Source: Clonostachys chloroleuca (Eukaryota; Ascomycota; Sordariomycetes; Hypocreales; Bionectriaceae). From it: DNA of 64,000 nt. Within the stretch, counting starts at the first letter, position 1. Each line of letters begins with the position of its first letter. A program made the position numbers and the translations under genes. Below the pieces are notes generated by a model. The model ran no database searches. It was given only the letters and a program-made list of their open reading frames with translations, and had not been told where the DNA came from. Below, in pieces: positions 1-64,000 of this stretch. The stretch lies in NCBI GenBank assembly GCA_037952775.1, contig JBANAY010000003.1, positions 7,688,001 through 7,752,000 on the forward strand. The letters are read 5' to 3'.

Positions 1-765
1 CCGCAGCAGATGGCTTGCATATGCTGACCCATTGGTGGCAAAGTACTTCATCCGAATTGCAGGGAATATTGTGTACGTCGTAGCCAAATAAGGGATGGAT
101 CAAGGGGTTGTAAAGGATTCTCAACCTTGGGCTCCGGCATAACTCGGCTCATGAGCCCCTTGCTTCCCCGTAATGGTGGAAGGGTCGATGGCGTCTATCT
201 ACCACAATTCAACTCTACCAACGCTTGCGTCGGGTTTACCAGTGGTCTAGTCATGTGTCTTTACCTTCATCATGCCTATACTCTAACCTCAGCAAACCCT
301 TCACGTTGGATACAATGAAGCAACTTCTGTGCCTGTTATTTTCACTCCAAGCTTCATTGAGTGTCCTATGCCTTTTCTCAAAAATGCCCGGTTGCCCAAT
401 TTTTTGTACCTGCACAACCGCTCGTACGCTCACGCGCCATGAGACGGACGAGTAATTAAAGGGCACTACGAGCTCAGTTAGAATAAAGGCTGATTCCATA
501 GAGACTATGGGACTATCATGCATTAGCACAGGTATGTATTAAAGACATACTCTAATGATCACATACGACGCTGACTGCACCATGTACACTGATGAGAATG
601 CCAGTTTGGGCCAGGTTAGTACTTAAATTTACACATCTTATAAATGATTATCATGTTTTTACACCTTTGTGAAAGCGAAGCTAGTCAGTTCAAATTGTAT
701 TTAACGTAAAGAAAGTCCAAGATTTTTATCTATTAATAGATTGTATCTGTTGAAAGCTGATCGGC
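1..765. other. Intergenic, no gene recognised
   Basis: Short open frames occur on both strands, but none has splice logic, a recognisable motif or a convincing start context. I see no coding feature here. Confidence 0.5.
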
Positions 766-860
766 GCACGATGGGCTCCTTTTCGAGAAGGGATGTCATC
801 GTGTCGCCGATACAATCTTTGAGGGGTCGAAAACCAATGTCAAGCCCGTTTTGACCGTCA
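766..860 (-). pseudogene. Relic of the 3' end of an SDR reductase gene
   Basis: Read on the minus strand, this stretch encodes about 22 residues (GFRPLKDCIGD..TSLLEK) that match the C-terminus of the reductase at 2612-3875 (EFRSLKECIGD..TSLLEE). The DNA also matches closely, for example TTCGAGAAG, GATGTC and TCTTTGAGGG in the same order and spacing. Nothing upstream of it on the minus strand (towards 960) continues the reductase. It is therefore a truncated copy left by a tandem or segmental duplication. Position limits are approximate. This is direct sequence comparison; the duplication history is inference. Confidence 0.75.
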
Positions 861-957
861 AAGCGCCACTACTGGTGGCTAGCTATCTCAAAAACTCCAT
901 ATGGTGTATGCCAAAGCTGGATATCACAGCATCCATCACAATTATCGCATCTCCCCT

Positions 958-1707
958 CTACCAAGAATACTCAACTACACGGGTAGAATCCCTATCTTCA
1001 AACCGGAGATGGTATCCATACGGTTCTAGGATCCGACGGAGCTTTCCAGCAGCGAGGGGCCAGTCGGCCTCTTTGAAACTGTCGTGACAGTGAACAAGAA
1101 AGGTGTTGTCTTTGATATGCTGGCATCCATTCCACCCCCAATGAGGAGGCATGTACCATATCTTCTTGGTTGCTGGGTCGCCATACCATAGCTTCCCAAA
1201 ATCCTCACATATATCCACAATGTCCTCTTCACACACAGGCCGGTCAAGATCGGGCTCGGTGGCGAGCCGCCGAAAGAGGTTTGTGGCAATCATTTCTACA
1301 TCCACATCTTGTCCACGAAGATAGTTAATCGTTAAAACCTTAATCACCTGAACAGCACGAACCCAAGTTTCATTTGAAGAGCTCGACCAATCTGCCGTGA
1401 TCAAAAGAGTGAAACGAGGTTCCTGGGGTGCATATTTGTAGTAACGGTATACCAGAGCAATTGGACGGTCTGGATATCCATCGTTGACTATAATAGCTCG
1501 TGGATCTGCTGTTACCTTCTCGAATTCTCTTTCGTCCGGCAGTTTGATGTTAAAAATGCCCAGTATGTCGGCCACTTCTTTGGACAGACGCTGTCTGTCA
1601 GATAGGTTGGCTCTATTTTCGATGTTGTGCTGAGTCGTCAGCAAGGGGAGGGGCCGGAGTAGTGGCACCCCAACACGATACTCAGTAGTATCGTATTGGA
1701 TTCTCAT
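958..1707 (-). CDS. Hypothetical protein, 249 aa
   Basis: An intronless ATG-to-stop frame. The protein is soluble, acidic and Trp/Tyr-rich towards the C-terminus, with no signal peptide, membrane segment or catalytic motif I can recognise. Residues about 35-170 look like an ordinary globular alpha/beta fold. It lies alone, reading away from the reductase gene at 2612. It could be a lineage-restricted fungal protein. The reading frame is long and of normal composition, so I think it is a real gene, but no function is proposed. Confidence 0.55.
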   Translation of the reverse strand: MRIQYDTTEYRVGVPLLRPLPLLTTQHNIENRANLSDRQRLSKEVADILGIFNIKLPDEREFEKVTADPRAIIVNDGYPDRPIALVYRYYKYAPQEPRFTLLITADWSSSSNETWVRAVQVIKVLTINYLRGQDVDVEMIATNLFRRLATEPDLDRPVCEEDIVDICEDFGKLWYGDPATKKIWYMPPHWGWNGCQHIKDNTFLVHCHDSFKEADWPLAAGKLRRILEPYGYHLRFEDRDSTRVVEYSW

Positions 1708-2611
1708 CTTAGCTTGATATACCCAACTCTATTTCGATCGACAGGCAGGAGGTATTGGAAAGTTCGCTCGTACGGCCTTGAAGTTTAACCCCATATGGCG
1801 GTAGACCTCTTGTTTGTGAATGTTGACTTGTTGGTTCCGATTATGTCGAAAAGAATGAGAAAGGACTCATCTAAAGTTATGGCGACGGGGCGAAAGTTGC
1901 CTTTATATAAGAGCCTATGATATTGTTCTAATCATTTTGGCCAGTAAAGTCAACAACTGTGCAGGCTTTGTCTCTTGTATCGAGACCCTCAGCTTTGCTA
2001 GAATCTCACTGTTCCTCCGCGGATTGTGTTGCCTTTGTTTGGTTGGGACTTTCTGTCCTTTTATTGAATGCGCCACCCGGAAGAGCAGGTGTACAAAGTC
2101 AATTGACAAGCTTTGAACTTTTGAGCTCCCCTAGTATTCTTACCAAGAATTCTTACCAAGTAGTTTAAGATAACAACCCTTTTTTTTTTTTTCTCACAAT
2201 TGATTGGACACCACAATTGCACAGTGACTTGGGTATCCTAAGGTAAGGTAGCGCATGTACTCAGATTGATTTTATGACTTGAGAAAATTCTCGGTCAACC
2301 TCTCGTCTGGTTATGGCCATTTGGAGGCCGGGGCTAGTCTACGATAGCAAGTTTTATTCTTTCCAGGCTTGACAAAACAAAGGCGGACAAACAGGCAATG
2401 AACAAGTGCAAGGAGGTAGTAGATAAGTGAAAGGGACCAACAAGGATGGACGTAGACTTCAGGACGAGTCCAATTTGTTAATAGCTGTTTGTTATAGCTT
2501 AGATTTCTTTTTGCATTCGAAGATAGATTAAGCCTCATCGAAGCTTGAGTAGAAAGCTCTAGAAGATCCATGAGTGTCGTGTATGTTGACTACCTAAGTC
2601 TCGGCATATGG
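1708..2611. other. Intergenic with poly-T tract
   Basis: There is no supported gene. A T homopolymer lies near 2179-2191, and a short direct repeat (TTCTTACCAAG-like) lies just before it near 2137-2160. The minus-strand frame at 2311-2571 shows no family features. Confidence 0.5.
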
Positions 2612-3875
2612 CTAAGCCCCCTCTTCGAGAAGAGATGTCGTCGCATCGCCTATGCATTCTTTGAGGGACCGGAATTCAATTCCAAGTACATCCTTAGTTC
2701 TTGAATTGTTGTAGCCATAGACATCCGCGGGAAGATCGTCGATGGGATTCTGGGCCAGCCGGGACGAAAGCTCTGGGTGTGTTTCCCGAATGGCATCCAC
2801 GATGCGCTTGTTTGTGTAGTGTCCAGCAGTTACAAAGAAGCGCTTCCCCCCAGCCTCGGGTACCTCGATCGCCTTCACGTGGGCTAGTGCGAGGTCACGA
2901 ACATCTGTGAAGAGGTAGTTTCGAGTGTGCGGCAACTTGTTGTCCTGATGTTTGCCCTGGATGAAATCTCTGATGCGCATGTTGGATGTGTTCAGTCGAC
3001 TCAAGCTCCCAAGATGATGAACTACGGGGCCGTAGACCATTGGAGGATTCAGTGCAACAACATCGAAGTTTGGTTTCTCCTTTTCGACAAAGTCCCATGC
3101 CGCACGTTCCGCAAAAGTCTTCAATACCTTGCGTTAGCCTTGAACCCTCTAGTCGATGTAATTTGTGTTTGATCTTTCTTACTTTACTTCCACGGTAAGT
3201 CAATGAATGGTCGTTCACCGCTTCATCCCATGTTACAGGATTCCATACTGTCTCATCATAGACCTTTGGTGGAGATTTGTGGTCGAGCATTGCGGCAAAT
3301 GATGACGTGATAACAACGCGCTTCACACTGGGTGCGAACCTCTTGACCGACTGCAGAATACCATTGGTTCCGTTTACCGCTGGCTCAAGCACATCCTTTA
3401 ACGGCTCTTCAAAGCTAGCTGGAAATGGAGATGCCGTGTGGATGACATAGTCGAAAGGGGCGCCGGGTTGATTGGCCAAGGCCTAAAATCAAAGGACCAT
3501 TAGCCACTACGACTCCTGGCTCATTCGTATCCTTGGGGTTTCTCTCAACTAACAGTGTCAAATGCATTCTTCTGAGCTATGTCGCTCACGATAGCATAGG
3601 AGAGCCGGGATTGCGCCACGACATCTGTGTGCGCCGCCAGGATTTGATCTCCTTTCTCCTTTGATCGAACGGTAGTCACGACAGTGTATCTGTATCATCA
3701 GTAAATAACCTATTCGTAGTCTCTTCAGTCACCGCCTTGCCCATACCCGCGATGCAAGAGAGCATTTAGCACATGTGCAGCAATGAAGCCGCTGCCACCT
3801 GGAAACAGTTAGCCAAAACCTTCCTCCAACGGTAGAATCGCCAGTCAACTTACCAGTAAGCAGTACCTTAGCCAT
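2612..3875 (-). CDS. NAD(P)-dependent extended SDR, dihydroflavonol-reductase/GRE2-like aldehyde reductase
   Basis: Five exons (3875-3854, 3798-3747, 3689-3554, 3482-3183, 3118-2612) join in frame to give 338 aa. The N-terminus holds the Rossmann motif TGGSGFIAAH (residues 7-16). Residues HTASPF and the catalytic YRGSK (Y-x-x-x-K) follow, then a C-terminal substrate lobe with NPPMVYGP. These are features of the dihydroflavonol-4-reductase-like branch of extended SDRs, which use NADPH to reduce aldehydes or ketones, and the protein is presumably cytosolic. The 22-nt first exon encodes only the start of the Rossmann strand. The intron after the YRGSK codons is 64 nt. A relic of a second copy lies at 766-860. 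Substrate unknown. Confidence 0.85.
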
Positions 3876-4715
3876 GGTTGAATTTTGCAAAAGTGTAGTT
3901 GTCTGATAGGCATTAAAATTGTCCCCCGCTGCTCTTTTGTATGCTTGGTCCAGCACCAAGCTCCGGAAACTCCGATTCCTTCTTACGGAAGTGGATACAG
4001 TAGCTCCGGATGGTGTTGATTCTCGCTATTATCGGAGTTTAGCAATCTCAGGCGAGAAGCGCGATCCGCTGCAAGTCTAGACACGCTTATCAATTCATTA
4101 TTCATAGGTGACGATGAACTCTAAGTCTAAACGCTGCAAAAATCTATCCATTTGTTGCCGGTCGCTTCTTATAGCACGGCGGATAGCCATCAAGGTTATG
4201 TTCGGAACATGCACCGAAGCCGGTCGGCAGTTGCTTCTCAGGCATAGCCGCCCTTGAGAATGAATGCCATAGTACTGGAATACATCTCATTTGCTGCCTA
4301 CGTATTGTCGGCGGTAGTGACGGCCATATGCTCGGCATATGGCTTGGCACAACGAGTTAATACCTCCTCTCAGCCCTACAACCGTGTCGGTGCAGACCGA
4401 ACCTATGAACACGTTTCCGTCTGGAATGAGCGAGTGAGTAATTGTGAATCACAAATCTTTATTCATAAGGGCTTGCCGGTGCACAATTCTGATCAGGTTC
4501 CACACATTCCGACTCCTTGGGTCCAGGAGGCGTGGACCAGGTCGCCAAAATGAGGTTGCTTGCTGCGCATCAATGGTAATCCAGGATCAGGGAAGCTCGG
4601 CGTGGCGGCCAAGCATGCAGAAGGGCCCTCTGAACCTGACCGTGCTTCTTCCAGGAGCCAGATTTGATAGGCCTCAAGAGATTTGATAGATCGATTGATG
4701 TACAAATGTCTGCCG

Positions 4716-4751
4716 ATGCCTAAATCTTTGCCTATGCCTAAATCTTTGCCT
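4716..4751. repeat. 18-bp tandem repeat, two perfect copies
   Basis: The unit ATGCCTAAATCTTTGCCT occurs twice head to tail (4716-4733, 4734-4751). It lies in a long non-coding stretch (3876-6041) in which I could not support any gene. It may be a minisatellite. Confidence 0.8.
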
Positions 4752-5987
4752 AAATAAAACCAAGAGATAGCATGGAAATGCAACATTATTGACAGTAGCG
4801 GTTCTGCTGGGGGTATGGAAAACTCCGCGTTGGCGTATTTAACAGTTTTTACCGCGCGGCACTCCATTTTACCGGTTGTGTGGCTGGTGCTCTTGACAAA
4901 TGAATGACGACACCGGGCTCTCGGACAGGAGATGACCGATCAAAGCATTTTCCAAATCACATCAATGTTTCGTGACCGAGCAGCCCATGACGAAATGCTG
5001 CTCGCCCCTTGTCAACAGGGGTAACAGAAAAGATGTTCATTCCTGGAAAGCATGCATATTACTCCATATTCCATGTGGTCAAGAAGACAGCTTGTTTTAC
5101 TGTGACAAGCTCAGGATGAATGCTTGGATGGAACCAGAGGCTGACCATAATACGGTGCCATCGCGACATCCTTCGGGCATGAAACTTGGATCCTCCTCCC
5201 AATGTGCTCGTGGATTTTCAATTTTCACCGTTTCTGGCAGAATTTGTGTTGCTGATTCAGCTTGGTTAGCCGGCTTGGCAGGTCAGGTAAGGGGTAAGGC
5301 CCAAAAGCCAGGGGTAAGGGGTCAGGGGGCCTCGGAATATCTGGACACTACGGGTCAATCTTGCGTGACTAGCTGGTTTCTGGTCTAGAACGCTCTCAGC
5401 CACGCACTGCTGAGCAAAACAAAGCGTGGACAGCCTACAGATTGGGCGCTTCCAGTGCAGTCCGTTCACGGTCCTTGAATCAGCGAGTGAAGAGCAAGCA
5501 GAAGCAGATCTAAGACACGGCGGAGACAGAGGAATTTGTATAGGACACAAGTCACATCGTATTCTCGAATGAGAGCTGGGGGCTGACTGTTACGACGTAG
5601 CAGCGTCTCCATGGCTGGCACTATTAATAGGGCTCACCTCGTAACGTGTTTTCATAGGGTGCCGCATTTCCCAGCTCACCAATCAAGGAGACACGACGAC
5701 ACGCCACCAATCACCACATAGTTTCAGCTTAGTCCACTCCGTTGTTGCTAATGTAGGTCTGGAGCAATGGACTGCTTCCCCAGTCCAATAGACTTACTAA
5801 AGTTGGCTAAAGGCGGCCTGTGCCTGCATAAGGCATGAAAAAGAGCAAATGTGGAAAAGACGGTCGACGTTCCCAGGCCTCTTAAAGGCAAGGCCCCTCT
5901 CGTCCGTTTTTCTCGCTTCGATCCGGCCCTCTTGACAAACACATCATTGCCTGTTTGGTTCATTCACTCTTTCGTTTGGTGATCTTT

Positions 5988-6032
5988 CCTTCATTCATTC
6001 ATTCTTTCGTTCATTCATTCACTCGTTGTTCT
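5988..6032. repeat. TTCA/CATT microsatellite-like tract in a 5' leader
   Basis: Imperfect tetranucleotide repetition (TTCATTCATTCATTC, then TTCGTTCATTCATTCAC) lies immediately upstream of the ATG at 6042. Pyrimidine-rich leaders are common before fungal start codons, so it is probably part of the 5'UTR or core promoter. Confidence 0.6.
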
Positions 6033-6041
6033 CTATCCAGG

Positions 6042-7130
6042 ATGCATCCACGCTCGTTCCTTACAGTGCTCAGCACTCTCGGCTTCCTGACTGCCGGCAT
6101 CGACGCCCGCCGAACCCGAAGACGCTGCTCGTCTGTATTCCCTTCTTCTTCCTCCGCCCTGGGACCTGAGGGCAGCAGCAGCACCATCGTCGCCACTCCC
6201 ACTTCTGGCTTTGTCACCTCAACTCGCCTGTCGAGCGCTTCTTCCACCAGCGTTGTGGAGTCGACCTCTGCCGTTGAATCGACTACTGCCATTGTGTCTA
6301 CTACTTCAGCTGTTCCATCCACCACTTCCACTTCCTCGCCATCTACCACCAAGCCCTCCTTCGACCCCATCTATACTCCCACCAACCTTCAGCAGCTCAC
6401 CTTCGGCCAGAGCCTTGACATCACCTGGGGATATGACGCTGCTTGGGCTGGCAAGATCGACATCAAGTTGATCGGTGGTGCTGACTCCAACTCTCTCGTC
6501 CCTCTTGGAACCATTGTTTGTAAGTTCCCCCCCCCCTTGAATCTGCCGTAATGTTTGCAGCAAGCTAACTATCTTCCAGCTGGCCTTGAGAACAGCCTAG
6601 GCAAGTACACCTGGACTCTCAACCAGGACTGGATCGGTTCCTATGCTCTTTACGGCATCACCATCACCTTCGAGGACGGCACCACTGTTCAGTACTCCAT
6701 GCCTTTCAAGGTCTCCGGTGGCGGCAGCACTACTCCCACCAACCCTACCAACCCACCCACCTTCAACCCCATCTACACCCCTACCAACCTCCAGCAGCTC
6801 ACCTTCGGCCAAGTTATCGACATCACCTGGGGATACGATTCCTTCTACGCCGGTCAGCTAGAGATCACCCTCATCGGTGGCACCGAGCAGAACCTCCAGT
6901 TCCCTCTCGGCGTCATTGCCAGTAAGTCATGAAATCCAACTCCACTCGCCCATGCGGACAAAAGCTAACCACCATCTGCAGCCGTCGACAACAGCCTCGG
7001 AAAGTACTCGTGGACCATCAACAACCAGTTTGTCGGTGCCAAGAACATCTATGGTCTCAGCGTCAGCCTCAAGGGCACCAGCTACCAGCAGTACTCGATG
7101 CCATTCCACATCTCCGGTGGTCCTCAATAA
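6042..7130 (+). CDS. Secreted Ser/Thr-rich protein with two tandem Kre9/Knh1-like domains
   Basis: Three exons (6042-6519, 6580-6921, 6982-7130) give 322 aa. Residues 1-22 look like a signal peptide ending in Ala-rich sequence. Residues about 30-105 are a Ser/Thr-rich, probably O-glycosylated stalk. Two homologous domains of about 95 aa follow, each opening with PIYTPTNLQQLTFGQ and running through DITWGYD, an I-LIGG block, NSLGKY-WT and YSMPF. This resembles the Kre9/Knh1 N-terminal family of fungal cell-wall proteins. Unlike many relatives it ends just after the second domain, with no GPI signal, so it is probably free or wall-trapped. Both introns are phase 1 and fall at the same position in the two domains. 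Wall-related function is inferred from the family. Confidence 0.85.
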
Positions 7131-8910
7131 GATACTCACGGCATCATGGCTAATAGGGGTGATGTAATATCTATTATTTAATTCTTCCCCAGGATTCTTT
7201 TTACGCTTTTTTTTTTTTTCTTTCGGGTAGACAGTAAGACGACAACGTCTTGTGAGATGAAAAAGGCCTTTGCCCACGATGATTTTTTTAAAAAATGGAA
7301 ATATGGGTTTCTCCTACGCTGTTTCATGACTCGAGTGACAAATTTTTCCACGGTTCCATGTGTTTCCCAGCGCCAGATTTATGTTTATCTAATTGTAATT
7401 GCAATTAGCTCAACTCTTCCGCCGTTAATTGTTCAAGACTAAGTTTTTAGGGATAGCGCTGGACTGAGGGACAGAGACGATCTTCTTGGCAATGACTTAG
7501 GGTGGTTACGCCTCTACAAGCTATCAATCACTAATTGACGCTGATATCGACGCAAGATACGTTGGTGACTTCGCCAGGGTGTTCAAAATTCCCCAGATAC
7601 AAGATGGCATTTTAACTTCTTATCGAAGTGGCGATGGTGTTTGTTGTCTATAATTTTGAGTGTATTGTAGAAAAATACACCGATTTTACTTGAATTCCTT
7701 AATAAGTCTGAAGTAATTTAATCAACAAGCGGGAACCATACTGTGTTATGATTAGAAACCCATATTCAAAAAATCAGGTATCGAGTTCATAAGTTTCTTT
7801 CACTTCAAACAGAGATCTGAAATATTTGCTAGTATGCCATCTTGGGCTGCGAGTGGCCTAGATGTTAATGAGGCTATAGGGTAGGAAGGAAGTGATTGAA
7901 TTCCAAATCTTGTGATCAACATCTCTTTGAGGTTCTGCCCCTGGAGTTCTAGCATGGGGGTTTGCTGCCAAATTGAATTGGAGGTTCTGAAATGCGCATA
8001 TACCTCCATTAGTAGGTTGTGCCTTACGGCATTGATTGACTTCTGGCGCAGTCCTCAGCCGTCAGGCTTAGCTCTGTTTGCTTAAAACCTGCATGAGTTA
8101 TTTTCACGTTACTCTTTGGCGAGGATGCTCGATTAAATGTCTACGTTTATGGAACCTTCACGCTGGTTAACTCTAAAATGACACACAAAGACGCCACGTG
8201 GATACCCGTCTAGAGTGAGCGGAGATCATATCAATACACTTGGATTTTGTAGATATTCAGGGGGTTATTTGGAGTGAGACTGCGTGGTAAATTGAGTCAC
8301 CAATGTCGCAGCGCCCATTGAATTGAATGTATGACATCGATGGCTGAGACAACAGCATGGTTAGGCGAGGCCGATGAATCATGATCTTTCTGGTATATTG
8401 AAATTGATACCTTGACTTGAATATGTAGCTTCGCGAGAAAGGACAAACCAAACAAGATGTATGCCTAGGTGATCCCATTGGAGAGAGAGCTTTAGCCTAG
8501 GATGTGGCGTAGGGTTTTGCCTCTAATATAGACTGAAAGGTTTTCATTCGTTCGAATGATGTAAATTTGGGATTCCCAAGAAACAGTGAAATATTTTAGA
8601 TTCCATTTGCCTACCTCCGATTGTAAGTGCGCACTTCATCTTGACCGAAGCTCTGACCACCACCCTGCTCTGTTGGTGTTTGGCGTCTCGTCATCAGCTG
8701 ACATGATTCCACTGAGCAGGGGTTTGTCCAAATCATTTGCACGTTATCTGGCTCAAATGTAAGCATCGGCCCTCTGTAAAAAGTAAACTGGCCCACATTT
8801 TGCACTTCTCCTCTCCCTCTCCTCTCAACCTTATTAGAGTATTCACTGGGACGAATCGATGCGGTAGAACTATCGTGAGCCCTCGCATAAGGAGCCCGTG
8901 ATAGAAAAGG
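7131..8910. other. Long intergenic, no gene recognised
   Basis: About 1.8 kb, moderately AT-rich, with a T tract near 7209-7219. Frames on the minus strand at 8257-9024 have no motif and partly overlap the HET gene start. It may hold the promoter of the HET gene. Confidence 0.5.
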
Positions 8911-10809
8911 ATGACGGCCTTTCGGTATGAAAAATCTCTCATTGGATCTCGGAGTACACAAGAAATCAGACTCATTGCACTCCAACCAGGCCAAGGTGAC
9001 AGCCAGGTGGAGTGCACACTTCAATATGTTTCACTTGTATCCGACCCGGATTACGAGGCTATTTCATATACATGGGGTGGACAGAAGCCGTCAAAGCCCA
9101 TCCTATGTGATGGACTGGAGCTGGATATCACTCCTAACCTCCATGATGCGCTACGCCACTTTAGAAGCCCTGAAGCCCTGGTGCTCTTATGGGCTGATGC
9201 TATCTGTATCAACCAAGAGAACCTTGGAGAGAAGAATGAGCAGGTGCCTCTCATGGGCTTGATCTATAGCAAGGCGAAAAAGGTCAAGATCTGGCTGGGC
9301 CATGAAGAGGAGACGACGCCACAAGTACCCAAACTCATTGCAAAGCTGAACTCACTCGCAAAACATTATTCTCAGAAGTTATCAGTCCCTCTGACCGATC
9401 TTATCAGTCTGGACTCCTCGTCTTGGAGTGGCATCATGGATGAACTTCAAGATAATAAGGACACCACAGATTGGGCTCCATTGGTATCGTTTTTCCAGAA
9501 TGCGTGGTTTCGTAGAGCATGGATAGTACAAGAGGTATCCCTCGCGAAAGGGCGTGCCTGGCTTCACTGCGGCGAAACGATCATATGGTGGCCAGATGTT
9601 GCGCAAGCCATCTTGTTTATGCTGCATTCGGGGATCAATGCGCTGGCGACACTTTCCCAGAGCATTTCTGAATTTTTAACCTGCTACCGGCTCGCATCTC
9701 TGGCTCGGATCACGGCTATGCTTATGAATCCATCCGAGGCTGATGATGGCGCATTCGATCTTCTGTGGATTCTCTACGCCAACATGGGCTCTCTCGCAAC
9801 AAATCCCCTCGATAAGATCTATGCGTTTCTTTCACTGGCTAAGAAAGACAATCTCGTTATTCCGGACTACCAGTTAAGCGCAGCCAAGTGCTATCAGCAA
9901 GTATCCGAAATATGCATGGAGGTATACCCAACTCTCCCCATTTTCGTAGCGGCTGGACTACGACCACCACATCCAACCCAGACTCCAGATTTACCTTCAT
10001 GGGTAGTGGACTGGAACTACGAAGAGCCGGATAACCTGGACAACATCATATACTACCACGAGATACGAAAATCAGGTGCCGAAGGAGATTATAATGCAGG
10101 GCTCACAAATCTCTATTCCCCGTCCTATAAAGTGAACGGAAATATTCTGAGACTTGAAGGTTTTCTTCTTGACCAGGTTACTGAATTCACCATTCCTACG
10201 ATGGGTATCCATGAGAGTTTCACCCTCAGTCATCTTTCATTAGAGCAAAAAGGTGTGCTAGCAACCGCCCGCTGGCATGAAGTAGCGAAAATGTTTGGGC
10301 AGAACTTAGATGATACGTACCACTTTACCGGAGAGAGTTTCTCAGACGCTTTGGGATCGACACTTTATCGAGGAGACGTACCAGAGGACTTTCGCCCGAA
10401 CTTACATCGGGGCTTCAAAGACGTCTTCAAAATCGCCCGACTTTATTCTGTTATTAAGAACTCTCCCCTGGGCAGTACTAAATTTGGACTTTCAGCTGCA
10501 CTCAAAATAGCCAGGCTGCTCTATATGTTCATGCTCGACTCTAAATCGATGACGTCGGTGTTTACCTCTACATTTGGGATGGCACATAAGAGCTTGTTCA
10601 AGACCAAAACCGGGCTGGTTGGTGTGGTATGGTCGACACAGGTTCAGGCCGGTGACTATATCGCCCTTATTAAAGGAGGGATGGTACCTCTCATGCTTCG
10701 TCCATGTGGTGATGGTAAGTTTAACCTTGTCGGAAATACGTATCTTCACGGTGCCATGAAGGGAGAACTGTTTGATATTGACAAGTGTTGTGAGCTCTCT
10801 ATCGTATGA
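8911..10809 (+). CDS. HET (heterokaryon incompatibility) domain protein, 632 aa
   Basis: An intronless frame from ATG. The HET domain fills residues about 45-215, shown by its three classic blocks: AISYTWGG near 50, LWADAICINQ near 93, and the region ending in RAWIVQEVSLAK near 195. The remaining 400 residues are the variable C-terminal part usual for this family, with no WD40, ANK or NACHT repeats visible. HET proteins mediate non-self recognition and programmed cell death after fusion of incompatible hyphae, but most copies in a genome have no assigned het locus. The gene is a singleton between a long intergenic space and the O-methyltransferase. Confidence 0.93.
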   Translation: MTAFRYEKSLIGSRSTQEIRLIALQPGQGDSQVECTLQYVSLVSDPDYEAISYTWGGQKPSKPILCDGLELDITPNLHDALRHFRSPEALVLLWADAICINQENLGEKNEQVPLMGLIYSKAKKVKIWLGHEEETTPQVPKLIAKLNSLAKHYSQKLSVPLTDLISLDSSSWSGIMDELQDNKDTTDWAPLVSFFQNAWFRRAWIVQEVSLAKGRAWLHCGETIIWWPDVAQAILFMLHSGINALATLSQSISEFLTCYRLASLARITAMLMNPSEADDGAFDLLWILYANMGSLATNPLDKIYAFLSLAKKDNLVIPDYQLSAAKCYQQVSEICMEVYPTLPIFVAAGLRPPHPTQTPDLPSWVVDWNYEEPDNLDNIIYYHEIRKSGAEGDYNAGLTNLYSPSYKVNGNILRLEGFLLDQVTEFTIPTMGIHESFTLSHLSLEQKGVLATARWHEVAKMFGQNLDDTYHFTGESFSDALGSTLYRGDVPEDFRPNLHRGFKDVFKIARLYSVIKNSPLGSTKFGLSAALKIARLLYMFMLDSKSMTSVFTSTFGMAHKSLFKTKTGLVGVVWSTQVQAGDYIALIKGGMVPLMLRPCGDGKFNLVGNTYLHGAMKGELFDIDKCCELSIV

Positions 10810-10980
10810 GACCAATACTTGGTTTTAACGTGGTATCCTTGGGATTAGATTGGTTAATCTTATAGTTTATCGGTGAAGATGTTTGCAGGGTGAATGTAAG
10901 AGGAGGTAATGATTTTAGCTTCATTGTTATAATTGTAAGACCAAGGCCATTGATTCATTTCGTTCCGGCTGTGTAAACTT

Positions 10981-12231
10981 TCATTCCATCTCAGCCTCGA
11001 TAATACTCTCCAGGGCCCTCGGATGCCTAGAGATGCTCACAATCTTAAACCCACAGTCCTTCAACAACCTTCTCCAAGCCTCCTCGGTCCTCTCCAGACC
11101 ACTTGTACAGCTCATCAGGGCCAGATCCAGCGTCGCCGCCAGGTGCGACGCGCTCTGCGCAGGCATGATGACTTCGTAGACCAACAGCTTCGAATATCCC
11201 GGCGTCATGACCTTCTTCACTTCGGCAAACATGCGCGCCACGTCCGCATCAGGCCAGTCATGCGGCACCGCGTGGAAGAAGTAGGCGCGCGCGCCGACAA
11301 TGGGCTGAGGCTGGAAGAAGTCATGGGCAAGCTTGCGGATGCGGTCGTCAAGCTTCTCCTTCCCGTGGGTGGTGACTACTTCAGGCAGGTCCTCGACGAA
11401 GAGGACGTCGGGGGAAGGTCGGGATGGTGGTTCAGCAGACGTTGGGTGTCGAGGCCTTGGGCACCGCCGACGTCGACAAAGAGAGGCTTGCTCAAGTCGG
11501 CGCCGGCTACGAGTTGCGTCGTGTCATAAACATCGGTCCAGAGCATCTTGTAATGAGTTAGTGCGGCCATGACACCTTGGAACGAACCTCCCGCCTCTGG
11601 ATGGTCCTGAACATAGGCGAAGAAGTCGCGGCCGAAGACATCGCGGTAGTTGTCAAACGTGGCGATATCGAGCGGTTCTTTATATGCGTTCTTGGCCAAA
11701 AAGCGTGGGAGGTTATTGCCACAGGGCATGGCATGGTCCATGCTAGGGACAGTCAACAACTCAATTCCATGAGTGATTCTTCGATGCTTTGTATACATAC
11801 CCCGCCTTGATAACATCGCCACCGTATGTTTCCTTGTGCCCCAAGGCTAAAGAGAAAGGGGTGGGCTTCCAGGTATCGACGCCAGCTTCATCAATGTAGT
11901 ATAGAGCGGCAATTTGCCTGAGAAACCGGCGTAAAAGGTTCGGCTCGCAGCTTGCGTTGGCCCAACCTAGCAGCTCATCCAGGGTCCTGGCCGTCCCCGG
12001 GCTCTGGTTGTCAGCCTCTGTCCATTTCGTCCAGATGCCAAGGTCCTGGATGAACTGAAGACCGGAGATCAAGCCTGAATTTTCGAACGTGATGGCCCAA
12101 GCTTGCTCAAAAGGAGTCTCCAGACGAGAGAGGAGACGTCGAGTGGCTTCTTTGGCAACGAAGCGGTCGGCCTCGGTGGCGAACTCGCTTGGCTGGATCG
12201 AGTCAAGGATGGACACAGTGTCTCGCCCCAT
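10981..12231 (-). CDS. Plant-type SAM-dependent O-methyltransferase, frameshifted as read
   Basis: Exon 1 is 12231-11801 and exon 2 is 11742-10981, with an intron donor GTATGT and acceptor CCCTAG. An N-terminal helical dimerisation domain is followed by DHAMPCGNNLPRF, the SAM site VDVGGAQG, then EDLPEVV and FFHAVPHDWPD, all as in the fungal O-methyltransferase 2 family. These enzymes methylate hydroxyls of phenolic or polyketide products. The frame breaks in the run of five C at 11410-11414 (G on the plus strand), between LLNHHPDLP and VLFVEDLP. The total of 1193 coding bases is one short of a multiple of three, and everything on either side is conserved. It is either a young pseudogene or a one-base sequence error (see findings). 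Substrate unknown. Confidence 0.85.
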
Positions 12232-13196
12232 GATCGATGGTCCTTGTATTGATGCTGTAACAGATTGCTAGGTCTGTCTCTTTTTGCTTTTTGGTTTATT
12301 CCGCCAGTGATACCCAAGCAGTTTTATACAACCTCCATGTGTTAATTGAGGATCTTAGGAGTGATCAGCGGCCTTCAATGCACTGTGAAATGAGAAGGAT
12401 TCAAGACGGCACGACTTATCCACCCAGCCAACAAGAGTGGAGTGCATATAGAGTATTTGCAGTGGAATAACTGGCACCAAGAGTGTTCCCCTTGTCCCCT
12501 TTACCAAAACTCCTATGGTGATTGTATGATCCCTGAGGGTCTGTCTTGCTTTACGGTGGATCTGATGCATCTGCAACACGTTAAATTGCTCAATGACGCA
12601 GTATATATGCAACCAGTGAAACTGTACTGATTGATTAAACTATTGCTTTTAGATGCTAGTTTCTCTGTGAAGAGCAGAATGCCACATCATCATCGCCTTT
12701 GATTACAGCAGTTTCTCTAGTACTCGTGACCAGAAGTGAACATCCTCTAGGGCCAGTATAGAAATGTACTATGTATTATGCATGAGAACAACTGGAGCAA
12801 CAACTGGAGAAAGTACCTGGTTGTAGCTTGGCGTTCTCAGGGGATGGCCTGACGAGCCACTGGTGGAGAAAGGCTGAGGAAGATCCATGAAGGGCGATCC
12901 ATGAATGGCCTCGCTGCTTTCCTAACGGGCCAAAATCCGATTGAGCGAACAGATTTCATTATAGACCTCAAGTGCTATTCCAAACATAGATCCGCTTTTC
13001 TGCCATGGATGGACTGACAAGTCATAAGCCCCCAGAACCGCGGAGATCCCGCCTTGCCCGCCTACGCCCATGCTACCGCGCGGTGCTCTGTCGGAGACAA
13101 TGACGATGAGACGGTTCATCCTCTCTGTCTGGCAACGATCAACTAGGAGTCCCGACAACCGTAATTCAACGGTGCGGCGAATGGCAAGGGCTTAAC
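12232..13196. other. Intergenic between divergent genes
   Basis: About 960 bp separate the divergently transcribed O-methyltransferase and rhodopsin-domain genes. No coding sequence is supported. It should hold both promoters. Confidence 0.5.
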
Positions 13197-14494
13197 ATGC
13201 TGGTACCATGCAAAAAACTTCTAGGCTTGGCTCTTTTGTGCTTAATCAGTTCAGTTGATTCAAGAAGTAGCAACATCACTGTTACACACGACTCGAACCC
13301 TCATTCGAATTCTCAAACTTTTAACGGTACCGACGAAACTAGCAAACCACGGCCGACTCGAACATTCAACATTATGGCTGCAGTTCCTCCGGCTCTGGTC
13401 GAAAGCCGAGCAGAGTACGCGGTCGGCTCCTTGATCCTCGTCCTACGCTGGTTCATCCGAATTAGAACACTGGGAGTTCGTGGCTGGTATTGGGATGACT
13501 GGTTCTCTGTCTCAGTCTTCGTATGGCACACCGCCTTGTTCGCCATGGTTGAATATCTTGCTGTCGTGGGAGCCCCTCTAGGCTTCACACAAGAGCAACG
13601 TGAGGTACTGTCACCGGAGGTGGCGGCGCAGCTGCGGGCCGGTGCCAAAGCCATGTATGCCTCGTTCTTCATCCTCATTAACTTTGTCTGGAGTGCAAAG
13701 GCCGTCCTCATCGTCTTCTTTATGCGACTAACGTGAGTTCTCCTCCCATCGCTGCTTATCATCGACCCGAATCATGGCAAGAGCGAGACGATTAACCTGA
13801 AAGCAGGCGCCAGACGAACATGATCATGTACATGTATGCCGTGGTAGGCATCTCGGTCGCATGCTGGGTCGCAGCTTGCATAGCTACCTTTACACACTGT
13901 CTGCCTATCGAAAGGAACTGGCAGATTCTTCCCGATCCGGGTTTCGAGTGTTCGGCCGGAGTCACGCAGAATATTGTTATTGCGACTGGGAATGTCGTTG
14001 CAGATGCTCTGCTTCTCGTTGTCCCCGTCCGCACCCTGTGGGATGTTCAAATGTCTCTTATGCGGAAAATCGGTATTACCTTCCTCCTATCACTCGGTCT
14101 TTTCGTCATGGCCATGGCTATCGCGCGATGCATACTCTCGGTCGACAACGGCCCCGGCGTGGCCCAATCGTCCGTTTGGGTCTTCCGGGAAGCCCTCGTC
14201 ACCATTTTCGCCATCAATGCTCCAATTATGACGGCTCTCTTCCGCCGTGAGACGTGGACGACACGCAGAAGCGGCACTACGGGCTCGGGATACCCTAGTC
14301 GGGGCACCGGCAGTAAATCTGGCGCCATAGCCTTGCAGAACACACCGACGATAGGGGGCTCGGGCGCTCAGGGCAATACAAGAAAGATTGGGGAGATTTA
14401 TAAGACTACGGAGTTCGAGACCAGTAGTAGAGAGAGCACAAGCAACTTGGTGGCAGAGGGAAGCTCAAAGGCTATCCCCAAGAACTTAAGATAA
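13197..14494 (+). CDS. Rhodopsin-domain (PTH11-type) integral membrane protein
   Basis: Two exons (13197-13732, 13807-14494) give 407 aa. An N-terminal signal-like segment and a short Asn/Ser/Thr-rich extracellular part precede seven hydrophobic segments. The family signatures are GWYWDDWF in the first loop and a central Cys-x-P...W...P...C-S block (HCLPIERNW..PDPGFECS) that likely forms an extracellular disulphide. Further on are DALLLVVPVRTLW and a long Ser/Gly-rich cytoplasmic tail. This is the fungal rhodopsin-like domain family that includes PTH11-like receptors. The ligand is unknown, and no CFEM cysteines are present at the N-terminus. Confidence 0.88.
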
Positions 14495-14892
14495 TTTGCC
14501 CCCTGCTGTGTTCGGCACGCACACACAAACGCCAAGATTAGAATATTTGATATGATCTATTCATGCCACAGTCTCGCTAATGAGTTTAACATACTTTGAT
14601 GGTACTTATATTTTTGTCTTCGAGGGCGTGTGCTATGGAGCTCTTTTCTTGTAGTGCTATATGGGCCATTTACCTAGTTCAAGGCTCCAACTATATCTCA
14701 TGTTGGCGTATTTTATCCCACCTACAGCGGATCTTGATTTACCTCGAAAGGGTCGATGATGCTGAGTACTGCGTGGAATTATATCGATGAGGGTCAATCA
14801 CATGGCAGTTCAACTTTGCGCCAATCGGTATACAAACTTATTGAGCCCCCATCGAGTTTGATAACAAAGTAGAAGCATGTCCCATGTAAGGC

Positions 14893-15706
14893 TTACACAA
14901 TACCCAGGCCGACTTCCTTGTCATACTTGGGATTGTGAGAGCTTCTATTGTCTGTGGCGCCTACCTCCCTGTCGGCCGACTCTCCAGACTCGTTTTCGGC
15001 CGAGTCGCGATAGATTGCGATGCGAGTGTCAACACCGACGCCAGAGGCTTGGGAGCTGAAATCTTGATGTTGAGAATCGAAACCCGACTCCATAGCAGAA
15101 GCAATCGGTCGCTGAGACTTTTGACAGCACGGGCAACGCTTGTGGGTAAAAAGGTCGGCGAGATGGTGTAGCCCGAGGAGGTCTTGCAATGTCAAGAGAC
15201 ACAGGTAAGCGTGGCAAGCCCTTAGTTTGGTTACGTTAGAAGCGATTCTATGAAATATGAAGTCCCCTCGGCATGCAGTCTTAAAGTAGATCTACTCACA
15301 GTGCAAAAAGCAAAGGGATCTCGGCATATGTTGCTAAGACGGCCTGGCCAGCATATCTCGGGACCCAGACCCATCTGACGACGAGAACTGGGAAAAATAT
15401 GGCCGTGAAGATTGCATCGAGAGCGAACAAAAACCATGCTCGACGAAAAAACGTGTCAGGTTTATCATGCGAGGGTCCAAGACGTATGGCGCCTTCTTGT
15501 TCGCCTCCTCGCTTTCCGAGTCGCAAATACGCAATGCAGATTATAGTGGAAGCAAGATGGGCAAGGACTCCGATCAAGGGGAGTCCAGAGCCAACCACAG
15601 CAGCTTCAATGGTATTCAATAGCAACGTTGGACCGAAGGCTATGACGATAACCCGACGAAGGGGATGCGCAAGTGCACGCGGAGTGTCCATAGTACTGAA
15701 GGGCAT
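14893..15706 (-). CDS. Small multi-pass membrane protein, unknown function
   Basis: Two exons (15706-15300, 15247-14893) join in frame to 253 aa. The start is the ATG of MPFSTMDTP; an upstream TTG frame is discounted. About four or five hydrophobic segments lie in residues 15-170, for example around VIVIAFGPTLLL, LAHLASTIICIAYL, FALDAIFTAIFFPVLVV and YAEIPLLFALIA. A short loop with KRCPCCQKS and a hydrophilic Ser/Asp/Glu-rich tail follow. I recognise no family. Splicing at donor GTGAGT and acceptor CATAG is well supported because the second exon stays open for 118 codons and keeps the membrane-protein character at its start. Confidence 0.65.
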
Positions 15707-16669
15707 GATAGTAAACAATGCTAGGAATGTTGGATGAACGAATTGCGTTTAAGTTGTCTCAATATGCTGAAGATAAACTGAAAACAAGATTCAGTAGTTA
15801 GAGTGAATTTTTATATAGTAATGTGAGAGGCTTTGAAATTGATGGTGCTCAATTGACCCAGCGACATTTATACTTATACATCGTGGCTGAGCCTTTCGCA
15901 GTGCCTGGGAGGATTAAATCTCCTTGTCCTTTGTGCGATCCAAACAAAACTACTTCACTGAAAGCTATGGAACTACCATACCAAATGGAGGTTTTGGGTA
16001 TCTTCCCGAGAGGCCGTTCCGGCTACTGTTGCCTGGAGTTGAGATCATCATGGAAACAGCTGCCTGGAGTATTTTGGAGCACCACGACTTAACACAGCCC
16101 CTAATGTCTGCCGATCTCAGACTTAGATACATCATCCTACGAAAAAAGATAGTGATATGCATTCGTGTTTATTCTCTCTACCAGATAGGCTCCCACTTTG
16201 AGCTCTTGGCGGGTTCTTGGCTCTATCTTGATCCCCTCTCAAGCGGCGGCAAAATAGCATTCATTAACTCAGAAGTTTCTACGTAATTGGGTACCGTGCC
16301 CGCAAATACGTTAGCAATGGCGGTGAATATCTAAACGCCTCGAAAAATTGGTTGGCAATCGGGAATGCGTGCGTAGGCCCCAGCACTGCAGAGGTACCCG
16401 GCAGGTGATGCTCATCTAACACTTTGCTCCAAGCAGTTTCTCCTGACCACCTTCATAAGTTCTTTAAATGTATAAATCATGTTTGATTAACGCGGGATAT
16501 CTGGTTGTAACCTTGATTGAACTTAGGCTACCCTTAATCTATTCGACGCACCTGGCGGCAAATTAGACAAGCAAAAAATGGTAATTCCTTTCGCGACATT
16601 GAAACAATATACAGCCTAAAATTTAACGCCTAGTCCTACCGACACATTAATCCCCCTCCTGTAGCATCC
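15707..16669. other. Intergenic, no gene recognised
   Basis: About 960 bp. A plus-strand frame at 15924-16286 has no motif and no plausible splice partners, so I do not call it. Confidence 0.5.
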
Positions 16670-18370
16670 TTAGTCATGTCCTCTGAAAGTCATTCCCCTT
16701 CTCCCAACGGCATCAGAGATATCACCTGTGATGCGCCGCAGAATGTTATCCCCAGTCTGCTTTAGCTTTTCCATCGTTGACTGTCTCGTGAGGTTCCTTC
16801 TCGGGGCTTTGTAAGAACTTGGGCCGTATTGCCTCCTATCACGAGGAAGCAGGTCTGGGGGTGGCAAGGGACGGTCGAGCCAGTGGCCCATTTTAAAGAA
16901 GTGTTCAAGAACTTCGTTTGCTGACCACCGCTCCTCTGGGTTCTTTCTTGCCATGACGTGGAGGCTCTGCAGACTCCCCGTGGTACCCCTCGCAGCCTGG
17001 ACGACATTATCGAAATGTTGGCCCATGTCCATGTCATAGGATCTGATGTTGAAAGCGAAGTCATCATCAACTTGCAGAACCATGAGCATTGTGACGTAAA
17101 GAGACCAAATGTCCGACTTCCTGCCAGCTTTTCTATCGGCGTAATGGCGCTCTGGGGCAATAAAGATTCGGTTGTACTCGTCCTTCGGATCGGCAGTGCT
17201 AAGGCCAAAGTCTGCAAGTACGAAGTCGAAACTGTGAATTGAGTTGGGGTTGTCACCCCCTTGGGTGAATAAGATGTTATGAGGCGCAATGGAGCCATGG
17301 ACGAGTTTGTGATCGTGTAGCCATTTCAAACCAAGAAGAGAGTGATACAAAGCCTTCAGACCCAAGGCATCAATGGCAGAGGGATGCAACTGTCTGTCTA
17401 CCCATGAATCAACCAGTGACTGGAGGTTGCCATCTTTGAGTTCCATGGCAATCTCAAGGCTGTTATCACACCAACCGGTCGAGGCGATGATGCTAACGAT
17501 ATGATCCTGCGGAAGTATGAGCATGATACGACGAAGAATCACACAAGCGAAAGATAACGAACGGGGTGTACTTACATGCGATATATTCCGCAACGATTCC
17601 ACGGTCTTCTCAAGCTGCAGCAAAGAGTTTCTGCTTCTGCCAAGTTTTTTTGCATCGATCTTTTTAACAGCAATCAGGCCACCAGTGAAGCCATTAGCAG
17701 CGCGGGAGACAGTTCCACACCGGTTTTTTTTAATCGTTTCAATGGCTTCCCATGTCATTTCCTGGGGCTCGGCACCTGGGGTGTAAAGCCTGGACATTGC
17801 TCGCGACTGCACCGCTGTCAATGCATCGTCTGCCCCGATCCTGTTTGTCCGGTACTCGCCACACAGGTCCAAGGTAAGGGCGCGGTGAGGAGGTTCGGGC
17901 ACAACATCATTGACATATGCTTTGACACACTTTATAACTTCAGAGGCTTTCAACTCCCATCGGATGAAGAATCTGTATCCCTGCTTGCCACACAAAAACA
18001 GCTTATCGTTGAAGCCAGGGAGTACAACGACCTGTCTTTGCGCGGTGCGAGGAAACCCAATGCTCTTTTCGCCACCGACATCGGTAGTACCGAGCCGAGA
18101 CCTGTCGATCAGAGAGATGAGGCCGTTGGCTGGATTTATTTCGAAGGAGCACTGTAGCCTTGAGATGACGGGGTCACTGATCACGACATCGCAGTTGACA
18201 TCGCGTCCAACCGTGGCCAGCGTAGTGCGCCCCCTCCGCGAATGGTCGAGTCCGATTTCAAATTCGGAACGACAATTGGACTTATGCGAAGGCCGTTTTT
18301 CGTTCATGTTATCATCAGGTTCAAGCCGAAAAAGAAGAAGAAATGAAGAGTCCTGGACACCACTAGCCAT
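16670..18370 (-). CDS. FHA-domain protein kinase-like protein with degenerate catalytic loop
   Basis: I start at the ATG of MASGVQD (18370). The frame extends to 18619 but the extra part reads like 5'UTR. Two exons (18370-17576, 17506-16670) give 543 aa. The 69-nt intron is a multiple of three without a stop, but removing it restores the usual kinase text NISHDHIVSII. An FHA domain lies at about residues 45-120 (TVGRD..CDVVISDPVISRLQCSFE), then a kinase domain with the VAIK-like Lys in IAVKKID, HGSIAPHNIL where HRDIKPxN is expected, DFGLS and IAPERH. FHA plus kinase is the Rad53/Chk2-like layout. The catalytic HRD Asp is Ser and the KP Lys is Ala, so it is probably a pseudokinase. Confidence 0.82.
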   Translation of the reverse strand: MASGVQDSSFLLLFRLEPDDNMNEKRPSHKSNCRSEFEIGLDHSRRGRTTLATVGRDVNCDVVISDPVISRLQCSFEINPANGLISLIDRSRLGTTDVGGEKSIGFPRTAQRQVVVLPGFNDKLFLCGKQGYRFFIRWELKASEVIKCVKAYVNDVVPEPPHRALTLDLCGEYRTNRIGADDALTAVQSRAMSRLYTPGAEPQEMTWEAIETIKKNRCGTVSRAANGFTGGLIAVKKIDAKKLGRSRNSLLQLEKTVESLRNISHVSTPRSLSFACVILRRIMLILPQDHIVSIIASTGWCDNSLEIAMELKDGNLQSLVDSWVDRQLHPSAIDALGLKALYHSLLGLKWLHDHKLVHGSIAPHNILFTQGGDNPNSIHSFDFVLADFGLSTADPKDEYNRIFIAPERHYADRKAGRKSDIWSLYVTMLMVLQVDDDFAFNIRSYDMDMGQHFDNVVQAARGTTGSLQSLHVMARKNPEERWSANEVLEHFFKMGHWLDRPLPPPDLLPRDRRQYGPSSYKAPRRNLTRQSTMEKLKQTGDNILRRITGDISDAVGRRGMTFRGHD

Positions 18371-19396
18371 GATAAAGGTCTTATGCAGCGCGAGACAGAG
18401 TGGACGAGGAAAATCAAGGACGTGAATGAGATGATTTGGTAGCTTGTAAAAAGGTCTCTGGAAAAAATTGCTGTTCAATCTGAAAACATGGAGAAAAGTC
18501 GGGGCGGGCGCAGCATTCTTTAATGCTCGTTGATGAACACTCGAGTAGCCCGAGTACGTGACAGCCTTGTCTCTGATACAGTCGAAGCGTCCAGACATTG
18601 TTAAAATTAGGCCCAGCAATCTGCTGCGGTAGTGTTTGAAAAGGTATCTAAATTTACACGGCGTTTATCTGAACAGTGGAGGGTATGGCCTTGCGGTAGG
18701 TCACTCATGAACAGTCGCCAACAAGATCATGGCATAAGGGCCGTGGTCACTCGCGCCATAATGCAAGGCTCTGTTTCAGGTCATGACCAACTTTGTATGC
18801 ACCAACTCTCTTGAACGCGAGGACAATGGCGCAGAGTGGTATCATGATGTGGGTTGGCGCTCATGAGGGCGTATTCCGGCGTGCATTTGGTAGCATCGCA
18901 GGCATGCGGGGGCTATTGGCCTTTGACAGGGCTGTCACATACTGATGATACTGTAGTATGGCGCTTATTATAAAACGCTCAAAGTTGGGCGGTTAGATGT
19001 GTGTTCTGGCCTATCAGTGGGGATCTCTCAAACCTGCATGCAACCTGTGGCAGGGGTTTCACGCGTCTCTCGCCTGCAGTTGGCGCTTATGCGCAAGCTC
19101 ATGCAGAAATGACAAGCCGGGCGGTTCGCTCACAAGTTACCCGGTCGATTATCCCTGGGATCTATTGATAGAATGGCGGCTCGCGCAGAGGCAATCCAGG
19201 GCGCGTAAGTGCTTTCTTGCCTTGGTTTGACTTTAATAGCCGGTGGCCCATCCTTGAGTTCTGACCAAGTCTCAGAAGTGATAATACAATAATTCTGATT
19301 CCTTCATTCCTCGATCCAATTTCATTAAACTCCCTTCTGTTATTCTTGCCATCCAATACCTAAACGATTCTTGTCTTGTTAATATCGTTATTGATT
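18371..19396. other. Intergenic between divergent genes
   Basis: About 1 kb. It includes the likely leader of the kinase-like gene (18371-18619). No coding sequence is supported in the rest. Confidence 0.5.
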
Positions 19397-20536
19397 ATGA
19401 TCATAACTCTCCAACAAGGCCTTGGCAAACTCGATGCCGATCTCGAGAGACTAAGAGGCAATCCCCAGAGGCTTGAACATGAACGCTCCAGATTCAACAA
19501 GACCCCAGAGGGAACGCCACCTCAATCCGGCGCAACTACAGTGCTCACTTGCTCACCTCCTCCCGAGGTGGAGGGGGCGGAGTGGAATCCACCCAATTTC
19601 TCTTGGGAGGCTGAAGTGAGCATGAATCGTAACGCCTCCAAACCACGCCACATGATCCACATGCTGGAGGAGATTGATAGGGAGCGCTTTCGTTCGCTCC
19701 GAAGTATTTATCAGGGCCCAGCTGAGTCCGCTCCGCTGGATGATCCTTTTAAGCTTGCCGAGATGGTCAGACTGAAGATCCGACAACGGTGGATCGACCA
19801 GGGTATCTGGCACAGTTCCTGGACCGTCGATTATCGACACCGCGATGTCGGATATGCCTGGAGGCACGAGGCTGCTTTCGAAGGTGATCCTTTCGACGAC
19901 CCGGAAAATCTGAAAACAGACGAGCAGAGGGCCATTGAGCTTGATGCATCTCGCCCTTTGAACCAGTTCCTGTATGAAGTACGCAGAGAACAGGAATGGT
20001 ATGAGGAGTGCCGCAAAGCCGGAGCGGACAACGTACCTACCACGCAAAGTGAGATTGAAAGCCGCTCGTACAACACTATCGTCCGGCGATGGAAGCACTA
20101 CCATATCTGGGACTCCAGATGGGGCCGGCTGCCTGGTCCTGCATGGAGACACGAGATGCCCTTGGAGGAGCTGGTGAGGCAAAAGCTTGAGGACAACCCC
20201 GCGCTTCAATCAATGACGAATGATGAGCGGAAAAGCTTTGATAGCAGACGGTCAAACGACTCTGACAGGGGGCCAGAGAACGAGATTGTATTCAAACCGG
20301 AGCGCGCGGAAAAGCCCAAGGAGCCACGCCGGCCTTACCCCGTTCGGAGGAGACCACAAATGCCGCCGCCGAAAAAGTCCCTTTACACCAAGTACCAAGA
20401 ATTTCGCTCAAACCTTCCAACCAAGTTTGGTTTCTACAAGACCCGAAAGATCTCTGATGAGCCAAGGGTTCCGATCTGGAGAATGAGTCTCAGGGGGTAT
20501 GAGCTTTGCTTCAACCGCACCGAGCTTTATGACTAA
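19397..20536 (+). CDS. Hypothetical protein with a repeated IW-S-W...AWRHE motif, 379 aa
   Basis: An intronless frame. The first ATG is at 19397 (MIITLQQG), and the upstream TTG is ignored. The protein is highly charged. Residues about 10-35 could form a short coiled coil. Two similar segments occur: around residues 125-160 (RQRWIDQGIWHSSW, then YAWRHE) and around 230-258 (RRWKHYHIWDSRWG, then AWRHEMP). The spacing of Trp, Ile-Trp and AWRHE is the same, which suggests an internal duplication. The C-terminus is Pro/Arg-rich with a YPVRRRPQMPPP stretch. I recognise no family, and it may be restricted to close fungal relatives. Confidence 0.6.
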   Translation: MIITLQQGLGKLDADLERLRGNPQRLEHERSRFNKTPEGTPPQSGATTVLTCSPPPEVEGAEWNPPNFSWEAEVSMNRNASKPRHMIHMLEEIDRERFRSLRSIYQGPAESAPLDDPFKLAEMVRLKIRQRWIDQGIWHSSWTVDYRHRDVGYAWRHEAAFEGDPFDDPENLKTDEQRAIELDASRPLNQFLYEVRREQEWYEECRKAGADNVPTTQSEIESRSYNTIVRRWKHYHIWDSRWGRLPGPAWRHEMPLEELVRQKLEDNPALQSMTNDERKSFDSRRSNDSDRGPENEIVFKPERAEKPKEPRRPYPVRRRPQMPPPKKSLYTKYQEFRSNLPTKFGFYKTRKISDEPRVPIWRMSLRGYELCFNRTELYD

Positions 20537-21853
20537 TTCTGATATCTGGTGGACACTTTATGTTATTTCCTTTGTTTTCTTTAGGATCTCTGACTTGGAC
20601 ATGTTGTATTTTTGATGACCGCGAGGGCCCGGGGTCCTATTGAGCCAGCTGGACCCCTTTTCCATTTTCTATAGCATCTCACTTAGCAAACAATTACCAG
20701 AACGAAATTTCGCCAGTTTTTGCATCAATGGGAAATAAACAATCTATTTGTGTCTTGTATGTAAATTGTAACTAGCGGTGACCGTCGGTCCAGTTTCGCT
20801 ACCATCTCGGACAGCATGTATTAACACCTTGGGTTCTGGAGGGTAAGCCATACGTAGCATGGGTATGCTCACGCAGTGCCTGGGACCATAAAAGAGACGA
20901 TCCCAGCCTGAGCACATCTATATCTGGCTTTCTGCTGCATTCTTTGAAGAGCAGATTAGGTAGCTCTTCAATATCTGTCTTCAGCTAAAGCACCAGTGTA
21001 GAGTTCGTTGGTTATCCCCAAGGCCTATCTTGAACCACTATTTAAACACGGCAAGGAGGTAGAGAGAGAGAACAGAACAAAAGAAAAAAAAAACCCATGC
21101 AATGTCGAAAGCTCCACGGGATATCCCAACGCTGATACCTCGTGACGTGAATCGGCTTAAATACCCTAGAGATAGATGAGAGGTGCATTTGTATTGTCGG
21201 TAATGGGAATACTGCACCTCCTGAACAGTAAGTACGCATTCTCACTATGGAAGTAGCATGGGCTTATAATTACAGAATTATCTCTCCGGATCATGGTACA
21301 TATATGTGCAATCAACCCTCATGCGTTTTGAGAAGGACACTTCTTTTCAATGATGAACTGCACTAACCGTAGACTTTCCTGAGGATTGATTTGGTAGCGT
21401 GAGAAGAGATCTGAAGATCGGAGAGGCATCAAACTCGCAAAACAGACTCAGTAACTCGCAGAAATATGAGATTATTAATTATCTTAAACCGTAATGGCAC
21501 CATGTATTGCTGACAGTTACGCTGACAGGAGCTTGGTGTCGAGGCTGGCCGATCCACTTGAAGTCCGATGGTCCACTCCAGGTCCGAGACCCGCCTGAAC
21601 GCCGAGGAGCAGCGATCTCAATTTCAAAGACGTCCTCTAAGCCAGTCTGCCTAGGAGGAGCAGAATGTGGCAAAATTGCTTGAATGATGAAACTCTTTAA
21701 GGCTGACAAATGTAATGGAGGCAATATCGGGGAGCATCATCAGTCATTTTGTTTAAGTTGACGTGGTTTCGGCTTTAGTTCAATGAGGAGCTACACCCAA
21801 CACTTCCATCTCAAACAGCTTCCTCTCAAGGTCGATATACACCCAAGTTTACG
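20537..21853. other. Intergenic, no gene recognised
   Basis: 1.3 kb, with an AG-rich tract near 21056-21092 that would be pyrimidine-rich on the minus strand. The distal end is the promoter of the lipase-like gene. Confidence 0.5.
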
Positions 21854-23320
21854 ATGCACACATTCAAATCTTTGGCTATACTGGCCAGCCTTCTCCATCT
21901 GGGGTTGGCGCAAGTGGCTCCGGCTGTCTCCCAATCAACAGCTTTCAACTCCTCCTTCGCCTTATCAAAGGAGCAAATCGCCAAACTCAACATCTCGGAG
22001 TCCGCCATAGAGAGTATCGAGAATATCATAAATTTCGACCGCTCACAGTTGGCACACGGAGGTCCAAGCGAGGATGACTTCTACTCACTTCCCCCGTTGA
22101 CCAACCAGAGCGGGCCTCTTCTTCCCGGGCAGCTTCTTAAGGTTCAACCGTTCACCAATGTCTCATCGTTTTCGATCCCGCCCAATACAGCCCTGTCTCG
22201 AATCATCTATACTACTAGGGACTTGAACGGTACAGTCCTTCCGGCGTCGGCGTTTATCCTTTGGCCGTTCCGCCCACGCAAGTTTCAAAACATCGACGAT
22301 AAGAAGGCACCTGTCGTCCTTTGGAACCACGGTACTTCTGGTTTCTTCGCTAGCGCCGCCCCTTCAGCTCACCGATCGCTTTGGTACGGCAACTCAGCCC
22401 CATTTGCCCTCGCTCTCGCTGGCTACGCTGTTGTGGCCCCGGATTTCGCAGGCCTTGGAATCTCAAAGTCTTGGGACGGAAGCCGTATCCCTCACCAGTG
22501 GGATATGGCGTCTGTAGGTTCCCTTGATGGGCTCTACGGCCTTCGTGCTGCTCTCGAGGCATTTCACACTACCCTGAGCACAGAGTTCGTCACTATCGGC
22601 CATAGTCAGGGTGGAGGTGTTACTTGGGGCGTAGCTGAGGCTCTCGAAAGCCAGCAGGAAGAATTCTCCGATTTGCTTGGAGGCTACAAGGGTGCAATCG
22701 CCGTTAGCCCAGTAACTGACGTCTTCTCTGCTTCTCCTCAATTGATTCTCCCATGGGTGGGAATGGCGCTTTATAAGCTCTTTCCCGACTTCACACTCGA
22801 TCAATGGCTCACTCCTCTGGGAGTCAAGCGCACGGAAGTCTTCCAGGAACTTGAGGCAGGCATCTCCGTGGGACAACAGCTGTTTTTCACTGGTGAAGAC
22901 ATCTACAAGACGACATATAACGAGACATGGTATACTCAACAGTTCGCGAAGCTGGCCAATCCTGGAAGCAAGCCCTTCAAGGGACCTCTTTTGGTTATCC
23001 AGGGCACCAATGATGTCTACGTTTCGTACAATGTGACGGCCAAGACTTCCCAGGACACTTGCGAGATCTACCCAGATAATGACTTGGAGTTCTTGACTGT
23101 TGAGGGTACTGGACACGTGCCTTCGCTTGACGCTACTAGGACGTTGTGGCTGGACTGGATACAGAGCCGATTCGAGGGTCGTGAGATTGAAAAGAAGGGA
23201 TGTGTCTCATCAGAGCTGGAGAGTTTCCTGCCAATTGAGCAATACCAGTTTGCTGGCAATTCCTTCATCCAGTGGGCCGGAGTTGACCAGTACAGCTACG
23301 AGACACCACTCGGACCATAG
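21854..23320 (+). CDS. Secreted lipase-like alpha/beta hydrolase, 488 aa
   Basis: An intronless frame. Residues 1-19 form a signal peptide (MHTFKSLAILASLLHLGLA). The body matches the secretory lipase (LIP) family of fungi: the oxyanion segment WNHGTSGFF near 157, GYAVVAPDFAGLG near 190, the nucleophile elbow GHSQGGGVTW with Ser near 248, the acid region QGTNDVYVSYN near 380 and the catalytic His in EGTGHVPS near 417. Several N-glycosylation sites (NVS, NGT, NVT) fit secretion. Family members hydrolyse triacylglycerols or other esters outside the cell. The exact substrate cannot be read from the sequence. Confidence 0.9.
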   Translation: MHTFKSLAILASLLHLGLAQVAPAVSQSTAFNSSFALSKEQIAKLNISESAIESIENIINFDRSQLAHGGPSEDDFYSLPPLTNQSGPLLPGQLLKVQPFTNVSSFSIPPNTALSRIIYTTRDLNGTVLPASAFILWPFRPRKFQNIDDKKAPVVLWNHGTSGFFASAAPSAHRSLWYGNSAPFALALAGYAVVAPDFAGLGISKSWDGSRIPHQWDMASVGSLDGLYGLRAALEAFHTTLSTEFVTIGHSQGGGVTWGVAEALESQQEEFSDLLGGYKGAIAVSPVTDVFSASPQLILPWVGMALYKLFPDFTLDQWLTPLGVKRTEVFQELEAGISVGQQLFFTGEDIYKTTYNETWYTQQFAKLANPGSKPFKGPLLVIQGTNDVYVSYNVTAKTSQDTCEIYPDNDLEFLTVEGTGHVPSLDATRTLWLDWIQSRFEGREIEKKGCVSSELESFLPIEQYQFAGNSFIQWAGVDQYSYETPLGP

Positions 23321-23779
23321 ATGCTCAACCAGGAGATCTAAATGGCGGCTTTGTCCATAGATGCGCGGAATGGGGTGAATGACCGATGGGGCTTCTTTGT
23401 TTAGGAAGACAACTTGTGGATGTAAAGGATGTCGGGCTGTAAAATTCAATTTAATCTCACTCAATAGACATGAATATTTTCTACATCCTGATGATAGCAA
23501 ACTGGCCATACTGAGCTCGCCCCAAAACAGAGTGGATTTTGCCACTATTCCAAAACAAAGCTTACATTGATCCTGGGGGCTGGGGGCTGTCAGATTCTGC
23601 CTTGCAGCGATTGGTGCGTGCGGATAACTCCTTGTCGTCTCACCATTGATGAAGCCTGGCTCTTATTTGTTATGCGGCCCCGCTACTTGGCTGGCATCAA
23701 TCCCAAGTCCTCTCTTCTGCTTCATTCTAACATCCACAAGACTTAACGAAATAAGTTGTTCATATCCATATCCAGCGAA

Positions 23780-24649
23780 ATGGCTCGAAACTGGGAGGCT
23801 TATTTGCAGGATGAAATAAAAAAATCCAGTGGTGGCCAGACACAGAAAGAGTAAGTCGCTGAATTGCCACCCAACCAATATTCACAGCTTTTTGGGGGGT
23901 GATCTACTAATCGGTTTTCCCACAGAGTGGAAACAATTAGAGATTTTCTCAAGGGCGCAGTCAGTAGCACAGAGGCAGCAACACAGCTGGGGAGTGGCTT
24001 TACGACTAAGGATAGCACATACAACGTCTGGTCATTCGTTGGGCAAATCTCAAGCAAGTATCCAGAGCACCATGAAGCGCTCCTGAAGCTGGTCGCTGCC
24101 ATTTACCAGCTCCCCGAAGTCGTGGATCAAAATGGACAGGTCACGCTGCAATTGTCTGATCACTCAGAAATGATAGGCGCTGTCTGGGGGGATTTGACCG
24201 AGGATCGCAATTGGGGAACGTACTACGACAATCATGTCAATTCAATCGCGTTCCTGGCTAAGATGTCAAGCTTGGGCATCCCCAGCCTGAACCTCGCTGA
24301 TGATTGCGCACAAGACTTTTGTATGGCGTTTGAACAGACGCCCCGAGACGAGGCGTCCTTCAAACAAGAGGACATCCAGGCACTCAACATTAACATCCCG
24401 CTTGTCGCTCAGTGGGTATTGAACGCTGGCGAGCTCATCATTTCCCTCAATAGGAAGATTGAACCTTGGCCGCCCAACCAAAAAAGCCTATGGACGGGAC
24501 CTCCAGAGTTCTGTATTGCGAGATGGGAGTTCTGGAAGTCCAGAGCGGCATGGGTTCAAGACCTCAAGTCTGTACACCCAAAAACGAGAGAGCTGGCACG
24601 TGGAGTAACGGAAGCAATGGAGAAAGCCGAGGCAGCGTTTTACGGGTAG
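23780..24649 (+). CDS. DUF3632-like fungal protein, 264 aa
   Basis: Exon 1 (23780-23850) and exon 2 (23926-24649) join at donor GTAAGT and acceptor CCCACAG to give 264 aa. The join rebuilds a Glu codon before VETIRDFL, and the coding length closes in frame. The protein is all-alpha in appearance with VW-F-GQ..S-YPEHH-ALL, a pattern typical of a large ascomycete family of unknown function (DUF3632-type). There is no signal peptide or membrane segment. Neighbours give no clue. Assignment to that family is from remembered pattern rather than a search. Confidence 0.7.
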
Positions 24650-25220
24650 TATCGGGCCGGCATGTCATCTGTTGCTCCAAGAGAAGAGACATGATCTTCT
24701 ATGCCACCCACCTGGACCCCGTTATGGCCTGTTATGACACCTCCTGCAGCTATAATGGGACTCGCCAAGTGCCAGCATGGATGTCATGGCCTATCGAACG
24801 CGTCAGGAGGGCGACACTCGCCCAGAATCCCCTCACCCATCGTGATGGTGGGTTATGCTAGTCCGACTTCGCCTGGAACCTGAGTCCACTTTAATCGGCT
24901 CTCGCATCAAATAAATCGATGAGAAACCAAATCCAAGAGTGACTAAGGATGCATAATGCCAAATAGGTCCCTCGAAATCACGGATCATCGGGTGACATAC
25001 ATGTATAGTGAGCCATTTCCGGCTAAGTGAGGGGAACATATCGACATGATCATGGAGAAGGACTTAGGGCTATGATGTAGTCAGGAATCATGAGGTATAA
25101 ATTTGCGGCTTTCCCCTCCTTTCTGTGTTCACCGAACCTTCTCTTTTGATAATCCCACAAGTTGATTCTTATCGATCCATTACTTCGTGTCCACAACCGC
25201 CGCCAAAACAAACCGACGGT
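24650..25220. promoter_or_regulatory. Probable promoter and leader of the NMT1-like gene
   Basis: No gene is supported. A CT-rich stretch near 25110-25140 (TTTCCCCTCCTTTCTGTG) probably marks the transcription start area upstream of the riboswitch-bearing leader. Confidence 0.4.
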
Positions 25221-25277
25221 ATGACGCTTGCGTCAGAGAAGCCATGGCACTTTGTGCACTACTTCAATGCTTTCAAG
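25221..25277 (+). other. Upstream ORF in the leader of the NMT1-like gene
   Basis: An ATG at 25221 opens a frame that reaches the 5'UTR intron donor at 25278 (AAG|GTAAAT). If the intron is removed to the acceptor at 25540 or 25543, this uORF stops at a TGA before the main ATG. If the intron is kept, it runs on to about 25352. In Neurospora NMT1, TPP controls alternative splicing of such a leader and exposes decoy uORFs. The same logic is inferred here. Confidence 0.55.
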
Positions 25278-25297
25278 GTAAATCGAGGAACAAGAAT

Positions 25298-25490
25298 GCA
25301 TCCGGGTGGTTGGTCAGTTCGTCGCTGTGCGCGTAAACCCTCTCCTCATTAGCTCACTCCCAGGAACCAGTCACATGGATCTTGAGACGACAGTTAATAC
25401 GCTGCTAGCGGGAGAGGGCACAGCGTTCGTCTGGCCAGTCTGAGAAATACCGGTGAACTTGATCTGGATAATACCAGCGGAAGGACATGC
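25298..25490 (+). ncRNA. Eukaryotic TPP (thiamine pyrophosphate) riboswitch aptamer
   Basis: The conserved core is plain: CTGAGA at 25440-25445, ACCGGTGAACTTGATC at 25449-25464 and GGATAATACCAGCGG at 25466-25480. P1 is formed by GCATCC (25298-25303) with GGACATGC (25483-25490), containing a two-base bulge. P2 pairs GGTTGG (25308-25313) with CCAGTC (25435-25440) using G-U pairs. P3 is unusually long: CGCTGTGC (25323-25330) pairs with GCACAGCG (25418-25425), and CCCTCTC (25338-25344) with GAGAGGG (25412-25418). It sits wholly inside a predicted 5'UTR intron (25278 to about 25543), as in known fungal THI genes, where ligand binding changes splice-site choice and lowers expression. Confidence 0.95.
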
Positions 25491-25567
25491 TTCTTTGACT
25501 CCCCCTCCCCCTGGTTCGTGAATGTGGCAACTAACCCTAGCAGCATCGCACTTGAAACGCATCCACG

Positions 25568-26782
25568 ATGGCGAGTGACAAGATTACTTTTCTCACCAAC
25601 TGGTTAGCTTTCCACGTGCAATTGCTTTTCTGTGTGATTGTGATTGTATGTGTGTACTGACAAGCCTGGTATCCAGGCACGCCACTGCCTACCACGCGCC
25701 GCTCTACCTCGCCCAGGCTAAAGGCTACTTCAAGGAGGAGGGTATCAAGGTTGCCCTGCTGGAGCCCAATGACCCCAGTGTACGCATAGCCGCCTTGTGT
25801 TGTCTGTTTGACACCTAGCTAACTTGATTCAGGATGTCACTGAGATTATTGGCAGTGGAAAGGTGGATCTTGGTTTCAAGGCCATGATTCACACTCTTGC
25901 TGTATGTCCATTCTTCAAAATTGGAAATAATACTATCGCTAATCGACCATCATGTAGGCAAAGGCTCGCAACTTCCCTGTCGTCTCCATTGGAAGTCTTC
26001 TCGACGAGCCATTCACCGGCGTCGTCTACCTCAAGGACTCCGGAATCACCACCGATTTCCGATCTCTCAAGGGCAAGCGCATTGGCTACGTTGGCGAGTT
26101 CGGCAAGATCCAGATCGATGAGCTCACCTCCCACTATGGCCTCACCCCCGAGGACTACACCGCCGTACGCTGCGGCATGAACGTCTCCAAGGCCATCATC
26201 AACAAAGAAATTGACGCCGGCATCGGTCTGGAGAACGTCCAGATGGTCGAGCTCGAGGAATGGCTTGCCACCCAGAACCGCCCCAAGTCCGACGTCCAGA
26301 TGCTCCGCATCGACCAGCTCGCCGAGCTGGGATGCTGCTGCTTCTGCTCCATCCTCTACATCGGCAATGAGACCTTTGTCCGCGAGAACCCCGAAAAGGT
26401 CCGCGCCTTCCTGCGCGCCGTGAAGAAGGCCACCGACTTTGTCATCGCCGAGCCCGCCCAGGCTTGGGAGGAGTTCATCGACTTCAAGCCCGTCCTCGCT
26501 ACGCCCCTATACCGCAAGATCTTTGAGCGCAGCTACGCGTACTTCTCCAAGGACCTCAAGAATGTCCAGCGCGACTGGACCAAGGTCACTGCGTACGGCA
26601 AGCGCCTTGGTGTGTTGGACAATGACTTTGTTCCCAACTACACCAATGAGTTCCTTGAGTGGACTCTTGAGGCTGATTCCAAGGACCCTACTGGTGACCA
26701 GAAGCGTATGGCTAAGCTCCAGGAGCAGGTTGCTGTCGAGGGTGGATTCCACCGACTTGGTGCCGCTGTTGAGGCTGCTTAA
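25568..26782 (+). CDS. nmt1: HMP-P synthase (thiamine pyrimidine precursor), NMT1/THI5 family
   Basis: Four exons (25568-25602, 25677-25779, 25833-25901, 25958-26782) give 343 aa, the usual family size. The enzyme makes hydroxymethylpyrimidine phosphate from its own active-site His and bound PLP, in an iron-dependent single-turnover reaction. Visible hallmarks are the [12 protein letters not shown] start, the Lys and His four residues apart in GFKAMIH (PLP Lys and substrate His) and the CCCFC iron motif near residue 195. The SsuA/THI5-like periplasmic-binding fold spans the whole protein. An upstream TPP riboswitch and uORF point to repression by thiamine. It converges on a transporter gene that ends at 27224. 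Confidence 0.97.
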
Positions 26783-27223
26783 AGCTTTTGCTATAGCTAG
26801 GCTAATCATGTTCGCTCCTTCGCTCAACAGTACAGCGTCCATGTTTATATGTTTGTTAAACCCAGAGCCAGCAGGACTCGATGCTATCTGGAACTCCATG
26901 TAGCATTCGGATAGCGAATAGAACCATATAACCAGTCGATTTTATAACTGAAACCCATCGTGCTGTCTACATATGAATAATTTCGCCGTAGCTTGCTTAG
27001 GGTGATCACCTCATGGTTTTTTTTTTTTTTTTTTTGTTTAATCAATTACTTGATACGATAATTGGGCTCTGGCCATTGTAATTCTGGTGGTGGCCAAAAA
27101 TCTAGTATTCTGGTTTATAGAATAATCAACCATGGCAATCTAATAAATCTATGCATCAGCTCCTTGTGTTGTTATCATCTATCCTCATAAAGTGCGTTAT
27201 TTCATAGCTAGCGGAGGGAACCT
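26783..27223. other. Convergent 3' spacer with poly-T tract
   Basis: 440 bp between two convergent genes. A run of about 19 T lies near 27017-27036. No gene. Confidence 0.6.
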
Positions 27224-29010
27224 TCAGCCCCTCTCTGAGTGCTCGCTTAATAGCTCGACGGACGGAATAGGCTCGTACTGGATTTCATCTCGCGAGTCCG
27301 ACGTGGGCTTGACGTAACGATGGTGCAGATACCTGAGCACGAATGCGTTGATAATAAGAGCAACCGCAATCACGATCATGGTGGGATAACCCTTTGGATA
27401 ACTCGGGGCTTCCACTTGCCGCCAGATCACCAGCGGCACCCACGCTTGGAATATGTATGCCACCTCATTCATCATGGCCGTGACAAGCGCCCTCTCCTCG
27501 TTGTCGTCTCCGCACAGCTCGTGAGCCCAGGCAAACAATAAGCCGCTAATACCTCCTCCAAATCCGCAAAGCAGGAAAGATATCCAAGTTAGCGCCGTGG
27601 GTATGTTCCATATCGTCAGGCAGGTGTAGGAAAAGATTTTCACCACACCTGAAAATACCACCGCAGGCCATCGAGCCCCTTTGAAAATCCCATCTGATGT
27701 CCAGGCATATATGAGGGTGGTGACGATGCTGATTCCTTCGGTGATCGTGGGGTAAATATTGGCCTCCCTGACTGTATAGCCCTGCTGTTTCAACCAGATA
27801 GCGAAAGCGGGCTGGGACCCTCCTCCGTTCCCATTGTTAAAGAGGACGTAGATCAACGTAAGCAGGTAAATCTTCCAGCTGGAGAAGATTTTGATAAATT
27901 TCGCTTTCGTGAATGGGGAGCGCTGGGCTCGACCTTCAAGCTGCATTCTCTTCTTGGCCAGTTTGATCTCCTCTGGCGTCAGGTAAAATGCCCTGGTAAT
28001 CTCGGGAACATCGGGGAGGAAGAAGAAGCCCGAAATGGCGATGGGAAGTGACACAACCGTGTTGGTGATGAAGAGCCACTGCCATCCGTGGAAACCGTGC
28101 ACCCCGTCGAGATTGATCGCTCCCGCCATGAGGTATCCTGATACCATAGACCCTACATTTCCCATCGCGTGGAACAGACATGATCGCTTGGCCAGCTCGT
28201 CTTTGCGATACCATGATCCGATAATATACTGCATTCCGGGGTAGAAAGTGCTTTCGGCGAGTCCAATAAAGAAACGAAGGGTGTATAGCTGTGTCGTCGT
28301 GGTGCACTTAGCCAGGAGGACGGTCAACAGAGACCAGATGACCTGTCTTAGTGTTACTCAATGCATTCGACATCAACAGTAAGAATTGAGAGTTTGAAGC
28401 ATACTTCGCAAGCAGGAATCCAAATACTAGGTCTGATCTTAGTCAAGAGTAAGTTGCTAGCCTACATTAGCATGAAAGAGATGGAGAGTCGAGTAAAGAT
28501 CAAAGATACCTCGGTATTTCGCCTATCACATATCCAATGGTCCAGAAGGTTTGCATATAGTTGAGCTCATTGCCGAAGAGACCCATGTCTTCCTTCATTC
28601 CGGATATGAAGGCATTGTTAATGTTGACCTACGTTGTGTCGCGCTGTCAATATCACCATCAGAAAGAAAGACAAATAACACGAAAAGGACAGTCCGATAC
28701 AATGAAAATGGAGAACAGTGGAGGACATGGGCAAGGATGAAATGACAGCCAAAAGTAAAATGCTAACCTGATCGAGATACTTCATGAAATACCCCAGAGA
28801 TGCCAAGGTCATCAAGGCGACATCTAGCTTGAATAGGAATCGTCGCTCTTCGGGAGACTTGTCAAATGTGTCCCAGAGGTACGACTTCCAACTCCTCTTC
28901 GGCTCGTCTTGGATGGAACCGATTGCTGAGCTGCTTGAGCTGTCGGGCCCATCGTCAATGTCATCCCTGTGACGGACAGTACCGTATCCTCCTCCCTTTG
29001 ATATCGTCAT
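27224..29010 (-). CDS. MFS transporter, Dal5/Liz1/Thi73-type anion:cation symporter family
   Basis: Four exons (29010-28768, 28628-28510, 28456-28405, 28342-27224) give 510 aa. An acidic Ser-rich N-terminus is followed by PEERRFLFKLD and DQVNINNAFISGMKEDM, the typical opening of TM1 in this family. Next come IPSNLLLTKIRPSIWIP, the intracellular GL-ESTFYPGMQYIIGSWY segment and twelve expected membrane helices. The closest remembered type is the pantothenate/allantoate (Liz1, Fen2, Dal5) group of the plasma membrane, which also holds thiamine-regulated Thi73. The substrate is not readable. Its position next to NMT1 makes a vitamin or vitamin precursor one possibility. No riboswitch was seen in its own leader. 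Confidence 0.85.
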
Positions 29011-29981
29011 CTTGGACGAGTAGCGACAACAGCGCTATTAGGCGATTCCCGGGTGATTTTTATCGAAATTTGTAATGGAGGGATCAAGAAAAAGGACATT
29101 CTGGGCTGTTTTATTAATTTCTCCCATTCATCTGACAGGCAGCATCTGATGTGATACACAGGGGTAGCACTGCCCTTGCCTTAGGGCACCAGAGATAGCC
29201 AATAGAGCTTGCGCCAGGTGGCATTTCCATAGTTTCACCATCTGAATCCTCGATGTCGCCACATGGGACTGTTCAGATCGCCATACAAAGAGACCCTGTG
29301 AGCCAAGCTTCAGGCTGGGCGATCCGGGCAACCAGCAGCAAGCGCGGAGGCACGCCTGATCATGGGGGGCAGCCAGCCAAGGTGTCTGTCTTTTTCCGGA
29401 CGGCCACTATCCTCGAGAGAGGAATGGCCAGTCTCCCGCACATGGATGAGACGGCACAGATCACCGTTGAACGAACACGGCAAGATGCAGCTAGCAGACA
29501 ACCAGGGCTGTAATTGATTATGCTGCGCATGTCTCAAGTGGGGGCTTTAGCCCAGTGACGAGGTGACGTGATGATGGACGGATATCGTGTGCTCGCCTTC
29601 CCCTCCCACGACACCATCGATTTCCAGCGTGTCCATTCAGGTGGCATCTCGAATCCAGATCCCACCGGCTCGCTCCCCATCTCGATTGGTGCTCCTTCAC
29701 TGATATCTCATGCACCGAGACCCTGAACATGTCATGTTGGTCAGATTGCGCCATCGGACTCCACGATGAGCACCACTTATCAACTCAACGACCCGGAAAC
29801 ACCAGTGTCTTTTCTCCGAGCTCGGCGAAGCTTACAAACACGACTGATGTTGGAAGTGCTTTAATACAGAGTGACATGTCTTGTTGCGGGTAAAGGTGGT
29901 GGTTTGTCTCATCAAATAGGAAAGCCTGCTCCCTCCCTCTCCCTCTCTTTCTTAGATACATACAAGCCAAGCCACTCCATC
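29011..29981. other. Divergent intergenic region
   Basis: 970 bp between the transporter and the flavin monooxygenase, which diverge and may share control. A CT-rich tract (CTCCCTCCCTCTCCCTCTC-like) just before 29960 is a likely core promoter for the plus-strand gene. No gene is supported. Confidence 0.5.
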
Positions 29982-31081
29982 ATGCCTGTCGAATTTATCA
30001 GCATCAGCTTCCCCAACGCCTCCAATGAGATCAACCCGATCCCTGGCGCCGGGGTTGACCCCGACTTCCTCGTGCGCTACTCCAAGGCGCTCGACGACTA
30101 CGGATTCAACTACACCCTGATCCCCTACGGCTCCGAGTCATTTGACCCTTTCACTCTTGGCGCAACTGTCCTTGCCCACACCAAAAACATCACCGTGATC
30201 ATCGCCCTCCGCCCCAACACCGTCTACCCCACAGTCGCTGCTAAGTCCCTTGCTACTCTAGACCAGCTCAGCAAGGGCCGTGTGGTCGTTCACTTCATCG
30301 CCGGCGGTAGCGATGCTGAGCAGGCCAAGGAGGGTGACTTCCTCAACAAGGAGGAGCGTTACGAGCGCCTCGAGGAGTACATCAAGATCCTCCGCCGTGC
30401 ATGGTCATCGACTGAGCCTTTCGACTGGGAGGGCAAGCACTACCAGTTCAAGCAATTCGTCAGCCGCGTCAAGCCCACAAAGGGTACCATCCCCGTCTCG
30501 GTTGGTGGCTCGTCCGATTCTGCCTACCGTATTGGTGGCTCCCTTGCCGATATCTTCGGTCTCTGGGGTGAGCCCCTCAAGGAGACCAAGGAGCAGATTG
30601 ATCGCATCTACGCCGAGGCCGACAAGGCCGGCCGTGCTCCCACTGACCGTCCCCGTATCTGGGTAACCTTCCGCCCCATCATTGCCGAGACAGACGACCT
30701 TGCTTGGGCCAAGGCGCACCGAACTCTAGACGCCTTGAAGGGCAACAGAGAGAAGGGCGTGGGACTCGTCCCTGCCAATGCCCCTCCCCCGCCAACGTCG
30801 GCTCCCAGCGCCTGCTGGAGATCGCCGCTCGTGGCGAGGTCCAGGACCGTGCTCTGTGGTACCCTACCGTGACAGCCACCAATGCCCGTGGTGCGTCCAC
30901 CGCTCTGGTGGGAAGCTACGAGACCATCAAGGAGTCGCTTCTTGACTACGTTGATCTGGGCGCCGACTTGATCTCTATCCGAGGTTATGACAACTTCAAT
31001 GACGCTGTTGACTACGGCCGATATATTCTGCCTCCTGTTCGTGAGGAACTGGCGAAGCGAGCCGCGGAAGCCAAGAAGTAG
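29982..31081 (+). CDS. Luciferase-like flavin monooxygenase (SsuD-like), frameshifted as read
   Basis: No intron is apparent. The TIM-barrel luciferase-like monooxygenase fold is shown by EFISISFPNAS at the start, HTKNITVIIALRPNTVYPT, GRVVVHFIAGGSD, ERYERLEEYI-ILRRAW, KHYQFK and VSVGGSSDSAYRI. This is the order seen in alkanesulfonate monooxygenase SsuD, which uses reduced FMN to release sulphite from sulfonates. The C-terminal part (NVGSQRLLEIAARGEV through AKRAAEAKK) lies in another frame after the run of five C at 30786-30790. The length of 1100 nt is one base short of closing. The protein would be about 366 aa if the frame were continuous. The sulfonate substrate is inferred from the family only. 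Confidence 0.85.
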
Positions 31082-31315
31082 GTATGGAGAATAAAAGAAA
31101 AGAACACTGTATAAATTCGAGAAAAATTGTCTATGTAAAGTAGATTAAATACGTAAATAAGAAAGAGAATTCTCGTCCGAGAAAAACTGAAAGAGCCAAA
31201 TACATAACGCCGATGATTGCTAGTTAAGACACTTGGAATATACCTAGTTGAACTGAGTTTTAAAAGGATACAAAGGCATCATTTGTACAAGCTATTTATT
31301 ACACATAGTCTGTCT
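31082..31315. other. Short convergent spacer
   Basis: AT-rich 3' ends of two convergent genes, with AATAAA-like signals near 31091 and 31150. No gene. Confidence 0.5.
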
Positions 31316-32398
31316 TCAGCGAAGCGCAACACCAGCTGTTTCTGCTCTCCTCCTCGCCCGTCGACCCATTTTATCCCGAGCAAGCTCCTGCAACCATGCA
31401 GGCCAAGCTCTCAAGCCCGCCACAAACGAATGGCTCTCTGGAAGAATCAAGTCACCGCCGGTTCGGATCATGATCCGTTCGACAATCTTATCCGCAACGA
31501 AGTCGCTGTCGAGCATGAATACGCCCTCTTTATCAAGATGCGCTTGTTGGTCTTTCAGGATAGGTGTCTTGACAAACTCGGTATGAACAGCCATGGTGAG
31601 CACATTTGGGGCTTCATAGATATGCTTCAGCTCTGAACCGAGCGTCTCATGGAAAGCACGGATGGCACTCTTGCTACTTGAGTAGTCGCCGGCGTTGACG
31701 ACAGCAATGAAGGAGGCTGAGCTGGCTACCGTAATCACATGGCCCTTGTCATGTTTGATCATGTCCGGAAGGAATTGCTTCACCGTATGCCAGTGTGCAA
31801 AACAGTTGATGGCGAACAAATGTTGGAGGGCTTCGTCGGAGAGTTCAAGAATTGGGCACCGATGCGAAATTCCAGCATTATTGATTAGGATAGTTGGGTG
31901 TCCCAACTCGTTGCGAATGGCGTCTGCCGCAGCTGCGATGGCCTCTGGCTTGGAGACATCACATTTGTAGAAATGTGTCCGATTTTGGTCTTTCAACGAC
32001 TCGGGAGGATCTTGAACATCTAGAATAGCCACAGTGAGGCCCTTGGCCACAAGCCTCTGGACGACAGCTTGGCCGATGCCGCTACTACCGCCAGTGACTA
32101 CAGCAACCTCTTTCGGCCAGTCCCAATCATTAGGAATAGTGGTGCGCCACGAGTTCTGGGCCATGATAGAGAGGGTGCGGTTCAGCCAACGTAGGCCTCC
32201 AAGTACAATGAAGGCCAATAACGGTGTCTTAAACCGGCTGCTTTTTTCTGAAAACAAGGGCTCAAGTCTTGCTAGAATTGGCGCATGGTTTGCAATAGCT
32301 GTAAATGCTGGGAGTACGATATTTGGCGCAAGACTCGCTCCTAGAAGCAATGATCCAGGCAGGAGGCCGGCAGGGAGGGGTTGATATAAACTAGACAT
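31316..32398 (-). CDS. Classical SDR, RDH/17-beta-HSD11-like, membrane-anchored
   Basis: An intronless frame starting at the ATG of MSSLYQPLP (32398), 360 aa; the upstream extension begins at TTG. A hydrophobic N-terminal region of about 75 residues probably anchors it to ER or lipid droplets. Then come TGGSSGIG (cofactor), LDVQD, NNAGISH, the catalytic Ser in VASSAS and YSSSK (Y-x-x-x-K). The order matches retinol dehydrogenase 10 and 17-beta-HSD 11/13-type SDRs, which oxidise or reduce lipophilic alcohols and ketones. The C-terminus is basic (RRARRRAE). Confidence 0.88.
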   Translation of the reverse strand: MSSLYQPLPAGLLPGSLLLGASLAPNIVLPAFTAIANHAPILARLEPLFSEKSSRFKTPLLAFIVLGGLRWLNRTLSIMAQNSWRTTIPNDWDWPKEVAVVTGGSSGIGQAVVQRLVAKGLTVAILDVQDPPESLKDQNRTHFYKCDVSKPEAIAAAADAIRNELGHPTILINNAGISHRCPILELSDEALQHLFAINCFAHWHTVKQFLPDMIKHDKGHVITVASSASFIAVVNAGDYSSSKSAIRAFHETLGSELKHIYEAPNVLTMAVHTEFVKTPILKDQQAHLDKEGVFMLDSDFVADKIVERIMIRTGGDLILPESHSFVAGLRAWPAWLQELARDKMGRRARRRAETAGVALR

Positions 32399-33071
32399 GG
32401 GCGTGAAATCTAGAAGATGGCGATGACAATGATGAGTTTGGTTGATTCGGAACTGAATACTTTCGGGTGAACCGGCGACAACCCACCAATTTATTCCCAA
32501 GTCAACGCGTTATTGCCGTGCCATTATTAGCAGCCCAACCCCATCAATGACTCAAAATATGGGTGCTTATTGGTTGATGACCGATATGATTCTAATTGCA
32601 TTCGGTGGAGTCGCCTCACCGGCGGCTTTCGAGTTACAGAAAAGCACGGTCATTCGGCGGATTTCGCTTCAGCCTCGAATCCGCCGATGTCTAGAGGCTT
32701 AGTTTATAACGAGTATGAGCACAATAAATCATGTGCCCATGTATGCCTTGAATCTTATATATGTCACATTTTGTGGTCTTCAAGTACACCTAGAGACTGT
32801 TTGCCAACATCGCGAAGCTTGGATAAACTCTCAATCCTAGGAGTGAGTGGATGGCATGACTCAAAGCACAAATATTTTCTCTAGCGAAATCTATTCGACC
32901 TAGGGCTGAAATCTTTTACTTTTACTCTCCATGACTTCATACCCACGAAGGCGGTCGTCATGTAGACGCCCATAAAGCTCTAGGAAGAACACACTTGCAA
33001 TATTCAACGCGCTATTGCAACGCGACTTCCCGGTGCATAATATCAATCTGTCACCCTGTTAAGATAGGCTC
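32399..33071. other. Intergenic, no gene recognised
   Basis: 670 bp. A plus-strand frame at 32570-32884 has no motif. The left edge is the promoter of the SDR and the right edge is the 3' side of the first dioxygenase. Confidence 0.5.
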
Positions 33072-34537
33072 TTATTGCATAGGGTGGTCGCTTGCCGCAA
33101 CGTTGCATTGATGCATAACCCTAGGGCCGTATGACTTAGGGAATTCAGTCTATCCAACGTCAGCCATGACTGGCAAATTAGAGGGCCAATCCGATTGGAA
33201 ACTCACAATACTGTGCCATAGGGATCTATTGTACCATAGGATGACATCTTGTTCTTGATGTGGGTGAGCATAAATATTCTCGGGGTTGAGCGCTGGCCTC
33301 ATAATCCTTCGGTCGTTGGTCAGCGATAGTAGCTTCGAGGAGGGTTGAGGAAATCTTACTTATCCATAAACGCCCGAACCTCCTTCAGGTCAGTGACCAC
33401 CTCCTCTTCTCCATCTTGGCTGCTCTTCAAGTACAGCTTAAAAGCTCCCTGTCCATGCACTTGCAGAGACTTCTCTCCCGTCTTGGGGTTTGTCCACACC
33501 ATGGGATATATGCAAACTTTCTCCTGTGACCAAGGGGGAGCTGATCTAGCGATTTCTCTAAACCCTCGGTCTCCAATAGGTGGCCGAGTCTTGTGCTGTG
33601 CGCCGTTAACATCCACACGAAGGCATGGGGGGCATACTCTATGCGACTATTCATCACGATGTTCCGGATCTCGTCATCGAGTAGAGCTAAAGCACGGGAA
33701 CCGGCAACCATAGCGGTGGCTCCAGGGGCAATCTTCATCTCGGTTCCAGTGCCATCGTCCCAGCGGACGGTGACATCCGGTCCCTTAGGGGTGCGGACGG
33801 CAAGGAGGCAGCCAACACGGGGTGGTGGGATGTCGTATAACGATGCATCAAAATGCCACTGATAGAATCTGCTTGCACCGGCTTCACGTTCTTCTGTCGG
33901 GATGTGAGGTGGCAAGTGAAATTCCTCGTGGTCGATGCCTTGAACCTCGAAACCCGGGGGGAACTGGTAGTGGTTTTCAGGCAGCGGCCCACGGCCGAGT
34001 ATATGGACTTGGGGTTGGACGGGGATGGCAGGGCGCTTCGGCAGGCCATAAATCTTGACTCCTTGGTATTCGGTCAACAGGGGGTCGGGTCCGTGGGCGA
34101 AGCCACCGGTCGTCTCTTCCGGATCGAAACTGGGTAGGAGTATTAGAGAAGTGAGTGTGGAGGGCCAGAATTATTTCGGGGGCTTACCAAGAAGTTAACA
34201 TGTACTGTTCTATATCTGGTTTTAGCAAGCCATTCTCCTTCGCTGTGACTGGATTTGACGTACGTTGAGGAGCCAGCATTTGAGGCTGCTCCTTGAAAAC
34301 AAGCAACTTATGTTTGTGAAGCGCATCGGAAATGAATTCAAAGTCGGCATCCGTGAACATGTTAAGATCAATGCCATAAACGTAGGCTCCAAAGTCGACT
34401 TTGCTGTCTGGGCCATGTTCAATTGGTACAATTCTGCCTGCTGATTTCTCGGCATGAGGCAGGGTGAACTCCGACTTTCCAGCGATGAGATGGAGTTCGG
34501 GAGCCTCCTCCAGGGTTGTGGCAGATGCAATAACCAT
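33072..34537 (-). CDS. TauD/XanA-like Fe(II)/2-oxoglutarate dioxygenase 1, frameshifted as read
   Basis: Five exons (34537-34264, 34209-34188, 34129-33360, 33306-33207, 33149-33072) would give 414 aa. The iron ligands are H and D in FYQWHFDASLYD, and the distal His is in SLWHSITEFP; the 2OG-binding Arg region is GPRVMHQCNVAAS. YDIPPP, RWDDGTG and EYAPHAFVW resemble XanA, the fungal xanthine hydroxylase, so an oxidised purine or similar substrate is possible. Exon 2 is only 22 nt. In exon 3 the frame slips at five C (33535-33539, G on plus) between EKSLDQLP and WSQEKV. The summed length of 1244 nt is one short. All splice phases fit otherwise. XanA-like function is inference. Confidence 0.82.
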
Positions 34538-34705
34538 ATTCAACGATTGGTGTGTGTGTAGACTGGGGTAGATGGTGCTCTGTGTAGGTGGTCGTGAGCC
34601 TATGTCAAACTCGATGTTTCAGAACTAGTTATAAGCTCAGTGCCGTAAACAGTCTTCAGCCCCAATTGTTGCCGCATCTGATCCAGGAGCAGTGACTTTG
34701 TTGGC

Positions 34706-34747
34706 TTCGGCCGAACTTGTTATATCGCGGTGTGGGCTTCGGCCGAG
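34706..34747. promoter_or_regulatory. Paired TTCGGCCGA elements upstream of dioxygenase 1
   Basis: Two near-identical copies, TTGGCTTCGGCCGAAC and TGGGCTTCGGCCGAGG, lie 32 bp apart. Each contains the 8-bp palindrome TCGGCCGA (34707-34714, 34739-34746). They are the strongest examples of the element shared across the right-hand gene block and are candidate regulator sites. Confidence 0.55.
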
Positions 34748-34943
34748 GTCCCGGGAGTGGGTTGCTATCTAATGTGATTGATGATAATCCGAGAACGATC
34801 ATCTGAGATGGTGCAGTTCCAGGTGAAACAATTTGATTCAATAGGTTTTATTTGAAATAGTTCCTAATCGTTTCCATTTACCACGCCGTCGGGCACACGA
34901 TTGCACTATCTATAGACAGGCACCGCTGACGGCATTCTGATTG

Positions 34944-35841
34944 ATTGCTCTTCACGGCTTGGGCGGTTCGACCTCCACGTTTGAGTCCGTCTTGCTTTAC
35001 TTTCCCGAAAGATACTGAACAGCTCTGGTTGACTTTCTAGCGAGCGGAAAGTCCCGATTAAGTGCAGCTGAGACAGCTCTCAGTGTTGGTGGCCATGTCT
35101 CCGACTTGGGCGATCTCGTCGCACATCTGCAAGCAGTTGGTGGGGACAGCTCGAAGGGAAAAGTAAGTGAATTTAAGATGTTTTGTTTTTCGAGGGCTTC
35201 GAATAGTTACTGAGTTGCTTGTTCTGTGCTCCAAAAGATCGTCATCCTCGGGCACTCCCTTGGCGCCGCAGTCACAATGCACGACGCCGCACAAAGCCCC
35301 AACAACGTCACTGGGCTCGTCGTCCAATGCGAATTCCAATCGGCAACACACATTCTTACCGTTAGACAACGCATGATAGGCACCTCTGCCAACACCAGAA
35401 AGCAGGGAATTGCATTCGCGGCCAAGTTGGCAGCACAGACCAACTTTCCATCAGACGAGCTGCAACTCGTAGATTCAGCCTGCCGCAAGGTCGTGGAAAG
35501 GGCTGTCGCAGGGGCACAACCGGAAATCGAGGGTTAAATCTGAGAGTTAATTTATGGTATGAGCCACAAGGATTTGGTTGGTCCGCTATTGTTCGTTCGG
35601 ATGTTCTCATCAAGGGAGACTTGGATATCATCAGTAAGTGACCCTCATGTATTTTCGGAATGGAGTCTAGAATATGTGTTAAGATTGGCATTTCAGGCCC
35701 AGCTGTGAGATCTAACGGACTGAATGATCGATTTAGTAGAGAGTCATGGGTAGAAATCGTCGAGAGCGGGTATCGGCAGGTACTGGAAAGTGCAGATGCT
35801 GTTGGTGCAGGCATTTCTACATTAGTCCAAGTGGCCTCCTA
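34944..35841 (+). pseudogene. Decayed alpha/beta hydrolase
   Basis: The reading begins without a start codon at an oxyanion-loop motif ALHGLGGSTSTFES. It continues through SGKSRLSAAE and, after an intron (35163-35237), the nucleophile elbow ILGHSLGAAVTMH. A further intron near 35634-35693 leads to ESGYRQVLESAD..GISTLVQVAS and a stop. An in-frame TGA (near 34998, TAC TGA) and a frameshift near 35528-35534 interrupt it, and the first part of the protein is missing. Exon-intron order is still recognisable, so decay is probably recent. It sits between the two TauD-like genes and may once have belonged to the same pathway. Confidence 0.75.
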
Positions 35842-36733
35842 ATAGCTTATCACTAGAAAAGAATTCCCACTTGAAGAAAATATTTCTATGACTATGCAAG
35901 GGATAAGTAAATTCTTAAGGTAGAAGTTAGGATGGGTTAGTCTATCTCGCTCTACTTTAAAACAAACGTATGTTTGTGATGATACATGTTTCTTTAGGCT
36001 GACTATCACATGGCGGACCTCACTCAAATTCATGATCGAGCATGAGACTCTCTGAAACTGGGTAACAGGACGGTTTGCTAGATGATGTTGTCTCCACACC
36101 GGCCATAGATCCGAGGGTAGAATCGACCATTCAATGAATTAAACTCGATTACTCGTGAACTCTATGTTCTAGGTTGAGTTGTGCTTTGAAGTCCACATCA
36201 TACTGCAGCACATGCAGCTGTTACGAGGTCCTATCCGGATCATGGCCTTAGTCTGGCGCCGAGTGTTCCTCGGTGAGGCTTAGTTTTGAGCTATCCATGA
36301 TGTACAGCCAAAAAAAAAAAAAAAAAGATTCCTATCACCCGAGGTAGGATCACAGCTCGGACAAGATAACAGCTTAACGATTAAGTAGATCTCCTACTGT
36401 TCGTGATTCCTTGCTGTTGGTGGTACAAGATAGTTATCAGTGGCTTGTCCGAGCTCGAGGTGGTTAATACCGGCCGGGCTAAGAACAAACAGTGCCCTGG
36501 GTCCTTTTCATGATTGACCCGTGATTGATGCCTCAACCTCGGCGGCTCGGCCGAGAAACCAAGTCACCGAGCGCGACTAGTTTATTAACAGGCTAACGAC
36601 AATCCACAATTACTTGACAGTATCTAAGGGTAAGAAAAATCGCATAATTTAAGTAGTCAATGATAGGCGGGGTAGAATTGAGAAACTTCCTACTAGGGAT
36701 ATCGCTTCACAAATTCGGAACAGCAAACTAGAC
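35842..36733. other. Intergenic with poly-A tract
   Basis: No gene. An A run of about 18 lies near 36310-36327. The palindrome CTCGGCCGAG lies at 36546-36555, about 180 bp before the dioxygenase 2 start. Confidence 0.55.
36546..36555. promoter_or_regulatory. Palindrome CTCGGCCGAG upstream of dioxygenase 2
   Basis: A perfect 10-bp palindrome containing the shared TCGGCCGA core, placed 179 bp upstream of the start codon. The identical 10-mer recurs at 40315-40324. Confidence 0.5.
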
Positions 36734-38141
36734 ATGTCTCAACACGCACTTGGTCCCGAGTTGGGCCTCATGGTCAACTCAATCCCCAAGGGTGCGGGAG
36801 AGAAGACCAACTTCGGTGTGACGATTGAAGGTTTAGACTTGAACCAGATTTCCGGTAAATGAAATTACCAACCTTTAGAAAGTCCGTTTCCTAACCGATA
36901 CAGACGAACAAGTGAAGGCTCTCTCAGACTTCATCTGGACCCACAAGGTATTTGGGAATAATATGTCGCCTACAGCAACTCAAAAGCATCACTGACTTGA
37001 GGCAGTTAGTGGTGGTCAAGGGGCAACAGTCGCTAGAGCCAATCAAGCAGTGGGAACTTGTAACTCGGTTCGACCCGGACTCACCACAAGTGCACTCGCA
37101 TGGCGACATGAAGACCTTTTCCAAAAAGGGCGGCCTTCTCTCAGTGAGTGCTAAGTCCTCGATATAGATTTTCAACGTTCTTACAAGGAGAAGGCCAGCA
37201 GGGAAGTGGTTGGCATCCCGGGAGCGGAAAATGTGCGGCTCATTGGGAAGGGGTTCCAAGGAGAGGATCACTATGGCATCAAGAACCTAACCATCTACCA
37301 CGGCTTGTCCAATGATTTCCATTCCAAAAAGCTGTCTGACGATGATTTCATGGCAGGCAACAGCCGTTTTCAACGATGGCATATGGATGCACCGCTCTAT
37401 GCTAGGGATCCCGCCTGGTTCACGACGTTGCGCTGCTTCAAGAGACCAAGGGAGCCAACGATGAACATTCGATGGGACGACGATACTGGCCTTTCAATGA
37501 AGTCCGAACCAGGTCTCACAGCATTCTTTAGTAATGTCCAGACTTATGAGCTGATGAGCGCCGAGGAAAAGAGCATCGCCGATAACTCGTGGGTGGAGTA
37601 CGCACCCAACCCTTACGTCTGGATTAGCAAATGCGGCGGCAAAGCGAACGGCCTTGGCCTCGAGAGCGAAGGCAAGGAACTTGCTCTTGAGGATCTAGGG
37701 GATTATGAACTCAAGAATGTGAAGACATATCCAATGGTCGGTTATTTTTACCTGCTCTCGAGGCACATGATATCTAACCTCATGTCACTGCAGGTTTGGG
37801 TCAATCCAGTAACTGGCGAGCGAGCTTTCCAAGTTCACGGCATATGTGCACGAAAGTTGTATCTCCGATCCTCCCCTACCGAAGAGCCTCGCATCATCGA
37901 CAATGTAGAAGAAATCCGCGCCTTTCTAAAGCCTATCCAGGAGAGGGTATTGAAGCCAGAATATATACTACTTCCCGCAGTGGAAGAGGGTGATATTGTC
38001 ATGTGGGCAAATTACATGATGTTCCACACCGCGATAGACTATCCAATCGAATTTGGGGCACGGACAATGCACCAGGCCAACATTGGCGCAAGCATCGGTC
38101 CTACTCAAATGGGGTTGTTCGAAATACCTTCTTTGGCATAA
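36734..38141 (+). CDS. TauD/XanA-like Fe(II)/2-oxoglutarate dioxygenase 2, 399 aa
   Basis: Five exons (36734-36854, 36904-36947, 37006-37143, 37188-37736, 37794-38141). It is a paralogue of the gene at 33072: H and D ligands in FQRWHMDAPLY, RWDDDTG, EYAPNPYVW, YPMVWVNP..G-RAFQVHG, the distal His in MMFHTAIDYP and Arg in GARTMHQANIGAS. An N-terminal 2OG lobe has TNFGVTIEGLDL and KVLVVKGQQ-type text split by introns. Two introns are uncertain: 37144-37187 is only 44 nt (the acceptor could also be at 37190), and 37737-37793 uses a weak donor GTCGGT but is required by alignment with the paralogue. An oxidised nucleobase-like substrate is possible. Confidence 0.82.
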
Positions 38142-38694
38142 AGAACGCCAGTTTGTCAACTCAATGAACACTTTGATAGTAAATAGAAACGATTTCGTAT
38201 CTTGGCGTGCTCTAACTTTTGTTTTTCGTCTATATGAGAATCTGCCCCAAATTAAAGCTATGGTTTCATGTAAAGACAGCATAATCGCACATCATTCCTG
38301 AACACCTGTAATACACTAGATTTCCACTTGTTACTTAACTTGTGGGTTGATCTGAAGAACGTATCGTCAGCTCTTCAAGCTCATATTGATGCTATTGCAC
38401 AAAACATGATGTATAAACGCCAGCTCATTCTATATGTCTCAGGATTTCATAAGGTATTCATCGGGACGCCATCTGTTTAATTACGTTGACTTCATGTGAA
38501 GGAACATAATATCACAACAGCTGCGTGGCGCCAATGCTGAGATAGACATAGTGAGGATTATATTTCAGTGTTCTCGATTTCTGGTCAAATACCCATCTAA
38601 TATGTCTCTTGGTCTCTTGATGAAGGGTCAACGACACCAAAGCATGAGCGAACCTTTCATTTCACTGTTGTAACGAACGAGATGGCCACACAGC
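38142..38694. other. Convergent spacer
   Basis: 550 bp between convergent genes, AT-rich, with no gene seen. Confidence 0.5.
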
Positions 38695-40064
38695 CTACGC
38701 AATGCCTGCAAGCCGAGCTCTCTCCTGAAAGAATTCACCCACGCTCGAGGCACCTGTCATGGTCAGTACCGAGATAAGGGCATGCAAAGTGACTATAAAC
38801 TAATCCTTACCGTCCTTTTGCACAATTATTCCGCCTGGTTTGACAGGATTCATCACCTTATCAAATATATGAGTTTCCCGCGGACCATTTGACCTTGTCT
38901 AGGTAAGGCTGAGGACTCACAATGTCATGATTAGGTGTACTGAAGTACGCAATTGTCTTCCTGCCTTTGGGCAGTTCCGCACTTACAGACCCTTGGAAAA
39001 TGACTCGATGCACATTGGCCTTACAAAGACCATCTGTCATACCTTCCAGTGTCAATCCAACATTTACCTAATGAAGTCAGTTTTCAGTATGCCAATTTTT
39101 ATGAATAATATTTACCAAAACAGTATTAGGTATGATCGGTGCAGATATCCAGGTTCCTGACTCAAGATCAACGTCGCCTTGAATGAGCTGTAAACCGCTC
39201 TGCTTCTTAGCACTTTCAGTTGGCAGATAGACTTGAAGTCCTGGTTGACCGTTCTGTTCTTGAAACAAGAGCGTAACGTCGCCCCACTGGCCGAACACGT
39301 CAATACGTTTAGCCATATCCCTCCTTCGGTCCATGGCATTTCGTTCAACTCACATCTATTTTATGAATTAGCAAGGTAATGGCCAGCCAAGTGTTTCAAT
39401 CTCATATGCCATGCATACCTTTATGACTCCCAGCTCGAATGTCGTCTCCCGCGGGTGGCTTTTCCAGTGCAGGATAATTGAGGAATGCTAAGCCGTTGGA
39501 ACCATCGTCTTTGTGAGTGCTTCGAAAAAAGTTTCCTGGAAGCTACAATTTGATAGTATCAGTTCATGTGTTGACTACTTCTGAAACAACTTGTCTCCGA
39601 GGGTTATGACTGACATCGAATGCTCGTGACAGAATATCAAGAACTCGAAGAGAAGCCTCATAGCATCTTTGATCAAATCTGATAATCTCATCTTGGTACT
39701 CCTTCATTGCCTTGGGCAGGCTTTGAGTTGTCGCCTTCTCTCCGGCAGAGGCCATGTACCTTCCCCAGACAAAACTCTCCTTCAGATCTGTTCCAGTAGC
39801 CCGTTCGTCCAAGGAGCCCTTCATGCCAAAGTAGCCATTGCCCCGGTCATCTTTCAGAGACCCCGACCTTTCGGCTTGCGGAACGTTATGGAGAAGCGCC
39901 GACAATTCGAAGGCCCGGTCAACATCTGCCTGCGTGATGTCGGTGCCCTCGAGATCAAGGTGGATGAAACCGACCGTGGATAGAGCTTGGAGAACCTCTT
40001 CGGGTTTGGAATGAAGGAGAGAGATGAGCGGAATCTCGGGGGGTACATTGTGATTGGCTGTCAT
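38695..40064 (-). CDS. Isopenicillin-N-synthase-like 2OG-Fe(II) oxygenase with a 2-nt micro-exon
   Basis: Seven exons: 40064-39591, 39542-39419, 39355-39354, 39286-39116, 39067-38921, 38856-38811, 38753-38695, giving 340 aa. The N-terminal DIOX_N domain runs from PLISLLHSKP to NGYFGMKG. The 2OG-FeII domain carries HxD in SHKDWGDVTLLFQE, the distal His in ANVHRVIF and the RKTIAYF Arg. Family members hydroxylate or cyclise small molecules. The Asp codon of HxD is split G|AT between exon 2 and a two-base exon flanked by strong splice sites, and all phases close only with it. The first intron boundaries (48 nt, donor GTTGTT) are less certain. It diverges from the permease at 40804. Confidence 0.82.
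39354..39355 (-). other. Predicted 2-nt micro-exon (AT)
   Basis: On the minus strand the two bases lie between acceptor AAAATAG (branch site TGCTAAT upstream) and donor GTGAGT. The flanking introns are 39418-39356 (63 nt) and 39353-39287 (67 nt). With it, the protein reads GSHKDWGDV. Without it, the frame is lost and the iron-binding Asp is missing. Confidence 0.65.
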
Positions 40065-40803
40065 TGTCACTATGTTGGAAGCAACTCAATCTCCTGTTCA
40101 TGGATCTCTTGAGGCTGGTTAGTTTATTGTCCCACTATTTCCGCAACGAGGACGAGCGTGGGGAACATCGAGAATTTTAAAGAATCCCTTGTTGTAGATG
40201 GCAACAGTTGAGGATACCCCTTACGAACTACCGTATACCCCTGCTTGGGGAACAAGCTGGGTCTTGAAACCCCGCGCCATCGCTTCCCGAGACCAGCTCC
40301 ATTGTCAACAAGCCCTCGGCCGAGCAGCTCTTATCTCTCAGTCCCACCAACGCGACTAAGCTAGTGGCACCGAGATTCTAGTACTTCGAGCGATGATTGC
40401 CTTATCTTCAGCAAACCAGGTGCCCCGGATTTTCATTACTCATTTGATTGCGCTAGATTGCAATCCCGACCCTGGCGGATAAGGATCCCCGGGTAACGAA
40501 ATAGTGACTACCTTCGAAACGTTATCATCACAGCTCATAAACATTATCGACCCTGAACATCATAGGTGTTGATAGCCTCAATCCCCTCTATCTAAGATTG
40601 AACCACGCTATAGGTTCTAGCCTTTCACCTACGCTATCATTCATGCACGAGGATTTGGCGATGGTGTACAACCTGACAAATGCCCTATATGTAAACGTCC
40701 TGAGATCTTTCTCCCAGTTTGCGTTCATTACTATTAAAGTCTCCAATTTTCCTTCATTCTTTATCTAATACACTTACACACTACTAAGAAGTGCCCGTCC
40801 AAC
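40065..40803. promoter_or_regulatory. Divergent promoter region of oxygenase and permease
   Basis: 740 bp serving both genes. It holds the perfect palindrome CTCGGCCGAG at 40315-40324. No gene is supported. Confidence 0.5.
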
Positions 40804-42725
40804 ATGAAGAAGACCGACGTACAAGACTTTGGTCGCAGGGCCAAACGAGCCCTTACCACTAGAGAAGGCTTCAAGAACGCCATTGAAGTCCAAGCTTCCG
40901 ACTTTGCGCCATCTAGTCATGGCTTCATCTGGTCGAATGCCCACATGGATCCGACGCCTCCCTCGGAGCGAACTTGGACTTGGTTCCATTACTTTGCGCT
41001 TTGGTATTCCTACAACTTCACTTCGGGTGCTTGGGCTGCTGCATCGTCTTTGCTGAGTCTCAATATCAACTGGTGGCAGGCGGTTTTGGCCTGCTTGGTT
41101 GGGTCCATAATTAGTGGACTTGCTGTGTCTATGAACTCTAGGCAATCTTCGATCTATCATATTGGATTCCCTACCCTTCAGCGCGTTTCGTTTGGTATGG
41201 AATTAAGTCCTTCTCTTTAACATTCAACTCTTTGTCATACACTAATATCCATAGGTCTCTATGGCTCGCTCTTTCCCGTTTTTACCAGAGCAGTTGTTTC
41301 GGTGCTATGGATTGGAGTCACTGTGTATCAGAGTTCATTGTTCCTTGATGTCGCCTTTAGGTATTTTCTTGACAGGCACCCTCAGAGTAATTGGCCGCTA
41401 ATTATTTTCTAGGTGTGTATTCGGTGATGCTTGGTTCCTTATGCCAAACACATTGCCAGCTAGCGGAGGCATTACGACACGAAAATTCGTTGCTTGCTTC
41501 ATCATCTGGATTGGATCATACCCTGCAATGTTCCTTAAGATCCACAAGATGAGGCACTTTTGGACTGCGAAGGCGGTCGTTATTCCGCCGATCACGGTTG
41601 GACTTTTCATCTACTGCATGGTAGTTGGAAGCAAAGGTGCCGTTTCATACACATCCGGAACTAAAGAGTTGACTGGCTCCTCATTGGGATGGGCTTTCGT
41701 GTATAGCGTACAAGCTATTATTGGAAACTTCTCCCCTTTGATTACCTCCAACCCCGATATTGCCCGATATGCTGTCAAGCCCAGCGCCACAGGCTGGCCA
41801 CAGCTACTTACAATCGCATTCTGGAAGACGGTCATCTGTGTGATTGGCATCTTCGGCACCAACGCAATCGCCTACAAATACGGCACCACCTATTGGAATA
41901 TGTGGGATATTTGCCACGTCATTCTGGAGAACAACTGGAATGGCGGCGTTCGTTTTGCGATCTTTCTCTTTGCAATCTTGATGGCCTGTTCTGAGCAAAT
42001 CAAGAACCTATCATCAAACCTGATCTCATTTGGCGCCGATACGGCTTGCTTGTTGCCAAAGTACATCAACATCAACCGGGGGATGATACTAGGCCTGACT
42101 ATCGGTTTCGTGATCCAACCTTGGTATATTCTTGCATCGGCTAAGAGCTACCTTACTTTCCTCACAGGATACAGCCTCTTCTTGGGGGCCATTCCATCTA
42201 TCGCGGTAGCAGATTACATTCTCCGTAGAGGCAATGTGGACGTTTTATCCTTGTACACTGCCAAGAAAGGTAAGTTTTTGTTATTGTTACCGTTTTACAG
42301 TCATCGCTGATTTACTTTTAGACTACTGGTATCTCAAGGGCTGGAATTGGAAAGCATACGTTGCCTACATCATGGCGATTTGGCCCGTTGTTCCTGGACT
42401 TGCATACCAATTCTCCAAGGATCCTTCGGTCTCCCAAGGCTGGGTGCATTTGTACCAACTAGACTGGCTATTTTGTGTCTTCGTGGGAGCTTTCACTTAT
42501 GTTGTTCTGTCACTGCTTTTCAAAGACCCGTCCATGACCGAGGCTCGCCAGCACCCATGGGAAAGCTACGCAAAGAACCAGCAGGAGCTCCTGGACAACG
42601 AAATTGAAGGCACAGTGCTGCAAGGTTCTCCGCCTAGCGAATCAGAATCGGAGAAAGTCCGCCATTCCCTAGACAAGAATGTCATCAAGGTCGAAAACCC
42701 AGTGGGACCAGTACTTTCAGTCTAG
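40804..42725 (+). CDS. NCS1 permease, Fur-type (uracil/uridine/allantoin)
   Basis: Four exons (40804-41194, 41255-41360, 41413-42269, 42322-42725) join in frame to 585 aa. The N-terminus has TWTWFHYFALWYSYNFTSGAW, then SIYHIGFPTLQRVSFG, the Fur-type signature around NFSPLITSNPDIARYA, and twelve expected membrane helices ending in a charged C-tail. This is the plasma-membrane Fur4/Dal4/Fui1 subfamily of proton-coupled nucleobase, nucleoside, allantoin or hydantoin importers. The residues that decide the substrate cannot be judged here. Together with the Fcy-type permease at 54900 it argues that the block handles a nucleobase-like compound. Confidence 0.93.
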
Positions 42726-43652
42726 GACAGGGAGATATTAATACGGAGTCACGCGTCTTATGCGTGTCAGAGCCGTAGATCGGTTGATCAGTTCTGTTGA
42801 AATGTATAATTTGCATTTCCAGACTGCGGGGACATGAAAATGAACTATGTCAGGTATAGCTCTAAATATCATCACCTGAGGTACCTAGTCATATGCTTGG
42901 ATTCAATAGGCATACGGATACTTTGACTGATCGCGCCCGTGTGTTGAGGTTTTAAACGCGGCGGCAAGACAAGAACCGCTCCAGGGTTCCTCCAACGCGT
43001 AAGAACGTGGAATTAACCTGAGATGGACCTGAGCCAGCAGGATGTTTCTTATTTAATCAAATTCGCCTACATTAACCTAATCTAAACATCAGAGGCAGAC
43101 GAGGGTAGTTTTATCACTCTGAGACAACTCTCCAGCTGGTGAGCTCTGAGAGAGCCTATCCTAGACTCCTCTATCCTCCTCATTGCTGGTTCTTGGCCAC
43201 GACAGGACCCTATTTTTCACTCTTCTTAATAGAAAGTAATATAATTTCAAGAAAGAAGGTATTATTTAATTGCAAACACCGCCTGCTGACTGAGCAACGA
43301 CGGTTATGGTAAACGACTGAACAAGCACCTAGGATCTGAATATCATGATGGTATCGGCGATGATGCCTTGCCTGGATTCGCTAACGAAGGCTCAGAGTAA
43401 CAACAAACCATTTCAGAGCATGACGTATTGGAACAGCGGCATTAGCCCGCCTTGTCTCACATCTGCAGGCGGCCATTTCCAGTCCCACACGATAGTGACT
43501 ACTTCGCCGAAGATGGCCGATGCAAGTGAAGGGGCTTTGTCCACAGCTTCGAAGTATAACACGCTCTGGCCGCCGAGTGCCCAAATCCAATACACTGCTT
43601 GGAAAGAGGAACTTAGCCGCACTTTTATGTTTCCAGCAAATCATACTTCAAC
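42726..43652. other. Intergenic, no gene recognised
   Basis: 930 bp. A frame upstream of 43653 is open, but its translation shares nothing with the dehydrogenase family, so I treat it as leader. Confidence 0.5.
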
Positions 43653-44817
43653 ATGGCGACAACAGAACTACCGACAGTCAGGTGGGGCATCATTGGTATG
43701 TGGCAGTTATGCTATATTTCGGGTTTGGACTGACACGCTGGAAGCTACTGGACGGATCTCATCTTGGTTTGTCGAGGATCTTGTGATTAACAGACCAGAT
43801 GCCAAGGCCAACCATATAATCCAGGCCGTAGGAAGCTCCTCCGTAGAGAAGGGCAATGATTTTGTTGCTCGTCATTGTGGGAAGAGTAGCCCCAAAGTAT
43901 ATGGAGCGTACTCTCAGGTTTATGATGATCCTAATGTGGACATTGTATACATCGGCACGCCACACGCATTCCACAAGAAAAACTGTCTAGATGCAATTGC
44001 CAAAGGGAAAGCTGTGTTATGCGAAAAACCTCTAACGATCAATGCATGTGATGCGAGAGAGGTGTTTGATGCTGCAAGGGAGAGACATGTTTATGTTGCC
44101 GAGGCCATGTGGCTGAGACATCGCCCTTTGGTCCACGACCTGAGGAATTTGATCTACAAAGACAAGAGAATTGGAGAAGTCTTTCGGGCCTTCTCGGATT
44201 TCGGCGTGGAGATGAACATACCCAATTTGCCAGGAACTTCTCGATACAAGCAGCCGTCGCTTGGAGCTGGAAGTTTGTTGGACTTGGGAATCTATTCGAT
44301 GACATGGGCAATTCTTGCATTAGAAGAAGAGCCGGGATCTGATCCGGATGATCTCACCTTGGCCGGAGTACAAACGCACTGGCACGGCGTCGAGGTGACG
44401 AGCAGTGCGCTTTTACGTTATGCATCAACAGGCCGCCAGGGTATCGTCACTTCAACTACCATGACAAACGGGAACCCGGATATGCTGGCTCGAATTCAAG
44501 GAACCCACGGATCCATAGAGGTCCAAGGCCCTTTCCCTGCTAGGCCGACTTCTTTCACAATGTTTCCTAAATTTACTGATACCTTGGTTGACGGACTGGG
44601 CGATGGCGTCGTGATGAGGGGTGAAGGAATCAAGTTTGACTACCCACATCCTGGCAGAGGTTTCCATTTCGAGGCAGACAACACTGCTCTGGATTATGTT
44701 TCTGGGAGGTTGGAGAGCTCAATCGTGCCGTGGTCGGAGACAATACGGGTCATGGAGATTATGGATGAGCTGCGCAGCCAAGGAGGGACAAAATATGCCC
44801 AAGACTTTGACGCATGA
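43653..44817 (+). CDS. Gfo/Idh/MocA-family NAD(P) dehydrogenase (dihydrodiol dehydrogenase-like)
   Basis: Exon 1 (43653-43695) and exon 2 (43745-44817) give 371 aa. The 49-nt intron has branch CTGAC and rebuilds the Rossmann motif WGIIGATGRISSWF. The family hallmarks follow: VYIGTPHAFH, the catalytic Lys in LCEKPLTINA, and EAMWLRHRPL in the start of the C-terminal domain, then GAGSLLDLGIYS. Relatives oxidise trans-dihydrodiols or aldoses such as D-xylose with NADP. In this block it may process a hydroxylated ring or a sugar moiety, but that is a guess. Confidence 0.88.
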
Positions 44818-45340
44818 TAAATACAACATGCTTAGACTGATTGATGACCTTCTTTGCTTTGCCTTGGTTGTTATCACATGTCTCGTGAGTTCATGCTGTT
44901 TTCGTGCCCGGGTTGGAAATCTTTCACTCAGCCGATGCCGATATTCCGTTCTCTATCTGGCGACAGCTCTTAGTCGAAAGAATGATGGCCGAGCATCTCT
45001 ACAGTCCGCAGGGCCATCTACTTGACACGTGGGGTAGGATCTAGGAGATAACCGGTAATATGGCGGCCGTTGAATCCATAGTCTGGTTGTAAGTAACACT
45101 TCGGCCATCGTCGCCCGACGGCACGTAGCGGAGTCTGCGGGGCAGACGATGAATGGCCTATCTTAGTCACGACGCACTGAAACGGGTTAATGCTACTGCT
45201 CGAAATCCCGATAACTAGTTGGTTACGTGCCGAAAAGTAATGTAGATAGACGTCTTGGAAAGAGTGATAATTATAATGCAAGGGCTTCCAGAGGCTGGTC
45301 AAGCCCAACCATCATTGTCTGAAAACCAAACGTCATCACT
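44818..45340. promoter_or_regulatory. Promoter region of the P450 gene
   Basis: 520 bp without a supported gene. Copies of the shared element lie at 44987-44992 (GGCCGA) and 45101-45106 (TCGGCC). Confidence 0.45.
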
Positions 45341-46864
45341 ATGGCTATTCAACAACTCCTTGTCGAAGCTTCGCAAGCACCAGTTCACTACTGGGTTGCT
45401 GCTTTGCTTGCCCCTTTCCTTGCATGTACCCTCGGAACGGTTATTTACCGACTTGGTCCTTTGCATCCATTTGCCGAAATCCCCGGCCCTGTGCTCAACC
45501 GAATTACCTATGCCCCTCTCGTCTGGCATTCCTACAAGGGAGACGAGGCTCAATATGTCCACAAGCTCCATCAACGTTACGGAAACACTATTCGTATAGC
45601 CCCGTCATCGGTTGACTTTACGGAAGTAGCCGCACTGAAAGGCATCTACCTCGAAAAAGGGGGCTTCTATAAGTCCCGTTACTACAACAACTTCGACATC
45701 GATGGCCACGCCTCGATTTTCAGCAACACAGACTTGGCGAGCCGTGCAGCACGTGCCAAGGTTGTTTTACCGCTATTCAGCATCACCAGCGTGAAGGCAG
45801 GCTATAAGCCATTCAAGGACAGCCTCCGTAGATATCTCAAAAGGTTTAAAGACGAGAAGGAAACTGGCCGTGTCAATGTGCTGGATCTTGCACGGGGCAT
45901 GTCCATCGACGCAGTCACGGAGTACCTCTTCGGAATTAGGTACGGGGCTTTCAAAGACGAAGAAGAGTCTGGAGCATCAACATCTGTTAAGGCAACCTGC
46001 GAGCCTAAGATGAGTGCCAGTGACGTCGTGGACAACTTCATCTCAACTTCCCGTCTGTGGTACCTCTCTGTGTGGCTTTACAACATTGCCGACAAACTCG
46101 ATAGAATAATATACCCCAACCCTGGCGCCGAGGTGAGCACGGAAATCGTCAATGAGTACGCGGATCGTGTCATTGTAGCTGCGCAAGAGGAAATTACACA
46201 AGAAAAGGACAAGTCGCAACTCACATTTCCTGCTCGACTTCTCTATACTGGGATTTCACCAGAGGAGACTCGCTCTCATTGTAAGGATATTATCTTTGCT
46301 GGGACGGATACTATCGGCATGAACTTGGCAACCGTGTGCTTCATGCTCGCCAAATACCCTCGTGTCTACGATAGGCTGTATGAAGAAGTGAGCGGTGCGG
46401 AGATCGAAAAGGAGGAAGACATTCAAGTGCTACCATACTTGAACGCTGTAGTAAAGGAGGGCCTACGGATGAGCATGACAAATCCTTGTCGTCTGCCCCG
46501 GGAGGTCCCTGAGAGAGGATGGACGTACAAGGAGACATACTATCCTCCCGGTACTATTGTGTCATGCTCAGCTTATGAGATGCACTTTTCTGCCGAGATG
46601 TTCGAGAAGCCATTCGAGTTCATTCCTGAGAGATGGAACTCTGCGACAGACGATATGAACAAGAGCATGATGGCCTTTGGTCTAGGCAACCGCCAATGCA
46701 TTGCCAGGGGCATGTCCATGCTTGATATGCATGATGTTGTCTATCACTTGGTGAAAGAGGATGTTCTACGAGGCGCCAAACCTGTAAGGGAGCGCATAGA
46801 GATCCTCGAAGGCTTCTCATCCAAGGTTGTTGAAGGTCATGTTGACTTGATATGGGATAACTGA
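45341..46864 (+). CDS. Cytochrome P450 monooxygenase, 507 aa
   Basis: An intronless frame. An N-terminal membrane anchor (about residues 17-38) is followed by FAEIPGP, the I-helix FAGTDTIG near 322, the K-helix EGLRM near 366, the PERW motif and the heme loop FGLGNRQCIARG near 455, where Cys ligates the iron. The heme loop has Ala-Arg-Gly after Cys-Ile, within normal variation. It resembles fungal secondary-metabolism P450s near the isotrichodermin-hydroxylase type. Most fungal P450 genes have introns, so the intronless state is mildly unusual. An ER-bound hydroxylation role in the block is inferred. Confidence 0.95.
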   Translation: MAIQQLLVEASQAPVHYWVAALLAPFLACTLGTVIYRLGPLHPFAEIPGPVLNRITYAPLVWHSYKGDEAQYVHKLHQRYGNTIRIAPSSVDFTEVAALKGIYLEKGGFYKSRYYNNFDIDGHASIFSNTDLASRAARAKVVLPLFSITSVKAGYKPFKDSLRRYLKRFKDEKETGRVNVLDLARGMSIDAVTEYLFGIRYGAFKDEEESGASTSVKATCEPKMSASDVVDNFISTSRLWYLSVWLYNIADKLDRIIYPNPGAEVSTEIVNEYADRVIVAAQEEITQEKDKSQLTFPARLLYTGISPEETRSHCKDIIFAGTDTIGMNLATVCFMLAKYPRVYDRLYEEVSGAEIEKEEDIQVLPYLNAVVKEGLRMSMTNPCRLPREVPERGWTYKETYYPPGTIVSCSAYEMHFSAEMFEKPFEFIPERWNSATDDMNKSMMAFGLGNRQCIARGMSMLDMHDVVYHLVKEDVLRGAKPVRERIEILEGFSSKVVEGHVDLIWDN

Positions 46865-47090
46865 AAGAGGAAGAAAACAGATATCGGACAGTGTATTAAA
46901 TGAATGCAATTTAGTGAATGATTGGAGCTTCCAAATTGGTCGTGGTAAAGTGTAACTCCCTCTCGTTAACAACGTAACTTGAAAAGTTTCTTCCTAAGAC
47001 ACCTTTTATTGTGCTTATTGTGTTAGAATGACACAAATAAATTATAAAATATAGCGAAAGGGACATGGTATCAGTATATTAACTTCTAAG
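46865..47090. other. Short convergent spacer
   Basis: AT-rich 3' spacer between the P450 and the amidohydrolase, with no gene. Confidence 0.5.
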
Positions 47091-48558
47091 CTACAAATTT
47101 GACTTGCCTCGTGCTTTGTCATAACGCACAACCGCCCCAAGTAGCACGTCTGCTGAAGTGATACAGTCTTCGGGGCTGCAATATTCGTCTGGAGTGTGGC
47201 TCATTCCCTCTCGTGTCACCGCAAAGATCATGGCAGATGGGCATCTCTTGCTTGCGTTACAGCTATCATGACCAGCACCGCTTGTCAAGTATGTCCATAG
47301 CTTTCGACCACTAGCTGCTTCTTCGAATCGAGCGCAAACTTCGCCGGCCGACTCTTCAATAGCAGCAATGCAACCCTTATCGAACTGTACTGCCATATTT
47401 TCTGTGAGGGTGGTCCATTTAACCTCAACACCACGCTCACTTTCCTCCTTGGCCACTTTTTCGAAAACCTCTCGGCAGCGCGAGACCATCTTGGCGAGAA
47501 GTTCGTCGCTTGGGTGGCGCGCATCCAGAGTGAACCGCACGGTATGTGCCATCGTATTGACGCTGCCCGGCTCAGCACGGAAGATACCTGTGGTGACGAG
47601 ACCAGAAAACTCCTTCGCTGCCTTGTTTGATTCTACTATCATCTTAGCCGCAGCCAGAAGTGCATCTCTACGCGCAGAGAGCGGAGTCGTGCCAGCATGG
47701 CTATCTCGACCCTTGACCTCGATTTCGTACCAGTTGTATGCCTGGGCGCCAGTGACAATACCAACTTTGAGACCTCCGTCCTCCAAGATAGGTCCTTGTT
47801 CGATGTGAATTTCAAAATGGGCAGCCATTGGCTGTGCAATATACGAAGCAGGTACCTCGCCAAGGAAACCTATCCGCTCAAGCTCCTGCTTGAGAGTCTG
47901 CGGCTTCTGACCAGCAGTTGCCGTTACCTCCTTGCAGTTCCAGGCAGTTTCAAGTGGGATTTCCCCCGCCCAAACCGCCGAGGAGACGGTCACCATAGGA
48001 AAGCGGGCGCCCTCTTCACTAAACTTCATGTCAAAATTTTTGAGGCAAACTTGGAGAGGCACGACTTACTTGGTCCAGTTCACCAACCCCACGGGGCCTT
48101 CAGTCTGATGATCATGTTCATGGAGCGTTCTCAGGACCTCTAGGCCGGCAATCACGCCAAGTATCCCATCATATCTTCCTCCCGTTGGCTGGGTATCAAG
48201 ATGAGAGCCCATCATGACAGGTGGGATGGTATTGTTTTTTCCGGGCCGGAATACGAACATGTTTCCCATCTGATCGACTGTAACTTTGCAGCCAAGGGCC
48301 TTTGCTTGCTCTATTAACCAGTGCCTCACTCTCTTATCATCGTCATTGAGGGCTAGGCGAGCCATGCCCGTCTCCGTCTCATGTCTGCCGTTCCCATCAG
48401 TCTCCAATTTTATCTGTAGTATATAGTGATACTCACGTTCCCCAAGGGTGCGCCTTGCCAAATTCACATGTGGAATGGAGCGTCTCCATCAATCTAGTTC
48501 CATTGACCCTCAGAGGGCAGGCCCCTCCTTCGGAATACGAGGCAGTTTGATGCGACAT
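47091..48558 (-). CDS. M20-family N-carbamoyl-amino-acid/allantoate-type amidohydrolase (Zn)
   Basis: Three exons (48558-48437, 48384-48070, 48018-47091) give 454 aa. Exon joins rebuild LHSTCEFGKAHPWGTHETETG and VNWTNEEGARFP. Metal-binding blocks of the hydantoinase/carbamoylase group are clear: GSHLDTQPTGGRYDG (His and Asp), NEEG (Glu), HFEIHIEQGP (His and Glu), GRDSHAGTTP in the dimer domain, TSGAGHDS and the last His in MSHTPDEYC. These enzymes hydrolyse N-carbamoyl groups of ring-opened hydantoins, dihydropyrimidines or allantoate, releasing CO2 and ammonia. It reads the same way as the DUF1989-CE4 gene upstream of it, which would be the ring-opening partner. Confidence 0.92.
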
Positions 48559-49262
48559 TTCAAGAGGATCGGATCGTGTGACTCGAAAACAACAAGTTTT
48601 GGGGATGTTGTGTTCCTATTCTATTGCCATTGAATCTTATAACAAACGTTCTGACATACCTCTTCACATTATGGATGGCTAAATTGGGAATCTGGCGTCG
48701 GTTCCATCTAAGGGGGCGGCCATTGATCCCGAAGTTGGGCGACGGTCGGCCACATGTAAATGGTTGATTGGGCTAACAGATAGGGCTTGAACACGGCCAC
48801 CAGCTTTCGGCCGTCTGTTTCCAGGCTTTAGTCAGCCGCCGATAGGTCCTCAGGCGTCCTACCATCCTCATGAGACACTTTCATCCATTTCCAGAGTCTC
48901 CGACTTCAGAAGCTGGATGAGATTAGAGAATGGTAACTGCTGATCGTTCTTCTCAACTTCATACTTACTTCTCATATGAACTCAAATCCTATAGAATTTT
49001 AGACGCCTAAGTATCATTCTTAGCTTATATTGCTCTGAAAATCTCTTTAATCTACTTCTAAATATGGGAGAGAACTTATAGTGTGGCAGAAAAAAATGGC
49101 ATATAAACATATGGTCATTCTGCGCTGGTTGGTACCTTATACTTGCTATATCTTCTGAATATTCAAATAGCATGATCTTATCATAGGAATTAAACGATTA
49201 TAAATCACTTATCGGTAAAATTTATTGATGAAAGACGAAGTTAGATAATTCATACCTTAAAC
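48559..49262. promoter_or_regulatory. Intergenic with TCGGCC elements and an AT-rich part
   Basis: Elements at 48746-48751 and 48807-48812 lie 190-250 bp upstream of the amidohydrolase start. The half nearest the DUF1989-CE4 3' end (about 48960-49260) is strongly AT-rich. No gene. Confidence 0.5.
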
Positions 49263-50988
49263 TTACTGTTTATGAGCCCGTTCCTGACATGCCAGCCAGG
49301 CAGCTGCAATATCCTCGCACTTGCAAAACTCCACCGCCTCACCAAAGCCCTTAAGCCAGCCAATGAACCGATCCACCATTCCGATGATGTGAGCTAGCCC
49401 AGTAACGTCGGGATGAACGAGGATGGGGAAGATGAAGTCGGCAGCGTCGGTACCCTCGAGAGTGCCTTGCTCCCAGAGCCACATGAATTTGTCCTTCCAC
49501 ATCTGCTCGACGACTGATGTCGAGACGTAGCCCATACTGTTGGGGAGATGAGGGAGATACATCATCGGCATCATATCTTCATTATACCAACCGCAAGGTA
49601 GCTCAACCAGGGGGTGCTGGCCCTCAGGATATCCCTGGGAGGCAATCGTTGAAGGCTGCAACCAGGATGAAGCTGGCTTGGACCAATCAATGTGGTTGAT
49701 TGGGGGATCATTTGGTGTAAAGTATGGCTGAGAATCGTGGTGCATCAAAGAAGAGTCGTAAAGGAATCCATGCTCTCTCAGCAGCTTGACTGTGGTCTCC
49801 CGAATGGTGTACATGGGAGCGCGATAGCCCTTGGGCTTTTTGCCGGTGAGTTTCGTTGCAACATCGATACTGGAGCTCGTCGTCAGCCAAGGATTTAACA
49901 GTAAGGTAGGTTTTATCGTCCTACTTACCACTTCAGCAAGACCTCACGCTCCTGTTCTTCCGTCATCTGATAGATGCCCTCATGAGCGTAACCGTGCAGC
50001 GCGACCTCAGCACCAGCCTCAACCACAGCTTTGGCGGCATCGGGGAAAGTCTCTGCGGTATGGCCGGGGATAAACCACGTCATCTTATTGGCAATGTCGT
50101 GCTTCTTAAAAAGGCGAAGAAGACGGAATACACCGACCTGGCCGGCGAATACGCCAGAGCTATAATCAGCCATGTTGTTGTCTTTGTGGCAGCCCGTTCC
50201 AAGCCAATGTGAAACGGCATCAAAGTCTACTGAGAATGCGATCTTGACCTTGCGGGAGGGAAGCGTGAGCTGTGGTACAAGAGCAGTTGAGGGTACAACT
50301 CCCTCAACAATCTGATACTCACAATCCCTCGGTGTACCGCCGTTGACTGGATCTAGGTCTTGGGGACATGAACTCATCACGATAATCAGATCCTTCTCAG
50401 CCTTGAAGGTAACATACTGGCCCTTCTGACTAACTGGCGCTTTGATTGAAACGTTCCCCTGGTGATCAATAGGAATGTTCATGAACAAATTGAGAGGATC
50501 GGGGACCCAATCATCGGCGATAGAGAAATTGGGAAAGTTGTCCTTGAGAGCCTAGAAAAATATGTTAGTGGCCACGGTGCAAAATGGATGTTCATGCTGC
50601 TTCCGGTCGCCATTCTTGTCGATTTAATTGAAGTTTCACTGACCTTGTGCATGTTGTCGGTACAGTTGTCATGGTATCCCTGGAAGCCTTGCATGCGATA
50701 TCTCTCCTTGTCACAAGCAGACCAGATCATATCGTGCACTCCAGGAGACGTATCCTCTATCAATGTAAGGATTGGCTGCCGTCGGGTGCTGTACAGCTTG
50801 TCGCCCTTGCCAATGGCAACTTTGAGCAGGATCGTTCTGCAGTGTACCATTGATAGAAAGTCATTGGGGTCAGCAGGGTTGAATGCCCAAAAGTCGACCA
50901 CCTGCTGCCCAAAGGTGTTGATAACCTTGACAGTCTGGCCGGCCTTGACCTCAAAGGTCACAGCTTGACGAGCAGGGATGATGGGCAT
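49263..50988 (-). CDS. DUF1989 - CE4 polysaccharide-deacetylase/PuuE-like fusion protein
   Basis: Three exons (50988-50644, 50551-49929, 49869-49263) give 524 aa. Residues 1 to about 195 are DUF1989 (urea-carboxylase-associated family): IPARQAVTFEVKAGQ, GQQVVDFWAFN, STRRQPIL and CPQDLDPVNGG. In bacteria DUF1989 proteins include carboxyguanidine deiminase subunits. Residues about 215-524 are a CE4 hydrolase with the FSVDFDAVSHW Asp motif, the metal-binding HxxxH in ALHGYAHEG and GYRAPMYTI, closest in character to PuuE-type cyclic amidohydrolases (allantoinase-like) rather than chitin deacetylases. No signal peptide is present, so it is cytosolic. Ring opening of a cyclic ureide plus a guanidine- or urea-like step is the inferred job. 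Confidence 0.88.
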
Positions 50989-51762
50989 TGTGGAGTGTGT
51001 TCTATATCTCGCTGTTTCTCGCCTAAATTTACTTCCAAATAGCTAGGGAGATGACAATTTTTCCTTAGCGGTTTTCTTAAGCGAGGCACACTGTGATTGA
51101 AATCCCCTGCTCAAGATATATTTGAGCTTGGAACAGTGATCCGGTGGTCCGCAGAGCTATGCGATGTGGGAGCAATCTCGAGTTGGCCGGGCACACTATG
51201 ATGGCCGAAAGCAGTTGGAGTGCCCCTCATGCGACATGGCCGTCAAAGCCGAAAGGTTACCCTATCATGTGATTGGCTACGAAAGGAGGAACCTATCAGA
51301 ATAGATCTTATAGCGGATGTAATAGGATACCGTAGGTGTCGATCTCACTGCCACATACTCTCTGGAGTCTTCAGGGGTTCAGATGGCCGAAAGCCGCCGC
51401 CTTTCTCACCATTACACACGTTACTTGGCAGTAGCAGCGATACCCATCGAGTTTTGATTTTCCAACATGAAAAGATAAGGGAGATATTATTGCCTTTCGG
51501 CGGGCGGCCAGCCTACTTATAGTCACCAGCGGTCCAAGTAGGTACATGTAAAACATACCAATCGCACCCACAGTTGCCATCGAGCGATGGCTAGGATATC
51601 GTATATATTTTCAGCTTCTATATCAATATTGAGAGGACCAAACATAGGAGGAATCTAGTCTAGACTTTTTCACCCGATATTCGTAAATTTGATAATGTAC
51701 TTATGCACGGATTTCATGGCAATGGGCAGAAGCTCCAATTCTTCCCTTTGGGGTTATTCTAC
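50989..51762. promoter_or_regulatory. Promoter region of the DUF1989-CE4 gene
   Basis: 770 bp with no gene. ATGGCCGAAA occurs twice (51201-51210, 51383-51392), carrying the shared GGCCGA core. Confidence 0.5.
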
Positions 51763-52773
51763 TTATTCCTTTGTGGGCTTCCAGCTCACGCCGAGCCCAA
51801 GTGCTATATCTATCTTGGCCGAGTTTCGAGACATCTCCTCTCCCATCCAAAGATGACCGGTCTTGTCCAAGTCCTCCTCAATATCCCAACCCTCGCCACC
51901 TTCCACGTACACCGCTATTCCTGTCGCAGCAGTGCCGTCGGCCTTCTTAGGGGTAGAAGCAAGAGTCAAAACATGTTCTGCCACATGATAAGCCTCATTC
52001 ACTGGCAGGCCATGGGCCACCCAAAGGTCATGGACAGCGGACCCCATGATTGTGTTGACATGGGATGGGTTGACCATATTGATACGAATGCCATATTTCT
52101 TGCTCATCAGGCTCTTAGTGCTACGGAACAGACCCATAACACCATGCTTAGTAGGTCCGTAGACGAAGAGGCCGGCCTGCTCCTTAAATGATGCGATGGA
52201 GCCGACGATAGTTAGCGACTTGTCCTTGCCATCTTCATTGCCTTGTCTCAGAAAAACAGCAGCAATACGGGCAAAATACAAGACACCAGTGAAGTTGACA
52301 TCGATGATGACGGTAGGAGGCGGGGTCTCGATTGTGTCAAGATTCAGACTCTCGTCATACCAGTTCAGGCTCTCAGTGACTGCTGCGCATGAAATGGCAT
52401 GATCGATCCGTCCATGGGCCTTGTAGGCAGCTTTGAACAAAGCCAAGTTGTCATCATACTTCCGGGCGTCAAATGGGATAGCCACGAGACTGTTAGCAGC
52501 GGAGGGGTTCTCTGCTCTTAAGGCCGCAATCACTTTGTCGGAGCCAGCCTGGTCAATGTCTCCGAAGAAAACATGCGCTCCGACGGCGAACAGATATCGA
52601 ACGATCGACTCTGCAACCCCTCGCGCGCCACCTAAGATGATTTAGTCTCGATAATTGAACGTAGTACCCCTCCTTCCCGTGAACAGGGGCGTATGAGGCC
52701 ACATACCGGTCAACACGAACACCTGGTCTTTCAAGGCGCCAAATGAATTGGGATCTCGATGGTAGGGCGGCAT
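51763..52773 (-). CDS. Short-chain dehydrogenase/reductase, 311 aa
   Basis: Exon 1 (52773-52707) and exon 2 (52631-51763) join to give the cofactor motif FVLTGGARGVAE. FGDIDQAG (acidic residue after beta-2, favouring NAD), ISCAAV in place of NNAG, the Ser in IVGSIAS and the catalytic YGPTK follow. NPSHVNTIMG matches the usual NPG segment. The replaced NNAG motif is unusual but seen in 15-PGDH-like fungal SDRs. It diverges from the glyoxalase gene and shares a 470-bp promoter region with it. Confidence 0.88.
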
Positions 52774-53243
52774 TTTGGCTTGATGGTAATGAGAAGTTGG
52801 AATTGACGATGGAATCAATGACGTTGTTTTCCTTTTATCAGATCATTGTAATTCGAGACAGCATATTTCTTCTGTAGAATAGACTCTTTAAAGCCAGCTC
52901 GTTTCACCCATGGCCGATGGAATCTTGCCCGACAGGGAATCATTTCCCAAGCCAACTTACGCCCTGTAGGTAGGTTATCTTTCCCAATGACTGGTTTCCT
53001 CATCCATGATGAAGCGATGCCGACGGCCAGTCGCGCCGGAGTAATGGCCGAAGCAAGATGGCCGAATGGTTAGACCCGCCTCGGTGAACAACCGGCGGCG
53101 CTGGAGAATTCGGCTTCTCAGGTTTAGGTTGTAAATATAGCTTGAAGCTGTATTGAAAATCATCATATTTCTATAGCAAGTTTGACTATTGACTCTATCT
53201 TAGAGTCCCCGTACCTGAGGACTTACCACACAATAAATGAAAC
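52774..53243. promoter_or_regulatory. Shared divergent promoter of SDR and glyoxalase
   Basis: GGCCGA cores at 52912-52917, 53046-53051 and 53060-53065. The last two are ATGGCCGAA repeats 14 bp apart. No gene. Confidence 0.55.
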
Positions 53244-53950
53244 ATGGATTCACCGTCACCGTTCCCAATAGGTCAATACCTTGCCAATGGCAACCGTACG
53301 GACCCACCATTACTTCCTGATGGCCCGACTACTGGGTTCAAGTTCAACCATATGATGATGAGAGTCAAAGACCCCGCTCGCTCCTTGAATTTCTACATCA
53401 AGTTAATGGGCATGCGGACAGTTTTCACCATCAATACCGGCCCCTTCACAATTTATTACCTAGGATATCCGCAAACAGACGCCCACCGCGCTGATCTGAA
53501 AGCATTCGGCGAAGAAACTGTGCCTAAGCTCGCACACACTCTGGGACTGTTGGAATTGTACCATGTCCACGGTACAGAGAAGAGTCCAGTGAAAATATCT
53601 ACCGGAAATCAGCCTCCAAATTTAGGATTTGGGCACTTGGGGTTTTCCGTCCCTGATGTTCCAAAAGCGCTGGAGCATCTTGTAAGCCATGGTGTGGAGG
53701 TTTTGAAACCACTTGGTGCTGCTTCCCGCTCTGATGTTCCGTTGAGTCAGTGGGAGGCAGACCGTGGTCTCGGTGTAGGCGAGCTACACCCTACGTATCA
53801 GACAATCTTCAAGCAAATTGCATTTGTGAAAGACCCCGTAAGTAGTTCCCAAAGTCCCTGTTGAATATAGGTGTGACTAACATGTCCTCAAACAAGGATG
53901 GTCACATTGTCGAACTTGTCCCTCAGAAAATGAACGCCCTGAACCCTTGA
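53244..53950 (+). CDS. Lactoylglutathione lyase (glyoxalase I)-like, 215 aa
   Basis: Exon 1 (53244-53837) and exon 2 (53897-53950) close in frame. This is a single VOC-fold unit with FNHMMMRVKDPARSLNFY-type opening, GMRTVFTI, then LELYHVHGTE (metal Glu region), GFGHLGFSVPD (metal His) and KDPDGHIVELVPQ (last metal Glu), which lies in the short second exon. Typical fungal GLO1 proteins have two such units (about 320 aa); this has one, like bacterial and human GLO1. It would isomerise a hemithioacetal of glutathione with methylglyoxal or another aldehyde. Within the block it may handle a reactive ring-cleavage aldehyde. Confidence 0.88.
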
Positions 53951-54899
53951 CATACGATAAGATCGGCGCTTCACGTCAACACATGTTTGCATAATTCAGA
54001 CATATCTAATACGGGTAAATATTTATCTAAATCAACCCAACACGTGCTTCTCAGTGGACAAAGTAAACGAACATCTCCATCGCAGTGTGATCGTAGTGGA
54101 GTAAGATAAGCCGATTATTAGCTTCCCTCCCGAAACTGTCAAGTGACAGACATGAGGCACACCAAAGCTCTTTTCACGCAAGTCAGGGGACCACATCTTC
54201 TTATTAATAATACTAAACGTAATAAGAAGTCGATACTATATTATTCTACAATTTTTTTTAGCTTGAGATTGTGGTTATTATTAGGTTAATTACTTTGATA
54301 TTGTGTTGAAATTCGACGCTGGTGTGCCATGTTTAATGTCAGTCGCTTGCCTGTTATTAACGAAGGTTGCACGATACTGTTGGTCTTGGTTTAGCATATT
54401 CTTATCGGGTAGCTGCAAAGATGGCTAGACTCATTAATCATGTCTTCATGGTACTTACGACGCGGATAATGTCATGCGAGGCTTTCTGGGCTGGCTTGAT
54501 AAAGATATGACATATGACTTGTCAGATAATTGGTTGTATTATTGTGTTGTGTGTTGTGTGGGCTCCGACGCCTGCATTCTCGGTTGGGCTACGCGCCCGA
54601 GATATGCAAATGGTGGGAAGTCACTTTCCTAGCTTTTTAGGGTCTAGAGAGATAAGGTACATGTTGGGTTTCTGACCCGAGTCTCCTAATTGACTAGCCG
54701 GAATTACTCCGTCCTCTGACATGACTCGCGTTATCTGTGTTTAACCTATCTTCGGCCGTTGTCGGCCGCCATCGGCATCTCTCCATTCTGTGACACCTGA
54801 TTTCCATCGCGATTTCACTAATAATAGAGACAACATGCAGCTACCATACATATAACAACTTCATGCATACAGGACAATCCACAATCCACCAATCGGCTC
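53951..54899. promoter_or_regulatory. Promoter region of the Fcy-type permease
   Basis: 950 bp, no gene. Two direct copies TTCGGCCGT and GTCGGCCGC (cores 54752-54757 and 54762-54767) lie 10 bp apart, about 140 bp before the start codon. An AT-rich part lies near 54190-54300. Confidence 0.55.
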
Positions 54900-56501
54900 A
54901 TGGCTCTCTCGCATTCTAACATGGCTAACCAGACCGGCACGCCCTTGTCGAAAGCTACAAGTTCCGTCGCATCAGACTCCAAAATGAAGCAACCAGTCCT
55001 TGATTCTCAGCAGATTCAGCTTGAGACTGAGCCGCAAACAGGGGAGGTTGTCGACATCGAGGCTGGGTTCTTAACCAAGACTCGAATATGGATCCAGAAG
55101 GTCGGCGCTGAAGAATCCGGAATCGAGCGAATTCCTGAGGATGCTCGCATCAAGCAGAGCCCATGGTCTCTGTTCCTAGTTTTCTTCAGCGCCAACTGCT
55201 GTACAGCAACTCTTGCGCTTGGATATCTGGGCCCCGCAACCTTTGGCCTAGGATGGTGGGACTCTTTCCTCTGCATCCTCTTCTTCAACTTGCTGGGCTC
55301 CCTGTTCCCAGCTGTCGTCTCCCGGTTCGGTAACCGGACAGGCCTTCGAACTATGGCCGTGCCTCGTTACTCATTCGGATGGTGGCCAACCAAAGTCTTA
55401 GCTGTCCTCAATATCATCACACAGATCGGGTGGGCCATTGTCAATGACCTCTCCGGTACCTCTATTCTCTATGATGTTGGTGACGGTAAACTACCGTCAG
55501 CAGTTTGCGTTGTCATTATTGGTCTCATCGCGATCATTGTTGCTGCCCTAGGTTACAAGTATATTCATATCTACGAGAGATACTCTTGGATATTCATGTG
55601 CATTTGTTTCGCGATCCTCGCTGGCTTCGGTGCCAAGGAATTTGTCAACCTCCCAATGGGCACTGGCCAGACGGAATTATCTGCTGTCCTGGGCTTTGGT
55701 ACTGTCATTTTCGGCTTTGAGATTTCCTGGGTCCCGATTGCCGCTGATTATAATGTCTATATGGAGGAGCACACTAGCGACTGGGCCGTCTTTGGGTGTG
55801 CATATGGCGGCCTCTTTGTGGGCCAGTTCTTCGTTGAGGTCCTCGGAGCTGCCATTGGTACTCTCATCCTGAGCCCCGATGCACGTTTCCAGGAAGCATA
55901 CGGTCGATCTGGGATGGGCGGTCTCATGGGTGCCGTCTTTGCTGGACATGGCGATGGTGTTCGAGGGCTCGGCAAGCTCGTTGAGGCTATCCTCTCCCTA
56001 TCAACGGCTGCTGTCATTGTTTGCGGTATATATTCAATCGGACTCAGTGCCCAGCTTACATCAGAGAAGGCCCTCCGTGTCCCTCGCATTATCTGGTCAC
56101 TTCTTGGTGGCATCATCTTCTTGGTTTGTGCCATCGCCGGCCGAGACCACCTTGAGGCTGTCATGACCAACTTCCTTAACATGTGCGCATATTATCTGAC
56201 ACCGCTCACAACCATTATTCTTGTGGAGCACCTTGTCTGGCACCGAGGCTGGAACTATAACCTCGAGGCTTGGAATGACAGGAATCAGCTTCCGTTTGGC
56301 ATTGCGGCTTCTATTAGCGCCATTGTTGGGACCGTCGTCGCCTTGATGTGCATGAGTCAAACTTGGTGGATTGGCCCTATTGCCCTCGCCATCGGTGGCT
56401 CAGAGGCTGGCACTGATATCAGTTGGATGCTTGCTCTCGGCGTGACCACAGTCTTGTATATTCCTCTTCGATATTGGGAGCTGCGCAAATGGGGACGATG
56501 A
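54900..56501 (+). CDS. NCS1 permease, Fcy-type (purine-cytosine), 533 aa
   Basis: An intronless frame. A hydrophilic N-terminus of about 90 residues ends in ESGIERIPEDAR, the conserved lead-in of Fcy2/FcyB-type permeases. Twelve membrane helices follow, with GLRTMAVPRYSFGWW, QIGWAIVNDLSGTSILY, the core FGFEISWVPIAADYNVYM and the C-terminal WNDRNQLPFG. Family members are proton symporters for cytosine, adenine, guanine and hypoxanthine, or for pyridoxine. It belongs to a different NCS1 subfamily from the permease at 40804, so the block has two nucleobase-type importers. Confidence 0.93.
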   Translation: MALSHSNMANQTGTPLSKATSSVASDSKMKQPVLDSQQIQLETEPQTGEVVDIEAGFLTKTRIWIQKVGAEESGIERIPEDARIKQSPWSLFLVFFSANCCTATLALGYLGPATFGLGWWDSFLCILFFNLLGSLFPAVVSRFGNRTGLRTMAVPRYSFGWWPTKVLAVLNIITQIGWAIVNDLSGTSILYDVGDGKLPSAVCVVIIGLIAIIVAALGYKYIHIYERYSWIFMCICFAILAGFGAKEFVNLPMGTGQTELSAVLGFGTVIFGFEISWVPIAADYNVYMEEHTSDWAVFGCAYGGLFVGQFFVEVLGAAIGTLILSPDARFQEAYGRSGMGGLMGAVFAGHGDGVRGLGKLVEAILSLSTAAVIVCGIYSIGLSAQLTSEKALRVPRIIWSLLGGIIFLVCAIAGRDHLEAVMTNFLNMCAYYLTPLTTIILVEHLVWHRGWNYNLEAWNDRNQLPFGIAASISAIVGTVVALMCMSQTWWIGPIALAIGGSEAGTDISWMLALGVTTVLYIPLRYWELRKWGR

Positions 56502-56826
56502 TCTGCTACCCAGGATACTTTTGGTTCTATCTTCTCTTCTTTTTGGAGTAGCCTTTAATTGAAATGTAATTCTGTGAACTTTTTATAGCCGAATAATAGC
56601 ACTCGGCAACTCAGATATCACGGCCAAGTTTATTTCACTATACAGTTTGCTTCGCACTTTCCGTTTCTTGGGTTATTCCACAAAACTCTCGAATGTAAAC
56701 CGTCGAGACTACCTGATGGTCCCCTCTTTCTCGTAAATAATGCAAGTTTGGTAGGGTCCTATCCTGTGTCTATCAAATCATAATCTGAATAGAACCGATT
56801 CGGCCAAGTAAATGGTTTGTTAATAT
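56502..56826. other. Convergent spacer
   Basis: 325 bp with no gene; TCGGCC at 56800-56805 near the hydrolase 3' end. Confidence 0.5.
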
Positions 56827-58185
56827 CTACAACAAGCCTTTCTCAATGTAAACAGCTTCCTCGAATGCCTTAATAACAGGTAAGACGACTGGGTCAGAGG
56901 GCGGTAAGACTTGAGTTCCAAACACGCCACAAACCCCAGCATTTCGATCAATGAACTATCATTCCCTTGATTAGCTCTTTCATTTTCCGATAAGAGTTCT
57001 AGTATAAAGTAAAAAAAATAAGCAACAGAAGATGCCAGACTCGACATCTTAGCACAATGAAAAGAACTCTTTTATTTTAATTGAATAAGACGACTTTCAA
57101 CTTACCCAATAGACGCTTGGAGCGCCACTCCACAAGAGAGTATTTCGACGGCGATACGGGTGTGAATCACCGTCAATAAGTAAGCCGCCCAAGCCCCAGT
57201 CGTACTCTTTGGTCTTGAGTATATCACCAACAGTCCAGGTAGCCGATTCTAGTTCCTGAATCAATGCTCCCTTCGAAGCTGGTGATAAATTCGGCTTGAA
57301 CATGAGAGCAGTTGTCTCCCGTTTGAGTAATGCCTCGTCATCCAGGAGAAGGGATCGGAGTATTCTCATATAATCGGGTAGATTTATGAACAGCCCTTGC
57401 CCACCAAAGCATTCTTTGAGCCCAGTTGTGAAGTTTAGGGCTCCCGGATCAGGGACTGCGCGGGCGTTCCCATGTTCTCTCACTGCCATCAGGGGAGGCT
57501 TTCCGCCCCAAAATGACGCACTAGATATCCCGAGAGGGTGAAAGATATATCGCTTAAAATACTCTTCCAACGTTGTTTTGGCTAATTTCTCAATAATCTG
57601 GCCGACTCTGTCGAGACTGTTACTGTATCGCCACCCTTCGCCGGGCTCATATGACAGTGGAAAGTCAAAGTTGGATTTAATGGTTCCATCGGACATATAC
57701 CCGGGTGAAACAGCAACAAATTTAGCAATCCGGTCATCTGTAAATGTATAAGCTCCACCGGCCGAGTGAGTGAGTAGGCGCTGCAAAGTTATTGCATTGC
57801 AGCGAGGGTGAGATGCGTAGGAACCATCATCATTGACATCGCCCTCCAAGACGCCTCTTTTGCTGAACTCCGGGATAAGGTGTGAGATATCATCTTCCAG
57901 GCGGATGAGACCTCTTTCCACAAGCTGCAAGGCAGCAATTGTGGTGACAAGCTTTGTCAGGGATGCGACTTCCAGCACGGTTTCGTCTGTATATGTTGAG
58001 TCCAGCCCAGATACTGCTTTTGAGTATCTTAATTTACCTGTCAAAGAGCTTAGCCATATGTAAATGCCTAAAGTAACAACGGCCATTTCAAGATTACTAC
58101 CTTCAATATCACTTGCAAGAAAGATTGCTCCGGGGATCACTCCGTCCTCCACAGCTTTCGAGACTATCAACTCATAGGCTTCCAT
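56827..58185 (-). CDS. Serine beta-lactamase-like hydrolase/transesterase, 381 aa
   Basis: Three exons (58185-58101, 58037-57106, 56955-56827). The start is the ATG of MEAYELIV, and an upstream GTG frame is discounted. The 63-nt first intron is stop-free and a multiple of three, but its removal gives DIEGKLRYSKAVSG as in relatives. The catalytic SxxK is in VASLTKLV near residue 64, and the YSN motif is in GWRYSNSLD. HSAGG and the C-terminal LLWSGAPSVYWFIDR..GVCGVFGTQ follow, the last part lying in the third exon. This is the class C/LovD-like family that hydrolyses or transfers esters and amides. It shares a promoter region with the regulator gene. Confidence 0.88.
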
Positions 58186-58717
58186 CCCAGAATTTGCATC
58201 AACTGGGCTGTATGTACTCAGTGCAGCTAGCACTCACAAATTTACCAACTGTATCTTGTAGTTATACCAAGGAGTCCACCCCATGGGTGGAGATAAGCTG
58301 GACTATTTCGGCCAAGGAACCGCCATTGGGAAGATATCGTTATGACTGAGTGACCCCCGCTAATTCATATTCCGGCTGAAGCATAGAGCCGTGATCTTAG
58401 ACCCGGACAATGCCAGTCCAGTTATCTCCTGTTCATTCCCATAGCTCAGTATCCGCATTGACTCAGGGTCCCAAATCTCCACACACGAATACGATTATTT
58501 ATTGGGGTTGGCTGGAGTTAACTCCACCGTTATCTTTCGTCGGCCATTGTTCGGTTGGGCCAAAGATAAGCTTCGTCGGCCATCTCCCATGTGGGCTATT
58601 GTTCCTGACGGCCAACTCTCCTCGGATACCCCGGCGCCCGACTCGTACATACAGAAGTTCGCCTACCAGCACGACATCTTCACGTAAGATCTATCACATC
58701 AACTCGTAATCATCACG
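58186..58717. promoter_or_regulatory. Divergent promoter of hydrolase and Zn2Cys6 regulator
   Basis: 530 bp with TCGGCC at 58308-58313, 58540-58545 and 58576-58581. The last two are CGTCGGCCAT repeats 36 bp apart. Presence next to the regulator itself is compatible with autoregulation. Confidence 0.55.
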
Positions 58718-61244
58718 ATGAGCGGCCGAAAGTCCACAGGACAATCCTTGAACCGGCCCTACAGGTCCAAGCGTCACCGGCCGTGCGATGTCTGCCGTCG
58801 CCGAAAACATGCCTGTCATCTTGAGGACCAAGCTCCTTGCAGGATCTGCCGAGAACTGGGCGTAGATTGTACTTTCAATGAGCCTCCAACGAAACGGAGA
58901 CGCCCACCAAGGTTGCCCACTTCTGCCTCCACGCCTGAGGACGAGAGGGATCCAGACAGTGGACACTATGACCAGAATAGCCGTGCTGGGTCGGAAATTG
59001 AGGCTTCTGTACCCAATGACTGGGCTCCTGGACAGGAAGTAGCTGAGGACTGCCCTGATTATACGATAGAGATTGGCCACCTAGGCAACCTGGACGACTC
59101 TGTTAGTGCCGAGATGTTTCAGACATCTCACCACGATGTCTGGTACGCTACCTCTGGTCTAACTGAGCCTGGTCTGGGAAGCCTGTCGGCCGCATTTGCT
59201 GAAGGTATGGGGGGTGTCGACTTTGCTCCGGATGACTTGTTCCCCCTGATCAACCAGTTTTCTATCCCAGAGACTCAGCAGGACTTCCCCAGCCTTCGCT
59301 TGCCAGAGCAAGGTAGCAACCGAGCAACCCAACGCTCGAACACACCTGTTCCATCGCAGCCACAGGCAAGCAGGGCCCTCGACTCGCATGATGAGACTTT
59401 GTCGGCCCAGCTCTTCGGCCCATCTGGCGAGATGGACCCATATCTTCTGAGGCATGTCAATTTCTCAGAAGATGGAAGCTGCAATTTTGGCCGATTCCAA
59501 TACCGGTCACTCTTCCAGACACCGACGGGAGAGCTAAATCAGCCAAACAGTGCCTTTCCGGCTCACTTTCTCATAAGTGCACCCAAACAGTCTTCAAATG
59601 TGCCAACCGGGAGCTCTATCGGCGATACAGATCAACGAAAAGAGCTCAATAGAATTGTTGATCCGGAACTAGGGGTACGATACATCGGGTTGTAAGTTAC
59701 CACAGCACCCACAAACAATAATATCTAGGCTCATGTATGCTGATTCTACGAAGATTCCTTCGCTACACGTTTCCCAGCCTCCCCGTTCTCTCTCGTAGTA
59801 GGCTGAAAGTCAGGACTGAAACTCTGGTACCTAAAGCGAATATCCTCAAAGGTGTCCCTCCTTACCTTTTAGCCGCTATCTACGCCGTGGCAGAGTCATT
59901 TCGCCGCTATGATCCAATATTGAACGTCTCCCAGACAGATGTGGAGTGCCACAAGACTCTGTTATGGGAGATGGCCCATCGGGGAATATTAGGACACATG
60001 CACGCACCCTCCTTAGCTCTCGTACAAGCATTGCTCATATATCTGCAAAGACCTATGGGAGAGGCAATGACGGCATCCACAGACGGCCGGGGGCACTGGT
60101 CTTTATTAGGGTCTGCGATAAACGTTGCTAATCAGCTTGGACTTCATCTGGATTGCCAACTGTGGCCAATACCAGACTGGGAGAAAAGACTTAGAAGGAG
60201 GCTATGGTGGATGATACATACCGAAGCTACCTGGCGAAGTTTGCTATTAGGGCTTCCCCTTCCTATCCATTGTGATCAGTGGGATGTAGCACCTCTAGAT
60301 GAAGCAGACTTCGTCATTGATCACTTCTCGTGCCCCAATGAGGAGACCGCCGCACAAGCACTTGCTCTTCAAAAGCCTTGTGCCTTCTGTCATGGTGGCC
60401 ATGATTTCCGCTTTCTTGCAGAGCTTTCTCTCATCGCATATGATTTATACACCGACTTCTTTACCCTACGTGCAACGAACGCACTTTCGGTCGATTTTGA
60501 AACATCACTCAAATATGGAAAGAGATATTTGGCAAGGCTCGATGACTGGCATGCCAACCTCCCGAAGCAGATGGCGGTCTATTCAGTCTCCGCTCCGCAA
60601 CATCGTGACTACTTCCACCCCGGTTCAGCAGCTCATATCAAACTCGCCTTCTTAACTTTGAAGGCCCTGACCTACCGAGCAATACTTCGGCCAATAGCGA
60701 ATCTTTCATCCCAAGGCATTTCCAGCACAGGTATCAGCCGACGTAGTGACACCTCTCCGCAGGCTTCAATGATTGGAGTTGGAAATCCTACAACTCCGAC
60801 AATCTCCAGTGCCACCTGGGGGATATTTCAAGACGCTCTCACCACAGCCCAGCAGGCGAGCCAATTCGCACAAAGCTTGGGGTCTTACGACAGAAACAGC
60901 TTCTCACGATCATGTAAGTCCGAACTCAACATATAAGGATTCCACATTCCCATATTAATTTGTGTTCCCCAGGGTCCCGGGCGTGTTATGCCACGATCTC
61001 GAATTTTATCATGCTTCTTCTCGTACTGGCACCCACAGCTGTTTCCGCAAAACAGGTACTAGCCGCCCTTTCTCGATGGGTCATCACACTACGGGAACAA
61101 AGCGTCATGTTTGAAACCATGCAACTTGGTCTCCTGAGGCTGGATGCAATGTTTCGTCTGGGCTTAGAGAAGGCACTGCGTCTCACTACTCATGTTAAAG
61201 AGAGCGTTCAGAAGGAAAAACCAACCCCGAGCTACAAGAATTAA
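58718..61244 (+). CDS. Zn2Cys6 fungal transcription factor, probable cluster regulator
   Basis: Three exons (58718-59691, 59754-60913, 60973-61244) give 801 aa. The binuclear zinc cluster lies at residues about 23-52: CDVCRRRKHAC, then CRICRELGVDC, flanked by basic KRRRPPR. The middle-homology (fungal-specific TF) domain runs from FLRYTFPSLPVL through HWSLLGSAINVANQLGLH and RRRLWWMIHTEATWRSLLLGLP. The first intron (62 nt, acceptor ACGAAG) is chosen because it alone joins YIGL to FLRYTFPSL in frame. Such factors bind CGG/CCG triplets. TCGGCC elements near most genes of the block, including its own promoter, make it the likely pathway activator; this is inference. Confidence 0.92.
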
Positions 61245-61893
61245 TGCTCATGGCGCCGGGGTTTCCAGTTAGCACTTGTCTTTCCCTAGCTAGTGCCTTA
61301 GCTATTTAAATGAGCACATCATGAACATTAAATGAACGTGACAAAAATGAAATGATTGTTTCAATCGCACAGAAATGCATCATTTGTTGTCCTACACCCC
61401 TCCTTGATTGCCATGAAAACATCACTCAAACTCTCTCATATGGCTTGTCCACCAACATAGGGCCAAGAGTGTTAGATTAAAACATTCTCGTTCGGATCAA
61501 TTGACCCCCAAGATCTCACTATGAGTAAGTTGCCACGTGTAAAAAGATAAGAATTATCGTACGACTTTTTTTTTATCCATAACCCTTCCATCAATGGCAG
61601 AGGGTAGCGTTAGATAGGACGATCGGGCTCTGCTATCCAGCATGCAACCCATTGACCCGTCTTGGCCGATGGTGGCCGCTGACAAGGAACATCGGCCAAA
61701 ACAAACCAATCATCGCGATTATTTTGAATGGCAAGGGATATTCATTACGTGTATAGCATTATCGAATGATAAAACGCGGGCCTTGGGTATAGAATTAAAC
61801 ATTATACGTTGAACGGGAGGAAGTATTTTTAGCCTTACTCCAAGCATCATATTACCACAGATCATTCTCATTACCGCAAATCTCAGCCTCAAC
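61245..61893. promoter_or_regulatory. Promoter region of the BVMO gene
   Basis: 650 bp, no gene. Element cores at 61664-61669 (GGCCGA) and 61692-61697 (TCGGCC), about 200-230 bp before the start. Confidence 0.5.
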
Positions 61894-63657
61894 ATGAACG
61901 GTGACGCGCCCCCAGCATTCAAATTGGAAGGGAAAGCCGTCGATGACGGTCGACCCATCCGCTTAGTGATCATTGGTGCTGGTGTTTGCGGTATAGCCCT
62001 TTACATCCGAACCCTCCAATACATTCCGAACGCCACTGTCACCATTATGGAGAAGAACCCTGCTCTAGGTGGGACTTGGTACGAGAACAGGTATCCCGGC
62101 GTGGCGTGTGACATCCCCAGTCACGTATACCAATATTCCTTTGAGCCAAACACGAACTGGTCCAAGCTCTTTTCGCCTGGTGCTGAGATCCTAGAGTATG
62201 TCAAGGGTGTCGCTAGCAAGTACCGAGTGGACGACAAGATCAAGTACAATACGAAGGTGATTGGAACTGAGTGGAATGAGGAGAAGAGCTTATGGATCGT
62301 GAAGACGGAGGATACGACCGTCAATGAGGCCGTTGTGAGGACTATAGAGGCGGAGGTTGTCATCAGCGCTGTTGGAATATTGAATAACTGGAAATGGCCT
62401 GAAGTTGAAGGTCTTAAGGACTTTGGTGGCAAACTACTGCACTCCGCCCACTGGGATACTGACTGGTGAGTATTCTTTCCGTGATGAAATAATCGAATCT
62501 AATAATGCCAAAGGGACTACACTGGGAAGACCGTTGCGCTATTAGGATGTGGATCTTCTGCAATCCAAATCCTTCCTCATTTGCAAAAGAAATGCCCACA
62601 GGTATACAATTTCATCCGAGGCGGTACATGGATCAGCCAACCTTTTGGGTCGACTTACACGGAGAAAATTCTCGCCAACAGTACCGAGCCTGGGAATTAC
62701 TCTTATTCAAAAGAGGAGATTGACCGTTTTCGAAACGACCCAGAGTACTATCGCAATTTCCGGAAGGAGATGGAGAGCTTCATCAACAAAGACTTCCCGT
62801 CTCTATTTCCCAAGTCGGTTGAAGAGATTGATTCTACCAACAAGATTCGTGATAATATGAGGAAGAAGCTCTCTTCCAAGCCTGGGATTTATGAAGCTTT
62901 AGAACCTCGATTCACTCCTGGCTGCCGCCGTTTAACACCCGGCCCCGGATATCTTGAAGCTCTAACCAAGGACAACGTGAAACTCATCAAAAATCCAATT
63001 GTACGCGTAACTGAAAAGGGGGTGTTGACTCAAGATGGCTCCGAGTGGCCTGTGGACGCAATTGCCTGTGCAACAGGCTTCGACACTAGCCACAGACCTC
63101 GATTTCCAATCATCGGCCGGCATGGAAAGTCTCTCAATTCATTGTGGGAAGAACGAGCTTCGGCATACCTCTCTCACTCCATCCCAGGCTTTCCCAACTA
63201 CTTCATTGTCGGAGGACCAAACAGTGCCACCGGTGGTGGATCTCTCTTGCTTATCCTTGAATCCATCATTGGATACGTTATCAAGGCGGTTCAAAAAATC
63301 AGTCGAGAGAACATCAAGACTATGGAGGTCAAACCAAGTGCTCTAAATTCCTGGGTTAATCATCTGGATAAGTATTTCCCAGGCACAGTGCACGTCGACG
63401 AATGTACCAGCTGGTATAAGGTAAACAACCAGATCATCGGTCTTTGGCCTGGCAGCAGTCTTCACGCGATGCAGACTCTCATGCACCCAAGGTGGGAGGA
63501 TTATATTTACGAGACTGCGAACTCCAAAGGGGAATTAGAGTGGATCGGAAACGGTTGGACCTGTGAGGACGTGAAAAGGGGGGATCTTGGGTATTATGTC
63601 GACCTCGTTGATATACCACCAGTACCCTCCGATAAAATGCTTTCTAGACAGCCTTAG
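61894..63657 (+). CDS. Flavin monooxygenase, Baeyer-Villiger type (StcW-like), 571 aa
   Basis: Exon 1 (61894-62465) and exon 2 (62514-63657) join at HWDTDW|DYTGK. The FAD motif IIGAGVCGIAL starts near residue 27. GGTWYENRYPGVACDIPSHVYQYSF is the usual second block, FGGKLLHSAHWD matches the BVMO fingerprint FxGxxxHxxxW, and LLGCGSSAIQILP is the NADPH-binding site. ACATGFDTS lies in the C-terminal half. These class B enzymes insert oxygen next to ketones or oxidise heteroatoms. It is the last gene of the block. The block may continue past the window edge. Confidence 0.92.
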
Positions 63658-64000
63658 ATCAATAGCTACTCCTGTTAAACTTAACTCCCTTTTAATCAAG
63701 CTCTTCGCACGTGCGGTCGGTAAAAATGACAATCAATTGAGCAAAATGTTAGTTGGCTTCTAAGTCTTGAATTCGGCCTTATAGCAGAGCACGGAAGAGA
63801 AAGAGAATAAAGTTCAACAGCAATGATAGTAGAGCACTACTTACGTCCAACGTCCTCAGACTCAAAGTCACTGTAATCGCAATCCAATATTGCATAATTT
63901 GGAGAAACGTATCCCAAGTATTTTTACTCTCTATTTTCGATATTTATCTGATTAGATCTTGGGCCTCTCAGTGGTCCACGCCGCTCCAACACCAAGCACT
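63658..64000. other. Window edge, no gene recognised
   Basis: 343 bp of 3' flank; no coding feature visible. Confidence 0.5.

Follow-up and report, generated by a model that had tools for sequence, protein, structure and literature searches.

A predicted nitrogen-responsive gene cluster for N-heterocycle degradation in Clonostachys chloroleuca that encodes a DUF1989-CE4 fusion protein

Gene content and extent of the cluster

The stretch of DNA analysed here (the window) comprises 64,000 nucleotides of contig JBANAY010000003.1 of the soil fungus Clonostachys chloroleuca. From the end of the TauD1 gene at 33072 to the end of the BVMO gene at 63657 it carries 14 genes (Table 1), for which we built our own gene models, backed by Pfam and NCBIfam. 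An initial annotation made from the letters alone had listed these genes as a candidate nucleobase/ureide-like catabolic cluster, and all that it named are present, among them NCS1 permeases of two subfamilies. In the IPNS-like gene a 2-nt micro-exon (39354-39355) is required to preserve the iron motif.

An SDR gene whose product is 45% identical to SDR2 begins at C3:7752003, at about 64.0 kb on the window scale (modelled end 65.1 kb), and its promoter holds all four matches to the TCGGCC motif described below that occur within 10 kb to the right of the window. The THI5-like, MFS, LLM and SDR1 genes on the left (25568-32398) were ruled out as members, their promoters being devoid of this motif. 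As delimited by promoter sequence, the predicted regulon spans TauD1 to approximately 1 kb past the window and takes in the outside SDR.

Table 1. Genes and promoter regions of the cluster (window coordinates)
Feature	Position	Strand	Support or remark
TauD1, XanA-like 2OG/Fe(II) oxygenase	33072..34537	-	Pfam TauD on N-part; frame change near 33.54 kb
TauD2, XanA-like 2OG/Fe(II) oxygenase	36734..38141	+	Pfam TauD 65.8 bits; C4 paralog
IPNS-like 2OG oxygenase	38861..40064	-	2OG oxygenase domain with DIOX_N; nearest solved structure thymine dioxygenase
NCS1 permease, Fur/hydantoin type	40804..42725	+	Pfam Transp_cyt_pur 279 bits; PDB Mhp1 68 bits
Gfo/Idh/MocA dehydrogenase	43653..44817	+	Pfam
Cytochrome P450	45341..46864	+	Pfam
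M20 N-carbamoyl amidohydrolase (predicted), beta-alanine-synthase-like	47091..48558	-	TIGR01879 above cut-off; 1r3n 372.6 bits
DUF1989-CE4 fusion, Zn DUF1989 + HpPgdA/HxnM-type domain (predicted cyclic-imide/ureide hydrolase)	49263..50988	-	
SDR2 short-chain dehydrogenase	51763..52773	-	Family scan; paralog immediately right of window
Glyoxalase-family protein	53244..53950	+	Pfam/NCBIfam
NCS1 permease, Fcy type	54921..56501	+	Transp_cyt_pur 87 bits
Beta-lactamase-fold serine hydrolase	56827..58185	-	Pfam/NCBIfam
Zn2Cys6 regulator, candidate TCGGCC-binding protein	58718..61244	+	Zn2Cys6 + Fungal_trans domains
Baeyer-Villiger-type flavin monooxygenase (FMO/BVMO-like)	61894..63657	+	Pfam/NCBIfam
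11 promoter regions	34538..61893		19 distinct TCGGCC[AG][AT] sites + 60 HGATAR sites

Shared promoter motifs

The upstream regions of the 14 genes share the motif TCGGCC[AG][AT], with 23 matches spread across 11 of 11 regions, against a shuffle mean of 0.9 and none of 500 shuffles as high. The distinct sites lie at 34709, 34741, 36549, 40318, 43515, 44987, 45103, 48809, 51203, 51385, 52912, 53046, 53060, 54754, 58310, 58542, 58578, 61664 and 61694; three fall in the promoter shared by the serine hydrolase and Zn2Cys6 genes. In a ranking of 6-mers CGGCCA came first (z 13.9) and the overlapping TCGGCC second (z 13.2), the maximum over 300 shuffles being 6.1, and CGGCCG alone occurred 9 times in the cluster promoters against 1.0 in dinucleotide shuffles (0/500). 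Paired CGG/CCG triplets at spacings of 0-20 were not significant under the weaker, mononucleotide-shuffle null (P 0.16), and UaY-type TCGG-N6-CCGA sites, likewise considered, numbered 0 in the cluster promoters. Literature searches on the motif strings returned nothing related among the matches listed. The cluster promoters also contain 60 HGATAR sites where 30 are expected. In the controls the TCGGCC motif occurs 0 times in three left-hand promoters and once each in sets of nine and five other promoters, and 14 control promoters show neither TCGGCC nor GATA excess.

The motif was discovered in the very promoters first scored, and a second locus, on contig C4, is the sole held-out set. At this locus paralogs of both TauD-like genes are joined by genes for an NCS1 permease and for a 2OG oxygenase, and all four of its promoters, whose limits we set from the C4 gene comparison, contain both TCGGCC and GATA motifs. 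Across the 40-kb C4 stretch, 6 of 10 distinct sites and all five TCGGCCGA palindromes lie inside these four promoters (P 2.9e-5), and GATA density is 7.2/kb and 7.3/kb in the window and C4 clusters respectively, against 2.6-2.7/kb in three control sets. Since both excesses in the cluster promoters recur at the C4 locus, they point to one nitrogen-type regulon, whose genes are probably switched on jointly under nitrogen shortage. A shared motif confined to the cluster, the mark of a co-regulated catabolic cluster, is thus found here in promoter sequence. The motif variants differ, with TCGGCCGA at TauD1, TauD2 and IPNS/NCS1_Fur and ATGGCCGA, TCGGCCGT, TTGGCCGA or TCGGCCAA at the remaining promoters, and there could therefore be two regulators.

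The paired XanA-like oxygenases and their second locus

In its catalytic stretch TauD1 matches its C4 paralog at 81-83%, and N-terminally at 67%; TauD2 matches its own at 49-66%, varying by stretch. The N-part of TauD1 scores 34.2 bits with Pfam TauD, and the gene goes out of frame near 33.54 kb, which reflects either a pseudogene or an assembly error. Its 100% match, V2G26_005144 of C. chloroleuca, has 332 aa, where the NCBI model stops; the 410-aa C. rosea model appears mis-spliced at two places. Public records name close relatives of these proteins XanA, and the initial annotation had called the pair XanA/TauD-like. This holds at the level of the family, but TauD1 was rejected as the XanA of this genome, since a single-ORF XanA-like gene sits at C3:11.02 Mb (40% to TauD1, 34% to TauD2). 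Moreover, in a departure from XanA xanthine dioxygenase, the TauD1 and TauD2 types adjoin at both their loci here. By these sequence comparisons the two constitute a XanA-like family that occurs in pairs and has a second locus of its own, distinct from the single-ORF gene. A Q-x-N that follows the second histidine, and that would belong to the substrate-binding residues of XanA, was recognised by eye in TauD2, in its C4 paralog and that of TauD1, and in the single-ORF gene on C3.

A recent duplication of TauD1 in Clonostachys was rejected, as the C4 copy groups with Dactylonectria and the window copy with C. rosea. Of 22 NCS1 loci, 3, the window included, have a TauD gene within 10 kb (rotation mean 0.32, P 0.004; for at least two loci, P 0.04).

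The DUF1989-CE4 fusion and the M20 enzyme

The fusion protein scores 175 bits with Pfam DUF1989 and 61 bits with polysaccharide deacetylase. We aligned 33 of the 120 listed proteins and matched the DUF1989 metal site on the basis of the Tdm residues given in PMC12560246. C92, H106, C109 and D180 are conserved in 32 of 33 sequences and C177 in all 33, and the window protein has each of them. In the CE4 metal triad D226 and H301 are invariant and H305 is present in 32/33. Judged from the alignment, both halves retain their metal residues. Two described DUF1989 enzymes, TMAO demethylase and the carboxyguanidine deiminase CgdAB (PMC12560246, PMC11271267), allow a comparison: TMAO demethylase has a three-Cys Zn site and a His/Asp pair that are both kept here, but the partner domain is CE4 and not GcvT. 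The literature searched yielded no report of DUF1989 joined to polysaccharide deacetylase. Among the matches listed, the fusion is recorded from species of several Ascomycota classes.

The initial annotation had named PuuE-type CE4 enzymes as known ring openers, a comparison that the scores revise. The CE4 half scores 264.7 bits against HpPgdA (3qbu) across the whole domain, as opposed to 64-73 bits against PuuE-type structures, and with the NCBIfam PuuE model TIGR03212 it reaches 65.6 against a cut-off of 424.6. Foldseek matched its predicted structure to HpPgdA with a TMt of 0.77; the underlying model P0001 is of moderate quality (mean pLDDT 76.8, pTM 0.54) and served for fold matching alone. 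With an Asp-His-His triad and full-domain HpPgdA similarity, the CE4 half is by sequence closer to the HpPgdA/HxnM cyclic-imide enzymes than to PuuE. In Aspergillus nidulans the CE4_HpPgdA-like HxnM was assigned as a cyclic imide hydrolase on deletion and metabolite data, according to PMC8478523 and PMC9304392. Around bacterial relatives of the CE4 domain we covered 73 of 80 kept loci, all but L078, L089, L092-L095 and L097, and 69 of these 73 had a called CE4 gene. An isochorismatase-fold hydrolase gene lies directly upstream at 13/69 and HyuA-like genes nearby at 6/69; DUF1989 was not found in the neighbourhoods examined. These bacterial relatives fall in a clade apart from the fungal proteins. 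That fungi acquired CE4 recently from the Roseomonas group was rejected, the fungal clade being separate (100/100 support) on a long branch. A Penicillium SDR-CE4 fusion was likewise discarded as a link between SDR2 and CE4: the N-domain of the seven P0088-type proteins gives a best E of 0.037 to window proteins, its profile matches no window protein, and three of the seven lack any Pfam match there.

The M20 protein scores 336.7 bits with the hydantoinase/carbamoylase model TIGR01879 (cut-off 204), which agrees with its earlier description as an N-carbamoyl hydrolase. It is nearer to yeast beta-alanine synthase (1r3n, 372.6 bits) than to allantoate amidohydrolase (122.5 bits). Two additional M20 paralogs lie elsewhere in the genome. 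We compared 120 of 725 relatives of DUF1989-CE4, 120 of 7992 of M20 and 120 of 156 of TauD1, and read synteny by eye from contig sizes and locus tags in protein listings rather than from DNA. Among the matches listed, DUF1989-CE4 and M20 occur on same-length contigs in at least 10 fungal species, and in three of these the locus tags are consecutive; for Exophiala spinifera, E. mesophila, Niveomyces and the listed E. xenobiotica strains the contigs that carry the two genes differ in length. Among the matches listed, Clonostachys alone has a TauD1-like gene and DUF1989-CE4 on contigs of the same length, and therefore the modules do not form one unit across fungi.

A proposed degradation pathway

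Gene content, shared promoter motifs, the second locus, the conserved DUF1989-CE4/M20 pair and the intact metal residues were computed here; the reaction order, chemistry and substrate set out below are those that we infer. We think it probable that the 14 genes and the outside SDR form one nitrogen-responsive regulon that degrades an N-heterocycle by import, oxidation, ring opening and decarbamoylation. The nucleobase/ureide-like pathway proposed earlier is retained in its co-regulated nitrogen-type cluster, permeases, oxygenases and predicted ring-opening and N-carbamoyl hydrolases, with the CE4, M20 and TauD types revised. The Zn2Cys6 protein at 58718 would bind the TCGGCC sites, with an AreA-type GATA factor adding nitrogen control. 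A nucleobase-like N-heterocycle would enter via the two NCS1 permeases and be hydroxylated or demethylated by the XanA-like pair, the T7H-like (IPNS-like) oxygenase and the P450, after which the SDRs may oxidise the product further, giving a cyclic imide or ureide. Here the CE4 half would hydrolyse the ring C-N bond, and the Zn-DUF1989 half, acting on this intermediate or a neighbouring one, may strip it of an imino/amino or N-methyl group. The resulting N-carbamoyl acid would then be cleaved by M20 to an amino acid, CO2 and ammonia, while the BVMO, serine hydrolase, Gfo/Idh and glyoxalase proteins would handle the carbon part.

Known pathways and alternative explanations

Uricase (C4:12.58 Mb) and allantoicase (C4:0.63 Mb), which mark the canonical fungal purine set, lie outside the cluster; with the single-ORF XanA-like gene at yet another place, this bears out the earlier remark that the clustering stands apart from scattered purine genes. 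PuuE allantoinase with allantoate amidohydrolase offers the same combination of a CE4-fold ring opener and an M20 hydrolase, but differs by the scores given above. In the hydantoinase/carbamoylase route and that of dihydropyrimidinase and beta-ureidopropionase, a cyclic ureide is opened and an M20 enzyme then cleaves the N-carbamoyl acid. The same two-step logic is proposed here, but with a ring opener of CE4 fold rather than amidohydrolase or HyuA/HyuB fold. The permeases of the A. nidulans hxn cluster are MFS proteins and those here NCS1; the regulator here is Zn2Cys6. As described in PMC8478523 and PMC9304392, that cluster resembles ours in its HpPgdA-type CE4 HxnM, T7H-like HxnY, SDR-type HxnW and monooxygenases, and in having genes for use of a nitrogen source that are controlled by a specific regulator together with a GATA factor; it differs in that here CE4 is fused to DUF1989 and M20 stands in place of the HxnN amidase. 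The hxn cluster is defined by the molybdenum nicotinate hydroxylase HxnS and the C2H2 regulator HxnR in PMC5746545, and neither family occurs among the 14 proteins. We rejected the locus as a nicotinate cluster, since an hxn-like set, read from similarity, sits at C3:27.797-27.807 Mb.

Of the alternatives, the one that fares best, though we regard it as unlikely, is an ordinary nucleobase route in which variant enzymes act on uracil/thymine-type pyrimidines or a simple purine and the extra oxygenases merely broaden the range. It would fit the two NCS1 permeases, the proximity of M20 to yeast beta-alanine synthase and that of the IPNS-like protein to thymine dioxygenase (60.7 bits). But the latter similarity is weak and is also seen in HxnY (PMC9304392); the dihydropyrimidine dehydrogenase and dihydropyrimidinase families of the reductive pyrimidine route are absent from the Pfam results of the 14 proteins; plain pyrimidines need no P450, BVMO or serine hydrolase; and the genome has the two other M20 paralogs.

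Somewhat less likely still is that the cluster serves detoxification or deals with xenobiotics or plant alkaloids, the oxygenases being central and nitrogen release incidental. Clonostachys lives on plants and other fungi, a lifestyle that would suit such a role, as would the presence of four oxygenase types (XanA-like, IPNS-like, P450 and BVMO) and a serine hydrolase. C. rosea is described as a mycoparasite in PMC5999205. The GATA enrichment and nucleobase-type permeases nevertheless indicate nitrogen acquisition, and the DUF1989-CE4/M20 pair is kept in other fungi among the matches listed.

Least probable of all is that unrelated modules (oxygenase/permease, CE4/M20 and BVMO/SDR) are adjacent by chance with only general nitrogen control in common: the module-specific motif variants and the Clonostachys-only co-occurrence of TauD1 and CE4 among the matches listed would agree with it, but TCGGCC is present in 11/11 promoters and nearly missing from neighbours and controls.

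Implications

Beyond the single N-heterocycle regulon that we favour, we tentatively suggest a eukaryotic N-heterocycle pathway without precedent in the literature searched, encoded by two unlinked clusters that a single TCGGCC regulon would unite. The bifunctional DUF1989-CE4 protein would deiminate or demethylate a cyclic guanidine or ureide and open its ring, the beta-ureidopropionase-like M20 would finish the degradation, and the paired XanA-like dioxygenases would work as a unit on a substrate class of their own. This gives a concrete pathway proposal for the fungal DUF1989-CE4 protein, which is without described function in the literature searched. Because the two unlinked gene sets carry the same promoter motif, discovery of the substrate becomes practical, and an inducer of one set should also induce the other. 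Clonostachys being a biocontrol genus, a nitrogen source unusable by many others may bear on its life on plants and fungi.

Gene content and gene models

The gene list and outer limits that the initial annotation gave for a nucleobase- or ureide-like catabolic cluster of 14 genes, from TauD1 to BVMO, proved correct upon spliced gene prediction combined with Pfam and NCBIfam scans (see table). The N-terminal part of TauD1, an XanA-like 2OG/Fe(II) oxygenase, matches V2G26_005144 of Clonostachys chloroleuca at 100% identity. Two features went beyond the initial annotation, one in TauD1 and one in the IPNS-like gene. TauD1 changes frame at a C run around 33.54 kb, so that its 5' part and the homologous sequence that follows are read in different frames, reflecting either a pseudogene or an assembly error. 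The public model stops at 332 aa, and the listed C. rosea model of 410 aa shows apparent mis-splicing at two sites. In the spliced model of the IPNS-like oxygenase (hereafter T7H-like) a micro-exon of 2 nt is apparently required to preserve the HxD motif. The genes adjoining the cluster on its left may form a separate sulfonate- or thiamine-related set.

Coordinates of the features discussed (bare coordinates on the window scale; C3 and C4, contigs of the same genome)
Feature	Location	Content
TauD1 (-), left end of cluster	33072..34537	XanA-like oxygenase
TauD1 frame change	33430-33600	run of C
Micro-exon of IPNS-like gene	39354-39355	
M20 (-)	47091..48558	candidate N-carbamoyl amidohydrolase
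DUF1989-CE4 (-)	49263..50988	fusion protein
BVMO (+), right end of cluster	61894..63657	
Genes left of cluster	25568-32398	THI5/NMT1-like protein, Dal5-type MFS, luciferase-like (SsuD-like) monooxygenase, SDR
Paired TCGGCCGA	14972-15003	inside predicted membrane-protein gene, ~20 kb left of cluster
Second module (L117, L118)	C4:7181472-7192472 (7.1814-7.1925 Mb)	TauD1-like and TauD2-like, adjoining
hxn-like set (L135)	C3:27797001-27807000 (27.797-27.807 Mb)	HxnM-like CE4 divergent to SDR, MFS, 2OG oxygenases (by similarity alone)
L136	C3:15088001-15096000	NCS1 permease, different TauD-family gene, HyuA-like (hydantoinase/oxoprolinase) gene, adjoining

Known pathways were considered and set aside. 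Of the canonical purine set, the genes for uricase and allantoicase sit elsewhere in the genome, as does a single-ORF XanA-like gene, and the set resembling the Aspergillus nidulans hxn (nicotinate) genes likewise lies outside the cluster, which parallels the nicotinate pathway in logic but not in descent. Pfam detected no dihydropyrimidine dehydrogenase or dihydropyrimidinase family among the 14 proteins. The literature searched, with subscription journals mostly outside its reach, contained no description of the cluster or of the DUF1989-CE4 enzyme.

The DUF1989-CE4 and M20 pair

Among the matches listed, DUF1989-CE4 fusions have hosts that we take to belong to the Sordariomycetes, Eurotiomycetes, Leotiomycetes and Dothideomycetes. 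An alignment of 33 of these proteins was read against TMAO demethylase (Tdm), in which C263, C279 and C343 are the zinc cysteines and H276 and D346 are further reference residues (PMC12560246). Equivalents of all five are present in 32 of the 33 DUF1989 domains, P0070 being the sole exception, and one of the five, C177, is invariant (33/33); the CE4 triad is similarly conserved (D226 and H301, 33/33; H305, 32/33). Both domains look catalytic from their conserved residues. Among solved structures, DUF1989 is closest to 3oru and CE4 to HpPgdA (3qbu); a fold search concurs, placing PuuE lower. HpPgdA is reported to be inactive on allantoin (PMC3084791), and work with deletions and metabolites led to the assignment of HxnM, of the HpPgdA-like type, as the enzyme that hydrolyzes the cyclic imide when nicotinate is broken down (PMC8478523, PMC9304392). 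The best match of M20 is yeast beta-alanine synthase, at 372.6 bits, compared with 144.5 for ureidoglycolate hydrolase and 122.5 for allantoate amidohydrolase. Seven sister CE4 proteins from Penicillium, Talaromyces and Aspergillus (P0088, P0100, P0104, P0108, P0112, P0113 and P0115) have listed Pfam domains without DUF1989, and the N-terminal parts of P0088, P0108 and P0115 match no Pfam family above the cut-off.

Synteny elsewhere was assessed from locus tags and from contigs of equal length, which were matched by eye between the protein listings for DUF1989-CE4 and for M20. Among the matches listed, DUF1989-CE4 and M20 lie on contigs of the same length in at least 10 species (Stachybotrys elegans, Cephalotrichum gorgonifer, Penicillium hispanicum, P. 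angulare, Thozetella sp., Cordyceps fumosorosea, Stylonectria norvegica, Microdochium trichocladiopsis, Sporothrix stenoceras and S. eucalyptigena), with consecutive locus tags in Stylonectria and both Sporothrix; the contigs differ in length in Exophiala spinifera, E. mesophila, Niveomyces insectorum and the listed E. xenobiotica strains. Only Clonostachys, among the 120 matches listed for each, has TauD1-like and DUF1989-CE4 on same-length contigs. Exophiala bonariae has, among the matches listed, M20 and TauD1-like on a same-length contig, 29 locus numbers apart. To judge from these protein matches, the cluster appears not to be one unit across all fungi.

We also read 73 bacterial and archaeal loci, in 69 of which the CE4 gene was called. 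A gene for an isochorismatase-fold hydrolase (assigned by PF00857 in a representative protein) lies directly upstream of CE4 in 13/69 and within six genes in 16/69, mostly in Roseomonadaceae (L024, L028, L031, L033, L036-L038, L040, L042, L043, L045, L046, L051, L052, L070 and L075). HyuA-like (6/69) and HyuB-like (5/69) genes, so labeled by reading the sequences alone, and deaminase-type amidohydrolases (5/69) also occur nearby, and DUF1989 is found near CE4 in none of the 69. The pairing of isochorismatase-fold hydrolase and HpPgdA-like CE4 is possibly a cyclic-imide operon. Since the fungal CE4 clade is separate from these bacterial proteins, their context offers only a hint that such CE4 proteins may open rings whose products pass to C-N hydrolases.

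A shared promoter motif

Counting 9-mers in the intergenic DNA 5' of the 14 genes (capped at 1 kb per gene; 8,288 bp in 11 regions) brought out GATGGCCGA and its relatives. TCGGCC[AG][AT] has 23 matches on both strands, the palindromic TCGGCCGA being scored twice, in all 11 regions, versus 0.9 in dinucleotide shuffles, none of 500 of which reached 23; distinct sites number 19, versus 12 in the remaining 55.7 kb of the window. Because the motif was derived from these same promoters, we ranked every 6-mer, which put CGGCCA first (z 13.9) and TCGGCC second (z 13.2); no 6-mer in 300 shuffles exceeded 6.1. An earlier scan of the cluster promoters, which allowed any distance between paired CGGs and used a less stringent null, gave P 0.16. 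Controls yielded one match in nine promoters (window 1-24 kb) and one in five other C4 promoters. Paired TCGGCCGA 5-34 bases apart occurs at only four places genome-wide, including the TauD1 promoter; another is listed in the table.

TauD1-like and TauD2-like genes each have two loci in this genome. The second module, on C4, also encodes an NCS1 permease (27-32% to NCS1_Fur of the cluster), an IPNS-like oxygenase (26% to that of the window), an alpha/beta hydrolase and an ORF taken as candidate regulator, which matched no Pfam family. In this held-out test, 6 of the 10 distinct sites in a 40-kb stretch fall within the four promoter regions of the module, which span 2,998 bp by boundaries that the analyst chose (P 2.9e-5), and so do all 5 TCGGCCGA palindromes of the stretch. 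The motif is absent from the three promoter regions on the left (THI5-like, MFS/LLM, SDR1), and the 10 kb that follow the window on the right have four TCGGCC matches, all in the promoter of an SDR that lies just beyond its end and is 45% identical to SDR2; that promoter includes a TCGGCCGA palindrome. On this spread, the unit starts on the left after SDR1, with TauD1 as its first gene, and ends on the right about 1 kb past the window. At L136 the motif is not enriched. HGATAR sites are likewise dense in the cluster promoters (60 versus 30 shuffled; 7.2/kb) and in those of the C4 module (22 versus 11.8 shuffled; 7.3/kb; 2/400 shuffles reach 22), versus 2.6-2.7/kb in three control promoter sets. 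The cluster is real, and its case as a probable co-regulated unit is stronger than the initial annotation had stated.

Proposed pathway

Going by family chemistry, the most economical order would be import via NCS1, oxidation by the XanA-like pair, the T7H-like oxygenase and the P450, dehydrogenation by an SDR and ring hydrolysis by CE4, after which DUF1989 would strip off an imino or methyl group and M20 would decarbamoylate the product. A carbon substituent might also be the target of some of the enzymes, with P450 hydroxylation, ketone formation by the SDR, ester formation by the BVMO and hydrolysis by the beta-lactamase-fold hydrolase. As these four activities fit the breakdown of such a substituent, family chemistry favors a substituted heterocycle as substrate. 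The chemistry is plausible, and the locus is probably a fungal nitrogen-catabolic cluster with an uncharacterized bifunctional enzyme at its core.
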